A stretch of 64,000 nucleotides of DNA from contig OZ035963.1 of NCBI GenBank assembly GCA_964034945.1, positions 43,423,090-43,487,089 of the forward strand, read 5' to 3'. Positions 1 to 64,000 of this stretch are shown piece by piece (position 1 is the stretch's first letter; each line of letters begins with the position of its first letter). The notes under the pieces are model-generated. The model ran no database searches. It was given only the letters and a program-made list of their open reading frames with translations, and was not told the DNA's origin. Source of the stretch: Chrysopilus asiliformis. Taxonomy: Eukaryota; Arthropoda; Insecta; Diptera; Rhagionidae. Position numbers and translations under genes: made by a program.

Positions 1-1354
1 GCCTGTCCAGGGATTTCTACAAAAAAAAATCCTCCTCTCATTGATCTTTGAAGTTTCTATTATTATAGAAACGCTTCATATTTATTTCAGTGTATATGCG
101 CAAATAACAAACACAACCTACTTAGTGGAGTGCCTGATGGCGAATGACATGAAAACAACTCAGAGCGACCGATGGCTGTGATGTGTGAAAGTAGAGAGTT
201 ACAAGCACTGTGTAAGCATGATACTAAATTTGGCCCAGTTGCAATTGTATTTGGCCCAGTTGCAATTGTATTATTGCAACTGTTTTCTCAAACTGGGCCA
301 AATGGGCCAAAAAGGCCACACTTTGCCCATGTCTGCTTTAGAATTATGTATTTTGTCTTTCGAATTTCTAATGCGGCTACCAATTCTAGCATTTAAATCA
401 CCTATTAGCATAACATTTTCGGATCCTATAGGGTCAAGGGGGCTAATTGTAAACGATTTTCACTTTTTGGATATTTTTTCAACTTTGTAATGGTTTTTTT
501 TTTAAATTAAATCACTAACTGCGGAGTTTTGATATATTATGTTAAAATTTGTTGTCTATTTATTGCCCATTCCATGTGATTGCAAAATTATAGGTCCTTA
601 ATTTTTTACAAAATTAGATGTTTACTTTTACCCCTATATTTTTTTTCAAATTTTTGAAAAATGGGGTAAAGGTAAACACCTTTTTTTATCCTTTTTTTAT
701 ATACGTATCTGCGCAAAATTTCAAGTCTCTAGCTCAATCCGTGCGCCCGCAACCCACGCCACAGACACACGGACGGACGGACATGCAGAAGTTAATTTTT
801 TTTAACATACTGGTATAATTCATTTTTGTGTGTGATGACAGGATCTTGGCGTTACAAACAGTAAGGCAAAGTTAATATACCCTTTGGTTTTACCATACGG
901 GTATAAAAAGGGTGATTACATTTGCCAGAAATTGTTTACATTAACCCCATTATAGTGTTTACATTTGGACATGAGGTTACAAATGAGGGGGTAAATGTAA
1001 ACAGACAATAATTTTTTACAGTTTGTTTATAGCCAACAATTAACATATATAACCTATCTCAAGCAACTATATTGTTCGTATATTAAGCTAAAACATACAT
1101 CCTTCTTTTAAAATTCCCTTCAAAATATAATTCTTTTCCCTCTTAGGAAAACTGAAATCACACTAAAAAGAAGCACTTTTTTTGACAGCTCCTACAGAAC
1201 GAACCCTCTCTTAGATCTATTGTGCCACATGTCCGCAGTGAGACAAAAGATCAATTTCCAATATATTATCTCGATAAGCTAAGAAGGAATAGCAGTTTGG
1301 AGACAACCAATAGTGTTTACAATTACCCCTGTTTACATTTACCCACTTTGACCC
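1..1354. other. Non-coding AT-rich repeat debris
   Basis: I see no gene here. A 21-bp unit containing TTTGGCCCAGTTGCAATTG is directly duplicated at 228-248 and 249-269, and an inverted, partial version (AACTGGGCCAAAT) follows at 290-302. From about 690 to 790 there is a dispersed repeat whose end is rich in GGACGGAC; related copies occur at 17760 and 28100. A motif like GTTTACATTTACCCC recurs in both orientations between 617 and 1345, as if it were the subterminal part of a decayed DNA transposon. Short open frames in this stretch show no family resemblance. Confidence 0.6.
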
Positions 1355-2553
1355 TACTTAAAAGGGTGTTATGTAACTGAGCAACACAATCTTCCAATTT
1401 ATTAAAATTCAAGTAGAATATTATTATACAAAATTTTGTATGACCAAGAAACAATTCTATTACTACACCATCATCACTACAGACAAAATCTGCTCTTTTC
1501 GCAATTTGACTATTGTGTTTTATCCCAAAAACGCATCTCCCACTTCCTCTACCCACCGAATAAATACGCGTCGCCGGAATGCAAAAAAGTTTCAAACCGT
1601 TGAAATATTTTTGAAATTTTACAATACTATCCTGAGTTACAAAAGTTTCGAACAAAAAGAAAATGTCATTACTACAAATTGTTTTGAACAAATCTGGGAT
1701 AATTAATTTGTTGCTTAGTCCGGAAACATTGTACGCTAATATAGAAAAAATACTACTCGTAGGAGAAACAAAGTTATGTCAATTCTGCTGCGTCTGATTG
1801 TGAGACTGCTTCACCTCTCGAACTGCTGAGCTACTGTTGAATTTATCGTTTCTAACGAACAGGTTGTCATAGTATACCGATATTTTAATGTTCTGATCCA
1901 CATCTTTTCGAAGAAACTTTTTTATCGCCAGCAATTTATTTGCTTTGTGGCATATCTCGACCGACCATTATTCCAGCTCCTTGCAGAACACGGATACTTT
2001 TAAAAACTAGCGCCACAGCTTCTTTAGACGAAAACTCGACTAGTAGCATCTGATCATCCCGACCAACTGTCTTTTTAATGGTTCGCGCCCTGACTATAGA
2101 ATTATACCACTTGACTCTCAGCTGATTTTGACACAAAGCCTTAAATCTTTCGACCAGCAGTATGTTGCCCAAAACAACTCCTCGGAATATTAAATTGGCC
2201 GCTTTAGATTTAATCTCCAGCTCATCTAGCCGTTTTTCCAGTCGCGCATTAACCATAATTTGCTGTTCTAGTTGAGTTTTCAGTGCCTTGTTTTCTTCTA
2301 CCAAGATGCCAACTTCATTTAGTTTTACTTTGATCGGAGCCAACTTTTCGTCAAGAACATTAGATTTCAGCTGTTTCCACTGCTCAATGTCTAGCCCACC
2401 TGTATTTTTCGAACCCATTTTCGCAAGTACCTGCTTTTTTGCCGGAGTTTGGATTTCAGGAGAAGAATTGCAGTCCCTTTGACGTTTTGGCAGTTGTGGC
2501 GTCTTATCAGAATCTCCCATCGACGAAAAGTCAATAGCAAGCTTCCCGACCAA
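1355..2553 (-). pseudogene. Decayed non-LTR retrotransposon: ORF1 and start of the endonuclease
   Basis: On the minus strand a 205-codon frame (2553-1936) looks like the ORF1 protein of a non-LTR retrotransposon. It has a basic, polar N-terminus, a heptad-like coiled-coil stretch at about residues 70-115, and an RRM-like block beginning NLIFRGV and ending with the phrase GRDMPQSK. The reading continues in another frame after that stop (KLLAIKKFLRK, about 1927-1895), so a small indel has broken the end of ORF1. Further on, LAYNVSGLSNK (about 1745-1713) and then FLFETFV are the opening motifs of an apurinic-type endonuclease, followed by about 100 residues before homology fades near 1355. The remaining endonuclease and all reverse transcriptase are missing. 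In life ORF1 would bind element RNA and the endonuclease would nick the target. The clade is not certain. This is an old truncated copy with no sign of activity. Confidence 0.65.
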
Positions 2554-3672
2554 GATATTGCAAATAAATATAATTAATACTTGCGGCTGTAAGCGGAATT
2601 TGCTATTTTGATCCTAGTTTCAGTTTTGAAAAACTTAAATTAATATAAATAAATCTCGTCTCCAGAATTTTTCCCGCCTCCTTCAATCAGTGTTGCCACT
2701 AAATTGAATTAGACAATAAAAAAAACCGCACGACAATTCAACAATTTTAGATAAATTTTTGTCACTATAAAATTTTTTAAACAAAAAAAATAAAACCGAC
2801 TTTAAAAAAAACTGAAAAGAGAAAAAAGCACTAAAAAGAAAAAAATAATTTCAAACTATGTCCATTAATAGCGTATTTAAAATTCGGCTTTTTTGGAGTG
2901 GCGTTAAATTTGCAACTAAAATAAATTACATACTTTCTAACCCTTAAGGCTAATCGTTTACATACTTTCTAACCCTTAAGGCTAACTAAGAACTAAGATC
3001 GACTCCAAAAATTTTGTTGTCAAACAGATTAACTATAGACACGGCTCTTAGAAGCACCAAAACTAAGTTCTTTTATGTCCCAAATTGGATTCCCTAGTTT
3101 TAAGCAATCGCTATAAAAAGTCTCATATGTTACTATTTTTTGTAGAAATCTATCCTATTTTTTGTCTCCATGTACAAACTGATTTTGTGCGAAACTTGAC
3201 AATAGAAATTTTACGATTTTATTTAGTGTAAATTTAACGCCACTCCAAAAAAGCCGAATTTTAAATACGCTATTAATGGACATAGTTTGAAATTATTTTT
3301 TTCTTTTTAGTGCTTTTTTCTCTTTTCAGTTTTTTTTAACGCATTCACGACCACACGACGCATATATGCGGCGTGTAGTTTTCACTGTAAACCGACGACG
3401 CATATATGAGTCACAAACTTATATTTGCTTAGTGTATTGTTATTTCTATATTGATTTACAGATTCTTTTGAAATTTGTTTTTGGTTTAGGGGAAGTCCCG
3501 AATTGTTATTTTATGTGAGTGGTTTTACCATACGGTACGTCGTACGTAGAATTTTGAAAATATATTTAGTTTTGCAAATGAATTTATATTGAATAATTTT
3601 AAGCAAAAGGTTATTGAAAGGGAATTTATAAGTGGTTCTATTTAGGTAAAAGGTGAGAAGTTTATTATTATT

Positions 3673-4350
3673 CTGTGGTCACAAGTTGTAAGGGCCTAAC
3701 TCGACTTTAGCCGTTTTCAATGTTTTTACAGAATTGCCTTCTATTTCCAAAATGCTTTTAATTCCACTGACCCGTTAGTTTCTATGACCATTTTTGACCG
3801 TTATAGGCTACCCCACCAAACGGCTTAAGTCAAAAAATTTCCAAGTTGCATTTGGAAGAACGGCTAAAGTCAGGTCCCATATATTTTTGTATAGACTTAA
3901 TCCACTCTTATGGGCGCGAAGCTGCATTGATTTGATCGTTTTTGCACGTGGAATAGTGGCTTAAGTCGAATTAGTTCATTCTTCGGTTTTAATTTTTCCG
4001 AAACGAGCAGGCTAAAGTCTGTTTTAGCCTCTTTTTCAAATCGGGGTGTAGGTTTTTAGGGGCTTAACTTGACTTTAGCCATTGATTGTAGCCATTTCTA
4101 AGACATAAAAAAGTTTTGAAAGACTGGCTAAAGTAAAATAATCCTTAATTTCTCTGAAAATATTAAGTTTGAATAAACCAGATTAAACCAATCGTAAAAA
4201 GCTTATTTTTCATAACGTTTTGTAGTTATAGGTTTTTGAATTCGGTTTGATATCATTTTGCCACCGACAGTTAAAATTTCATAAATATTAAAATGCTTCT
4301 CCTGAAAAATCAAGAAATTCGACTGAAGCCCTTTTTACTTGTGACCACAG
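3673..4350. mobile_element. Inverted-repeat DNA element nested in the piggyBac-like element
   Basis: CTGTGGTCACAAGT at 3673-3686 is matched by its exact reverse complement at 4337-4350, and AGGGC follows on both inner sides. The interior has no coding potential. It contains many copies of GACTTTAGCC or GGCTAAAGTC and the close relative GGCTTAAGTC, in both orientations, as expected of transposase-binding sites. No clear target duplication is visible, so the superfamily is open. It sits within 3340-4740 and forms the third level of a nest. Confidence 0.55.
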
Positions 4351-4396
4351 ATATTACATGATTATTATAAATTAAAAAAATATCATCTGTACAGTT

Positions 4397-4525
4397 ATGG
4401 CTGCAAAATATTTACAAGACGAAGAAATAAATGAACTTTTATGTGCAAGTACTGATGGGATATTGAAAAAAAATGAGAAAATACAAATATTGCAAAACAA
4501 ACCTATTTTTTACCTTTTTATATAG
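4397..4525 (+). pseudogene. piggyBac transposase N-terminal remnant
   Basis: A 42-codon frame opens with MAAKYLQDEEINELL, which resembles the acidic N-terminus of piggyBac-family transposases (a short leader followed by a DEEI..LL motif). It runs into a stop just before the right subterminal repeats. The dimerisation and insertion domain, the catalytic aspartates and the C-terminal cysteine-rich domain are all absent, so this is what remains after an internal deletion. It lies inside the TTAA-flanked element. The assignment rests on the short motif and on the element's termini. Confidence 0.5.
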
Positions 4526-4819
4526 TGACGCATATGTGCGTCTTGTGGTTTAAATAAGAAAATTCCATGCCATAAACCAGTGACGCATATATGCGTCACG
4601 TACTCCCTGACGTCACCAAGTGCGCAATAAATATAATTAATATATGTATACTAATATTGAACTATAATAAACTTATATAATTAAAATTTATCATCTGGTT
4701 TATGCCCACCCCTAGTCTAATCGCCTCGGTCGTGAACGTGTTAAAGTCGGTTTTATTTTTTTTAGAAATTTTTTTTTTATTTCGAACGTTTTTAGTTTCA
4801 ATTTTTAATATAAAATTAC

Positions 4820-4995
4820 ACAGGGTTTGAGGGGATAAGTCCGCAGATGAGAAATATATAAAAAATCTTCCAGATATTGTACTGAACACAATACAAAGAA
4901 TTTTACTCGATATCCCAAGTAGGGAGGGGTTTGAAGTGGTAGGTTAACACGGGGGAAATATATAAAAGAACCTTCCTTGTGTTGTACTGAACACA
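4820..4995. repeat. Diverged tandem duplication, about 105-bp period
   Basis: Two adjacent units share GGGTTTGA, AAATATATAAAA, TTGTACTGAACACAA and their order. The first starts near 4824 and the second near 4928. They are clearly diverged. No coding function is visible. Confidence 0.6.
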
Positions 4996-5189
4996 ACGTA
5001 AAAACATAACAAAAGTTATAATTGCCAATCTGGCAATTATTGAAAACCTGTATGGTGATATTGGTATCTTAATTTGAGCATTTGTACCAAAATTACACTT
5101 TGAAGTCGAACTTTCCAATCAGATTTTTTAAAATTTATTCCAATCGGATTTTGATGTATGGGAGTTTTATGTAGAATCATATTCTAAAT

Positions 5190-5470
5190 AACTTTTGTTC
5201 TTAGACTTTTTTGATAAGATGCACCGTTTTTGAGAAATTCGGAAAAAACGTTTTCGTTTGTATGGGGGGTACCCCCCCCCCCCCCCCCTAATGGTCCATT
5301 TTTGCCCATGAATGAACCAGGGCCCAACCAGGAACTTTCTCTACAACTTTCTCTTTGGGATGACCAAAATCGGTCCACCCAGTAAAAAGTTAGGCGTGAA
5401 CATACATCAAAAAAAAATATTCAGGTGGAATTGAGAACCTTTTCCTTTTTGGAAGTCGGTTAAAAATTAA
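5190..5470 (+). repeat. Dispersed repeat with a long C run
   Basis: The segment contains a phrase ending TTTTTGAGAAATTCGG, then CGTTTTCGTTTGTA, six G, TA and about 20 C, followed by TGGTCCATTTTTG. The same arrangement occurs inverted at 18400-18490 and partly at 27820-27860. It ends near 5460 with GGAAGTCGGTTAAAAA. It is non-coding. The C run is a likely length-error site in sequencing. Confidence 0.55.
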
Positions 5471-5766
5471 ATATTTGCTGATTGCTAATTAAATCACTAG
5501 CGATGTCTCATAAATTCAATTAATTACCGAATTATTTCCTCTGTTCATTTATAGTCATTGCCGCAGCTATTGTTTTCTGTATAGGGATTCTGAGAGTACT
5601 GTCGATAATTATCGACAAGCGAGTTATGTGCACATATTCAACTTTCTTTTAATTGTGTTGGTGGATACAGCACACTAATGCAGGTTTGACTTCCAATGCG
5701 ATTTCCTTCACTCGGGTAACATTAATGGTTTGACGTCTGGAAATCTATTCCACATTTCCAACGTTT

Positions 5767-5976
5767 TTATCGACATTTCCAATGGATATCACTTGCTTTA
5801 TGAGGTAGTGAAAACAGTGCGTTTGCGTATAAGTTTAGCGCACACAAAACACGAAGAGCAGGTGATATTAAAGTTTGATTGGGCCCCACTTCAGTCATGT
5901 GCGGAGTCAACTTTTCAATTATTTCCACTGCCACTGCCTGTGGAAGCCTATATATTTCTATAAACCTACAAAACAC
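5767..5976 (-). pseudogene. Harbinger-type transposase N-terminal fragment (left arm)
   Basis: The translation includes FIEIYRLPQAVAVEIIEKL, then PHM, and later ISPALRVLCALNLYA. This is the pattern of the region before the catalytic domain in HARBI1-like nucleases: an arginine/leucine helix, a proline-histidine turn, then a helix leading to a LNFYA-type motif. The catalytic DDE part is absent. A mirror copy is in the right arm at 6799-6996. It is a fossil, with the assignment resting on family pattern only. Confidence 0.5.
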
Positions 5977-6428
5977 ATAAATTTAAAGTTTTTAAACATA
6001 CATAAATTACGCTTTTTTACCTTTCTTCGGGTATCGGAAAAGGATCTGACGCTGCCCGTAGATTTCGTCTCATTATTAGCATTTGATTCCTCCTAAAGTA
6101 ATAATAAACGGGTACTGCGGAATTCATTGTCTTTGGTAAATTATTAAAAACACTATCTAAAGTTTTTCGCGGTACATTTGCGGCTGTCAAATCGAGATTT
6201 TTTGGGTTGCTTATTACACTTGCAACTTATAAAATTCAAATCGGGTAGGTAAAAAATTCTTCATCGCTGCGGATCTTCAAGAAAATTTCCTAACTTTAAA
6301 GCATAATCGATACTTATCGCCAGGGAATGTCGAAAAGAGGGAATTTTTTTAAAGTTAGGAAATTTTCTTGAAGATCCGCAGCGATTAAGAATTTTTTACC
6401 TGCCCGATGTGAATTTTATAAGTTGCAA

Positions 6429-6568
6429 TGCTAATGATATGTGTGTAAATCCATTCTCATTATATCAAATTTGTCGTATAGAATTTTACCACTTTATCAT
6501 TGGTATTAAGTTTGTACTGAATTTATACTTAATACTATAGCATCAATAAATAATTGAATTGAATTGAA
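6429..6568 (+). mobile_element. Short retroposed insertion with 14-bp target duplication
   Basis: TTTATAAGTTGCAA occurs at 6415-6428 and again at 6569-6582, flanking about 140 bp that is missing from the left arm of the hairpin. The insert ends in a simple tail of ATTGA units (AATTGAATTGAATTGAA). A 14-bp duplication plus a short repetitive 3' tail is the mark of target-primed reverse transcription. It is therefore a 5'-truncated non-LTR element or a SINE. The hairpin's other arm supplies the empty site. Confidence 0.75.
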
Positions 6569-6798
6569 TTTATAAGTTGCAAATGTAATAAGTAACCCAA
6601 AAATTCTCGATTTGACAGCCGCAAATGTGAGAGAAGTGGACAACGAAAAGTACCGCGAAAAACTTTAGATAGTGTTTTTAATAATTTACCAAAGATAATG
6701 AATTCCGCAGTATCCGTTTATTATTACCTTAGGAGGAATCAAATGCGAATAATGAGGCGAAATCTACGGGACGCGTCAGATCCTTTTGGGATATTTAT

Positions 6799-6996
6799 GT
6801 GTTTGTGAGGTTTATAGAAATAAATGGGCTTCCACAGGCACTAGCAGTGGAAATCATTGAAATGTTGACTCCGCACATGCCTAATCAAATTTTAATATCG
6901 CCTGCTCTTGGTGTTTTGTATGCGCTAAACTTCTACGCAAACGCACTGTTTTCACCACCTCACAAAGCAAGTGATATCCCTTGGAAATGTCGATAA
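6799..6996 (+). pseudogene. Harbinger-type transposase N-terminal fragment (right arm)
   Basis: This is the mirror copy of the fragment at 5767-5976. It reads FIEINGLPQALAVEIIEML, then PHM, then ISPALGVLYALNFYA. It is a few residues shorter than the left copy in the middle. The region shows no catalytic residues and stops at the palindrome-flanked end of the arm. Confidence 0.5.
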
Positions 6997-7186
6997 AAAC
7001 GTTGGAAATGTGGGATAGATTTCCAGACGTCAAACCAGTAGTGTTACCCGAGTGAAGGAAATCGCATTGGAAGTCAAACCTGCATTAGTGTGCTGTATCC
7101 ACCAACACAATTAAAAGAAAGTTGAATATGTGCACATAAGTCGCTTGTCGATAATTATCGACAGTTCCCTCAGAATCCCTATACTG

Positions 7187-9466
7187 GTGTCCATCTTCTC
7201 TACTAGAGATTCAAATTTAAGTCCTATTTTCCTATATTGTTTTTTTTTACGTGGATACGTCTTGGATTTTGGTTATGGGGGTACAAATTAGAAAATCGGC
7301 TTGCTGCCATGATAACAAATTTGCAATCGATAATATTCGATAGTTTGTGGTGACATCGGAATAGAAACTGTGTCATAAGTTCCGGCCTACATTAAAGCAT
7401 TGTTTAGGGTATTTTGTTATGTTAAACTATGTTCAATTATCTTTTTAAGAATCAAAATCTAAATTTTCACTGCCGCTGTTATGCTGTGTTTGCTGCTTGT
7501 AGTACAGATTTCACATTTATACTCTTTTTATGTTTTCTTTGTGCTATTGAATATTTGGAAGAGGCACAGGAAAGAGAACACGACGAAGTATGTTGAGGTT
7601 GACTGAAAGCTTTTACTCTTGATTGTTTCTCTTCTCTATATGGGTTGTTCTGGTTCCGGAAATTCATTTTACTTGATTGTTTCTCTTGATTGCCCAGTGT
7701 TTCCTTTAATTTATGTATACGAATTGTGTGAGCAGGCGAATTGTGTTTAAGATTTTAGTTGCTGTAAATTGAAATTGCTTTGTTGTTTTTATCGTGTAAT
7801 TTTATTTTATTTTGATTTTTATTTCTTTTTCATCTATGGGTGTTTTCATGAATGCAAGTTCTCCAAATAACACAAAAGATTTTGATAATAATCCACCCAA
7901 TTATAAGTTATTCGTTTAGTTAGTTTACTTTCGCAAATTACTGAACAACTAAGTATTACGGGGAGATAGAAGAAAATGTTTTGTGCAATTTGCGCAACTT
8001 CCGAGTATATTTATGAAAATGCCCTGTAACTTTTTTGGAATTAAACATTTGTTCATTGTGTTGCAAGTGAAATTTGATTTTTAGGTACAAGATGCCGAAA
8101 TTCACCCAACGGAAAGGCACATCCCGCAATGGGCACCTTATATGTTCAATATATTGAACAATATTTTGGGTTGTGTTCAATATTTTGAACGTGTAAGGAC
8201 TATATTGAAGCAAAAATATTGAAGCGATCCATACGATTTTGAATACCCTTCAATATATTGAAGCAAAAATATTGAACGTGTAAGGCAGGTCTAAACGTAA
8301 CATTACGGTCAATCAAATTGTTTCTTTAGTTTCCTTTTCACTAAAATTTCTTACTTAAATATCTATTGGCGATCGTTGTAGGCGGATCCGCGTCTTCTGG
8401 CCGTCTCTACGAGACAGACACCTTGCTTTTATCCTTGTGCCTAAAAACTCAACCGAAATCACAATCGATTACTAAATAGCAAACCAATGCCACAATATTA
8501 TAATGAAAGGGAAAAGTGCATCGAATGGATTTAGCGCAAGTGTTATTTGGCTACCCGATGGCTAGACGAGAGTTCAACCAACTTTTTAAGTAACTTTTTA
8601 AGTAACGTACCAAGTAACGTGCCATTATATTTCACAAAAATAACACAAAAATAAAATCTTCATTTTTCACGGCTTTTGAGATTGTAATAAAGAGGTTTTT
8701 ATGCCAGTGTCATTTTTTATTTTTCACAGTATTTATAAATTATTAATATGTATTTTCTTATGCATTATTAAATGTTGAAAAACTTTCATCGAAACCAATT
8801 AACAAAGCGATTCTAAACGTGACTGGTTTCTATCTCTCTGTAACTTTGGGCGCTAGTGAAAAAATTCTGAGAGAAAAGATATTGATTTTTTTCAAAAGCT
8901 TCTCGCTCATTTGTCTTGCCACTATAATGCAGTGGGAAGCCCCATATGAGAATTTGACACTACATCAGTAGTGACTGGTACTAACATTTTAGTGATTGGC
9001 ACACAAAATATAGAAATCTATATTCTCTCAGTGTAGAACTTACGCCCAACAGCCTTTACACGGTTAAAAACTTTCGTCTAAAATATCTCGAAATTTTCTT
9101 TTTACTCTAGCAAAATATGGTATATAGCAAATATATGGAAAACACGGACATTCCGATTTTATAGAGCGTTTCTAGTTCAAATTAACAAACCCTTGGATAT
9201 TTTCGATGAATATCACGATTCGGAAACTTTCACCCGCCCTTCAGAAAATGCTTCTTACACAATTTCTACTCGAATACTCGAAATACCTTGAAAACACATC
9301 AATAATCAATTAAACGGCTTTTTATGACACATTCCGGTTAAAATTTCGATTTTTAAATTAATTCGTTTCAGTTTGATTTTTTCCTCCATTTAATGTTATA
9401 AAGTAGGGTTTCGTTTCTATATTCTGCTCGATTTAAAATACATTTATAATTGTTTTTAGTTACTTA
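7187..9466. other. Non-coding AT-rich stretch
   Basis: I found no supportable gene. Around 8145-8285 there is a cluster of short repeats built from CAATATATTGAA and AATATTGAACGTGTAAGG. At 8580-8625 the phrase TTTTTAAGTAAC is repeated. A 62-codon minus-strand frame at 7667-7479 is rich in Ser, Gln and Lys. It has no family resemblance and no convincing splice border, so I leave it uncalled. Confidence 0.5.
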
Positions 9467-10446
9467 CAGGTCGATTCCCTTAGGCGAGGCGTTTTTAATC
9501 GACTCGCCTTGTGTCGAGGCGAATCGCGTGAAGTTTGGTATTCCCTTAGGCTCTCGAATCGACTCTCGAACTTACAATTGTCGCCGCTAAAGTAAATTTG
9601 GCGATTAATGCCTAAAACATCTTAGTAAAGCACTAAAATCGGCGTTATGTACAGGCTATAGGAAATATTATGGCAGGATATAACATATTTTAGTAGAAAA
9701 AACCGTCATTCATTTTCAATTGAAATTAAATTTTATTCTCCACACAAAATGAGTTCGTTCGAATTTTATGAACCTGACGAAGATTTGGAAGACTGCAATG
9801 TGGACCTACGAGTAACAAGGAGGTTTTTAAGAGATGCTGCGAATCCTCTGGACTTGCCGGATATTACGTAACAAAATTGTGTTTTAATTTTAACATTTCT
9901 TCTATTTGTTTTGGTTTTTCAAGGTTTGTGAAATACTTTCGCCTAAACAAATCGGCCTTCAATTCGGTCTTAGGAGTTTTAGACAGCAATCTACCTCCAA
10001 CTTTGCGGTCGAATTCAGTTCTTCCGATAATAAAACTAGCATCCACAATACGATTTTTAAGATAATTTTAGCAGCAAAAAATGTCTTCAATTCATTGATT
10101 TCATTCGTTTTTAGACCACTCAATTGAAGACGGCATGTGTAAGAAGCTAGAAATTACATTATTTAAATTAAATATACACACCTTCTTTCTTTATTCATTT
10201 TCACGGTTTTTTAATTTTAGCTGTCGATTCCAAAATCGGCGCGCCTCGATTTGTCGTTTTTTATCGACTCATTTCGATACAAAAGTCTTGAGTAATACAC
10301 AAAATTTGTTGGAATATCAAACAAGAGATGGCGTTAGTTGTATATTTCGAATTTTTACGTCTGCTGTCGATAAAATAGTCTAAGGGAATACCAAGAGTCG
10401 ATTGGCGTGATTCAAGGCGAGGCGCGCGCCTAAGGGAATCGACCTG
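9467..10446. mobile_element. PIF/Harbinger element, internally deleted, TTA duplication
   Basis: The ends are terminal inverted repeats: CAGGTCGATTCCCTTAGGCG on the left and its near-exact reverse complement on the right. They are flanked by TTA at 9464-9466 and 10447-10449. A 3-bp TTA duplication is the Harbinger signature. The subterminal sequence repeats TCCCTTAGGC and GAATCGACTC-type motifs. Inside is the first part of a transposase gene with a small intron; the catalytic domain is missing. The element is 980 bp and would need an autonomous relative to move. Confidence 0.8.
9749..10065 (+). pseudogene. Harbinger transposase 5' part with a 56-bp intron
   Basis: Exon 1 (9749-9867) opens MSSFEFYEPDEDLEDCN and runs to PLDLPDIT. 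A GT-AG intron of 56 bases (9868-9923) has a pyrimidine-rich end. Exon 2 (9924-10065) reads FVKYFRLNKSAFNSVLGVL, then PPTLRSN, then a LASTIRFL motif before a stop. This order, a (R)F(R)xxFRLxK helix, a proline loop and a xLxxTLRFLA-type helix, is standard for Harbinger transposases just ahead of the DDE domain. The gene stops exactly where catalytic sequence should begin, so this is a remnant inside a non-autonomous element. Confidence 0.6.
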
Positions 10447-11429
10447 TTACATTAAAAATATATCAAATTGATAATCTCAATTGATATTTCATATAAAATA
10501 TAAGCAGAAGATGTAGCGTATGCTTCTAGTAAAAGTTTTAATAAAAACAATAATAAAAGCCGAAATTCTAAATATTTTTTTTAAAATTTAATTTAGAAAA
10601 GTTTATTAACGAGAACATTAGTTTAGAGGGAAAATGGGAATTAAAAATTATTTTGACATTTCTTCTCTTCGTATTGATTTTTTTATTTTCCCATTGATTG
10701 TAAAATATTAACGATTCAAAACCTAATTCCAGTTGTCTGACAAAATTTATGGTGCAATAAATTTACTTCTATGTGGTGCCCAGCAAATGAAAACATCAGA
10801 ATAAGCTGCATTTCATTAATTTTGATTCATACAAAGTACAAAAAGTCGCAAGAATGGTTTCAGGACCACCTTACGACCATATTTATTTACCGAGTCGGTA
10901 TCAAGTTCAATCAGTGGTTGTAACATGGTTTAAAGACTTTTGTTATGACCGACGTAAGGTTAATCGAAAATTACGTATGGAAGTCGGCCTGACGACTTAC
11001 TAGCCCGAAGAGTAGTTCGGTGGTTACGTAATAAGTTGGCAGCACTACGAAATAATGAAAATTACGACTACGTAACAACCAGTTGTTTGTAGTCCGTTAG
11101 ACAGTTTCACAACCGGAGAGAGTATTTCCAACTGAAAGGTAATATTGAAGACGTCTTCAAGACGTGATGGAAATTTTCTTAGGATTTTGTGCTCCTTGGA
11201 AAGATTAGCCAAATTTAAAAAAATACAAGACAAAATATGTTTTACTCGACCACCTCAAGTGGGCTAACTCAAATATAGCTTAGTCTCTTTTAAAATAATT
11301 AAAATCTAAATAATAATATATTTTTAAAAAAAAGTTTAACGCAAATTAAAATATTTAAAAGATTTTAATAAAAACTAAATTACAAATAAATCGCAAGCAA
11401 AGAAATAATAAAAAATAAATAAAACTTAC
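10447..11429. other. Non-coding stretch, no gene seen
   Basis: AT-rich sequence with a more GC-balanced island at about 10850-11170 that shows no coding pattern I recognise. It lies just downstream (minus strand) of the exon at 11430-11564 and is probably intron. Confidence 0.4.
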
Positions 11430-11564
11430 TTTTGCTATCAACATTATTCGACTTACTCTGCGCCAACAAAGACGCTGCCATATTTCCCTGATAGTATGCA
11501 GACATATTTGCACCGAAGCCCATATTCATCATGTGACTTGAGCCCATTCCGTATGGTACACCAC
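11430..11564 (-). CDS. Internal exon of an unidentified host gene (Gly/Met-rich segment)
   Basis: On the minus strand an AG acceptor (TTTTAAG) precedes 135 bp that reads GVPYGMGSSHMMNMGFG, then ANMSAYYQGNMAASLLAQS, then KSNNVDSK. It ends at a strong donor, GTAAGT. The length is a multiple of three and both junctions are phase 1. The exon at 27134-27340 also ends in phase 1, so the two can join directly (a split Gly codon). Composition is rich in Gly, Met, Asn and Ser, as in disordered regions of RNA-binding or nuclear regulatory proteins, but I do not recognise the protein. Codon use and splice sites make it much more gene-like than its surroundings. Confidence 0.6.
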
Positions 11565-12143
11565 CTTAAAATTGTTTAAAAAAAAGTTAAATTGCAATAA
11601 CAACCATTTATGAATATTTTAAACGGAACCAGAGGGTTTCGTATGGTTAAAAACATCTTTAATGTTTGGGTGTAAATTTCTTAATACCCAATTTTTATAA
11701 TTTCGATATTTTTTTATCAAAATTGAATTGATGAAAAAAAAGCTTTTATTAGAAAAAATGTAGATATTAAAAAGAAAAAAAAAAAATAAAATGGTTTTTT
11801 TTTAAAAATGGGCTTTTTTCCAAAAAAGGCACTAAAAGGAAAAAATATTTTATGGGAACTGTTTATTAGAAATAAAAGCGATTTTTTTAATTTTATTTTT
11901 TATGCTACTTTACAGGAAATTTTACTTTCTTTGAATTTGATTACATATATGCATTTTTTCATACAAGCGCAGAGTTATCGGGAAATTTTCAAAAAATGGG
12001 TTTTTTTTTCAGAACCGTTAGAGTTACGTATTTTTTTTGTTTGCGTAAAAATGCTCGATAGGCGGAAGGAACGAGATCAATACTAATAAGCATTTGTAAC
12101 TTCTAAACCGGAAACCCTATTAAACACATAAGGAGTTTATTTA
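11565..12143. other. AT-rich intron sequence before the LTR element
   Basis: Very AT-rich with long A and T runs. A 92-codon plus-strand frame at 11808-12086 is Phe/Leu/Lys-rich because of base composition only, with no domain pattern. Otherwise nothing is seen. Confidence 0.5.
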
Positions 12144-12368
12144 TGTGGGATGGGGACCCTGGCACACTTAATCTAGTACATAATCGAGAAGAGATCTAGT
12201 TGAATAAGATCGACGACACGAGACAGTCGGTGTTTGATCGCGAATAGATTGAGATGTTGAAGTTTGTCACACGATAGTTTGAAGATTAAATATTAAATAT
12301 TATTAAACGTAATTCCGTGTTTTCACTTTTCCTTGTATCAGCCATTAAGTTGATAAACGAATCCTACA
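12144..12368 (+). repeat. 5' LTR
   Basis: It is 225 bp, begins TGTGGGATGGGG and ends AATCCTACA. The 3' LTR ends CCCACA, which would pair perfectly with the initial TGTGGG; the 5' copy has T in place of one C. It should carry promoter and polyadenylation signals for the element, but no clear TATA box stands out. Confidence 0.92.
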
Positions 12369-12370
12369 AA

Positions 12371-12389
12371 TTGGGGGCTCAACCGGGAT
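12371..12389 (+). promoter_or_regulatory. Primer-binding site, tRNA-Pro-like
   Basis: Two or three bases after the LTR, TGGGGGCTCAACCGGGAT matches the complement of the 3' end of animal tRNA-Pro except for two internal bases (AA where the usual site has GT). That is my recollection of the conserved tRNA-Pro end; the local genome's tRNA would have to be compared. It would prime minus-strand DNA synthesis. Confidence 0.55.
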
Positions 12390-12696
12390 CGAAGGAAGAG
12401 CGAAGAGGGGGAATGAAAACGTGTGATTGCCGGGAAAAGCGCATGGTTCCAGTGATTAATTGAACTTAATGGGAAGTGAAGAGGTAACAATCCTCAAAAA
12501 TAAGAAATTTGCGGGGTAAAACAATTAATTAACGTTGAAAAACTGTGTTGGAAGATGGTGAAATTATTTCACATGTTGTGAAATTCAGTGAAACGCAAAA
12601 AGCAGCGTTGAGTGCGACAGAGACAGAGACCAAGAGACAACGATAGGCTACATTAATGGCTTGTTTGTGAGTCGGAGATGTGAGTGTGTGAGAAAA

Positions 12697-12934
12697 GACA
12701 GAGATTGTCAAGCGGTGCGGTTCGGTGTAGGACAGAGATTGTCAAGCGGTGCGGTTCGGTGTAAGACAGAGATTGTCAAGCGGTGCGGTTCGGTGTAAGA
12801 CAGAGATTGTCAAGCGGTGCGGTTCGGTGTAGGACAGAGATTGTCAAGCGGTGCGGTTCGGGGTGGGACAGAGATTGTCAAGCGGTGCGGTTTGGTGGAA
12901 GACAGAAATTGTCAAGCGGTGTGGTGCGGTATAG
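12697..12934 (+). repeat. Leader tandem repeat, seven 34-bp units
   Basis: Units start at 12697, 12731, 12765, 12799, 12833, 12867 and 12901, each containing GACAGAGATTGTCAAGCGGT and a GCGGTTCGGTGT-type tail. The last unit is the most diverged. The array lies in the untranslated leader between the primer-binding site and gag. It contains a short inverted motif (GACA..TGTC) that could form a series of stems in the RNA. A role in packaging or translation is only a guess. Confidence 0.85.
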
Positions 12935-13146
12935 ACAAAGTGGGTAAATAGCGGTGTGTTTCAGGGGTGGACTAAGGTTGTTTGAAAGCGGTGTGAGTCG
13001 AGATAGAAAAGACATTGTAGCGCGGTGAAGAAGCGTTGGTGTACGAACATTAAGTAATTGATGATCGAGAGCGGTTGTTGCGGGTTCAGGGTGTAGGGAC
13101 TGAGAGATTAATTAAAAAAGAAATTAACGAAACATAACTTTTAAAA

Positions 13147-16100
13147 ATGGACGCTACGACTATTTTGTCCATGAAAGTGGAAGATTTGAGGGAAAATTTG
13201 TCGAAATTAAAGTTGAGCGCGGAAGGGAGGAAGAGTGAGTTGCAATGTCGATTGCTTCAGCATTTTGGGTTGTCTACAGGGGATGAAGAGGATGTAGAAT
13301 CGGTTCATTCCGAGTACCAGGACGTGCGAGGTGGGGAGGTGCGTGAGGTTGTGGTGGAGAAGTCTCGTTTTACATTGCGAGATATTGAAGATTGTTTGTC
13401 ACAGTTTACGGGTACTGGGTCGATTGACATCAATCAGTGGATCCAGGAATTTGAGGATAACGCGACGACTGTGGGCTGGAACAGTCTACAGAAATATATT
13501 TACGCGAAGCAGTTATTGAAGGGAGCGGCTAGATTGTTCGTAAGAAGTCAGTTGGAGGTTCGTGACTGGACATCTTTAAAGAGGGCGTTGTTGGCGGAAT
13601 TTGGTGAAACTTTGTCGTCGGCAGAAATCCATCGTATGCTGAGAAGTCGTCATAAGAAACCTGGTGAAACTCTGTTAGAATATTTATATACTCTAATGGA
13701 AATTGGTAAGCCACTACAGGTGGACGAGGAGAGTTTGGTGGAGTATTTCATCGAGGGGATACCAGATGCAAAGTACAACAAGGCTGTGTTGTATCAATCA
13801 AGGAGCATATCTGAACTGAAAAAACAAATTAAAATATACGAGAAAGTGCGAAGTCCGAATTTGCCATTAAGCAAATCTACTTTTCAGTCAGCAAAACCAA
13901 GTCAGAAAAGCTCATTACCGGTAGACGCGAAGAAATGTTTTAAGTGCGGCAGGGACTCACATATTGCAAAAGACTGTCCAAGTAAATTATTCATTTGCTT
14001 CAAATGTAATCAAGCGGGGCATCGTTCGTTTGAATGCAAGGTCAAACCGAAGGGAGCGGTCGATAACTCGAGTGGCGCGGGTAGTAGTTCCGGAAGCGGG
14101 AATAAATCCGTAAAGACAGAAACGAATAATGTAAATATGTTGGAATCTAAACCAAAGTGCGAACAGTTGAAAAAATCAAATTTGATATTTAAGAACATTG
14201 TGGTAAATAACTATGAATTTGCAGCACTGGTTGACACGGGTTGCGATTTGTGCTTGATAAGATACGATACGTTGATAATGTTAGGGGACATTAAATTATC
14301 GAGTGAAAGGAGACAATTAATGGACTTAAGTAGAAACGAAATTAATACGGTTGGTAGTTTCGATATCGAAACAGAGGTCGACGGTGTGCGGTTAGTTATA
14401 AACTTTCATGTGGTAAAAGAAAACGATATCCCATATGCAGCCATCATCGGTAACACTATATTGAAGGAGATCGACTTAATCGTGTCCGAGACCGAGGCAA
14501 GATTCGTCAAAAAAAGATCAGGACAGGAAGGGGTTACAGAAGCAAAAGGGGATGTTCAGGCGACCAAGAATGAGGTATCTGAGAATCATTTATTTAATGA
14601 ATTTAGGTCGATTTGTGTTGCAGAAATGATGGAAGACCCAGCCACTAAGCCGGAACTAGATTTAAAACACCTGACCGGGATAGAAGCAGCATTTGTTGAG
14701 ACCATCGTAGATGATTATAGTCCAAATAAGAAACCAATATCACCGGTGGAGATGAAGATCGTGCTGACGGACGACATTCCAGTGTACCAAGGGCCCAGAA
14801 GGATGTCGTACAGCGATCAACTGTTGGTGGAGCAGCAGGTCGGGAAATGGTTAGCTGAAGGGATAATTCGTCCGAGTAACTCGGAATACGCATCGCCTGT
14901 TGTCCTAGTTGCAAAGAAGGATGGGACCAAACGATTTTGCTGCGACTACAGAAAGTTGAATCAACTTATCATACGAGACAACTTCCCAATGCCTCAAATC
15001 GATGACGTCTTGACGAAACTAAGAGAAGCCAAAGTAATTACTACTCTAGATTTGAAGAATGGGTTCTTCCACGTTCCCATTGAACCAGGGTCAAGAAAGT
15101 ATACAGCGTTCGTCACTCATAATGGCCAGTTTGAATTCCTGTTTGTACCATTTGGAATTTCAAACTCACCACCTGTATTTTTAAGATTCATTGCGAGCGT
15201 CTTCAGATCGTTGATTGTTAGCGGGGTAGTGGCCCTGTACATGGATGACATTGCGATACCCTCTAAGACGAAAGAGGAGGGATTGCACCAGCTGATGATG
15301 GTGTTGGAGGTGGCAGCTGCGAGTGGTCTACGTATCAACTGGTCAAAATGCCAATTCTTGAAGTCAAAGATTGATTTCCTTGGGTACGTGATAGAAGATG
15401 GAACAATACTGCCATCGCAGAGGAAGACTGAAGCTGTGAGAGATTTCCCATTGCCATCGAACCAGAAATCGCTTCAACGATTCCTAGGGTTGACATCATA
15501 CTTCAGAAGATTTATTGAAAACTACGCGATTGTGGCGAAACCACTGTCTGACTTGCTGCGGAAAGATGTCAAATATCATTTGGGACAAGAGCAATTGTTG
15601 GCTTTCCAACAGCTAAAGGCGGCTCTGGTAAACACTTCCGTGTTAAAACTATTTGACCCGAAGGCGTCAACTGAGGTTCACGCTGACGCTAGCATGCACG
15701 GATATGGGGCGGTATTATTACAGAAGGATTCAGAAGATCAATTGCTACATCCGGTAATGTACATGAGCCGGAAGACGACACCCACTGAAGAGAAATACCA
15801 CTCATACGAGTTAGAAGTTCTAGCTATAATCGAAGCTGTGAAGAAGTGGAGGATCTACTTAATGGGTATAAAATTCAAAATAATTACAGATTGTAACGCG
15901 TTTGCGATGACGATGAGGAAAAAGGATATTCCGCCGAGAGTATCGAGATGGGCCATGTTCCTACAAGAATATGACTACGAAATCGAGCATAGGACTGGCT
16001 CAAAGATGAAGCACGTGGACGCACTAAGCAGAGCTTATTGTCTGATGATTGAGGATTCACTAAATCATCGCTTGAGGGAAGCACAGTTGGCTGATGACTG

Positions 16101-17337
16101 GATCAAGGCGGTAATGACGGTGTTGAAGAAGGAAGATTACGAAGATTTCTATGTGCAGCACGATGTATTATACAAAGATCCCATTAAGGAACTTGTCGTT
16201 GTACCCACAGCAATGGAAGAGGAGATAATTAAGATGGCGCATAAACAAGGACACTTTTCATCAAAAAAGACCCAAGATGTAGTGGAGAAGTCATTTTACA
16301 TACCAAAGGTAAATCATAAAGTAACTAAAGTAGTTAAATCTTGCGTAGAGTGCATGGTAACAGAAGCCAAGACAGGAAAGAAGGAAGGTTTCCTTAATCC
16401 CATAAACAAAGACGATAAACCGCTGGGGACTTACCACATAGATCACGTTGGACCAATGGAAACTACCAAGAAACAGTATAACCACATTTTGGTGGTAGTC
16501 GATGCCTTTTCTAAGTTCGTGTGGCTATATCCAACCAAAAGCACTGGAACAGAGGAAGTTCTGCAGCGACTGGAGAAGCAGGCTTCTATTTTTGGCAACC
16601 CAAGACGAGTAATAACAGACAGAGGAACAGCGTTCACGTCTAACGCGTTTGTTGAGTATTGTTGCAATCAGGGTATACAACATCTTTTGATAGCTACAGG
16701 TGTACCTCGTGGGAACGGTCAAGTGGAACGAATTCACAAGATCGTCATACCTATGCTGGCCAAATTAGTACAAGAAAAGCCTTCGCTTTGGTACAAACAT
16801 GTAGACCGAGTTCAGCAGTTGATCAACAATACGGCGCCAAGGAGCACTGGTCTTGCACCCTTTAAAATATTGACGGGGCTTGACATGCGTGTTGCGGATG
16901 ATATGGAGCTACAAAGGATATTGGAAGAAGCAGCCATTGAAGATCTAAATGAGGAGCGAGACAAACAGCGAGATGAGGTGAAGCAGAACATTCAGAAGAT
17001 TCAGCAAGAGAACCGACGAAATTTTGATGCCGGGAGGAGACGGGAAGAGACGTACAGAGTCGGCGAGTTAGTAGCCATTAAGCGAACACAATTTGGAAGC
17101 GGAATGAAGCTAAGGCCCAAGTTTCTAGGACCTTACACGATCATCAAAAAGTCCAATCATGGGAGGTATGAGGTAGAGAAGGTGGGCGATGTTGAGGGTC
17201 CCAGACGTACAACTACCGTGGCTGAGTTCATGAAGAGGTGGAACAATTCATTCGGGGCGAATGAACATCAGGATGGCCGATTGTGGGATGGGGACCCTGG
17301 CACACTTAATCTAGTACATAATCGAGAAGAGATCTAG
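13147..17337 (+). CDS. Gag-pol polyprotein of the Ty3/gypsy element
   Basis: A single 1396-residue frame starts at an ATG in AAAAATGG. Residues about 8-42 resemble a SAP DNA-binding motif (VEDLRENLSKLKLSAEGRKS). Gag capsid follows, then two CCHC knuckles at C264 and C284. The protease has VDTGCD with D363. Reverse transcriptase carries FCCDYRKLNQ, LDLKNGFFHVP and YMDD at 698-701. RNase H shows HADAS with D847. Integrase has an HHCC finger (H1032, H1036, C1066, C1069) and the triad D1099, D1158, E1194, with 35 residues between the last two. All catalytic residues I checked are present, so the product may be functional. Gag and pol are in one frame, with no frameshift. The last 18 or so codons (from 17282) lie inside the 3' LTR, so the C-terminus is LTR-encoded. 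No chromodomain or envelope is seen. Confidence 0.93.
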   Translation: MDATTILSMKVEDLRENLSKLKLSAEGRKSELQCRLLQHFGLSTGDEEDVESVHSEYQDVRGGEVREVVVEKSRFTLRDIEDCLSQFTGTGSIDINQWIQEFEDNATTVGWNSLQKYIYAKQLLKGAARLFVRSQLEVRDWTSLKRALLAEFGETLSSAEIHRMLRSRHKKPGETLLEYLYTLMEIGKPLQVDEESLVEYFIEGIPDAKYNKAVLYQSRSISELKKQIKIYEKVRSPNLPLSKSTFQSAKPSQKSSLPVDAKKCFKCGRDSHIAKDCPSKLFICFKCNQAGHRSFECKVKPKGAVDNSSGAGSSSGSGNKSVKTETNNVNMLESKPKCEQLKKSNLIFKNIVVNNYEFAALVDTGCDLCLIRYDTLIMLGDIKLSSERRQLMDLSRNEINTVGSFDIETEVDGVRLVINFHVVKENDIPYAAIIGNTILKEIDLIVSETEARFVKKRSGQEGVTEAKGDVQATKNEVSENHLFNEFRSICVAEMMEDPATKPELDLKHLTGIEAAFVETIVDDYSPNKKPISPVEMKIVLTDDIPVYQGPRRMSYSDQLLVEQQVGKWLAEGIIRPSNSEYASPVVLVAKKDGTKRFCCDYRKLNQLIIRDNFPMPQIDDVLTKLREAKVITTLDLKNGFFHVPIEPGSRKYTAFVTHNGQFEFLFVPFGISNSPPVFLRFIASVFRSLIVSGVVALYMDDIAIPSKTKEEGLHQLMMVLEVAAASGLRINWSKCQFLKSKIDFLGYVIEDGTILPSQRKTEAVRDFPLPSNQKSLQRFLGLTSYFRRFIENYAIVAKPLSDLLRKDVKYHLGQEQLLAFQQLKAALVNTSVLKLFDPKASTEVHADASMHGYGAVLLQKDSEDQLLHPVMYMSRKTTPTEEKYHSYELEVLAIIEAVKKWRIYLMGIKFKIITDCNAFAMTMRKKDIPPRVSRWAMFLQEYDYEIEHRTGSKMKHVDALSRAYCLMIEDSLNHRLREAQLADDWIKAVMTVLKKEDYEDFYVQHDVLYKDPIKELVVVPTAMEEEIIKMAHKQGHFSSKKTQDVVEKSFYIPKVNHKVTKVVKSCVECMVTEAKTGKKEGFLNPINKDDKPLGTYHIDHVGPMETTKKQYNHILVVVDAFSKFVWLYPTKSTGTEEVLQRLEKQASIFGNPRRVITDRGTAFTSNAFVEYCCNQGIQHLLIATGVPRGNGQVERIHKIVIPMLAKLVQEKPSLWYKHVDRVQQLINNTAPRSTGLAPFKILTGLDMRVADDMELQRILEEAAIEDLNEERDKQRDEVKQNIQKIQQENRRNFDAGRRREETYRVGELVAIKRTQFGSGMKLRPKFLGPYTIIKKSNHGRYEVEKVGDVEGPRRTTTVAEFMKRWNNSFGANEHQDGRLWDGDPGTLNLVHNREEI

Positions 17338-17506
17338 TTGAATAAGATCGACGACACGAGACAGTCGGTGTTTGATCGCGAATAGATTGAGATGTTGAAG
17401 TTTGTCACACGATAGTTTGAAGATTAAATATTAAATATTATTAAACGTAATTCCGTCTTTTCACTTTTCCTTGTATCAGCCATTAAGTTGATAAACGAAT
17501 CCCACA
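17282..17506 (+). repeat. 3' LTR, overlapping the end of gag-pol
   Basis: It is 225 bp, differs from the 5' LTR at two positions, and ends CCCACA followed by the TTTA duplication. The gag-pol stop (17335-17337) is 54-56 bases inside it. No ordinary purine tract lies directly before it; the preceding bases GGATGGCCGAT are coding. Confidence 0.92.
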
Positions 17507-18999
17507 TTTATTATATGTACTTTTCAAAAAAAATATGGCCCTCTCCCCAAAAATATCCTTCTCTCCATCTAAAATAACAATTTCAAAATAACAATTTTAG
17601 TGAAAAAGTACTTCATTATGTAAAAAATAAAATATTTTTTCAAAAAGCATCGCATGGGGACACATTGACCATCTTCACGTTGACCAATCTGCCCCATATG
17701 ATTCAGTGCTGCAGATATCTTTTTAAAGCCATGTATTTTTTGAAACAAATAAATCGTAAAACTACGTTTATTCAAGTCGCTAGCTCAACGCGTTCTCAAC
17801 TTATTTAAAATATGTAAACCGGACAGACCGACAGAAAACTACACAGACGTCCTCATAATTTTGCCTGAAACGGATCTCGTACTGATCAGAAAGTTTCTAT
17901 CGTTCTCGAGTCGGTCTTCGTGATGAATACAAAACTTTTCCTCTATAAACTAAGGAAAGTAAAAATAATTAATTTTTCATATAAAGAAGTAAAATACTTT
18001 TTCATTAAAACTACATTTTCCAATAAACATAGAACGTAATATCAAGAGTACAAAGCCTGAAATATATTTTTAGGTTCCGAATGTAAAAAAAGTCCCTTCA
18101 TAGTTTTAAAAATTTAGAGCAAACTGAATGCGTATTTTTTCTATTCTATATGAGAATTATACAAGATTATATTAGATTTAGGATACCGTTTGTAACGCAT
18201 CGAATCGATTATCGGACACAAAAATGAACTACACACCAGGGTGTTTGGGATAACAAAAGATTTTGATTTCCTCATGTCCGTCCGTCTGTCTGCCTGTCCG
18301 TCAACACCATACCTTTCGAAAATTTAAGAAAAAAATAATTACTTGAAATTTTGTATAGTCGCGTTTCTCGTAAATGGCAAAGCTAAGTTCTTGAACGGGT
18401 AAAAATGGACCATTCCTTCCTCCCTCCCCCGTACAAACGAAACAGTTTTTTGCGATTATCTCGAAAACGGTGAGTCGTATTGAACAATTTATACTGCTAA
18501 AATGTATTTAAAATAGGATTTTATTTAACTCATCCGGTTCTCCGACACGAATGTATTTTTTCATTAAAATGTTTGTCCTCATATATAGTATTTGACGATT
18601 GGCTCTTGGCAGTAAGTAGCTTTTCTTATGTTTTTGGTTTGTATTCAACAATTGTATTGCCACTGTTTATTACTTTCTCAATGGCCACAGGTGCCCCTCC
18701 CCTGGGGCACTTTGGTCAGCACCCGAATTCTTGGCACTTATAACGATGTAGTTATCAACAACGATGTCGTTATCCATAAATACGAATAAGAGCTTTTACG
18801 TTTGTGGTAGTGATATAAAATGGCGTTATATTTGTTTCTCGCTGTCAACTTTCCAATAAAATTACCCTCGACTATGACTCCGCAACACTGATCCTTCCAA
18901 TACGAATTTTCATAACGACTGCTCTCGTACCAGTCGATAAACACTAATGTTTGAGTTTCGTCCACTTAAGAATGTTGTTTAATTGTTGCCGCGTTGGCA
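17507..18999. other. Non-coding stretch with dispersed repeats
   Basis: At 17760-17962 is a dispersed repeat containing AAGTCGCTAGCTCAACG, GGACAGACCGACAG and CTGATCAGAAAGTTTCTAT. An inverted relative lies at 23070-23215. At 18240-18490 is an inverted relative of the C-run repeat at 5190, with a GTCCGTCCGTCTGTCTGCC microsatellite at its end. A 75-codon minus-strand frame (18965-18738) begins MDETQTLVFIDWYESSRY. I do not recognise it and do not call it a gene. Confidence 0.55.
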
Positions 19000-19760
19000 G
19001 AAACGAAATAAAATGTTGAATGCGTCCCTTAATTGTCTAAAGATTACTCGCATTTGCCTTTTCCTTAAAAAAACGAAATTAAATTCGCCTTTAGTTTGTG
19101 ATCAAGTTGAAACTTTCAAACCGCTGATGAAAAGAGATCTTTCAAGCACAGATCTTTCAAGGCCTTTCTAAAGACGATTTCTTGGATTTATATTCTTATG
19201 TTTCCGATAGTTGATAAACAAACATTAGCATGTGTGAACATTGACCTTGCTGATATTTTTGAAACTAATCGGACAACTCTTGCAAAAAAAATCATTTAAC
19301 CTCTGAACTTCTTTCACAAAGGTTTGTTAATGAAAGTATTGGATTTCAGAATATATCGCGAGATACAATTCTGGCAAATACAACACCAATAGCGATTGCA
19401 CTTTTAAATTCGAATGCTCTAATTTCAATTTCCAAAAGGCATCCTATTCTAGTCAGAAAAAAAGAAATCTGTTCAAACCCTTATTGTCACAACTAATAGT
19501 TACATAGTTGAAGTTTTTGGACCTTTTGAAGCCACAAAAAATGTCTTGTGCTTAAGCACAATTCGACTAGAGTGGTCACAAAAATTCGGTATGTAGTCGA
19601 TGTTATTAATGTTCATATTAAAACAAAATTCAGACTTATGGACGATGTTTTCCAAAATGAGTCATCGAAAGAACGCAGAAAGCTTCTACAAATAACCTGT
19701 GCAATGATCAACAAATATGGAAATCTAGAAAACTACCGAGCCGATTGGCCTGAAATCATA
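19000..19760 (+). pseudogene. Decayed DDE-type transposase with its middle deleted
   Basis: Scattered frames read in order like a DDE endonuclease of the kind found in many insect DNA transposons: a helix-turn-helix-like start, then IGFQNISRDTIL with ANTTPIAIALL, then IVTTNSYIVEVFGPFEATK around 19490-19540. Directly after it, from about 19560, comes the C-terminal signature TRVVTKIRYVVDVINVHIK, later LLQITCAMINKYG. The two signatures are normally separated by more than 100 residues, so an internal deletion joined them near 19545. Several stops and frame changes also break it. The family is inferred from motif order; I cannot fix the superfamily. Confidence 0.5.
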
Positions 19761-19774
19761 CTAATATATAAAAA

Positions 19775-20895
19775 TGATTTGGTGCCTGTGTGTCTGTTCC
19801 TCTTTCACGTGAAAAAGACTGGACCAATTGATCCGAAATTAGACATGGATGTTCGCTGTAGATCTGGTTCCGACATAGGCATATTGGAAAGTAGCCGGAG
19901 TGCTGGGGAAGCAAAAAGAGGGGGTAAAGTGCATTCAAAGCTTACTTTTTCTTCTATGTTACTCTTGCGCGGGACAACTACTGAGCCTATTGGCATGAAA
20001 TTCTGCATAGATAATCATCAGGGATCCATCTCTAATATAGACCCATTGAAAATAGCCCGAGTGGTGGGAAGTAAGAGGAGGGGGTGAAGGAATCCGAAGC
20101 TTACTTTTTCCCTTATGTTACTCTTTCACGGTGAAACTTACGAACCGATTGGCCTCAAACCCGGTGCAGATGTTCTTTTGGGTCCATCTCTAACATATCC
20201 CCATTTAAAAGTAGCCCGAGTGGTCGAGGGAGTAAAGAGACAGGGTAAAATGAATCCAAATCCGAATGCTAGAATTTATTGTCTTTTTGTTAATTTTTGA
20301 AAGGCATTTTCCGAAGAAAGAAAACAAAACTTTGAAGAAAAGAACGGACCGCCGTACTCTAGACTGTGTAATTTATAACCAAATGAATTTTATTTTCCTA
20401 GAATTTTTTCTACTGACACTTTTAGCGGAGTGAAGTATATGTATATATATCCGGAACAACATCAAAAAGTCAACACAATGAACCAATATCATAAATGCAC
20501 ATGTAATCACAGTCCGAGTAAATGGAAAAATATTTATGCTCAATACAATTACTAAGATTTTAAATTAAATTTTATCGTTTACTGGCTTACATACCCGTCG
20601 TTGCCGGGTTAAGTTTTTTCAAATTTTTTTTTTTTTTTTTGATGGTCTATGTTGGAGCTAAACTTCAGGCCAATCGGCTCGGTAGTTTCCCTGCGAAAGA
20701 GTAACATAGCGAAAAAACTAAGATTCGAAATCACTTTACCCCCTCCCCTTACTCCCCCCACCCTCGCGATACTTTTCCGTATGCCTATGTTAGGACCAGA
20801 ACTACAACAGACTCATGCAAAATTTCAAGTCAATCGGTTCAGCAGTTTTTGCGTGAAAGAGGAACAGACAGACAGACACCAAATCATTTTTAAAT
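19775..20895. repeat. Dispersed repeat: inverted copies with internal 145-160-bp tandem units
   Basis: The left part (19775-20270) holds about three diverged tandem units, each with a CCGATTGGCCTGAAA-like phrase, ATCTCTAAT, AGCCCGAGTGGT and ACTTTTTC..TATGTTACTC. The right part (20590-20895) is an inverted relative. It ends in TTTTTGCGTGAAAGAGGAAC and ACAGACAGACAGACACC, mirrored at 19780-19815. The phrase CAATCGGTTCAGCAGTTTTTGCG is of a type I know from very common insect interspersed repeats. It is non-coding. Confidence 0.6.
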
Positions 20896-21075
20896 ATTAT
20901 TATGATTGCTGGGAAATGAATTGAATCGTGAAAATATCACTAGCAAATGATTGAAATTCGAAGAAAAATACAATAAATATGTTGTTTTATTGGAATTATG
21001 CACGTAAATGATAAACCAAATTTAAAAAACTTTAATGTAAATTAATTTCAATCGCCATTATTTTAAAATTTCCTG
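20896..21075. other. No gene seen
   Basis: AT-rich linker between two repeats. Confidence 0.4.
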
Positions 21076-21077
21076 TA

Positions 21078-21300
21078 GTGCATAGCAATTCTAAAAACAT
21101 CAGAATGCTGGGCATGGAAATAAACGAGAAGCTTCAACAGAGCTTCTCTGCCCAGGCTTTCTGGGACGATGGAAAAATTATTTCACACCTATCGACGTGC
21201 TTAGCATCTACAAGACCTACATTCGACCGAGACTTGAGTACAGTTCGCACATTTCGGCTGAAGCCCCAAAACAGACGCATTAAATATTGACAAACCAATC
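21078..21300 (+). pseudogene. Non-LTR reverse transcriptase fragment
   Basis: Two frames carry the end of a non-LTR reverse transcriptase: LGMEINEKLQ, then (other frame) VLSIYKTYIRPRLEYSSHI followed by APKQTH. The phrase YK..IRP.LEY..H is the conserved thumb-region motif of Jockey, CR1 and RTE-type elements. The fragment is broken by frameshifts and lost on both sides. It is a small relic with no function expected. Confidence 0.55.
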
Positions 21301-21414
21301 AGCGGACTTTTGGCCACGCCCCCAAATATCAACGAGTTTTGATATTTGGCAAACCATCTGGCAAACCTTACCACCGACCTATTGGCCAACCTGTCTAAAA
21401 GCTTCTCTTTAGCT

Positions 21415-22510
21415 TGTTTTCGTATCTATTTGTCTATTTGTATGCCTGTCAGGATTTCTTGCAATTTAATTTTGACCTCTTCCACTCATCTGATTGACTT
21501 AAAGTTTTGCACACATACGTAAGTCCGAAGACAATACAATATTTTCACCAATTTATGTTTGTTAGAAGAAGGTAAAGTCCTGTAGAGACAATGTGATCAT
21601 TTTTTCTTCAAATTTTCGGGCAATAATCTCATTTGGGGGTTTTTGGATCGCTGAATCCAATTCTGACGTTAAGTCGATAAGGATAACGCAAGGTCCCATT
21701 AGAATAACACGAATATAATTTTCCTCAAATTTTCCGGAGAAAATCGCATCCGGAGGTTTTTGGGGTCAATTTTTTATTTTATCTTGATTAGTATGAATAA
21801 AAATCCAAAGTGACGTCTGTCTCTCGCCACGCTGGTTCATACTTTTTAGTCTTCGACATATAATTGGTGCCTTTGAGATATTTTTACAGTCTTTTTGAAT
21901 CCTGAGATTCAGCGGAAAATTTGAGGAAAATGATAATCACGGTATCCTTACAGGCCCTTCCATTATCCTTACAGTAATACCAGAATTGAATTCAGTGACC
22001 CCACACGGTAAAAACTCTTGGGTTAAATTTTAAACAAAAAGTGGATTGCACTGGACCTATATGTAATCTAATGCAAAATTCTAAACCAATAGTATGAATT
22101 AAAAATTTTTTGAGGAAAATGGTAATCCCATTATGTGATGTTACAATGGTCGATAAGGCTATGTACTATCGCGCCAAGTCTTTGTTGCAGAGGGATGAGG
22201 GGAGTATTCAGTGTGTGAATGGATTGTATGAATGGTTGTATGAATGAATGTCTTGAGCTGTGCTTCGGCATTTAGAGGCAATTTGCCTAAGCTCCTGGCA
22301 TAAAAAATATAAAAAAAAAACCTTCCCTTTTCCTTACAAGGACGAAGTAGTGAAAATATTGTATTGCCATCGAACTTACGTATATGTGCATAATGTTAAG
22401 TCAATCGGATGAGTGGAAGTGAGTCAAAATTAGATTGCAAGTTTTAAGCTTGACAACAAACAGGTACGGATGGAAGCTAAATAAAAGCTTTGAAAAACTG
22501 ACCAGATTGT
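21415..22510. repeat. Two copies of a dispersed repeat in opposite orientation
   Basis: The inverted copy is near 21415-21560 and the forward copy near 22325-22510. Both contain GACGAAGTAGTGAAAATATTG (or its complement), CTTACGTATATGTGCA, TTAAGTCAATCGGATGAGTGG and an end with AACAAACAGGTACGGATGG. They supply intact versions of the sites that are interrupted in the third copy at 24530-25640. The DNA between them also has related phrases (GAGGAAAATGGTAATC) and no gene. Confidence 0.65.
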
Positions 22511-22824
22511 TAGTTTAAGTTTGGCTGTTGCATAGTGTAGTTGCTCGCTGCTGCACATGATTTTTGCGATTTTTTCCTGTGTTTTGATTTTTCCTAAAAT
22601 TTCTTTCTATGTTCTGATTTTGATTTTTCCTAAAACGTATTTTACATAAAGATAAAGTTAGTTTTTATAAAATAATAAAAAATTCCTGTATATTGTGTTC
22701 GCGACAAACCCGTTGATCAGATTTGGTTTTATTCATACAACGCCAAAATTTTCCAGTATGCAAAATTTCTAATAAATATGAGACTGATCGATTCAATTTA
22801 CCTAATAAACAGAAAAAGGGCTTT

Positions 22825-23046
22825 TTAGAAAAAAATATTTTGAGGTAGGTATATTTTGTATACTTTATTGTGATTCAGATTCTGAAATGCTTCTTCGAGA
22901 AATCTCAGCTGAATCGGTCAAATATTGAGTTAAAATTAGAAAAAAATATTTTGAGGTAGGTATATTTTGTATACTTTATTGTGATTCAGATTCTGAAATG
23001 CTTCTTCGAGAAATCTCAGCTGAATCGGTCAAATATTGAGTTAAAA
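22825..23046. repeat. Exact 111-bp tandem duplication
   Basis: Two adjacent 111-bp copies beginning TTAGAAAAAAATATTTTGAGG appear identical by eye. It is non-coding and either recent or an assembly duplication. Confidence 0.8.
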
Positions 23047-23069
23047 TTCATTTAACCATAACATTTTTA

Positions 23070-23215
23070 CTTTCCTCTTCTATAGAGGGAAAGTACTGTA
23101 TTCATAACGAGGACCGACTTCAGAACGTCGGCAAATAGAAACTTTCTGATCAGTACGAAATCCATTTCAGGTAAAATTATGACGATGAATAATTCGAGAA
23201 CGCGGCAACTTTTTT
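23070..23215 (-). repeat. Dispersed repeat, inverted relative of 17830-17960
   Basis: The reverse complement reads CATCGTCATAATTTTACC, then CGTACTGATCAGAAAGTTTC, then GAAGTCGGTCCTCGTTATG, matching the copy at 17830-17960 in order. It is non-coding. Confidence 0.65.
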
Positions 23216-23396
23216 GCTTTAACGATTTTTTTTTGTGTTTTGAATAAATATTATTTTTCACATATTTTTCGAGTAATTAAGATACACAGTGGTCCAAATG
23301 AGAATGAACGTTTAAAAATATCAATAACTTTTTTGTTTTTACAAATTTTTGTGTTTTTCTTTTTGTGACTTATAAAACGATTTTTGGAGATATATT

Positions 23397-24480
23397 ATGG
23401 CTACTTACGATGTGCAGCAACGGGTTAAAATTATAGTGTTTTATTTTTCGGAAAGGCCTATAGTTTTAGCTCAACGAAAATACAGCCAGCATTTTAATGT
23501 CAGAACAGCTCCACGATTAGAAACTTAGCTCCCGTTTTGAGGAACAAGGCTCAATGGCAGATCTTCCAAAAAGAGGTACTCATCGGTGTGTACACAGTGA
23601 AGCAGTTGTGGAGGTTCTAGTGAATGTCAACAAATATCAAAGTGGCTGTTTAGACGAAGATTCAGTTTGAGGCGGCACGCCATTCGTGAGGGTGAGGGAC
23701 GCAGTGGGGAGGGAAACCAAAAAGAGCGAACGAAGTTTAGATTCACTTAAAATTATCGGTTGCAAACCGGTTTTTGAGTCTGGTCGTTGAAACCTGTGTC
23801 TTTCTCTGTGCGTAATTTCATCGAGTCAGTCGGTGCTTAGCCACCAACTCATAAACATATCCCAAACAAACAAAAATTGAATGCAAATAATGAAATCCCA
23901 ATTGCAGGTAGTTTTATTTTTCAGGTAGGTAGGAAAGGGTAAATGCCATAACAAATTACCAGTCCTTATTCTTCTATTATTGGCAGTTTCTATTGTGGCA
24001 ATTGATGTTGCCTCGGTGCTAGCTACAAAACGTTTCTGCTTATTTTTGTTTTCTTCATTTTGGCATAAAAATAGAGCCGCTGCTGATGAAGCATGTAATA
24101 AACTTGTTACTGCAATTATTATATGATCCATATATGATCCATATTTTCATTAAAACCCAAATTTCACTGCAATAATTTCACAACTCGGTTAAATTTTGAG
24201 GTTATTTTCATCCCAATGTCTTGAACGTCAAAAAGGGGAAAGATTTTAGCGAATGAAAAAGGCGAACCGTGTGCACACGGCAACAAAATGAGGAAAGACG
24301 TGCCGCCTCAAACTGAATCTTCGTCTAAACAGCCACAAACGATTCAACAAAGAACATCCGCGCTGAAATAAGGAACTTGGAGCCACAAACTCAACGCTTA
24401 GTAATGGAAATGCTCTTGAAAGAGCCAATATTTGTCAGCAAGAGAATGGAAAACATTTTGAAATTCCCATTAATTATATT
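23397..24480 (+). pseudogene. Transposase helix-turn-helix fragment (DUF4817-like), split by a miniature element
   Basis: The frame from ATG at 23397 reads MATYDVQQRVKIIVFYFSER, then AQRKYSQHFNVRTAPRL, the pattern of the N-terminal domain (DUF4817 type) of insect mariner-related elements. After a frameshift it continues SRFEEQGSMADLPKRGTHR. The sequence is then interrupted at about 23641 and resumes after 24336 as NDSTKNIRAEIRNLE, the usual second DNA-binding helix. The catalytic domain is missing. The interruption is the 37-bp-TIR element at 23642-24336, which is therefore younger. Confidence 0.6.
23642..24336. mobile_element. 695-bp DNA element with perfect 37-bp inverted ends
   Basis: The ends start GTGGCTGTTTAGACGAAG and are perfect inverted repeats for 37 bases (23642-23678 and 24300-24336). 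AAA on each side could be a 3-bp target duplication. The element splits a transposase relic. Inside, minus strand 24131-23826, a frame begins MDHIIIAVTSLLHASSAAAL and looks like the start of a transposase, probably a Harbinger-type one, but that is weak. The exact TIR identity suggests recent movement or gene conversion between ends. Confidence 0.75.
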
Positions 24481-24699
24481 TTCTTGAAATCTTGAAAAAA
24501 GAACAATTAGTAAAAACAAATAGTTACTGATATTAACCGTTCAATCCTCCGGAAAATTCGAGGAAAAGAAAAATCAGTTATCCTTACAGGACCTATCGTT
24601 ATCAACTTTTTAATTGCAGAATCGAATTTAGCGACCCCATGACCCCACGATGAGATTTTTCCGGGAAATTTGAGGAAAAGGATAATCACGTTGTCCTTA

Positions 24700-25214
24700 A
24701 GGCCAAAATACAATTCGCCCAACACAACATTTACGACGGCAGATTACGGCGACAATGTCGCCCTCCATATACAATTGCGCACACTTTGTTGTTCTAAACG
24801 TAATTTGCTTTTCACAGATAAAACTTTTCATTCGCGCACGCACTCAATTAATTGTTCTTCGAAATTAATTTTTTTCATTCCTTGGTCTTGGTTATTCTTT
24901 ATTTCTTTCATTTGAATTTTGACAGTCAGTGAGCTACATATAACATTTTTTGTGCCCAATTATCATACAATCTAAGCAACACAGCATACGAACTATATTT
25001 ACTAATACTTGCTTTAAGTGAAGAAATTTAGATTTTATGACATCCCCATAAGATTTCATTTTGAATGAGCTGGCCGACGAAAGTTAAATTCGATTAAACT
25101 TTTTACGGCTGCAAAATTGGTCGGATTGATTGTACATAAAAGCGTAGAGTCCTATGAGTTTAAAATATGAAATGTCGCCGTAAATGTTGTGTTGGGCCAA
25201 TTGTATTTTGGGCT
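24700..25214. mobile_element. Harbinger-like miniature element, TTA duplication
   Basis: The inverted ends AGGCCAAAATACAATT and AGCCCAAAATACAATT, read inward, match over about 36 bp with two mismatches. TTA flanks both sides (24697-24699 and 25215-25217). The related repeat at 22330 has one TTA at that place, giving the empty site. The interior is non-coding and has GGCGACA motifs near both ends. Confidence 0.75.
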
Positions 25215-25284
25215 TTACACGGACGAAGTAGTGAAAATATTGCATTGTCATCGGACTTACGCATGTGCGAAAACTTCACGTTAA

Positions 25285-25553
25285 CCCATTCGGTATTTTG
25301 ATGCCATATGGCAACGCAGTTAAAAATTTTAATTGACTTATTATTTATTTATTTTTAACACTCTATTCTCATTCAGTGCACCTTTAAGTGCATTTGTGAC
25401 CCAATTTTGATTTTTTGAGTAAAAAGCTGGACTACAGTGGACGTATTTGTAATAAATAAAAAATTTTAATTTTTTTTTTGTTTTAAATGAATACTAATAG
25501 CTTAAACATCATTAATTTGTATAGAGAGAATTTTTAAACATGTACCGAACGGG
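25285..25553. mobile_element. piggyBac-like miniature element, TTAA duplication
   Basis: The 269-bp insert is flanked by TTAA (25281-25284 and 25554-25557). Its ends are CCCATTCGGTA and, read inward from the right, CCCGTTCGGTA. Starting with CCC after TTAA is typical of piggyBac elements. The empty TTAA site is visible at 22397 and, inverted, near 21494. It is non-coding. Confidence 0.8.
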
Positions 25554-25640
25554 TTAATCGGATGAATGGAAGTGGATCAAAATCAGATTTTTGACCCCGA
25601 CAAACAAACAGACAGATACGAGAGCAAGTTAAATAAAAGG

Positions 25641-27133
25641 TTTAAAATATGAATTAACATATAGCTCGTTTTGCATAAAAGAAAACCTATATGTTAATTC
25701 ATTTTTTTTGTCTATATGTTTATTAAATATACGTTAATTCGGGTTCCCAAATAAGATATAGCCTGAGAAAGTTGATAAAACCCAGTAAAAATAAAAAAGA
25801 ACTTCAAATATTTTTCCGACATTTATGTAAAATATAAAATATCGTCTGAAGTGATTGCTTGAAAATCCTTAAGTGAGCGTATTCTAGTTACTGTAGTGAC
25901 GAAGATTAAAAATCATGAATGTGAGATGCAAGCGGACCCACGTGAAAATGTTAAAAAGAGCACCCCAATGACAAGGAGTTTGAAATCTCCGCGTAGTAAA
26001 CTATGGAAATTATAATTTTTATAAGATAACTGCAGACATATTTTATGTGAACGCTTAACTCTTTGGATGAATTAACGAGTTGTTAACTTTGTTTAGCTTT
26101 GAACACAATTTGTTTGGAATGTAACGCAAGTGAAAGGAATTGTTTTCTGCATTTTATTGGATACTAATTATTGCGACGAAATATGTCATGCGGTAAAAAA
26201 GATTTAGAAGTGATCTTACACAACTTTTCTGAACATAAAAAAAATTATTATTATCCAACTTCAAGGCCAAAGGTAGGGGTGCCAACTTATTCATGCGCTA
26301 TTTTTTACATGAAAATTTTGAAAATAATATATGTTAAAGGAATCAATCGAAAGAGTTTTCTAACAAAAAATTAGAGGTGTGTGAAAGAAGGCGTCATATT
26401 GAAAAAAAGATATTTTAAAAAAATCGCTATTTGGTTGGTCCAACTTTTTTTTACACTTCTTACACATATGTGAAATTTTATATGCAATAAAAAAAATGCT
26501 CTTTTTTACCACATAAAGCCGGTGGATAGCTACCCCCTGTATGCGCTACGATTTTTTTTATCAAAATTAAATTTTTCGTAACGGATCTAAGAAGCGAATG
26601 AAGCGTTATTTGCGAAAGAAAACTCAGATTAAAAAATTGTTCAGTTATATTTCACTGTGAACATTAAAAATGTTCGCATGAGGCGAAGTTTTCTTACTCT
26701 TTAACTGTGGCTGTTGGGCCCCACAGGCCCCTCGTTTTTTCGGTTTCTAAGAATCGAAAACTTCTCCCATAACCACGCAACTAACTTTGTTTTATTTTAG
26801 ACCTATAAACATGCCTCAATATTTTATTTTAACAAGTCGATTGCATTAAACGCATCAATTTGCGTGATTCGAAATTTGCCGTTATATTTGTTGTTTTGTA
26901 CCAACAACAACAAGTAATTTGGAGGGGTGTGTACTGAAGTGTAAAACAGAAATCACGTCCATAGTTAAAGGTTAACTACAACAGCTGTTTACAACAGCCG
27001 TAGAAGGGGGTCGCCGATCATTTTTGATTCTAAATTTTGAAAAAAAGGGGTTGCCCAAATAAAAGTTGGAAACTACTGACAAAATTGAGACAACAACACT
27101 ATTTAAAATATGAAAATTTATGAGAAAATTTAC
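25641..27133. other. Non-coding intron sequence
   Basis: No repeat family or gene is recognised. A 67-codon plus-strand frame at 26171-26374 has no domain pattern. The tract lies between the transposon cluster and the host exon. Confidence 0.45.
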
Positions 27134-27340
27134 CTTGAGCCACAGGAAGTTTGATAACATCATATCCGGGTGTATTGGTTTTTGTGACTAAACCAACTGG
27201 CAATTTCCCTCCAGTCGATTTTGATGAAATATTTGTTGACTCGGGTGTAATCATTGTTCCACTTAAATTTGCCTTTGTATCGCCAATACTGGTTTTATTT
27301 TTTGCATACGTTACTGCAGTCTCAAGATCTTTGCCACCAC
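27134..27340 (-). CDS. Internal exon of an unidentified host gene
   Basis: On the minus strand an AG acceptor (TTTAATAG) leads into 207 bp ending at the donor GTAAAT. The translation includes GGKDLETAVTYAKNKTSIG, then SGTMITPESTNISSKSTGG, then KLPVGLVTKTNTPGYDVIK and LPVAQ. Length is a multiple of three and both junctions are phase 1. The next exon downstream that fits is 11430-11564, whose first codon (Gly) completes across the junction. The protein is Thr/Ser/Lys-rich and looks largely disordered. I do not recognise it. The intron between the two would be about 15.6 kb and is filled with transposons. Upstream exons would lie beyond 27340, possibly past the satellite. Confidence 0.65.
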
Positions 27341-28136
27341 CTATTAAATTCAAAAATGATTTAAAGAGATAAAAAAGTGGCGAGTTTTTGGAAATACATA
27401 AAAAAAATAATATCAGTTGTGGTCAACACAAAACTTTCTTCTACAAAATCTACGACCCTGCGCAATTTACGTTATAGCCCTGTCGCGTTGTCAACCTAAG
27501 ACGACCTCCCAATAAATTCTTGGTTTATTCAAAAATATCAAAAACGTACAAAATTTGAGATAACTTGAGAACTGTAAAAGATATCAATTTACGGTAAATG
27601 GCAAAAATGTAGAAAATGTTAACATCTTTAATTATTCTTTTAACTGATTTGTCGAAAAACCGTTAGTTTGCAAATTATTCGCAAAAATATGATTTTTTAC
27701 ATATTAATGAAAATATCTCAATAACGGTAAAAGATAACGGATAACGGTAAGAATCAAAATTGTGCAGAATGCCATTCTCATTAATTCACTTCATACATTC
27801 AGTCAGCAAAAACCCGTTAGTTTTCGAGATAATCGCAAAAAACTGTTTTTTTGGAAATAACGGTTTATCTCGATAACAGGTGGAGATATCGAGTTATAGC
27901 TAAAGACAAAAGTGTGGGAAATTTTATTTTCTCCAAGTTTTGTCATACTTAAGGCCACTAAAAAACGCGTAGTTTGGGAGTAAATCGAGAAAAACTAAAT
28001 TGCGATTTTTAAAAAACCGCCATTTTGGATACTTCCGGTTAATGGATTTCCACCAAAAGTTGATAGGATCGTCCCATTTCAGGACCCAACATGCCTATAA
28101 AATTTCATGGCGCTAGCTCTATTAGTTTTTGAGAAA
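27341..28136 (+). repeat. Dispersed repeat leading directly into the satellite
   Basis: From about 27520 the sequence carries phrases typical of the family: TTTTCGAGATAATCGCAAAAAACTG, AAAATTTCATGGCGCTAGCTC and TTTTTGAGAAATCTTGTA. It then passes without a break into ACAGACTGACAGACAGACTG. Relatives near 690 and 17760 show the same AATTTCAAG..CTAGCTCA phrase followed by a short GGACAGACC or GGACGGAC microsatellite. Confidence 0.6.
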
Positions 28137-31100
28137 TCTTGTACACAGACTGACAGACAGACTGACAGACTGACAGACTGACAGACTGACAGACTGACAG
28201 ACTGACAGACTGACAGACTGACAGACTGACAGACTGACAGACTGACAGACTGACAGACTGACAGACTGACAGACTGACAGACTGACAGACTGACAGACTG
28301 ACAGACTGACAGACTGACAGACTGACAGACTGACAGACTGACAGACTGACAGACTGACAGACTGACAGACTGACAGACTGACAGACTGACAGACTGACAG
28401 ACTGACAGACTGACAGACTGACAGACTGACAGACTGACAGACTGACAGACTGACAGACTGACAGACTGACAGACTGACAGACTGACAGACTGACAGACTG
28501 ACAGACTGACAGACTGACAGACTGACAGACTGACAGACTGACAGACTGACAGACTGACAGACTGACAGACTGACAGACTGACAGACTGACAGACTGACAG
28601 ACTGACAGACTGACAGACTGACAGACTGACAGACTGACAGACTGACAGACTGACAGACTGACAGACTGACAGACTGACAGACTGACAGACTGACAGACTG
28701 ACAGACTGACAGACTGACAGACTGACAGACTGACAGACTGACAGACTGACAGACTGACAGACTGACAGACTGACAGACTGACAGACTGACAGACTGACAG
28801 ACTGACAGACTGACAGACTGACAGACTGACAGACTGACAGACTGACAGACTGACAGACTGACAGACTGACAGACTGACAGACTGACAGACTGACAGACTG
28901 ACAGACTGACAGACTGACAGACTGACAGACTGACAGACTGACAGACTGACAGACTGACAGACTGACAGACTGACAGACTGACAGACTGACAGACTGACAG
29001 ACTGACAGACTGACAGACTGACAGACTGACAGACTGACAGACTGACAGACTGACAGACTGACAGACTGACAGACTGACAGACTGACAGACTGACAGACTG
29101 ACAGACTGACAGACTGACAGACTGACAGACTGACAGACTGACAGACTGACAGACTGACAGACTGACAGACTGACAGACTGACAGACTGACAGACTGACAG
29201 ACTGACAGACTGACAGACTGACAGACTGACAGACTGACAGACTGACAGACTGACAGACTGACAGACTGACAGACTGACAGACTGACAGACTGACAGACTG
29301 ACAGACTGACAGACTGACAGACTGACAGACTGACAGACTGACAGACTGACAGACTGACAGACTGACAGACTGACAGACTGACAGACTGACAGACTGACAG
29401 ACTGACAGACTGACAGACTGACAGACTGACAGACTGACAGACTGACAGACTGACAGACTGACAGACTGACAGACTGACAGACTGACAGACTGACAGACTG
29501 ACAGACTGACAGACTGACAGACTGACAGACTGACAGACTGACAGACTGACAGACTGACAGACTGACAGACTGACAGACTGACAGACTGACAGACTGACAG
29601 ACTGACAGACTGACAGACTGACAGACTGACAGACTGACAGACTGACAGACTGACAGACTGACAGACTGACAGACTGACAGACTGACAGACTGACAGACTG
29701 ACAGACTGACAGACTGACAGACTGACAGACTGACAGACTGACAGACTGACAGACTGACAGACTGACAGACTGACAGACTGACAGACTGACAGACTGACAG
29801 ACTGACAGACTGACAGACTGACAGACTGACAGACTGACAGACTGACAGACTGACAGACTGACAGACTGACAGACTGACAGACTGACAGACTGACAGACTG
29901 ACAGACTGACAGACTGACAGACTGACAGACTGACAGACTGACAGACTGACAGACTGACAGACTGACAGACTGACAGACTGACAGACTGACAGACTGACAG
30001 ACTGACAGACTGACAGACTGACAGACTGACAGACTGACAGACTGACAGACTGACAGACTGACAGACTGACAGACTGACAGACTGACAGACTGACAGACTG
30101 ACAGACTGACAGACTGACAGACTGACAGACTGACAGACTGACAGACTGACAGACTGACAGACTGACAGACTGACAGACTGACAGACTGACAGACTGACAG
30201 ACTGACAGACTGACAGACTGACAGACTGACAGACTGACAGACTGACAGACTGACAGACTGACAGACTGACAGACTGACAGACTGACAGACTGACAGACTG
30301 ACAGACTGACAGACTGACAGACTGACAGACTGACAGACTGACAGACTGACAGACTGACAGACTGACAGACTGACAGACTGACAGACTGACAGACTGACAG
30401 ACTGACAGACTGACAGACTGACAGACTGACAGACTGACAGACTGACAGACTGACAGACTGACAGACTGACAGACTGACAGACTGACAGACTGACAGACTG
30501 ACAGACTGACAGACTGACAGACTGACAGACTGACAGACTGACAGACTGACAGACTGACAGACTGACAGACTGACAGACTGACAGACTGACAGACTGACAG
30601 ACTGACAGACTGATGACAGACTGACAGACTGACAGACTGACAGACTGACAGACTGACAGACTGACAGACTGACAGACTGACAGACTGACAGACTGACAGA
30701 CTGACAGACTGACAGACTGACAGACTGACAGACTGACAGACTGACAGACTGACAGACTGACAGACTGACAGACTGACAGACTGACAGACTGACAGACTGA
30801 CAGACTGACAGACTGACAGACTGACGAGACTGACAGACTGACAGACTGACAGACTGACAGACTGACAGACTGACAGACCTGACAGACTGACAGGACTGAC
30901 AGACAGACTGACAGACTGACAGACTGACAGACTGACAGACTGACAGACAGACTGAGACTGACAGACTGACAGACTGGACAGACCACTGACAGACTGACAG
31001 ACTGACAGACTGACAGACTGACAGACTGACAGACTGACAGACTGACAGACTGACAGACTGACAGACTGACAGACTGACAGACTGACAGACTGACAGACTG

Positions 31101-31340
31101 ACAGACTGACAGACTGACAGACTGACAGACTGACAGACTGACAGACTGACAGACTGACAGACTGACAGACTGACAGACTGACAGACTGACAGACTGACAG
31201 ACTGACAGACTGACAGACTGACAGACTGACAGACTGACAGACTGACAGACTGACAGACTGACAGACTGACAGACTGACAGACTGACAGACTGACAGACTG
31301 ACAGACTGACAGACTGACAGACTGACAGACTGACAGACTG
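28137..31340 (+). repeat. Satellite array 1, (ACAGACTG)n
   Basis: About 3.2 kb of the octamer ACAGACTG. It is almost perfect except at its start, where one unit is shortened (GACAGACAGACTG near 28150), and in a cluster of indels at 30612-30983. The reverse strand has no stop in any frame because 8 and 3 share no factor and the three phases give the same octapeptide. Confidence 0.97.
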
Positions 31341-31700
31341 ATTCCCAACATCATGGACTGGGTTAACAGGAAGCACGGCGAAGTGAACTACTATGTCACA
31401 CAACTATTAACAGGACATGGTAGCTATCAGTCATACCTGCATAGGTTTAAGATTGCAGATAATCCAGGTTGCACGCACTGTGGTGCACTAACAACCGAGG
31501 ATGCTGAGCACGTATTTTTCCACTGCCCGAGGTACAATGGGGCTCGAGCGAAATTGCAAGTCATTTGTAACGAGCTGGTGACCCCAGAAAATATAGTGAA
31601 GCATATGCTCGAAAGCAGAAAGAATTGGGATGCAGTGTGTGACATGGCAGCCTATGTACTGAAGGACCTTGCACAACTGGAGAAAAACAGCAGAACGTAG
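31341..31700 (+). pseudogene. R1-type ORF2 C-terminus (copy A)
   Basis: The frame is open from the junction to TAG at 31698-31700. It reads IPNIMDWVNRKHGEVNYYV, then the zinc-finger-like CTHCGALTTEDAEHVFFHC (C-X2-C, H-X4-C). This is the CCHC motif after the reverse transcriptase in R1/I-type elements, where it helps bind nucleic acid. Endonuclease and reverse transcriptase are missing through 5' truncation. The first in-frame ATG is at 31353, but no independent gene is implied. Confidence 0.8.
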
Positions 31701-31857
31701 TGCGAAGAGGGGCCCTGTAGGCCGCAATCTCTCCCCGCGAAGTAATGCCTAGCGGTGGTCCCGCGGGGAGCAGAAAGAGTGGGGGTGGTTTTAGTGGGTA
31801 AAAAGCCCACACCTGGCCGCTTAAGCGGCCAGAGTCTTTCGAAGATTTCCACCTCCC

Positions 31858-31861
<4 letters not shown>
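31701..31861 (+). promoter_or_regulatory. R1-type 3' UTR with conserved hairpins (copy A)
   Basis: A 9-bp stem CTCCCCGCG/CGCGGGGAG encloses about 22 bases (31731-31770). A 5-bp stem GTGGG/CCCAC has the loop TAAAAAG (31794-31810). Next is the perfect hairpin GGCCGCTTAAGCGGCC. The UTR ends TCTTTCGAAGATTTCCACCTC before poly(A). In R1/R2-type elements the 3' UTR RNA is what the reverse transcriptase recognises. The 5-bp stem is supported by compensatory changes in copy C. Confidence 0.65.
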
Positions 31862-31892
<31 letters not shown>

Positions 31893-31894
<2 letters not shown>

Positions 31895-34800
31895 CTGACA
31901 GACTGACAGACAGACTGACAGACTGACAGACTGACAGACTGACAGACTGACAGACTGACAGACTGACAGACTGACAGACTGACAGACTGACAGACTGACA
32001 GACTGACAGACTGACAGACTGACAGACTGACAGACTGACAGACTGACAGACTGACAGACTGACAGACTGACAGACTGACAGACTGACAGACTGACAGACT
32101 GACAGACTGACAGACTGACAGACTGACAGACTGACAGACTGACAGACTGACAGACTGACAGACTGACAGACTGACAGACTGACAGACTGACAGACTGACA
32201 GACTGACAGACTGACAGACTGACAGACTGACAGACTGACAGACTGACAGACTGACAGACTGACAGACTGACAGACTGACAGACTGACAGACTGACAGACT
32301 GACAGACTGACAGACTGACAGACTGACAGACTGACAGACTGACAGACTGACAGACTGACAGACTGACAGACTGACAGACTGACAGACTGACAGACTGACA
32401 GACTGACAGACTGACAGACTGACAGACTGACAGACTGACAGACTGACAGACTGACAGACTGACAGACTGACAGACTGACAGACTGACAGACTGACAGACT
32501 GACAGACTGACAGACTGACAGACTGACAGACTGACAGACTGACAGACTGACAGACTGACAGACTGACAGACTGACAGACTGACAGACTGACAGACTGACA
32601 GACTGACAGACTGACAGACTGACAGACTGACAGACTGACAGACTGACAGACTGACAGACTGACAGACTGACAGACTGACAGACTGACAGACTGACAGACT
32701 GACAGACTGACAGACTGACAGACTGACAGACTGACAGACTGACAGACTGACAGACTGACAGACTGACAGACTGACAGACTGACAGACTGACAGACTGACA
32801 GACTGACAGACTGACAGACTGACAGACTGACAGACTGACAGACTGACAGACTGACAGACTGACAGACTGACAGACTGACAGACTGACAGACTGACAGACT
32901 GACAGACTGACAGACTGACAGACTGACAGACTGACAGACTGACAGACTGACAGACTGACAGACTGACAGACTGACAGACTGACAGACTGACAGACTGACA
33001 GACTGACAGACTGACAGACTGACAGACTGACAGACTGACAGACTGACAGACTGACAGACTGACAGACTGACAGACTGACAGACTGACAGACTGACAGACT
33101 GACAGACTGACAGACTGACAGACTGACAGACTGACAGACTGACAGACTGACAGACTGACAGACTGACAGACTGACAGACTGACAGACTGACAGACTGACA
33201 GACTGACAGACTGACAGACTGACAGACTGACAGACTGACAGACTGACAGACTGACAGACTGACAGACTGACAGACTGACAGACTGACAGACTGACAGACT
33301 GACAGACTGACAGACTGACAGACTGACAGACTGACAGACTGACAGACTGACAGACTGACAGACTGACAGACTGACAGACTGACAGACTGACAGACTGACA
33401 GACTGACAGACTGACAGACTGACAGACTGACAGACTGACAGACTGACAGACTGACAGACTGACAGACTGACAGACTGACAGACTGACAGACTGACAGACT
33501 GACAGACTGACAGACTGACAGACTGACAGACTGACAGACTGACAGACTGACAGACTGACAGACTGACAGACTGACAGACTGACAGACTGACAGACTGACA
33601 GACTGACAGACTGACAGACTGACAGACTGACAGACTGACAGACTGACAGACTGACAGACTGACAGACTGACAGACTGACAGACTGACAGACTGACAGACT
33701 GACAGACTGACAGACTGACAGACTGACAGACTGACAGACTGACAGACTGACAGACTGACAGACTGACAGACTGACAGACTGACAGACTGACAGACTGACA
33801 GACTGACAGACTGACAGACTGACAGACTGACAGACTGACAGACTGACAGACTGACAGACTGACAGACTGACAGACTGACAGACTGACAGACTGACAGACT
33901 GACAGACTGACAGACTGACAGACTGACAGACTGACAGACTGACAGACTGACAGACTGACAGACTGACAGACTGACAGACTGACAGACTGACAGACTGACA
34001 GACTGACAGACTGACAGACTGACAGACTGACAGACTGACAGACTGACAGACTGACAGACTGACAGACTGACAGACTGACAGACTGACAGACTGACAGACT
34101 GACAGACTGACAGACTGACAGACTGACAGACTGACAGACTGACAGACTGACAGACTGACAGACTGACAGACTGACAGACTGACAGACTGACAGACTGACA
34201 GACTGACAGACTGACAGACTGACAGACTGACAGACTGACAGACTGACAGACTGACAGACTGACAGACTGACAGACTGACAGACTGACAGACTGACAGACT
34301 GACAGACTGACAGACTGACAGACTGACAGACTGACAGACTGACAGACTGACAGACTGACAGACTGACAGACTGACAGACTGACAGACTGACAGACTGACA
34401 GACTGACAGACTGACAGACTGACAGACTGACAGACTGACAGACTGACAGACTGACAGACTGACAGACTGACAGACTGACAGACTGACAGACTGACAGACT
34501 GACAGACTGACAGACTGACAGACTGACAGACTGACAGACTGACAGACTGACAGACTGACAGACTGACAGACTGACAGACTGACAGCCTGACAGACTGACA
34601 GACTGACAGACTGACAGACTGACAGACTGACAGACTGACAGACTGACAGACTGACAGACTGACAGACTGACAGACTGACAGACTGACAGACTGACAGACT
34701 GACAGACTGACAGACTGACAGACTGACAGACTGACAGACTGACAGACTGACAGACTGACAGACTGACAGACTGACAGACTGACAGACTGACAGACTGACA

Positions 34801-35086
34801 GACTGACAGACTGACAGACTGACAGACTGACAGACTGACAGACTGACAGACTGACAGACTGACAGACTGACAGACTGACAGACTGACAGACTGACAGACT
34901 GACAGACTGACAGACTGACAGACTGACAGACTGACAGACTGACAGACTGACAGACTGACAGACTGACAGACTGACAGACTGACAGACTGACAGACTGACA
35001 GACTGACAGACTGACAGACTGACAGACTGACAGACTGACAGACTGACAGACTGACAGACTGACAGACTGACAGACTGACAGACTGA
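31893..35086 (+). repeat. Satellite array 2, (ACAGACTG)n
   Basis: About 3.2 kb. It opens with GACTGACAGACTGACAGACAGACTG, a shortened unit like that at the start of array 1, and has one A-to-C variant unit near 34586. Otherwise it is perfect. Confidence 0.97.
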
Positions 35087-35382
35087 TATTAACAGGACAT
35101 GGTAGCTATCAGTCATACCTGCATAGGTTTAAGATTGCAGATAATCCAGGGTGCACGCACTGTGGTGCACTAACAACCGAGGATGCGGAGCACGTATTTT
35201 TCCACTGCCCGAGGTACAATGGGGCTCGAGCGAAATTGCAAGTCATTTGTAACGAGCTGGTGACCCCAGAAAATATAGTGAAGCATATGCTCGAAAGCAG
35301 AAAGAATTGGGATGCAGTGTGTGACATGGCAGCCTATGTACTGAAGGACCTTGCACAACTGGAGAAAAACAGCAGAACGTAG
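35087..35382 (+). pseudogene. R1-type ORF2 C-terminus (copy B)
   Basis: Open frame LTGHGSYQSYLHRFKIADN through the CCHC motif to the same C-terminus as copy A. It is the shortest of the three related tails and is inactive through truncation. Confidence 0.75.
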
Positions 35383-35565
35383 TGCGAAGAGGGGCCCTGT
35401 AGGCCGCAATCTCTCCCCGCGAAGTAATGCCTAGCGGTGGTCCCGCGGGGAGCAGAAAGAGTGGGGGTGGTTTTAGTGGGTAAAAATCCCACACCTGGCC
35501 GCTTTAGCGGCCAGAGTCTTTCGAAGATTTCCACCTCCCAATTAAAAAAAAAAAAAAAAAAAAAA
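35087..35565 (+). mobile_element. 5'-truncated R1-type non-LTR copy B
   Basis: It begins TATTAACAGGACATGG after ACAGACTGA, so it is truncated about 70 bp further in than A. The ORF2 tail is open to TAG at 35380-35382. The 3' UTR is nearly identical to A, with CTTTAG for CTTAAG in the hairpin and TCCC for GCCC in the small stem-loop. Poly(A) is 22 long, followed by GACTGACAG. Confidence 0.9.
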
Positions 35566-38500
35566 GACTGACAGACTGACAGACTGACAGACTGACAGAC
35601 TGACAGACTGACAGACTGACAGACTGACAGACTGACAGACTGACAGACTGACAGACTGACAGACTGACAGACTGACAGACTGACAGACTGACAGACTGAC
35701 AGACTGACAGACTGACAGACTGACAGACTGACAGACTGACAGACTGACAGACTGACAGACTGACAGACTGACAGACTGACAGACTGACAGACTGACAGAC
35801 TGACAGACTGACAGACTGACAGACTGACAGACTGACAGACTGACAGACTGACAGACTGACAGACTGACAGACTGACAGACTGACAGACTGACAGACTGAC
35901 AGACTGACAGACTGACAGACTGACAGACTGACAGACTGACAGACTGACAGACTGACAGACTGACAGACTGACAGACTGACAGACTGACAGACTGACAGAC
36001 TGACAGACTGACAGACTGACAGACTGACAGACTGACAGACTGACAGACTGACAGACTGACAGACTGACAGACTGACAGACTGACAGACTGACAGACTGAC
36101 AGACTGACAGACTGACAGACTGACAGACTGACAGACTGACAGACTGACAGACTGACAGACTGACAGACTGACAGACTGACAGACTGACAGACTGACAGAC
36201 TGACAGACTGACAGACTGACAGACTGACAGACTGACAGACTGACAGACTGACAGACTGACAGACTGACAGACTGACAGACTGACAGACTGACAGACTGAC
36301 AGACTGACAGACTGACAGACTGACAGACTGACAGACTGACAGACTGACAGACTGACAGACTGACAGACTGACAGACTGACAGACTGACAGACTGACAGAC
36401 TGACAGACTGACAGACTGACAGACTGACAGACTGACAGACTGACAGACTGACAGACTGACAGACTGACAGACTGACAGACTGACAGACTGACAGACTGAC
36501 AGACTGACAGACTGACAGACTGACAGACTGACAGACTGACAGACTGACAGACTGACAGACTGACAGACTGACAGACTGACAGACTGACAGACTGACAGAC
36601 TGACAGACTGACAGACTGACAGACTGACAGACTGACAGACTGACAGACTGACAGACTGACAGACTGACAGACTGACAGACTGACAGACTGACAGACTGAC
36701 AGACTGACAGACTGACAGACTGACAGACTGACAGACTGACAGACTGACAGACTGACAGACTGACAGACTGACAGACTGACAGACTGACAGACTGACAGAC
36801 TGACAGACTGACAGACTGACAGACTGACAGACTGACAGACTGACAGACTGACAGACTGACAGACTGACAGACTGACAGACTGACAGACTGACAGACTGAC
36901 AGACTGACAGACTGACAGACTGACAGACTGACAGACTGACAGACTGACAGACTGACAGACTGACAGACTGACAGACTGACAGACTGACAGACTGACAGAC
37001 TGACAGACTGACAGACTGACAGACTGACAGACTGACAGACTGACAGACTGACAGACTGACAGACTGACAGACTGACAGACTGACAGACTGACAGACTGAC
37101 AGACTGACAGACTGACAGACTGACAGACTGACAGACTGACAGACTGACAGACTGACAGACTGACAGACTGACAGACTGACAGACTGACAGACTGACAGAC
37201 TGACAGACTGACAGACTGACAGACTGACAGACTGACAGACTGACAGACTGACAGACTGACAGACTGACAGACTGACAGACTGACAGACTGACAGACTGAC
37301 AGACTGACAGACTGACAGACTGACAGACTGACAGACTGACAGACTGACAGACTGACAGACTGACAGACTGACAGACTGACAGACTGACAGACTGACAGAC
37401 TGACAGACTGACAGACTGACAGACTGACAGACTGACAGACTGACAGACTGACAGACTGACAGACTGACAGACTGACAGACTGACAGACTGACAGACTGAC
37501 AGACTGACAGACTGACAGACTGACAGACTGACAGACTGACAGACTGACAGACTGACAGACTGACAGACTGACAGACTGACAGACTGACAGACTGACAGAC
37601 TGACAGACTGACAGACTGACAGACTGACAGACTGACAGACTGACAGACTGACAGACTGACAGACTGACAGACTGACAGACTGACAGACTGACAGACTGAC
37701 AGACTGACAGACTGACAGACTGACAGACTGACAGACTGACAGACTGACAGACTGACAGACTGACAGACTGACAGACTGACAGACTGACAGACTGACAGAC
37801 TGACAGACTGACAGACTGACAGACTGACAGACTGACAGACTGACAGACTGACAGACTGACAGACTGACAGACTGACAGACTGACAGACTGACAGACTGAC
37901 AGACTGACAGACTGACAGACTGACAGACTGACAGACTGACAGACTGACAGACTGACAGACTGACAGACTGACAGACTGACAGACTGACAGACTGACAGAC
38001 TGACAGACTGACAGACTGACAGACTGACAGACTGACAGACTGACAGACTGACAGACTGACAGACTGACAGACTGACAGACTGACAGACTGACAGACTGAC
38101 AGACTGACAGACTGACAGACTGACAGACTGACAGACTGACAGACTGACAGACTGACAGACTGACAGACTGACAGACTGACAGACTGACAGACTGACAGAC
38201 TGACAGACTGACAGACTGACAGACTGACAGACTGACAGACTGACAGACTGACAGACTGACAGACTGACAGACTGACAGACTGACAGACTGACAGACTGAC
38301 AGACTGACAGACTGACAGACTGACAGACTGACAGACTGACAGACTGACAGACTGACAGACTGACAGACTGACAGACTGACAGACTGACAGACTGACAGAC
38401 TGACAGACTGACAGACTGACAGACTGACAGACTGACAGACTGACAGACTGACAGACTGACAGACTGACAGACTGACAGACTGACAGACTGACAGACTGAC

Positions 38501-41500
38501 AGACTGACAGACTGACAGACTGACAGACTGACAGACTGACAGACTGACAGACTGACAGACTGACAGACTGACAGACTGACAGACTGACAGACTGACAGAC
38601 TGACAGACTGACAGACTGACAGACTGACAGACTGACAGACTGACAGACTGACAGACTGACAGACTGACAGACTGACAGACTGACAGACTGACAGACTGAC
38701 AGACTGACAGACTGACAGACTGACAGACTGACAGACTGACAGACTGACAGACTGACAGACTGACAGACTGACAGACTGACAGACTGACAGACTGACAGAC
38801 TGACAGACTGACAGACTGACAGACTGACAGACTGACAGACTGACAGACTGACAGACTGACAGACTGACAGACTGACAGACTGACAGACTGACAGACTGAC
38901 AGACTGACAGACTGACAGACTGACAGACTGACAGACTGACAGACTGACAGACTGACAGACTGACAGACTGACAGACTGACAGACTGACAGACTGACAGAC
39001 TGACAGACTGACAGACTGACAGACTGACAGACTGACAGACTGACAGACTGACAGACTGACAGACTGACAGACTGACAGACTGACAGACTGACAGACTGAC
39101 AGACTGACAGACTGACAGACTGACAGACTGACAGACTGACAGACTGACAGACTGACAGACTGACAGACTGACAGACTGACAGACTGACAGACTGACAGAC
39201 TGACAGACTGACAGACTGACAGACTGACAGACTGACAGACTGACAGACTGACAGACTGACAGACTGACAGACTGACAGACTGACAGACTGACAGACTGAC
39301 AGACTGACAGACTGACAGACTGACAGACTGACAGACTGACAGACTGACAGACTGACAGACTGACAGACTGACAGACTGACAGACTGACAGACTGACAGAC
39401 TGACAGACTGACAGACTGACAGACTGACAGACTGACAGACTGACAGACTGACAGACTGACAGACTGACAGACTGACAGACTGACAGACTGACAGACTGAC
39501 AGACTGACAGACTGACAGACTGACAGACTGACAGACTGACAGACTGACAGACTGACAGACTGACAGACTGACAGACTGACAGACTGACAGACTGACAGAC
39601 TGACAGACTGACAGACTGACAGACTGACAGACTGACAGACTGACAGACTGACAGACTGACAGACTGACAGACTGACAGACTGACAGACTGACAGACTGAC
39701 AGACTGACAGACTGACAGACTGACAGACTGACAGACTGACAGACTGACAGACTGACAGACTGACAGACTGACAGACTGACAGACTGACAGACTGACAGAC
39801 TGACAGACTGACAGACTGACAGACTGACAGACTGACAGACTGACAGACTGACAGACTGACAGACTGACAGACTGACAGACTGACAGACTGACAGACTGAC
39901 AGACTGACAGACTGACAGACTGACAGACTGACAGACTGACAGACTGACAGACTGACAGACTGACAGACTGACAGACTGACAGACTGACAGACTGACAGAC
40001 TGACAGACTGACAGACTGACAGACTGACAGACTGACAGACTGACAGACTGACAGACTGACAGACTGACAGACTGACAGACTGACAGACTGACAGACTGAC
40101 AGACTGACAGACTGACAGACTGACAGACTGACAGACTGACAGACTGACAGACTGACAGACTGACAGACTGACAGACTGACAGACTGACAGACTGACAGAC
40201 TGACAGACTGACAGACTGACAGACTGACAGACTGACAGACTGACAGACTGACAGACTGACAGACTGACAGACTGACAGACTGACAGACTGACAGACTGAC
40301 AGACTGACAGACTGACAGACTGACAGACTGACAGACTGACAGACTGACAGACTGACAGACTGACAGACTGACAGACTGACAGACTGACAGACTGACAGAC
40401 TGACAGACTGACAGACTGACAGACTGACAGACTGACAGACTGACAGACTGACAGACTGACAGACTGACAGACTGACAGACTGACAGACTGACAGACTGAC
40501 AGACTGACAGACTGACAGACTGACAGACTGACAGACTGACAGACTGACAGACTGACAGACTGACAGACTGACAGACTGACAGACTGACAGACTGACAGAC
40601 TGACAGACTGACAGACTGACAGACTGACAGACTGACAGACTGACAGACTGACAGACTGACAGACTGACAGACTGACAGACTGACAGACTGACAGACTGAC
40701 AGACTGACAGACTGACAGACTGACAGACTGACAGACTGACAGACTGACAGACTGACAGACTGACAGACTGACAGACTGACAGACTGACAGACTGACAGAC
40801 TGACAGACTGACAGACTGACAGACTGACAGACTGACAGACTGACAGACTGACAGACTGACAGACTGACAGACTGACAGACTGACAGACTGACAGACTGAC
40901 AGACTGACAGACTGACAGACTGACAGACTGACAGACTGACAGACTGACAGACTGACAGACTGACAGACTGACAGACTGACAGACTGACAGACTGACAGAC
41001 TGACAGACTGACAGACTGACAGACTGACAGACTGACAGACTGACAGACTGACAGACTGACAGACTGACAGACTGACAGACTGACAGACTGACAGACTGAC
41101 AGACTGACAGACTGACAGACTGACAGACTGACAGACTGACAGACTGACAGACTGACAGACTGACAGACTGACAGACTGACAGACTGACAGACTGACAGAC
41201 TGACAGACTGACAGACTGACAGACTGACAGACTGACAGACTGACAGACTGACAGACTGACAGACTGACAGACTGACAGACTGACAGACTGACAGACTGAC
41301 AGACTGACAGACTGACAGACTGACAGACTGACAGACTGACAGACTGACAGACTGACAGACTGACAGACTGACAGACTGACAGACTGACAGACTGACAGAC
41401 TGACAGACTGACAGACTGACAGACTGACAGACTGACAGACTGACAGACTGACAGACTGACAGACTGACAGACTGACAGACTGACAGACTGACAGACTGAC

Positions 41501-44500
41501 AGACTGACAGACTGACAGACTGACAGACTGACAGACTGACAGACTGACAGACTGACAGACTGACAGACTGACAGACTGACAGACTGACAGACTGACAGAC
41601 TGACAGACTGACAGACTGACAGACTGACAGACTGACAGACTGACAGACTGACAGACTGACAGACTGACAGACTGACAGACTGACAGACTGACAGACTGAC
41701 AGACTGACAGACTGACAGACTGACAGACTGACAGACTGACAGACTGACAGACTGACAGACTGACAGACTGACAGACTGACAGACTGACAGACTGACAGAC
41801 TGACAGACTGACAGACTGACAGACTGACAGACTGACAGACTGACAGACTCACAGACTCACAGACTCACAGACTCACAGACTCACAGACTCACAGACTGAC
41901 AGACTGACAGACTGACAGACTAACAGACTAACAGACTGACAGACTGACAGACTGACAGACTGACAGACTGACAGACTGACAGACTGACAGACTGACAGAC
42001 TGACAGACTGACAGACTGACAGACTGACAGACTGACAGACTGACAGACTGACAGACTGACAGACTGACAGACTGACAGACTGACAGACTGACAGACTGAC
42101 AGACTGACAGACTGACAGACTGACAGACTGACAGACTGACAGACTGACAGACTGACAGACTGACAGACTGACAGACTGACAGACTGACAGACTGACAGAC
42201 TGACAGACTGACAGACTGACAGACTGACAGACTGACAGACTGACAGACTGACAGACTGACAGACTGACAGACTGACAGACTGACAGACTGACAGACTGAC
42301 AGACTGACAGACTGACAGACTGACAGACTGACAGACTGACAGACTGACAGACTGACAGACTGACAGACTGACAGACTGACAGACTGACAGACTGACAGAC
42401 TGACAGACTGACAGACTGACAGACTGACAGACTGACAGACTGACAGACTGACAGACTGACAGACTGACAGACTGACAGACTGACAGACTGACAGACTGAC
42501 AGACTGACAGACTGACAGACTGACAGACTGACAGACTGACAGACTGACAGACTGACAGACTGACAGACTGACAGACTGACAGACTGACAGACTGACAGAC
42601 TGACAGACTGACAGACTGACAGACTGACAGACTGACAGACTGACAGACTGACAGACTGACAGACTGACAGACTGACAGACTGACAGACTGACAGACTGAC
42701 AGACTGACAGACTGACAGACTGACAGACTGACAGACTGACAGACTGACAGACTGACAGACTGACAGACTGACAGACTGACAGACTGACAGACTGACAGAC
42801 TGACAGACTGACAGACTGACAGACTGACAGACTGACAGACTGACAGACTGACAGACTGACAGACTGACAGACTGACAGACTGACAGACTGACAGACTGAC
42901 AGACTGACAGACTGACAGACTGACAGACTGACAGACTGACAGACTGACAGACTGACAGACTGACAGACTGACAGACTGACAGACTGACAGACTGACAGAC
43001 TGACAGACTGACAGACTGACAGACTGACAGACTGACAGACTGACAGACTGACAGACTGACAGACTGACAGACTGACAGACTGACAGACTGACAGACTGAC
43101 AGACTGACAGACTGACAGACTGACAGACTGACAGACTGACAGACTGACAGACTGACAGACTGACAGACTGACAGACTGACAGACTGACAGACTGACAGAC
43201 TGACAGACTGACAGACTGACAGACTGACAGACTGACAGACTGACAGACTGACAGACTGACAGACTGACAGACTGACAGACTGACAGACTGACAGACTGAC
43301 AGACTGACAGACTGACAGACTGACAGACTGACAGACTGACAGACTGACAGACTGACAGACTGACAGACTGACAGACTGACAGACTGACAGACTGACAGAC
43401 TGACAGACTGACAGACTGACAGACTGACAGACTGACAGACTGACAGACTGACAGACTGACAGACTGACAGACTGACAGACTGACAGACTGACAGACTGAC
43501 AGACTGACAGACTGACAGACTGACAGACTGACAGACTGACAGACTGACAGACTGACAGACTGACAGACTGACAGACTGACAGACTGACAGACTGACAGAC
43601 TGACAGACTGACAGACTGACAGACTGACAGACTGACAGACTGACAGACTGACAGACTGACAGACTGACAGACTGACAGACTGACAGACTGACAGACTGAC
43701 AGACTGACAGACTGACAGACTGACAGACTGACAGACTGACAGACTGACAGACTGACAGACTGACAGACTGACAGACTGACAGACTGACAGACTGACAGAC
43801 TGACAGACTGACAGACTGACAGACTGACAGACTGACAGACTGACAGACTGACAGACTGACAGACTGACAGACTGACAGACTGACAGACTGACAGACTGAC
43901 AGACTGACAGACTGACAGACTGACAGACTGACAGACTGACAGACTGACAGACTGACAGACTGACAGACTGACAGACTGACAGACTGACAGACTGACAGAC
44001 TGACAGACTGACAGACTGACAGACTGACAGACTGACAGACTGACAGACTGACAGACTGACAGACTGACAGACTGACAGACTGACAGACTGACAGACTGAC
44101 AGACTGACAGACTGACAGACTGACAGACTGACAGACTGACAGACTGACAGACTGACAGACTGACAGACTGACAGACTGACAGACTGACAGACTGACAGAC
44201 TGACAGACTGACAGACTGACAGACTGACAGACTGACAGACTGACAGACTGACAGACTGACAGACTGACAGACTGACAGACTGACAGACTGACAGACTGAC
44301 AGACTGACAGACTGACAGACTGACAGACTGACAGACTGACAGACTGACAGACTGACAGACTGACAGACTGACAGACTGACAGACTGACAGACTGACAGAC
44401 TGACAGACTGACAGACTGACAGACTGACAGACTGACAGACTGACAGACTGACAGACTGACAGACTGACAGACTGACAGACTGACAGACTGACAGACTGAC

Positions 44501-45762
44501 AGACTGACAGACTGACAGACTGACAGACTGACAGACTGACAGACTGACAGACTGACAGACTGACAGACTGACAGACTGACAGACTGACAGACTGACAGAC
44601 TGACAGACTGACAGACTGACAGACTGACAGACTGACAGACTGACAGACTGACAGACTGACAGACTGACAGACTGACAGACTGACAGACTGACAGACTGAC
44701 AGACTGACAGACTGACAGACTGACAGACTGACAGACTGACAGACTGACAGACTGACAGACTGACAGACTGACAGACTGACAGACTGACAGACTGACAGAC
44801 TGACAGACTGACAGACTGACAGACTGACAGACTGACAGACTGACAGACTGACAGACTGACAGACTGACAGACTGACAGACTGACAGACTGACAGACTGAC
44901 AGACTGACAGACTGACAGACTGACAGACTGACAGACTGACAGACTGACAGACTGACAGACTGACAGACTGACAGACTGACAGACTGACAGACTGACAGAC
45001 TGACAGACTGACAGACTGACAGACTGACAGACTGACAGACTGACAGACTGACAGACTGACAGACTGACAGACTGACAGACTGACAGACTGACAGACTGAC
45101 AGACTGACAGACTGACAGACTGACAGACTGACAGACTGACAGACTGACAGACTGACAGACTGACAGACTGACAGACTGACAGACTGACAGACTGACAGAC
45201 TGACAGACTGACAGACTGACAGACTGACAGACTGACAGACTGACAGACTGACAGACTGACAGACTGACAGACTGACAGACTGACAGACTGACAGACTGAC
45301 AGACTGACAGACTGACAGACTGACAGACTGACAGACTGACAGACTGACAGACTGACAGACTGACAGACTGACAGACTGACAGACTGACAGACTGACAGAC
45401 TGACAGACTGACAGACTGACAGACTGACAGACTGACAGACTGACAGACTGACAGACTGACAGACTGACAGACTGACAGACTGACAGACTGACAGACTGAC
45501 AGACTGACAGACTGACAGACTGACAGACTGACAGACTGACAGACTGACAGACTGACAGACTGACAGACTGACAGACTGACAGACTGACAGACTGACAGAC
45601 TGACAGACTGACAGACTGACAGACTGACAGACTGACAGACTGACAGACTGACAGACTGACAGACTGACAGACTGACAGACTGACAGACTGACAGACTGAC
45701 AGACTGACAGACTGACAGACTGACAGACTGACAGACTGACAGACTGACAGACTGACAGACTG
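35566..45762 (+). repeat. Satellite array 3, (ACAGACTG)n, 10.2 kb
   Basis: This is the longest array. It is perfect except for a block of six ACAGACTC units (about 41843-41890) and two ACAGACTA units (about 41921-41936). Near-perfect identity over 10 kb means either very recent amplification or consensus smoothing during assembly. Confidence 0.97.
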
Positions 45763-46117
45763 GGGGTACGGAGGTACCCAAATAGCTACAATAAGCCTCC
45801 CAGTAGAAGCAGCACAGAAAGCACTTGCTGTAGGAAAAGTCCGAGTAGGATGGGTAGTCTGCCGGCTCAGAGAAAAAACCATATTGAGGAGATGCTACAA
45901 ATGCTTCGAAGTCGGGCACGTAGCCAAATCCTGCACTAGCCAACACGATAGATCGGAGTTATGCAGAAGATGCGCGGAGAAGGGTCATATAGCCAAGGAC
46001 TGCGAAAAGGAACCTCATTGTATGTTTTGTAAAGATACGACAGAAGACAGCAAGCATGTGGCAGGAAGTAATAGATGCCCCGAATTTAGGAGGGCACTCA
46101 ACAAGACTCGTAAATGA
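45763..46117 (+). pseudogene. R1-type ORF1 C-terminal part with three CCHC knuckles
   Basis: The frame is open from the junction: ATISLPVEAAQKALAVG, then KVRVGWVVCRLREK, then knuckles CYKCFEVGHVAKSC, CRRCAEKGHIAKDC, and a third starting CMFC with H and C further on. It stops at TGA 46115-46117. This is the nucleocapsid-like end of ORF1 in R1/I-type elements, which binds element RNA. The N-terminal part is lost by 5' truncation. The stop overlaps the ORF2 start (ATGA), which points to termination-reinitiation for ORF2. Confidence 0.85.
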
Positions 46118-49103
46118 ATATTGTACAACTAAATCTAAATCATTGCGAGGTGGCACAGGACTTGCTGTCACAGACTATCTACGAAACGGGAGCGGACATT
46201 GCTATAATAAGCGAACAATACAGGAACCTAAACAACAGTGTATGGCTGAAAGATAAAACGGGTAAAGCAGCAATATGGGCATGCGGAAACCGTGCAATAC
46301 AAGAGGCAATGGCAGACCCTGCTGAAGGTTTTACAAAAGCGAAAATTGGCGGAATCTACTTCTATAGCTGCTACGCCCCACCGAGTGCAACAATTCCAGA
46401 ATATAAGCTAATGTTAGACCACCTAGTCTCAGACGCAGTAGGACATAATCCAAAAATCATTGCTGGCGATTTTAACGCGTGGGCGATTGATTGGGGGAGC
46501 CGAACAACAAATGAGAGAGGCCGCATCTTACTAGAGGCCTTTTCTCAACTGGATGTAGTTCTTGCTAACAGTGGAGGAGTAAATACCTTCAGAAAGGGGG
46601 AAGCAGGGTCGATAGTGGACCTTACGTTCGTAAGCAATGGCTTGGCGAAAGACTTAGAATGGCTGGTCAGCGAACACTATACTCACAGCGACCATCAAGC
46701 TATCATCTACACAGTAGGTGCTAGAAACCCCACGAGGCAGACACTGGTTAGGAAAGCTGGTTCTAATGGTTGGGCGATAAAAGCGATCGACGAAGATGCC
46801 TTCATAGAAGTCCTACGGCAACAGGAAGAGCTGAGTGGAACTGCCTCAGAGAAAGCGAAACAAATCGTACTATCGCTAGAAAACGCTTGCGATGCCTCCA
46901 TGCCAAGACGCAGACCAGCCCCAAAAAGGAAGGCGAATTACTGGTGGAACCTCGAGATAAAAGAACTGAGAACTGAATGTCTTCGAGCCAGAAGGCACAG
47001 CCAACGTGGCATTGGCAAGGCAGATTTCGAATCGCGGCAGCAGATATATAAACTGGCACGAAAAAACCTCCAACTAGCCATCGTTAAAAGTAAACGAGAG
47101 AGTTTTACGCAACTGTGCGAGGAAGCTAACCAAAACCCATGGGGCGGTGCATACAAGGTAGTGATGTCCAGGCTCAAGGGCAAAAGATCTCCGCAAGTTA
47201 CATGCCCCCTCCTGCTGAAGGAAATAATTTCATCCTTATTCCCTCAGAATCACGAAAAAAATTATCACCCCGATAGAGCAATAGAGGCAGCTGACATACC
47301 TGCAGTCACAAACGAGGAGATACTAGAGACCTGCAAAAAGATAGGGGATAACAAGGCGCCAGGCCTAGATGGAATACCAAATAAGGCCCTCAAACTCGCG
47401 ATAAAGTCTGCGCCTGGCATGTTCACAAATGCGTTTAGTGCATGCTTACTAGAGGGAGTTTTTCCTGAACTCTGGAAAAGGCAGAAGCTGATCCTTATCC
47501 CAAAGCCCAACAAACGTGTGGGCGAACCTTCATCCTACCGCCCTATATGCCTGCTGGATACGATAGGTAAGATGCTTGAGCGTGTCATTTACAATAGACT
47601 ATTGCCAATAATTGAAGCTAAAGATGGTATGTCCGACCACCAGTTCGGATTTCGCAAAGCACGGTCCACGATTGAAGCAATCAACACAGTAGTAGACATA
47701 GCAAAAAGTGCTGTAGAAGGAAGAGGAGCATCCCAAAAATACTGCGCAGTGGTAACGCTCGACATAAAAAATGCGTTTAACTCAGCGAAATGGATCCACA
47801 TAATCAACTCTTTATCAAAGCTGGGCGTACCTGACTACATGTTGAACATTGTACGAAGCTATTTCTCGAATAGAGAGTTGCTCTATGATACAGATAACGG
47901 TCCAAAAGTGTACGAAGTTACTGCAGGAGTTCCTCAAGGGTCTGTGCTCGGGCGCTATTATGGAACGTGATGTATAATGGACTGTTAACAATACCTGTGC
48001 CTGAGGAAGTCAGCATCATAGGATTCGCAGATGATATAGCAGTGGTGGTGGCAGCACGTCACCTGGATGAAGTGGAAATATATGCGAATGAGACCATGGG
48101 GTCAATCAATAACTGGTTAGAGGCCGTTGGACTAGAGCTGGCGGAACAAAAGACGGAGGCAGTCCTTATTAGCAAACGGAGAAAAAAGGACACAATTAAA
48201 GTCACCGTAGGAAGCCACACAATCACGTCTAAAGATGCCATAAAATACCTGGGAGTGATGATTGACAGAAAACTAAGCTTCAAGCCACACCTGAAATACG
48301 CAGCCGATAAAGCATCTACTGTCAGCAACGCGCTCGCGAGGATGATGCCTAATATCGGAGGCCCGCGTCAGAGTAGAAGATTTCTCACCTCTACAGTGGT
48401 AAGCTTTATTATTCTGTATGCAGCACCAGTATGGGCAAGGGTGACAAGCAATAAGGTGATACAAAAAACGGTGGGACCAGCGTATAGGTTAAGCGCCCTT
48501 CGAGTAATTTGTGCCTATCGAACAACATCTGACCAGGCAGCGTGCGTAATTGCTGGAATGATCCCTGTGGATATATTAGCAGATGAAATGTACCGTTTGT
48601 ACGAAGGGAGGCGTAATAATCCAAATGTGAATAGGAAAGAAATAAGAAAGGAAGAGCGCAAGCAGTCCATACAACAGTGGCAGAGAAGATGGGAGCAAGC
48701 TGAGAGCGGTCGTTGGACATTTAAACTCATACCAAGTATTTCAGATTGGGTTTACCGAAAACATGGGGAGATAAACTTTACACTAACACAGTTTTTAACT
48801 GGACATGGAGGTTTCCGGAAATATTTACATCGCTTCGGACTGGACGACTCACCAGATTGCCCGAGATGTATAGGGTCGTCAGAGAACCCGGAACACGTAT
48901 TGTTCTGTTGCCCAAGGTTTGCTGCGCAAAAAAAAGAACTAGAAGCTGAACTCTCTACCGGACTAACTGTGAATAATCTAATTGGGCAGATGCTTACAAG
49001 TGAAGAGAACTGGAAGGCTGTGGACAAAACATTAAGGTGTATCCAACTTCAGCTAATGGAGGAGGAGCGGCTTAGAAAGGCAGACACACAGGTGTGCAGT
49101 TAA
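46114..49103 (+). pseudogene. R1-type ORF2: endonuclease and reverse transcriptase, one frameshift
   Basis: Frame one runs from ATG 46114 to 47970 (618 residues) and the rest is in the next frame to TAA 49103. The N-terminal endonuclease shows MNIVQLNLNHCEVAQDLL, ISEQYRN, IIAGDFNAWAIDWGS and SDHQAI. Reverse transcriptase has SYRPICLLDTIGKMLE, QFGFRKARST, LDIKNAFNSA, GVPQGSVLG and FADD near 48023-48034. A C-terminal CCHC lies at CPRCIGSSENPEHVLFCC. A one-base loss just after the GSVLG motif (about 47951-47955) shifts the frame, so this copy cannot make full enzyme unless the base is a sequencing error. All other catalytic motifs look intact, so the copy is young. Confidence 0.88.
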
Positions 49104-49228
49104 AACTGACCCCACTCCGTGAAGTAATACCAATCGGCAGTCCCGCGGGGTGAGTGGAAGGAGAAGAAGGTGGTTTTAGCCGGTAAGAATCCGGCATGAC
49201 CGCTCGGTATCTTTCGAAGATTTCCACC

Positions 49229-49232
<4 letters not shown>
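49104..49232 (+). promoter_or_regulatory. R1-type 3' UTR with hairpins (copy C)
   Basis: It contains the 5-bp stem GCCGG/CCGGC with loop TAAGAAT at 49179-49195, in the same place as GTGGG/CCCAC in A, B and D. The conserved phrases GAAGTAAT, GTCCCGCGGGG and TCTTTCGAAGATTTCCACCT follow the same order as the other copies. It is likely the recognition structure for target-primed reverse transcription. Confidence 0.65.
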
Positions 49233-49273
<41 letters not shown>

Positions 49274-49428
49274 CTGACAAACTGACAGACTGACAGACTG
49301 ACAGACTGACAGACTGACAGACTGACAGACTGACAGACTGACAGACTGACAGACTGACAGACTGACAGACTGACAGACTGACAGACTGACAGACTGACAG
49401 ACTGACAGACTGACAGACTGACAGACTG

Positions 49429-49556
49429 ACCGACTGACCGACTGACCGACTGACCGACTGACCGACTGACCGACTGACCGACTGACCGACTGACCGACTG
49501 ACCGACTGACCGACTGACCGACTGACCGACTGACCGACTGACCGACTGACCGACTG
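49429..49556 (+). repeat. Variant block, 16 units of ACCGACTG
   Basis: A single A-to-C change is carried by 16 consecutive units with ordinary units on both sides, which implies local expansion of one mutant unit. Confidence 0.95.
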
Positions 49557-51996
49557 ACAGACTGACAGACTGACAGACTGACAGACTGACAGACTGACAG
49601 ACTGACAGACTGACAGACTGACAGACTGACAGACTGACAGACTGACAGACTGACAGACTGACAGACTGACAGACTGACAGACTGACAGACTGACAGACTG
49701 ACAGACTGACAGACTGACAGACTGACAGACTGACAGACTGACAGACTGACAGACTGACAGACTGACAGACTGACAGACTGACAGACTGACAGACTGACAG
49801 ACTGACAGACTGACAGACTGACAGACTGACAGACTGACAGACTGACAGACTGACAGACTGACAGACTGACAGACTGACAGACTGACAGACTGACAGACTG
49901 ACAGACTGACAGACTGACAGACTGACAGACTGACAGACTGACAGACTGACAGACTGACAGACTGACAGACTGACAGACTGACAGACTGACAGACTGACAG
50001 ACTGACAGACTGACAGACTGACAGACTGACAGACTGACAGACTGACAGACTGACAGACTGACAGACTGACAGACTGACAGACTGACAGACTGACAGACTG
50101 ACAGACTGACAGACTGACAGACTGACAGACTGACAGACTGACAGACTGACAGACTGACAGACTGACAGACTGACAGACTGACAGACTGACAGACTGACAG
50201 ACTGACAGACTGACAGACTGACAGACTGACAGACTGACAGACTGACAGACTGACAGACTGACAGACTGACAGACTGACAGACTGACAGACTGACAGACTG
50301 ACAGACTGACAGACTGACAGACTGACAGACTGACAGACTGACAGACTGACAGACTGACAGACTGACAGACTGACAGACTGACAGACTGACAGACTGACAG
50401 ACTGACAGACTGACAGACTGACAGACTGACAGACTGACAGACTGACAGACTGACAGACTGACAGACTGACAGACTGACAGACTGACAGACTGACAGACTG
50501 ACAGACTGACAGACTGACAGACTGACAGACTGACAGACTGACAGACTGACAGACTGACAGACTGACAGACTGACAGACTGACAGACTGACAGACTGACAG
50601 ACTGACAGACTGACAGACTGACAGACTGACAGACTGACAGACTGACAGACTGACAGACTGACAGACTGACAGACTGACAGACTGACAGACTGACAGACTG
50701 ACAGACTGACAGACTGACAGACTGACAGACTGACAGACTGACAGACTGACAGACTGACAGACTGACAGACTGACAGACTGACAGACTGACAGACTGACAG
50801 ACTGACAGACTGACAGACTGACAGACTGACAGACTGACAGACTGACAGACTGACAGACTGACAGACTGACAGACTGACAGACTGACAGACTGACAGACTG
50901 ACAGACTGACAGACTGACAGACTGACAGACTGACAGACTGACAGACTGACAGACTGACAGACTGACAGACTGACAGACTGACAGACTGACAGACTGACAG
51001 ACTGACAGACTGACAGACTGACAGACTGACAGACTGACAGACTGACAGACTGACAGACTGACAGACTGACAGACTGACAGACTGACAGACTGACAGACTG
51101 ACAGACTGACAGACTGACAGACTGACAGACTGACAGACTGACAGACTGACAGACTGACAGACTGACAGACTGACAGACTGACAGACTGACAGACTGACAG
51201 ACTGACAGACTTACAGACTTACAGACTTACAGACTTACAGACTTACAGACTGACAGACTGACAGACTGACAGACTGACAGACTGACAGACTGACAGACTG
51301 ACAGACTGACAGACTGACAGACTGACAGACTGACAGACTGACAGACTGACAGACTGACAGACTGACAGACTGACAGACTGACAGACTGACAGACTGACAG
51401 ACTGACAGACTGACAGACTGACAGACTGACAGACTGACAGACTGACAGACTGACAGACTGACAGACTGACAGACTGACAGACTGACAGACTGACAGACTG
51501 ACAGACTGACAGACTGACAGACTGACAGACTGACAGACTGACAGACTGACAGACTGACAGACTGACAGACTGACAGACTGACAGACTGACAGACTGACAG
51601 ACTGACAGACTGACAGACTGACAGACTGACAGACTGACAGACTGACAGACTGACAGACTGACAGACTGACAGACTGACAGACTGACAGACTGACAGACTG
51701 ACAGACTGACAGACTGACAGACTGACAGACTGACAGACTGACAGACTGACAGACTGACAGACTGACAGACTGACAGACTGACAGACTGACAGACTGACAG
51801 ACTGACAGACTGACAGACTGACAGACTGACAGACTGACAGACTGACAGACTGACAGACTGACAGACTGACAGACTGACAGACTGACAGACTGACAGACTG
51901 ACAGACTGACAGACTGACAGACTGACAGACTGACAGACTGACAGACTGACAGACTGACAGACTGACAGACTGACAGACTGACAGACTGACAGACTG

Positions 51997-52460
51997 ACAG
52001 GCTGACAGACTGACAGGCTGACAGGCTGACAGGCTGACAGGCTGACAGGCTGACAGGCTGACAGGCTGACAGGCTGACAGGCTGACAGGCTGACAGGCTG
52101 ACAGGCTGACAGGCTGACAGGCTGACAGGCTGACAGGCTGACAGGCTGACAGGCTGACAGGCTGACAGGCTGACAGGCTGACAGGCTGACAGGCTGACAG
52201 GCTGACAGGCTGACAGGCTGACAGGCTGACAGGCTGACAGGCTGACAGGCTGACAGGCTGACAGGCTGACAGGCTGACAGGCTGACAGGCTGACAGGCTG
52301 ACAGGCTGACAGGCTGACAGGCTGACAGGCTGACAGGCTGACAGGCTGACAGGCTGACAGGCTGACAGGCTGACAGGCTGACAGGCTGACAGGCTGACAG
52401 GCTGACAGGCTGACAGGCTGACAGGCTGACAGGCTGACAGGCTGACAGGCTGACAGGCTG
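51997..52460 (+). repeat. Variant block, 57 units of ACAGGCTG
   Basis: A-to-G change in 57 units, with one unchanged unit after the first. It is the largest homogenised block in the window. Confidence 0.95.
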
Positions 52461-55400
52461 ACAGACTGACAGACTGACAGACTGACAGACTGACAGACTG
52501 ACAGACTGACAGACTGACAGACTGACAGACTGACAGACTGACAGACTGACAGACTGACAGACTGACAGACTGACAGACTGACAGACTGACAGACTGACAG
52601 ACTGACAGACTGACAGACTGACAGACTGACAGACTGACAGACTGACAGACTGACAGACTGACAGACTGACAGACTGACAGACTGACAGACTGACAGACTG
52701 ACAGACTGACAGACTGACAGACTGACAGACTGACAGACTGACAGACTGACAGACTGACAGACTGACAGACTGACAGACTGACAGACTGACAGACTGACAG
52801 ACTGACAGACTGACAGACTGACAGACTGACAGACTGACAGACTGACAGACTGACAGACTGACAGACTGACAGACTGACAGACTGACAGACTGACAGACTG
52901 ACAGACTGACAGACTGACAGACTGACAGACTGACAGACTGACAGACTGACAGACTGACAGACTGACAGACTGACAGACTGACAGACTGACAGACTGACAG
53001 ACTGACAGACTGACAGACTGACAGACTGACAGACTGACAGACTGACAGACTGACAGACTGACAGACTGACAGACTGACAGACTGACAGACTGACAGACTG
53101 ACAGACTGACAGACTGACAGACTGACAGACTGACAGACTGACAGACTGACAGACTGACAGACTGACAGACTGACAGACTGACAGACTGACAGACTGACAG
53201 ACTGACAGACTGACAGACTGACAGACTGACAGACTGACAGACTGACAGACTGACAGACTGACAGACTGACAGACTGACAGACTGACAGACTGACAGACTG
53301 ACAGACTGACAGACTGACAGACTGACAGACTGACAGACTGACAGACTGACAGACTGACAGACTGACAGACTGACAGACTGACAGACTGACAGACTGACAG
53401 ACTGACAGACTGACAGACTGACAGACTGACAGACTGACAGACTGACAGACTGACAGACTGACAGACTGACAGACTGACAGACTGACAGACTGACAGACTG
53501 ACAGACTGACAGACTGACAGACTGACAGACTGACAGACTGACAGACTGACAGACTGACAGACTGACAGACTGACAGACTGACAGACTGACAGACTGACAG
53601 ACTGACAGACTGACAGACTGACAGACTGACAGACTGACAGACTGACAGACTGACAGACTGACAGACTGACAGACTGACAGACTGACAGACTGACAGACTG
53701 ACAGACTGACAGACTGACAGACTGACAGACTGACAGACTGACAGACTGACAGACTGACAGACTGACAGACTGACAGACTGACAGACTGACAGACTGACAG
53801 ACTGACAGACTGACAGACTGACAGACTGACAGACTGACAGACTGACAGACTGACAGACTGACAGACTGACAGACTGACAGACTGACAGACTGACAGACTG
53901 ACAGACTGACAGACTGACAGACTGACAGACTGACAGACTGACAGACTGACAGACTGACAGACTGACAGACTGACAGACTGACAGACTGACAGACTGACAG
54001 ACTGACAGACTGACAGACTGACAGACTGACAGACTGACAGACTGACAGACTGACAGACTGACAGACTGACAGACTGACAGACTGACAGACTGACAGACTG
54101 ACAGACTGACAGACTGACAGACTGACAGACTGACAGACTGACAGACTGACAGACTGACAGACTGACAGACTGACAGACTGACAGACTGACAGACTGACAG
54201 ACTGACAGACTGACAGACTGACAGACTGACAGACTGACAGACTGACAGACTGACAGACTGACAGACTGACAGACTGACAGACTGACAGACTGACAGACTG
54301 ACAGACTGACAGACTGACAGACTGACAGACTGACAGACTGACAGACTGACAGACTGACAGACTGACAGACTGACAGACTGACAGACTGACAGACTGACAG
54401 ACTGACAGACTGACAGACTGACAGACTGACAGACTGACAGACTGACAGACTGACAGACTGACAGACTGACAGACTGACAGACTGACAGACTGACAGACTG
54501 ACAGACTGACAGACTGACAGACTGACAGACTGACAGACTGACAGACTGACAGACTGACAGACTGACAGACTGACAGACTGACAGACTGACAGACTGACAG
54601 ACTGACAGACTGACAGACTGACAGACTGACAGACTGACAGACTGACAGACTGACAGACTGACAGACTGACAGACTGACAGACTGACAGACTGACAGACTG
54701 ACAGACTGACAGACTGACAGACTGACAGACTGACAGACTGACAGACTGACAGACTGACAGACTGACAGACTGACAGACTGACAGACTGACAGACTGACAG
54801 ACTGACAGACTGACAGACTGACAGACTGACAGACTGACAGACTGACAGACTGACAGACTGACAGACTGACAGACTGACAGACTGACAGACTGACAGACTG
54901 ACAGACTGACAGACTGACAGACTGACAGACTGACAGACTGACAGACTGACAGACTGACAGACTGACAGACTGACAGACTGACAGACTGACAGACTGACAG
55001 ACTGACAGACTGACAGACTGACAGACTGACAGACTGACAGACTGACAGACTGACAGACTGACAGACTGACAGACTGACAGACTGACAGACTGACAGACTG
55101 ACAGACTGACAGACTGACAGACTGACAGACTGACAGACTGACAGACTGACAGACTGACAGACTGACAGACTGACAGACTGACAGACTGACAGACTGACAG
55201 ACTGACAGACTGACAGACTGACAGACTGACAGACTGACAGACTGACAGACTGACAGACTGACAGACTGACAGACTGACAGACTGACAGACTGACAGACTG
55301 ACAGACTGACAGACTGACAGACTGACAGACTGACAGACTGACAGACTGACAGACTGACAGACTGACAGACTGACAGACTGACAGACTGACAGACTGACAG

Positions 55401-55932
55401 ACTGACAGACTGACAGACTGACAGACTGACAGACTGACAGACTGACAGACTGACAGACTGACAGACTGACAGACTGACAGACTGACAGACTGACATACTG
55501 ACATACTGACAGACTGACAGACTGACAGACTGACAGACTGACAGACTGACAGACTGACAGACTGACAGACTGACAGACTGACAGACTGACAGACTGACAG
55601 ACTGACAGACTGACAGACTGACAGACTGACAGACTGACAGACTGACAGACTGACAGACTGACAGACTGACAGACTGACAGACTGACAGACTGACAGACTG
55701 ACAGACTGACAGACTGACAGACTGACAGACTGACAGACTGACAGACTGACAGACTGACAGACTGACAGACTGACAGACTGACAGACTGACAGACTGACAG
55801 ACTGACAGACTGACAGACTGACAGACTGACAGACTGACAGACTGACAGACTGACAGACTGACAGACTGACAGACTGACAGACTGACAGACTGACAGACTG
55901 ACAGACTGACAGACTGACAGACTGACAGACTG

Positions 55933-56292
55933 ATTCCCAACATCATGGACTGGGTTAACAGGAAGCACGGCGAAGTGAACTACTATGTCACACAACTATT
56001 AACAGGACATGGTAGCTATCAGTCATACCTGCATAGGTTTAAGATTGCAGATAATCCAGGTTGCACGCACTGTGGTGCACTAACAACCGAGGATGCTGAG
56101 CACGTATTTTTCCACTGCCCGAGGTACCATGGGGCTCGAGCGAAATTGCAAGTCATTTGTAACGAGCTGGTGACCCCAGAAAATATAGTGAAGCATATGC
56201 TCGAAAGCAGAAAGAATTGGGATGCAGTGTGTGACATGGCAGCCTATGTACTGAAGGACCTTGCACAACTGGAGAAAAACAGCAGAACGTAG
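55933..56292 (+). pseudogene. R1-type ORF2 C-terminus (copy D)
   Basis: Same open tail as copy A, including CTHCGALTTEDAEHVFFHC; one residue differs (RYHGARA for RYNGARA). Inactive by truncation. Confidence 0.8.
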
Positions 56293-56428
56293 TGCGAAGA
56301 GGGGCCCTGTAGGCCGCAATCTCTCCCCGCGAAGTAATGCCTAGCGGTGGTCCCGCGGGGAGCAGAAAGAGTGGGGGTGGTTTTAGTGGGTAAAAATCCC
56401 ACACCTCTTTCGAAGATTTCCACCTCCC

Positions 56429-56460
<32 letters not shown>
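55933..56460 (+). mobile_element. 5'-truncated R1-type non-LTR copy D
   Basis: It has the same 5' break point as copy A (ACTG then ATTCCCAACATC), the same ORF2 tail to TAG at 56290-56292 and 28 A before GACTGACAG. It differs from A by AATGGGG to CATGGGG, TCCC in the small stem, and exact loss of the GGCCGC..GCGGCC hairpin (21 bp). The flank after the poly(A) repeats the shortened satellite unit seen after A, so A and D may be one duplicated segment. Confidence 0.9.
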
Positions 56461-56461
<1 letters not shown>

Positions 56462-59400
56462 ACTGACAGACTGACAGACAGACTGACAGACTGACAGACT
56501 GACAGACTGACAGACTGACAGACTGACAGACTGACAGACTGACAGACTGACAGACTGACAGACTGACAGACTGACAGACTGACAGACTGACAGACTGACA
56601 GACTGACAGACTGACAGACTGACAGACTGACAGACTGACAGACTGACAGACTGACAGACTGACAGACTGACAGACTGACAGACTGACAGACTGACAGACT
56701 GACAGACTGACAGACTGACAGACTGACAGACTGACAGACTGACAGACTGACAGACTGACAGACTGACAGACTGACAGACTGACAGACTGACAGACTGACA
56801 GACTGACAGACTGACAGACTGACAGACTGACAGACTGACAGACTGACAGACTGACAGACTGACAGACTGACAGACTGACAGACTGACAGACTGACAGACT
56901 GACAGACTGACAGACTGACAGACTGACAGACTGACAGACTGACAGACTGACAGACTGACAGACTGACAGACTGACAGACTGACAGACTGACAGACTGACA
57001 GACTGACAGACTGACAGACTGACAGACTGACAGACTGACAGACTGACAGACTGACAGACTGACAGACTGACAGACTGACAGACTGACAGACTGACAGACT
57101 GACAGACTGACAGACTGACAGACTGACAGACTGACAGACTGACAGACTGACAGACTGACAGACTGACAGACTGACAGACTGACAGACTGACAGACTGACA
57201 GACTGACAGACTGACAGACTGACAGACTGACAGACTGACAGACTGACAGACTGACAGACTGACAGACTGACAGACTGACAGACTGACAGACTGACAGACT
57301 GACAGACTGACAGACTGACAGACTGACAGACTGACAGACTGACAGACTGACAGACTGACAGACTGACAGACTGACAGACTGACAGACTGACAGACTGACA
57401 GACTGACAGACTGACAGACTGACAGACTGACAGACTGACAGACTGACAGACTGACAGACTGACAGACTGACAGACTGACAGACTGACAGACTGACAGACT
57501 GACAGACTGACAGACTGACAGACTGACAGACTGACAGACTGACAGACTGACAGACTGACAGACTGACAGACTGACAGACTGACAGACTGACAGACTGACA
57601 GACTGACAGACTGACAGACTGACAGACTGACAGACTGACAGACTGACAGACTGACAGACTGACAGACTGACAGACTGACAGACTGACAGACTGACAGACT
57701 GACAGACTGACAGACTGACAGACTGACAGACTGACAGACTGACAGACTGACAGACTGACAGACTGACAGACTGACAGACTGACAGACTGACAGACTGACA
57801 GACTGACAGACTGACAGACTGACAGACTGACAGACTGACAGACTGACAGACTGACAGACTGACAGACTGACAGACTGACAGACTGACAGACTGACAGACT
57901 GACAGACTGACAGACTGACAGACTGACAGACTGACAGACTGACAGACTGACAGACTGACAGACTGACAGACTGACAGACTGACAGACTGACAGACTGACA
58001 GACTGACAGACTGACAGACTGACAGACTGACAGACTGACAGACTGACAGACTGACAGACTGACAGACTGACAGACTGACAGACTGACAGACTGACAGACT
58101 GACAGACTGACAGACTGACAGACTGACAGACTGACAGACTGACAGACTGACAGACTGACAGACTGACAGACTGACAGACTGACAGACTGACAGACTGACA
58201 GACTGACAGACTGACAGACTGACAGACTGACAGACTGACAGACTGACAGACTGACAGACTGACAGACTGACAGACTGACAGACTGACAGACTGACAGACT
58301 GACAGACTGACAGACTGACAGACTGACAGACTGACAGACTGACAGACTGACAGACTGACAGACTGACAGACTGACAGACTGACAGACTGACAGACTGACA
58401 GACTGACAGACTGACAGACTGACAGACTGACAGACTGACAGACTGACAGACTGACAGACTGACAGACTGACAGACTGACAGACTGACAGACTGACAGACT
58501 GACAGACTGACAGACTGACAGACTGACAGACTGACAGACTGACAGACTGACAGACTGACAGACTGACAGACTGACAGACTGACAGACTGACAGACTGACA
58601 GACTGACAGACTGACAGACTGACAGACTGACAGACTGACAGACTGACAGACTGACAGACTGACAGACTGACAGACTGACAGACTGACAGACTGACAGACT
58701 GACAGACTGACAGACTGACAGACTGACAGACTGACAGACTGACAGACTGACAGACTGACAGACTGACAGACTTACAGACTGACAGACTGACAGACTGACA
58801 GACTGACAGACTGACAGACTGACAGACTGACAGACTGACAGACTGACAGACTGACAGACTGACAGACTGACAGACTGACAGACTGACAGACTGACAGACT
58901 GACAGACTGACAGACTGACAGACTGACAGACTGACAGACTGACAGACTGACAGACTGACAGACTGACAGACTGACAGACTGACAGACTGACAGACTGACA
59001 GACTGACAGACTGACAGACTGACAGACTGACAGACTGACAGACTGACAGACTGACAGACTGACAGACTGACAGACTGACAGACTGACAGACTGACAGACT
59101 GACAGACTGACAGACTGACAGACTGACAGACTGACAGACTGACAGACTGACAGACTGACAGACTGACAGACTGACAGACTGACAGACTGACAGACTGACA
59201 GACTGACAGACTGACAGACTGACAGACTGACAGACTGACAGACTGACAGACTGACAGACTGACAGACTGACAGACTGACAGACTGACAGACTGACAGACT
59301 GACAGACTGACAGACTGACAGACTGACAGACTGACAGACTGACAGACTGACAGACTGACAGACTGACAGACTGACAGACTGACAGACTGACAGACTGACA

Positions 59401-59637
59401 GACTGACAGACTGACAGACTGACAGACTGACAGACTGACAGACTGACAGACTGACAGACTGACAGACTGACAGACTGACAGACTGACAGACTGACAGACT
59501 GACAGACTGACAGACTGACAGACTGACAGACTGACAGACTGACAGACTGACAGACTGTCAGACTGTCAGACTGACAGACTGACAGACTGACAGACTGACA
59601 GACTGACAGACTGACAGACTGACAGACTGACAGACTG
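56461..59637 (+). repeat. Satellite array 5, (ACAGACTG)n
   Basis: About 3.2 kb. It begins with the shortened unit (GACAGACAGACTG), has one ACAGACTT near 58771 and two units with ACTGTCAG near 59556-59570. Otherwise it is perfect. Confidence 0.97.
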
Positions 59638-59784
59638 TATTTATTTATTTATTTATTTAATTACATTTCGTCAACAAAAACTGACTATTTAAGCGAGTAA
59701 TACAATTTTTAAAAACAAAAAGAGTAAAAAAAATATATATTTTATACATATGTTCACTAATATGAGCAAAAAAGGAAAAAAAAA

Positions 59785-62655
59785 TTATTTTAACAAAGCT
59801 TTCAGAGATTCTAAGCTAACACAAAAATCAATATTATAATACATAGAGTTAAATGAACGCGACATAGACGATACTGGTTCATTTAAGCCGTAATTCGTAC
59901 GATGGTGACGAATACTTAAAAAATCAGAGTTTCTGAGCATTCTAGTAGGTGCCATTATATTAATTTTGGACAATAGGTGAGGGGAGCTAACCAACCCCGT
60001 CAGTAATTTAAATACAAAGCATATTTTAAAATTTTGCCTACGCTCTTTTAGCGATTTTAAATCAAGTAGCCTTAATCTACTGGCATAAGGGGGGAGAATT
60101 AAGGAGTTTTCCCAAGGCAATTTATTAAGAGCGAATCGCAAAAACTTTTTTTGGACACTTTCAATTCTATCCGCATGAATAGAATAAAATGGGTCCCAAA
60201 CAATAGAACAATACTCCAAAATAGGACGAACGAAACAAAAGTATAACAATTTAGTAATAAAAGGGTCAAAAAATTCTTTGCACCATCTTTTTACAAACCC
60301 AAGAGTTGAATTGGCTCGACTCACCATATGATTAATGTGGTCCACAAAAGTAAGGCGAAAGTCAAAGAATACACCAAGATCCTTAATTATATTAATTCTA
60401 GATAAAATACTCCCATCAAGGGAATAGTCAAAAAATAGAATATCTTTTTTTCTGCTAAAACTAAGAATGGAACACTTACTAACATTTAAGACCATACAAT
60501 TTTTATCGCACCACACACAAAAATTATGCAGGTCAATCATTAAAAGACTATGGTCAAGCGTATTACACACAGTTCTATAAATTTTCATATCGTCAGCATA
60601 AATTAAAATATTACTGTAGAGAAATACTAAGTCGATGTCGTTTATAAATAAAATAAATAGTAGAGGACCAAGATGGCTTCCTTGTGGTACTCCCGATCGG
60701 TTCAAAATTGGCTTAGAAAAAGAATTACGAAATAATACATTCTGTACCCGACCATTGAGATATGATTTAATCCACCTAATAAATAGTGCCGGGAAACCAA
60801 GAACAGAGAGTTTGTATAATAAAACATCATGTGATAATCTGTCGAAGGCTTTAGTGAAATCAGTGTAAACACAGTCCACTTGTAGCCCATCTTCAATGTT
60901 AGTTTGACAGAAAGTGGTAAATTCAGTTAAATTAGTTTCAGTAGATCTTTTTTTTACAAAACCATGTTGAAAAGGATTAATAATCGATTTTACATGGAAG
61001 TTTAAACGCGAACAAATCATAGCCTCAAAGAGTTTCGGAATACAGGACAGTTTCGCGATTGGTCTGTAATTTGAGATATCTTCTCGATTTCCTTTTTTGA
61101 AAAGAGGAATAATATAGGATGATTTCCATATCGAAGGGAAAATTCCAGATCGTATTGATAAATTGAATAAATGCGCTAAAGGGCGACTTAAATTAATGTC
61201 ACAATTTTTTAAAACAGCAGAAGGAACGCCATCAGGTCCACATGAAAATTTACTATCTAGTGTCTTAATACTGTCAATAATATCACATTCGTCAAGAAAT
61301 AAATCCTTCATAGTTAAAGTCGTCAAAGGAATATTTTTTAAGTATTTAAAATACGTATAATCTATATCACAGTTTGAATCACAAAAAGCAGATTGAAAAA
61401 AGTCTGCAAAAAGATTGCAGATAATATCTGTGTCAGAACTCTTAATATTGTTTAAAAATAACGATATTGGATAATCATTGACTTTCCTCTTACTGTTAAC
61501 GAAGCTCCAAAAAGATTTAGGATCAGATTTGAGATTCTTTCGAATATTTGAAACATATATCTGATAAGAGGCATTAGCTGCCATCAAGAACTCTTTTTTG
61601 GCATGCAAATAATTCTGAAAGTCATAGTCTGATTTAGAGTAAAAATAAAGTTTCCAGCATTTGGTTTTTAAATTACGTAAGTGACATATTTCCGAATTGA
61701 ACCAAATAGGATGCACTGATTGATTTTTTAAGCACGTATACGGTACTGTAACCGCGAAAACATTGAAAACATATTGATAAAAGTAAAACGTGGACTGATC
61801 AACATCAATTTCATTAAGAACATCGAACCAGGAACAATTATTGAAAAGATTAGACATCTCTGAAAAATTTGCCTTTTGAAAATTAAATTGAAATTTGGAG
61901 TTAGAAAAATTATTTGAACTAATATAGTCAGTATTAAAAAAACAAGAAATCGCCGGATGATGTCCAACAACAGGAAACATCGGAGAATCACAAGAATAAA
62001 TTGTAGTAGATGAGGCATCAGATGAGAACACCAAATCCAGAATTCGCCCATTTACATTAGTCACATGGTTCACTTGGCAGAGATTTTTGGAATAAAGATC
62101 ATCTAAGAACTCTGCAGTTGATTGGCATGATGTGTTTGGGATCAGGAAATCGTCATCATCAGATGGTGACCAGGTCACAAGAGGAAGGTTGAAGTCACCA
62201 AAAATCAAAATGTCATCTTCGGGATCCATTAGGTTGTCAACGAAATCAATCGCGTCACAAAATGATTGATAAATTATTGTTGCTGAAGACGGCGGGATAT
62301 AGAAAATGACGACGTAGATAAGCCTTGAAGCAATATTTGTAGATATACATAGAAATTCCAAAACGTTAGGCACAGGAACCTCTACTCTTCTAGATGGGAA
62401 AGATGAACGCACCGCACACATTATGCCTCCACCAACAGGTGCATCATGAGATTCGTGTCGATCCCGTCGAAAAACGTTGAAGTTCGATGAAAATATTTCG
62501 CCATTAAAAAAACTAGCATTTAGCCACGTTTCGGTGAAGCAAACAATATCGTAATCGCAATCAGATGAAGATGAAAAAAATTGAGATAATTTAGAACGGA
62601 TTCCATTTACGTTTTGGTAGTAGATAGCGAGTTGACTACACCGTTTTTTGAAGAA
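59785..62655 (-). CDS. ORF2 of element E: endonuclease and reverse transcriptase
   Basis: The frame is open from 62655 to the stop at 59785. Its first ATG is at 62421, but the endonuclease already starts upstream with IYYQNVNGIRSKL (about 62628) and FTETWLNAS. Starting at that ATG would remove catalytic residues. From the slippery site it gives 952 residues. Motifs: GDFNLPLVTW and GHHPAI (endonuclease); SNYRPIAKLSCIPKLFE, QHGFVKKRST, DFTKAFDRLSHD, SGVPQGSHLGPLLF and YADD at 60589-60600 (reverse transcriptase); then VRPILEYCSIVWDP. No internal stop or missing motif was seen, so the enzyme may be functional. It makes DNA from the element RNA at a nicked target. Confidence 0.9.
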   Translation of the reverse strand, partial: FFKKRCSQLAIYYQNVNGIRSKLSQFFSSSSDCDYDIVCFTETWLNASFFNGEIFSSNFNVFRRDRHESHDAPVGGGIMCAVRSSFPSRRVEVPVPNVLEFLCISTNIASRLIYVVIFYIPPSSATIIYQSFCDAIDFVDNLMDPEDDILIFGDFNLPLVTWSPSDDDDFLIPNTSCQSTAEFLDDLYSKNLCQVNHVTNVNGRILDLVFSSDASSTTIYSCDSPMFPVVGHHPAISCFFNTDYISSNNFSNSKFQFNFQKANFSEMSNLFNNCSWFDVLNEIDVDQSTFYFYQYVFNVFAVTVPYTCLKNQSVHPIWFNSEICHLRNLKTKCWKLYFYSKSDYDFQNYLHAKKEFLMAANASYQIYVSNIRKNLKSDPKSFWSFVNSKRKVNDYPISLFLNNIKSSDTDIICNLFADFFQSAFCDSNCDIDYTYFKYLKNIPLTTLTMKDLFLDECDIIDSIKTLDSKFSCGPDGVPSAVLKNCDINLSRPLAHLFNLSIRSGIFPSIWKSSYIIPLFKKGNREDISNYRPIAKLSCIPKLFEAMICSRLNFHVKSIINPFQHGFVKKRSTETNLTEFTTFCQTNIEDGLQVDCVYTDFTKAFDRLSHDVLLYKLSVLGFPALFIRWIKSYLNGRVQNVLFRNSFSKPILNRSGVPQGSHLGPLLFILFINDIDLVFLYSNILIYADDMKIYRTVCNTLDHSLLMIDLHNFCVWCDKNCMVLNVSKCSILSFSRKKDILFFDYSLDGSILSRINIIKDLGVFFDFRLTFVDHINHMVSRANSTLGFVKRWCKEFFDPFITKLLYFCFVRPILEYCSIVWDPFYSIHADRIESVQKKFLRFALNKLPWENSLILPPYASRLRLLDLKSLKERRQNFKICFVFKLLTGLVSSPHLLSKINIMAPTRMLRNSDFLSIRHHRTNYGLNEPVSSMSRSFNSMYYNIDFCVSLESLKALLK

Positions 62656-63224
62656 TTAGATCGTGATTGATGATTGCGAGGTCTAATTTGAAATTCTTTT
62701 ACTATCATATCTGGGGACCAAAAATTTCCATTCAAAATTTCCAAAAAGCAGTAATTAGGAACGAAGATTTTGAACGAAGATACTGATGCTTCCGGTTTTT
62801 GAGGAAATTTAAAACATTTTATTGTGTCGTCACTTTTAAAATTGTAGTGCGATTTAACGTAGTTGACGACATCATCCGAAGTTGTAGAAGGATCAAGTCG
62901 TGAAATGAAAAGAGTTTTCGGTCTACTTATCGTTTTTAACATAAATCCAGTAGTATTCGCAGAATGCGCAGAATTTTCAGAGTTTTCCTTCACTACGTTG
63001 TCAATGATTTCTCGTGCCAAGTTAGCAGTCGCAATAGGTGAAATACTATTGGAAGATAAATCTGAATCAGAAATTGACGCAGATGTTAAAGCCATACAAT
63101 TATCGATGGGATTTAAATTGGCAGTTAAGTTTGAACTGGTGTTAGCGATTATGGCACTATTTTTCGAAGCCATCGTGCAATCCTCGGTGTTTAATATATT
63201 GTTTGACTCATCACGTTCTGCCAT
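62607..63224 (-). CDS. ORF1 of element E, RRM-like RNA-binding protein
   Basis: 205 codons from ATG 63224 to TAA 62607-62609. The first 95 residues are Ser/Asn/Ala-rich and probably disordered. From about residue 103, KTLFISRLDPSTTSDDVVNYV, then VSSFKIFVPNYCFLEILNG, then FWSPDMIVKEFQIRPR form the RRM-like domain common in ORF1 proteins of this group. The basic end RPRNHQSRSNSSKNG contains the frameshift heptamer. The protein would coat element RNA. The frame also continues upstream into satellite sequence, so the true start could lie in a lost 5' part, but the ATG fits. Confidence 0.8.
   Translation of the reverse strand: MAERDESNNILNTEDCTMASKNSAIIANTSSNLTANLNPIDNCMALTSASISDSDLSSNSISPIATANLAREIIDNVVKENSENSAHSANTTGFMLKTISRPKTLFISRLDPSTTSDDVVNYVKSHYNFKSDDTIKCFKFPQKPEASVSSFKIFVPNYCFLEILNGNFWSPDMIVKEFQIRPRNHQSRSNSSKNGVVNSLSTTKT
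62643..62649 (-). promoter_or_regulatory. Candidate -1 ribosomal frameshift site, A AAA AAC
   Basis: On the minus strand, in ORF1 frame, the codons are TCA AAA AAC, giving the canonical slippery heptamer A AAA AAC. A shift of -1 continues as CGG TGT AGT, exactly in the ORF2 frame (62643 to 62421 is 74 codons). ORF2's frame is closed by TAA at 62656-62658 just before the heptamer. A possible stem GTAGT/ACTAC begins three bases downstream. Confidence 0.6.
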
Positions 63225-63236
63225 GTAGCCAGTAAA

Positions 63237-64000
63237 ACTGACAGACTGACAGACAGACTGACAGACTGACAGACTGACAGACTGACAGACTGACAGACTG
63301 ACAGACTGACAGACTGACAGACTGACAGACTGACAGACTGACAGACTGACAGACTGACAGACTGACAGACTGACAGACTGACAGACTGACAGACTGACAG
63401 ACTGACAGACTGACAGACTGACAGACTGACAGACTGACAGACTGACAGACTGACAGACTGACAGACTGACAGACTGACAGACTGACAGACTGACAGACTG
63501 ACAGACTGACAGACTGACAGACTGACAGACTGACAGACTGACAGACTGACAGACTGACAGACTGACAGACTGACAGACTGACAGACTGACAGACTGACAG
63601 ACTGACAGACTGACAGACTGACAGACTGACAGACTGACAGACTGACAGACTGACAGACTGACAGACTGACAGACTGACAGACTGACAGACTGACAGACTG
63701 ACAGACTGACAGACTGACAGACTGACAGACTGACAGACTGACAGACTGACAGACTGACAGACTGACAGACTGACAGACTGACAGACTGACAGACTGACAG
63801 ACTGACAGACTGACAGACTGACAGACTGACAGACTGACAGACTGACAGACTGACAGACTGACAGACTGACAGACTGACAGACTGACAGACTGACAGACTG
63901 ACAGACTGACAGACTGACAGACTGACAGACTGACAGACTGACAGACTGACAGACTGACAGACTGACAGACTGACAGACTGACAGACTGACAGACTGACAG
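63237..64000 (+). repeat. Satellite array 6, (ACAGACTG)n, continues past the window
   Basis: At least 764 bp, perfect after the shortened unit near its start (ACTGACAGACTGACAGACAGACTG). It continues to the last base, so the true end is outside the window. Confidence 0.97.

What the first reader, a model, noticed from the sequence alone, without database searches (positions are those of the whole stretch)
28137..64000. Octamer satellite (ACAGACTG)n that appears to host its own R1-type retrotransposon lineage
Seen: four R1-type copies lie in the arrays, all in one orientation, all ending poly(A) then GACTGACA, with three of four starting right after ACAGACTG (B starts one base later). None is seen in the 28 kb of other repeats to the left. 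Known: some R1-clade elements insert in simple repeats or telomeric repeats (Waldo, Mino, TRAS, SART). Inference: this is a family whose endonuclease is specific for the octamer, a target I do not know to be described.
Basis: partly seen in the sequence, partly recalled or inferred. Interest (0 to 1): 0.88.

Follow-up and report, generated by a model that had tools for sequence, protein, structure and literature searches.

The report
Retrotransposons that home to one satellite
In this unnamed, probably insect, genome two kinds of R1-type jumping gene sit almost only in one eight-letter satellite repeat, joined at the same letter and in the same direction, and that satellite is itself the swollen middle of another mobile element, so one genomic parasite seems to make the safe landing strip that another one uses.

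Summary
An 18-base 3'UTR motif shared by the copies occurs 83 times in the 429-Mb assembly (reversed control 0). I read the 3' flank of all 83. 64 lie in (ACAGACTG)n, 15 in the related 12-mer (ACAGACTGACAG)n, 2 in decayed forms; 2 lie elsewhere (an AC/ACAY microsatellite, a degenerate repeat). All 81 have one orientation; 75 of 83 join poly(A)|GACTG. The octamer is about 0.9% of the assembly.

Corrections. (1) The satellite is the internal array of a dispersed Helentron/DINE-1-like element; the whole 36.8-kb array sits inside one copy. (2) A/B/D and C fall in separate R1 sublineages yet share target, register and 3'UTR fold. (3) A and D are probably duplicates. (4) A fifth insert, 59638-63236, is another non-LTR element in the other orientation. 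A 14-bp target-site duplication, as in R1, fits junctions in both 8-mer and 12-mer arrays; copy C does not fit it exactly. Copies with a changed motif were not surveyed, and cleavage is untested.

The parts
27404..28144 (.). Left half of element X, a dispersed Helentron/DINE-1-like non-autonomous element whose internal repeat is the octamer array; the right half starts just outside the window (C4:43488023, window-equivalent 64934) and in this copy lacks the terminal inverted repeat seen in other copies
   Evidence: left halves 92-98% identical in the pairs compared; other X copies carry arrays of about 70 to 1020 bases between the same flanks
28145..31341 (+). octamer (ACAGACTG)n array segment 1
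31342..31892 (+). R1-type copy A: C-terminal ORF2 piece (31344-31697), 3'UTR, poly(A)
31836..31853 (+). 3'UTR motif CTTTCGAAGATTTCCACC in A (also 35518-35535 in B, 49211-49228 in C, 56407-56424 in D)
   Evidence: 83 copies in the genome
31893..35086 (+). octamer array segment 2; first 14 bases GACTGACAGACTGA are the presumed target-site duplication
35087..35565 (+). R1-type copy B, truncated 63 bases further in than A, 99% identical to A
35566..45762 (+). octamer array segment 3
45763..49271 (+). R1-type copy C, the longest in the window: end of ORF1, ORF2 in two frames, 3'UTR, poly(A)
45763..46117 (+). C: ORF1 C-terminus with zinc knuckles; its stop overlaps the ORF2 start as ATGA at 46114
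   Evidence: PF00098 E 9.4e-9
46114..47970 (+). C: ORF2 part 1, endonuclease and first part of the reverse transcriptase
   Evidence: Exo_endo_phos_2 9.8e-22, RVT_1 9.2e-21; nearest solved chains TRAS1 1wdu and R1Bm 2ei9
47898..49103 (+). C: ORF2 part 2 in another frame (frame shift near 47950), rest of RT and C-terminal region
49101..49232 (+). C: 3'UTR with the same predicted fold as A/B/D
49272..55933 (+). octamer array segment 4, with local variant blocks
55934..56460 (+). R1-type copy D, same 5' truncation as A, 21 bases missing in the 3'UTR; probably a duplicate of A
56461..59637 (+). octamer array segment 5
59638..63236 (-). insert E: a different non-LTR element (24% identical to C over 359 aa), 956-aa ORF2 open (62655 down to 59785), tail (TAAA)n; not part of the R1-type group described
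63237..64000 (+). octamer array segment 6, which ends at window-equivalent 64933

Best explanation
A target-specific group of R1-clade non-LTR retrotransposons (two subfamilies here, A-type and C-type) inserts by target-primed reverse transcription into the ACAGACTG/ACAG tandem repeat that forms the centre of a Helentron/DINE-1-like element. Model: the ORF2 endonuclease nicks the CAGTCTGT strand opposite the step A|GACTG, the freed 3' end primes reverse transcription on the poly(A) tail of the RNA, whose folded 3'UTR is recognised, and the other strand is cut about 14 bases downstream, giving a 14-bp duplication hidden in the repeat. Some 5' ends arise by annealing of target to octamer-like letters inside the element (AGACTGA in A/D). 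Shown: location, orientation, register, a shared predicted 3'UTR fold, R1-type proteins, compatibility of most read junctions with a 14-bp duplication. Inferred: that the endonuclease is what reads the repeat, the nick order, the annealing step, and that expansion of the Helentron array made the large target.
For: 83 of 83 motif copies examined: 64 in octamer, 15 in 12-mer, 2 in decayed arrays, 2 elsewhere; 81 of 81 one orientation; 75 of 83 poly(A)|GACTG. The query was a 3'UTR motif, not the satellite. The satellite is about 0.88% of the assembly. 61 of the 83 (the window's four included) are on C1-C5, in 44 clusters more than 100 kb apart. In 12-mer arrays, where both A|GACTG and A|GACAG occur once per unit, 12 of 15 chose GACTG. 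Predicted 3'UTR fold kept with 4 compensated pairs of 38. Endonuclease and RT domains, nearest solved chains TRAS1 and R1Bm. Duplication: B in an 8-mer array allows 2, 6, 14, 22 (or 1, 7, 15, 23 if one A is from the tail); L049 in a 12-mer array allows 2, 14, 26 (or 1, 3, 15, 27); L037 allows 1, 5, 13, 21, 29 (or 6, 14, 22); 14 is the only length above 1 shared by the three. The R1 ancestral duplication is 14 bp (PMC2718515, passages). SART1 joins poly(A) to a fixed letter of its telomeric repeat (PMC7265360, passages).
Against: Two of 83 copies are outside the array type (L040, L099). Copy C's right flank does not fit an exact 13-14 bp duplication (1, 5 or 6 exact; one mismatch otherwise); A/D cannot fix the length because of the microhomology. 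Copies amplified with the satellite inflate the count; only 5 distinct upstream junctions were read (A/D, B, C, L037, L049). The exact-motif search may miss old copies elsewhere; the relaxed search, the ORF2 survey and the control with element E did not complete. No cleavage assay. Selection against insertions elsewhere could mimic part of the location bias, though not the register.
Confidence: 0.9

Rival explanations
1. Few insertions, spread passively: a handful of chance insertions into the satellite were multiplied by unequal exchange and satellite amplification.
For: A and D share truncation point and flank marker; clusters such as the five A-type 12-mer copies on contig C11 look alike.
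Against: Copies lie on C1-C5 (44 clusters over 100 kb apart) and on small contigs; two subfamilies with different UTR ends, first A-runs from 7 to 62 bases, 8-mer and 12-mer arrays, different 5' ends where read. Passive spread does not explain why almost no copy is outside: the founders of both subfamilies would have to be in the repeat and outside copies lost.
Confidence: 0.06
2. Tolerated-site bias: the elements insert widely and only those in interior, perhaps pericentromeric, satellite survive.
For: Sites on C1-C4 lie in the middle parts of the chromosomes, where insertions may persist more easily (inference).
Against: Fixed orientation 81 of 81 and fixed register 75 of 83 are not explained by survival; for 40 independent events one orientation alone has a chance of about 2e-12 (arithmetic).
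Confidence: 0.03
3. General preference for (ACAN)-type microsatellites, as in Waldo, with the octamer hit mainly because it is the commonest such repeat here. This overlaps with the best explanation and differs in how narrow the specificity is.
For: L040 lies in an AC/ACAY microsatellite and L099 in an ACAG/ACAT-like repeat; 3 of 15 copies in 12-mer arrays chose A|GACAG. Waldo's ACAY target is recalled, not read here.
Against: 75 of 83 copies at A|GACTG although other A-steps exist in the same arrays. No count of other ACAN repeats in the genome was made.
Confidence: 0.25

Closest known systems
Waldo and Mino (R1 clade; recalled, their papers were not found in the held library)
   Same: R1-clade elements said to insert in short tandem repeats of AC/ACAY type
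   Different: Target here is an 8-bp satellite unit of a Helentron-like element with a fixed register; no Waldo or Mino sequence was available for a tree
SART1 and TRAS1 (R1 clade, telomeric TTAGG)
   Same: Insertion into a short tandem repeat with poly(A) joined to a fixed letter (SART1: PMC7265360, passages); TRAS1 endonuclease is the nearest solved chain
   Different: The target here is not a telomeric repeat; on C1-C4 the copies lie in middle parts of the chromosomes, inside a transposon's repeat
R1 of 28S rDNA
   Same: APE-type endonuclease, two ORFs, 14-bp duplication and microhomology at 5' ends (PMC2718515, passages)
   Different: Target is a satellite, not rDNA
DINE-1 / HINE (Helentron-derived non-autonomous elements)
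   Same: X has 12-bp subterminal inverted repeats ACTTTCTTCTAC/GTAGAAGAAAGT, a small palindrome at one end, A/T-run edges and central tandem repeats
   Different: One X copy carries an array of 36.8 kb interrupted by retrotransposons; that copy lacks the right inverted repeat; the autonomous partner was not sought

Membership tests
R1 clade of non-LTR retrotransposons | ORF2 with apurinic-type endonuclease, reverse transcriptase and C-terminal zinc region | tested here: met
   Exo_endo_phos_2 9.8e-22, RVT_1 9.2e-21 (C); the zinc region only weakly: zf-RVT 3e-5 in A, 25 bits, below its 27.5 cut-off
R1 clade of non-LTR retrotransposons | ORF1 with CCHC zinc knuckles before ORF2 | tested here: met
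   C ORF1 C-terminus, PF00098 9.4e-9; stop and start overlap as ATGA; the rest of ORF1 is absent from C
R1 clade of non-LTR retrotransposons | closest relatives are R1-clade proteins | tested here: met
   solved chains matched are TRAS1 (4.3e-8) and R1Bm (7.2e-6, and three constructs of it); the 120 listed hits, at 47-60% identity, include two that their source names after R1DM (P0069, P0100). No tree with named clades was made
R1 clade of non-LTR retrotransposons | about 14-bp target-site duplication (ancestral R1 type) | tested here: inconclusive
   14 is the only length above 1 shared by B, L037 and L049 and is allowed for A/D; C does not fit exactly
target-specific element | copies at one kind of site in one register and orientation | tested here: met
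   81 of 83 in array, 81 of 81 one orientation, 75 of 83 one register, for copies with the exact 18-mer
Waldo | insertion in (ACAY)n and sequence kinship with Waldo | not testable with these tools
   no Waldo reference at hand; 1 of 83 copies in an AC/ACAY repeat
TRAS/SART | insertion in telomeric TTAGG-type repeats | tested here: not met
   none of the 83 flanks printed is TTAGG-type; 81 hold ACAGACTG
HINE/DINE-1 (element X) | subterminal inverted repeats of at least 11 bp | tested here: met
   exact 12 bp at both ends in L001, L003, L009, L010, 4 of the 6 copies with both ends seen; L004 differs in one letter on the left, the window's copy lacks the right one; criterion from PMC4067079, passages
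HINE/DINE-1 (element X) | palindrome near the 3' end and central tandem repeats | tested here: met
   small GTTG/CAAC stem at one end; array between the same flanks in 7 of 7 copies with both array edges seen; in an eighth the array runs into N
HINE/DINE-1 (element X) | autonomous Rep/helicase partner | not tested
   not searched

The most novel reading that the evidence does not exclude
A three-layer arrangement: a rolling-circle (Helentron-like) transposon whose central repeat has grown into a megabase-scale interior satellite, and two separate R1 sublineages that both use exactly that repeat, at the same letter, as their landing site. Either the specificity is old in this R1 group and the target repeat was kept or spread by the Helentron for as long, or two lineages came to the same site independently.
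Probability: 0.6. Interest if true: 0.75.

Novelty: new variant of a known kind. Interest (0 to 1): 0.62.

Why it matters
R1-clade elements are a model for how a LINE endonuclease learns a target. Here is a short target that I did not find described, with 8-mer and 12-mer versions side by side in one genome, used by two subfamilies, so that the letters that matter can be read from natural junctions. It also shows a mobile element supplying, through its own internal repeat, a site for another, which bears on why some satellites keep growing and why some retrotransposons persist without harming genes. For annotators: the reverse strand of the octamer is open in all frames and gives spurious ORFs of over 1300 codons.

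Tried and rejected
Exact octamer or 3'UTR motif in IMG/VR viral contigs: none; ORF2 relatives there: none confirmed. Rfam on the A 3'UTR: two matches far below their gathering scores. Octamer-peptide and junction search of the protein database: 69 hits, of which I read 24; those are octamer-like tracts in other contigs (several have no source listed and may be of the window's own genome), and none of the 24 carries an R1 3'UTR. Octamer words in papers, six spellings as whole words: one unrelated hit. Telomere reading rejected: the arrays are the interior of element X. I first thought X was a non-LTR element with an octamer tail; the right half found disproved that. I first took A's start as a clean junction; one search showed a 7-base microhomology, so A/D no longer fix the duplication length. 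The C-terminal tree (122 columns, 115 rows, bootstrap not settled) was not followed by a clade test. The endonuclease model (mean pLDDT 84.8) could not be compared with solved folds.
Full report
What was checked. The window holds a near-perfect (ACAGACTG)n array from 28145 to its end, only in the + sense. Five inserts break it: A, B, C, D (all +, R1-type, poly(A) then GACTGACA) and E (minus strand). A, B and D are about 99% identical over shared parts, apart from a 21-base gap in D; by blastn C matches A only in its last 58 bases, tail included, at 93%, and the overlapping C-terminal protein is 46% identical. So the window alone shows two families in one 3' register.

What the satellite is. 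The tool placed the window at C4:43423090-43487089 of an assembly of 429,065,045 bases in 42 contigs, with 275,468 + 195,207 matches to a 24-base octamer pattern against 146 + 52 for the reversed control, or about 3.77 Mb, 0.88%; long arrays may be collapsed, and one met here ends in N. Small octamer tracts elsewhere are flanked by the same sequence as the window's left edge, and on their right by another constant sequence. The element, X, has a left part of about 0.74 kb, the repeat, and about 0.12 kb on the right. Its ends carry ACTTTCTTCTAC and the exact reverse complement in 4 of 6 copies with both ends seen; L004 has one changed letter, and the window's own copy lacks the right one. One end has a small palindrome. 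PMC4067079 (passages read) gives such subterminal inverted repeats, a 3' palindrome, T-rich insertion sites and central repeats or microsatellites as marks of DINE-1/HINE elements moved by Helentrons. PMC12628747 (passages) describes satellites formed by expansion of internal arrays of Helitrons/Helentrons. The window's array ends at C4:43488022 with X's right half, so the whole 36.8 kb, inserts included, sits inside one X copy. Other X copies carry arrays of about 70 to 1020 bases, with mixtures of 8-mers and 12-mers (ACAGACTGACAG) in those printed; the next X copy downstream carries more than 21.5 kb before an N gap.

The decisive test. The four copies share CTTTCGAAGATTTCCACC shortly before the poly(A) tail. 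In the genome this 18-mer occurs 83 times, reversed control 0; all 83 places were listed and the 3' flank of each was read, 79 by fetching 150 bases and 4 from the window. Result: 64 in octamer arrays, 15 in 12-mer arrays, 4 other. Of the 4, two (L056, L098) are decayed short arrays still joined at GACTG, one (L040) is an AC/ACAY microsatellite, one (L099) a degenerate ACAG/ACAT-like stretch. 81 flanks hold ACAGACTG, 0 hold its reverse complement. Register: 75 of 83 join poly(A)|GACTG; 3 join poly(A)|GACAG, all in 12-mer arrays; L046 has one extra C, L095 an interrupted tail before GACTG, L079 joins at CTGAC, L040 and L099 as above. The script counts 46 C-type (UTR end TTCT) and 37 A-type (TCCCAA) copies, both present in 8-mer and in 12-mer arrays. 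The 61 sites on C1-C5 fall in 44 clusters over 100 kb apart, 31 over 1 Mb; 22 more are on small contigs. Sites lie at 60.6-96.4 of 117 Mb (C1), 36.7-76.6 of 116 Mb (C2), 41.9-76.1 of 115 Mb (C3), 21.2-56.8 of 68 Mb (C4) and, one copy, 9.6 of 10.9 Mb (C5), which suggests but does not prove pericentromeric arrays.

How it works. C carries the end of ORF1 with zinc knuckles, an ATGA overlap, endonuclease and reverse transcriptase, with a frame shift near 47950. The solved chains it matches are the endonucleases of TRAS1 and R1Bm. The 3'UTRs of A/B/D and C, though diverged, fit one predicted fold with 38 pairs, 4 with changes on both sides, as expected of an RNA that its own protein recognises; only two families inform this. 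The fixed 3' junction implies a nick between A and GACTG; SART1 joins its tail to a fixed letter of the telomeric repeat in the same way (PMC7265360, passages). A duplication inside a repeat can be read only modulo the unit. B, in an 8-mer array and without shared letters at its edge, allows 2, 6, 14, 22 (or 1, 7, 15, 23 if one A comes from the tail). L049, in a 12-mer array, ends at GACAGACAGA|AGCTG and allows 2, 14, 26 (one less if the shared A is the element's; 1, 3, 15, 27 with a tail A). L037 allows 1, 5, 13, 21, 29 or 6, 14, 22. The only length above 1 that the three share is 14. C is the exception: exact 1, 5 or 6, or 13-14 with one mismatch. R1 elements of most arthropods have duplications of about 14 bp (PMC2718515, passages). 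In three of four longer A-type copies checked, the letters before A's first base read AGACTGA, identical to the target, so A/D's truncation may come from annealing of target to cDNA at an octamer-like spot inside the element; the same paper reports microhomologies of 1 to 5 bases at R1 5' junctions.

One lineage or two. A tree of the last 122 columns with 113 database relatives puts C with P0001, P0007 and P0011 (97/91) and A in another group of 56 rows (96/94); few columns, bootstrap not settled, relatives chosen by likeness to C. If right, the octamer group is not a single exclusive lineage. Specificity may be ancestral to a wider R1 group, or gained twice. Five A-type copies fetched elsewhere are 98.4-99.6% identical to A; four run on for the whole 650 bases and the fifth runs into N, so the group was probably active recently.

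Limits. The relaxed motif search, the ORF2 survey and the element-E control did not complete (calls listed in Tried and rejected), so the claim covers copies that keep the exact 18-mer. Five distinct upstream junctions were read (A/D, B, C, L037, L049). Array lengths depend on the assembly. Novelty: only searched papers for the octamer letters; the listings, on R1-clade and repeat targets, showed no title or abstract about this target. PMC4640811 (passages) names microsatellites and telomeric repeats among known targets and the R1 clade among the target-specific groups. Papers on Waldo and Mino did not turn up in the held library, and Repbase was not available, so a database entry may exist.

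Noticed in passing
59638-63236: Fifth insert E, a non-LTR element of another type in the opposite orientation with an open 956-aa ORF2 and a (TAAA)n tail, also inside the octamer; best database relative 50% identical.
   Followed up: partly
28145-31341, 31893-35086, 56461-59637: Three array segments between inserts have nearly the same length (3197, 3194, 3177 bases), and each starts with the marker ACTGACAGACAGACTG within 20 bases; the other two complete segments between inserts are 10197 and 6662. Real higher-order structure or an assembly effect.
   Followed up: partly
28149, 31902, 56470, 63245: The 12-mer marker, otherwise seen in this array only twice (30895, 30939, in a noisy stretch), sits just right of the array's left edge and of inserts A, D and E; perhaps a relic of the older 8/12-mer mixture.
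   Followed up: partly
41850-41890, 49431-49551, 51212-51244, 52001-52457: Local blocks of homogenised variant units, a record of recent local slippage or exchange.
   Followed up: no
30826-30992: A noisy stretch of irregular units that looks like sequencing or consensus error.
   Followed up: no
31342 and 55934: Longer genomic copies (3 of 4 checked) have AGACTGA just before A's first base, so the truncation point matches the target by 7 bases.
   Followed up: yes
13138-17337: Open 1399-aa polyprotein with RT, RNase H, integrase and a zinc knuckle, a Ty3-like LTR-type element, after a 34-bp tandem repeat at 12697-12934.
   Followed up: no
22825-23048: Perfect tandem pair of a 111-bp unit.
   Followed up: no
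28079-31387, 31561-35088, 41873-45958 (minus strand): The octamer's reverse strand is open in all frames (QSVSLSVC)n, giving ORFs of up to 1361 codons that gene callers may report.
   Followed up: yes
downstream loci, about C4:43578639-43587474: Three distant non-LTR relatives (23% to the C ORF2) spaced about 4 kb apart, outside the octamer.
   Followed up: no
L040, L099: The two copies outside octamer-type arrays lie in an AC/ACAY microsatellite and a degenerate ACAG/ACAT-like repeat, possibly a trace of an older, broader specificity.
   Followed up: no
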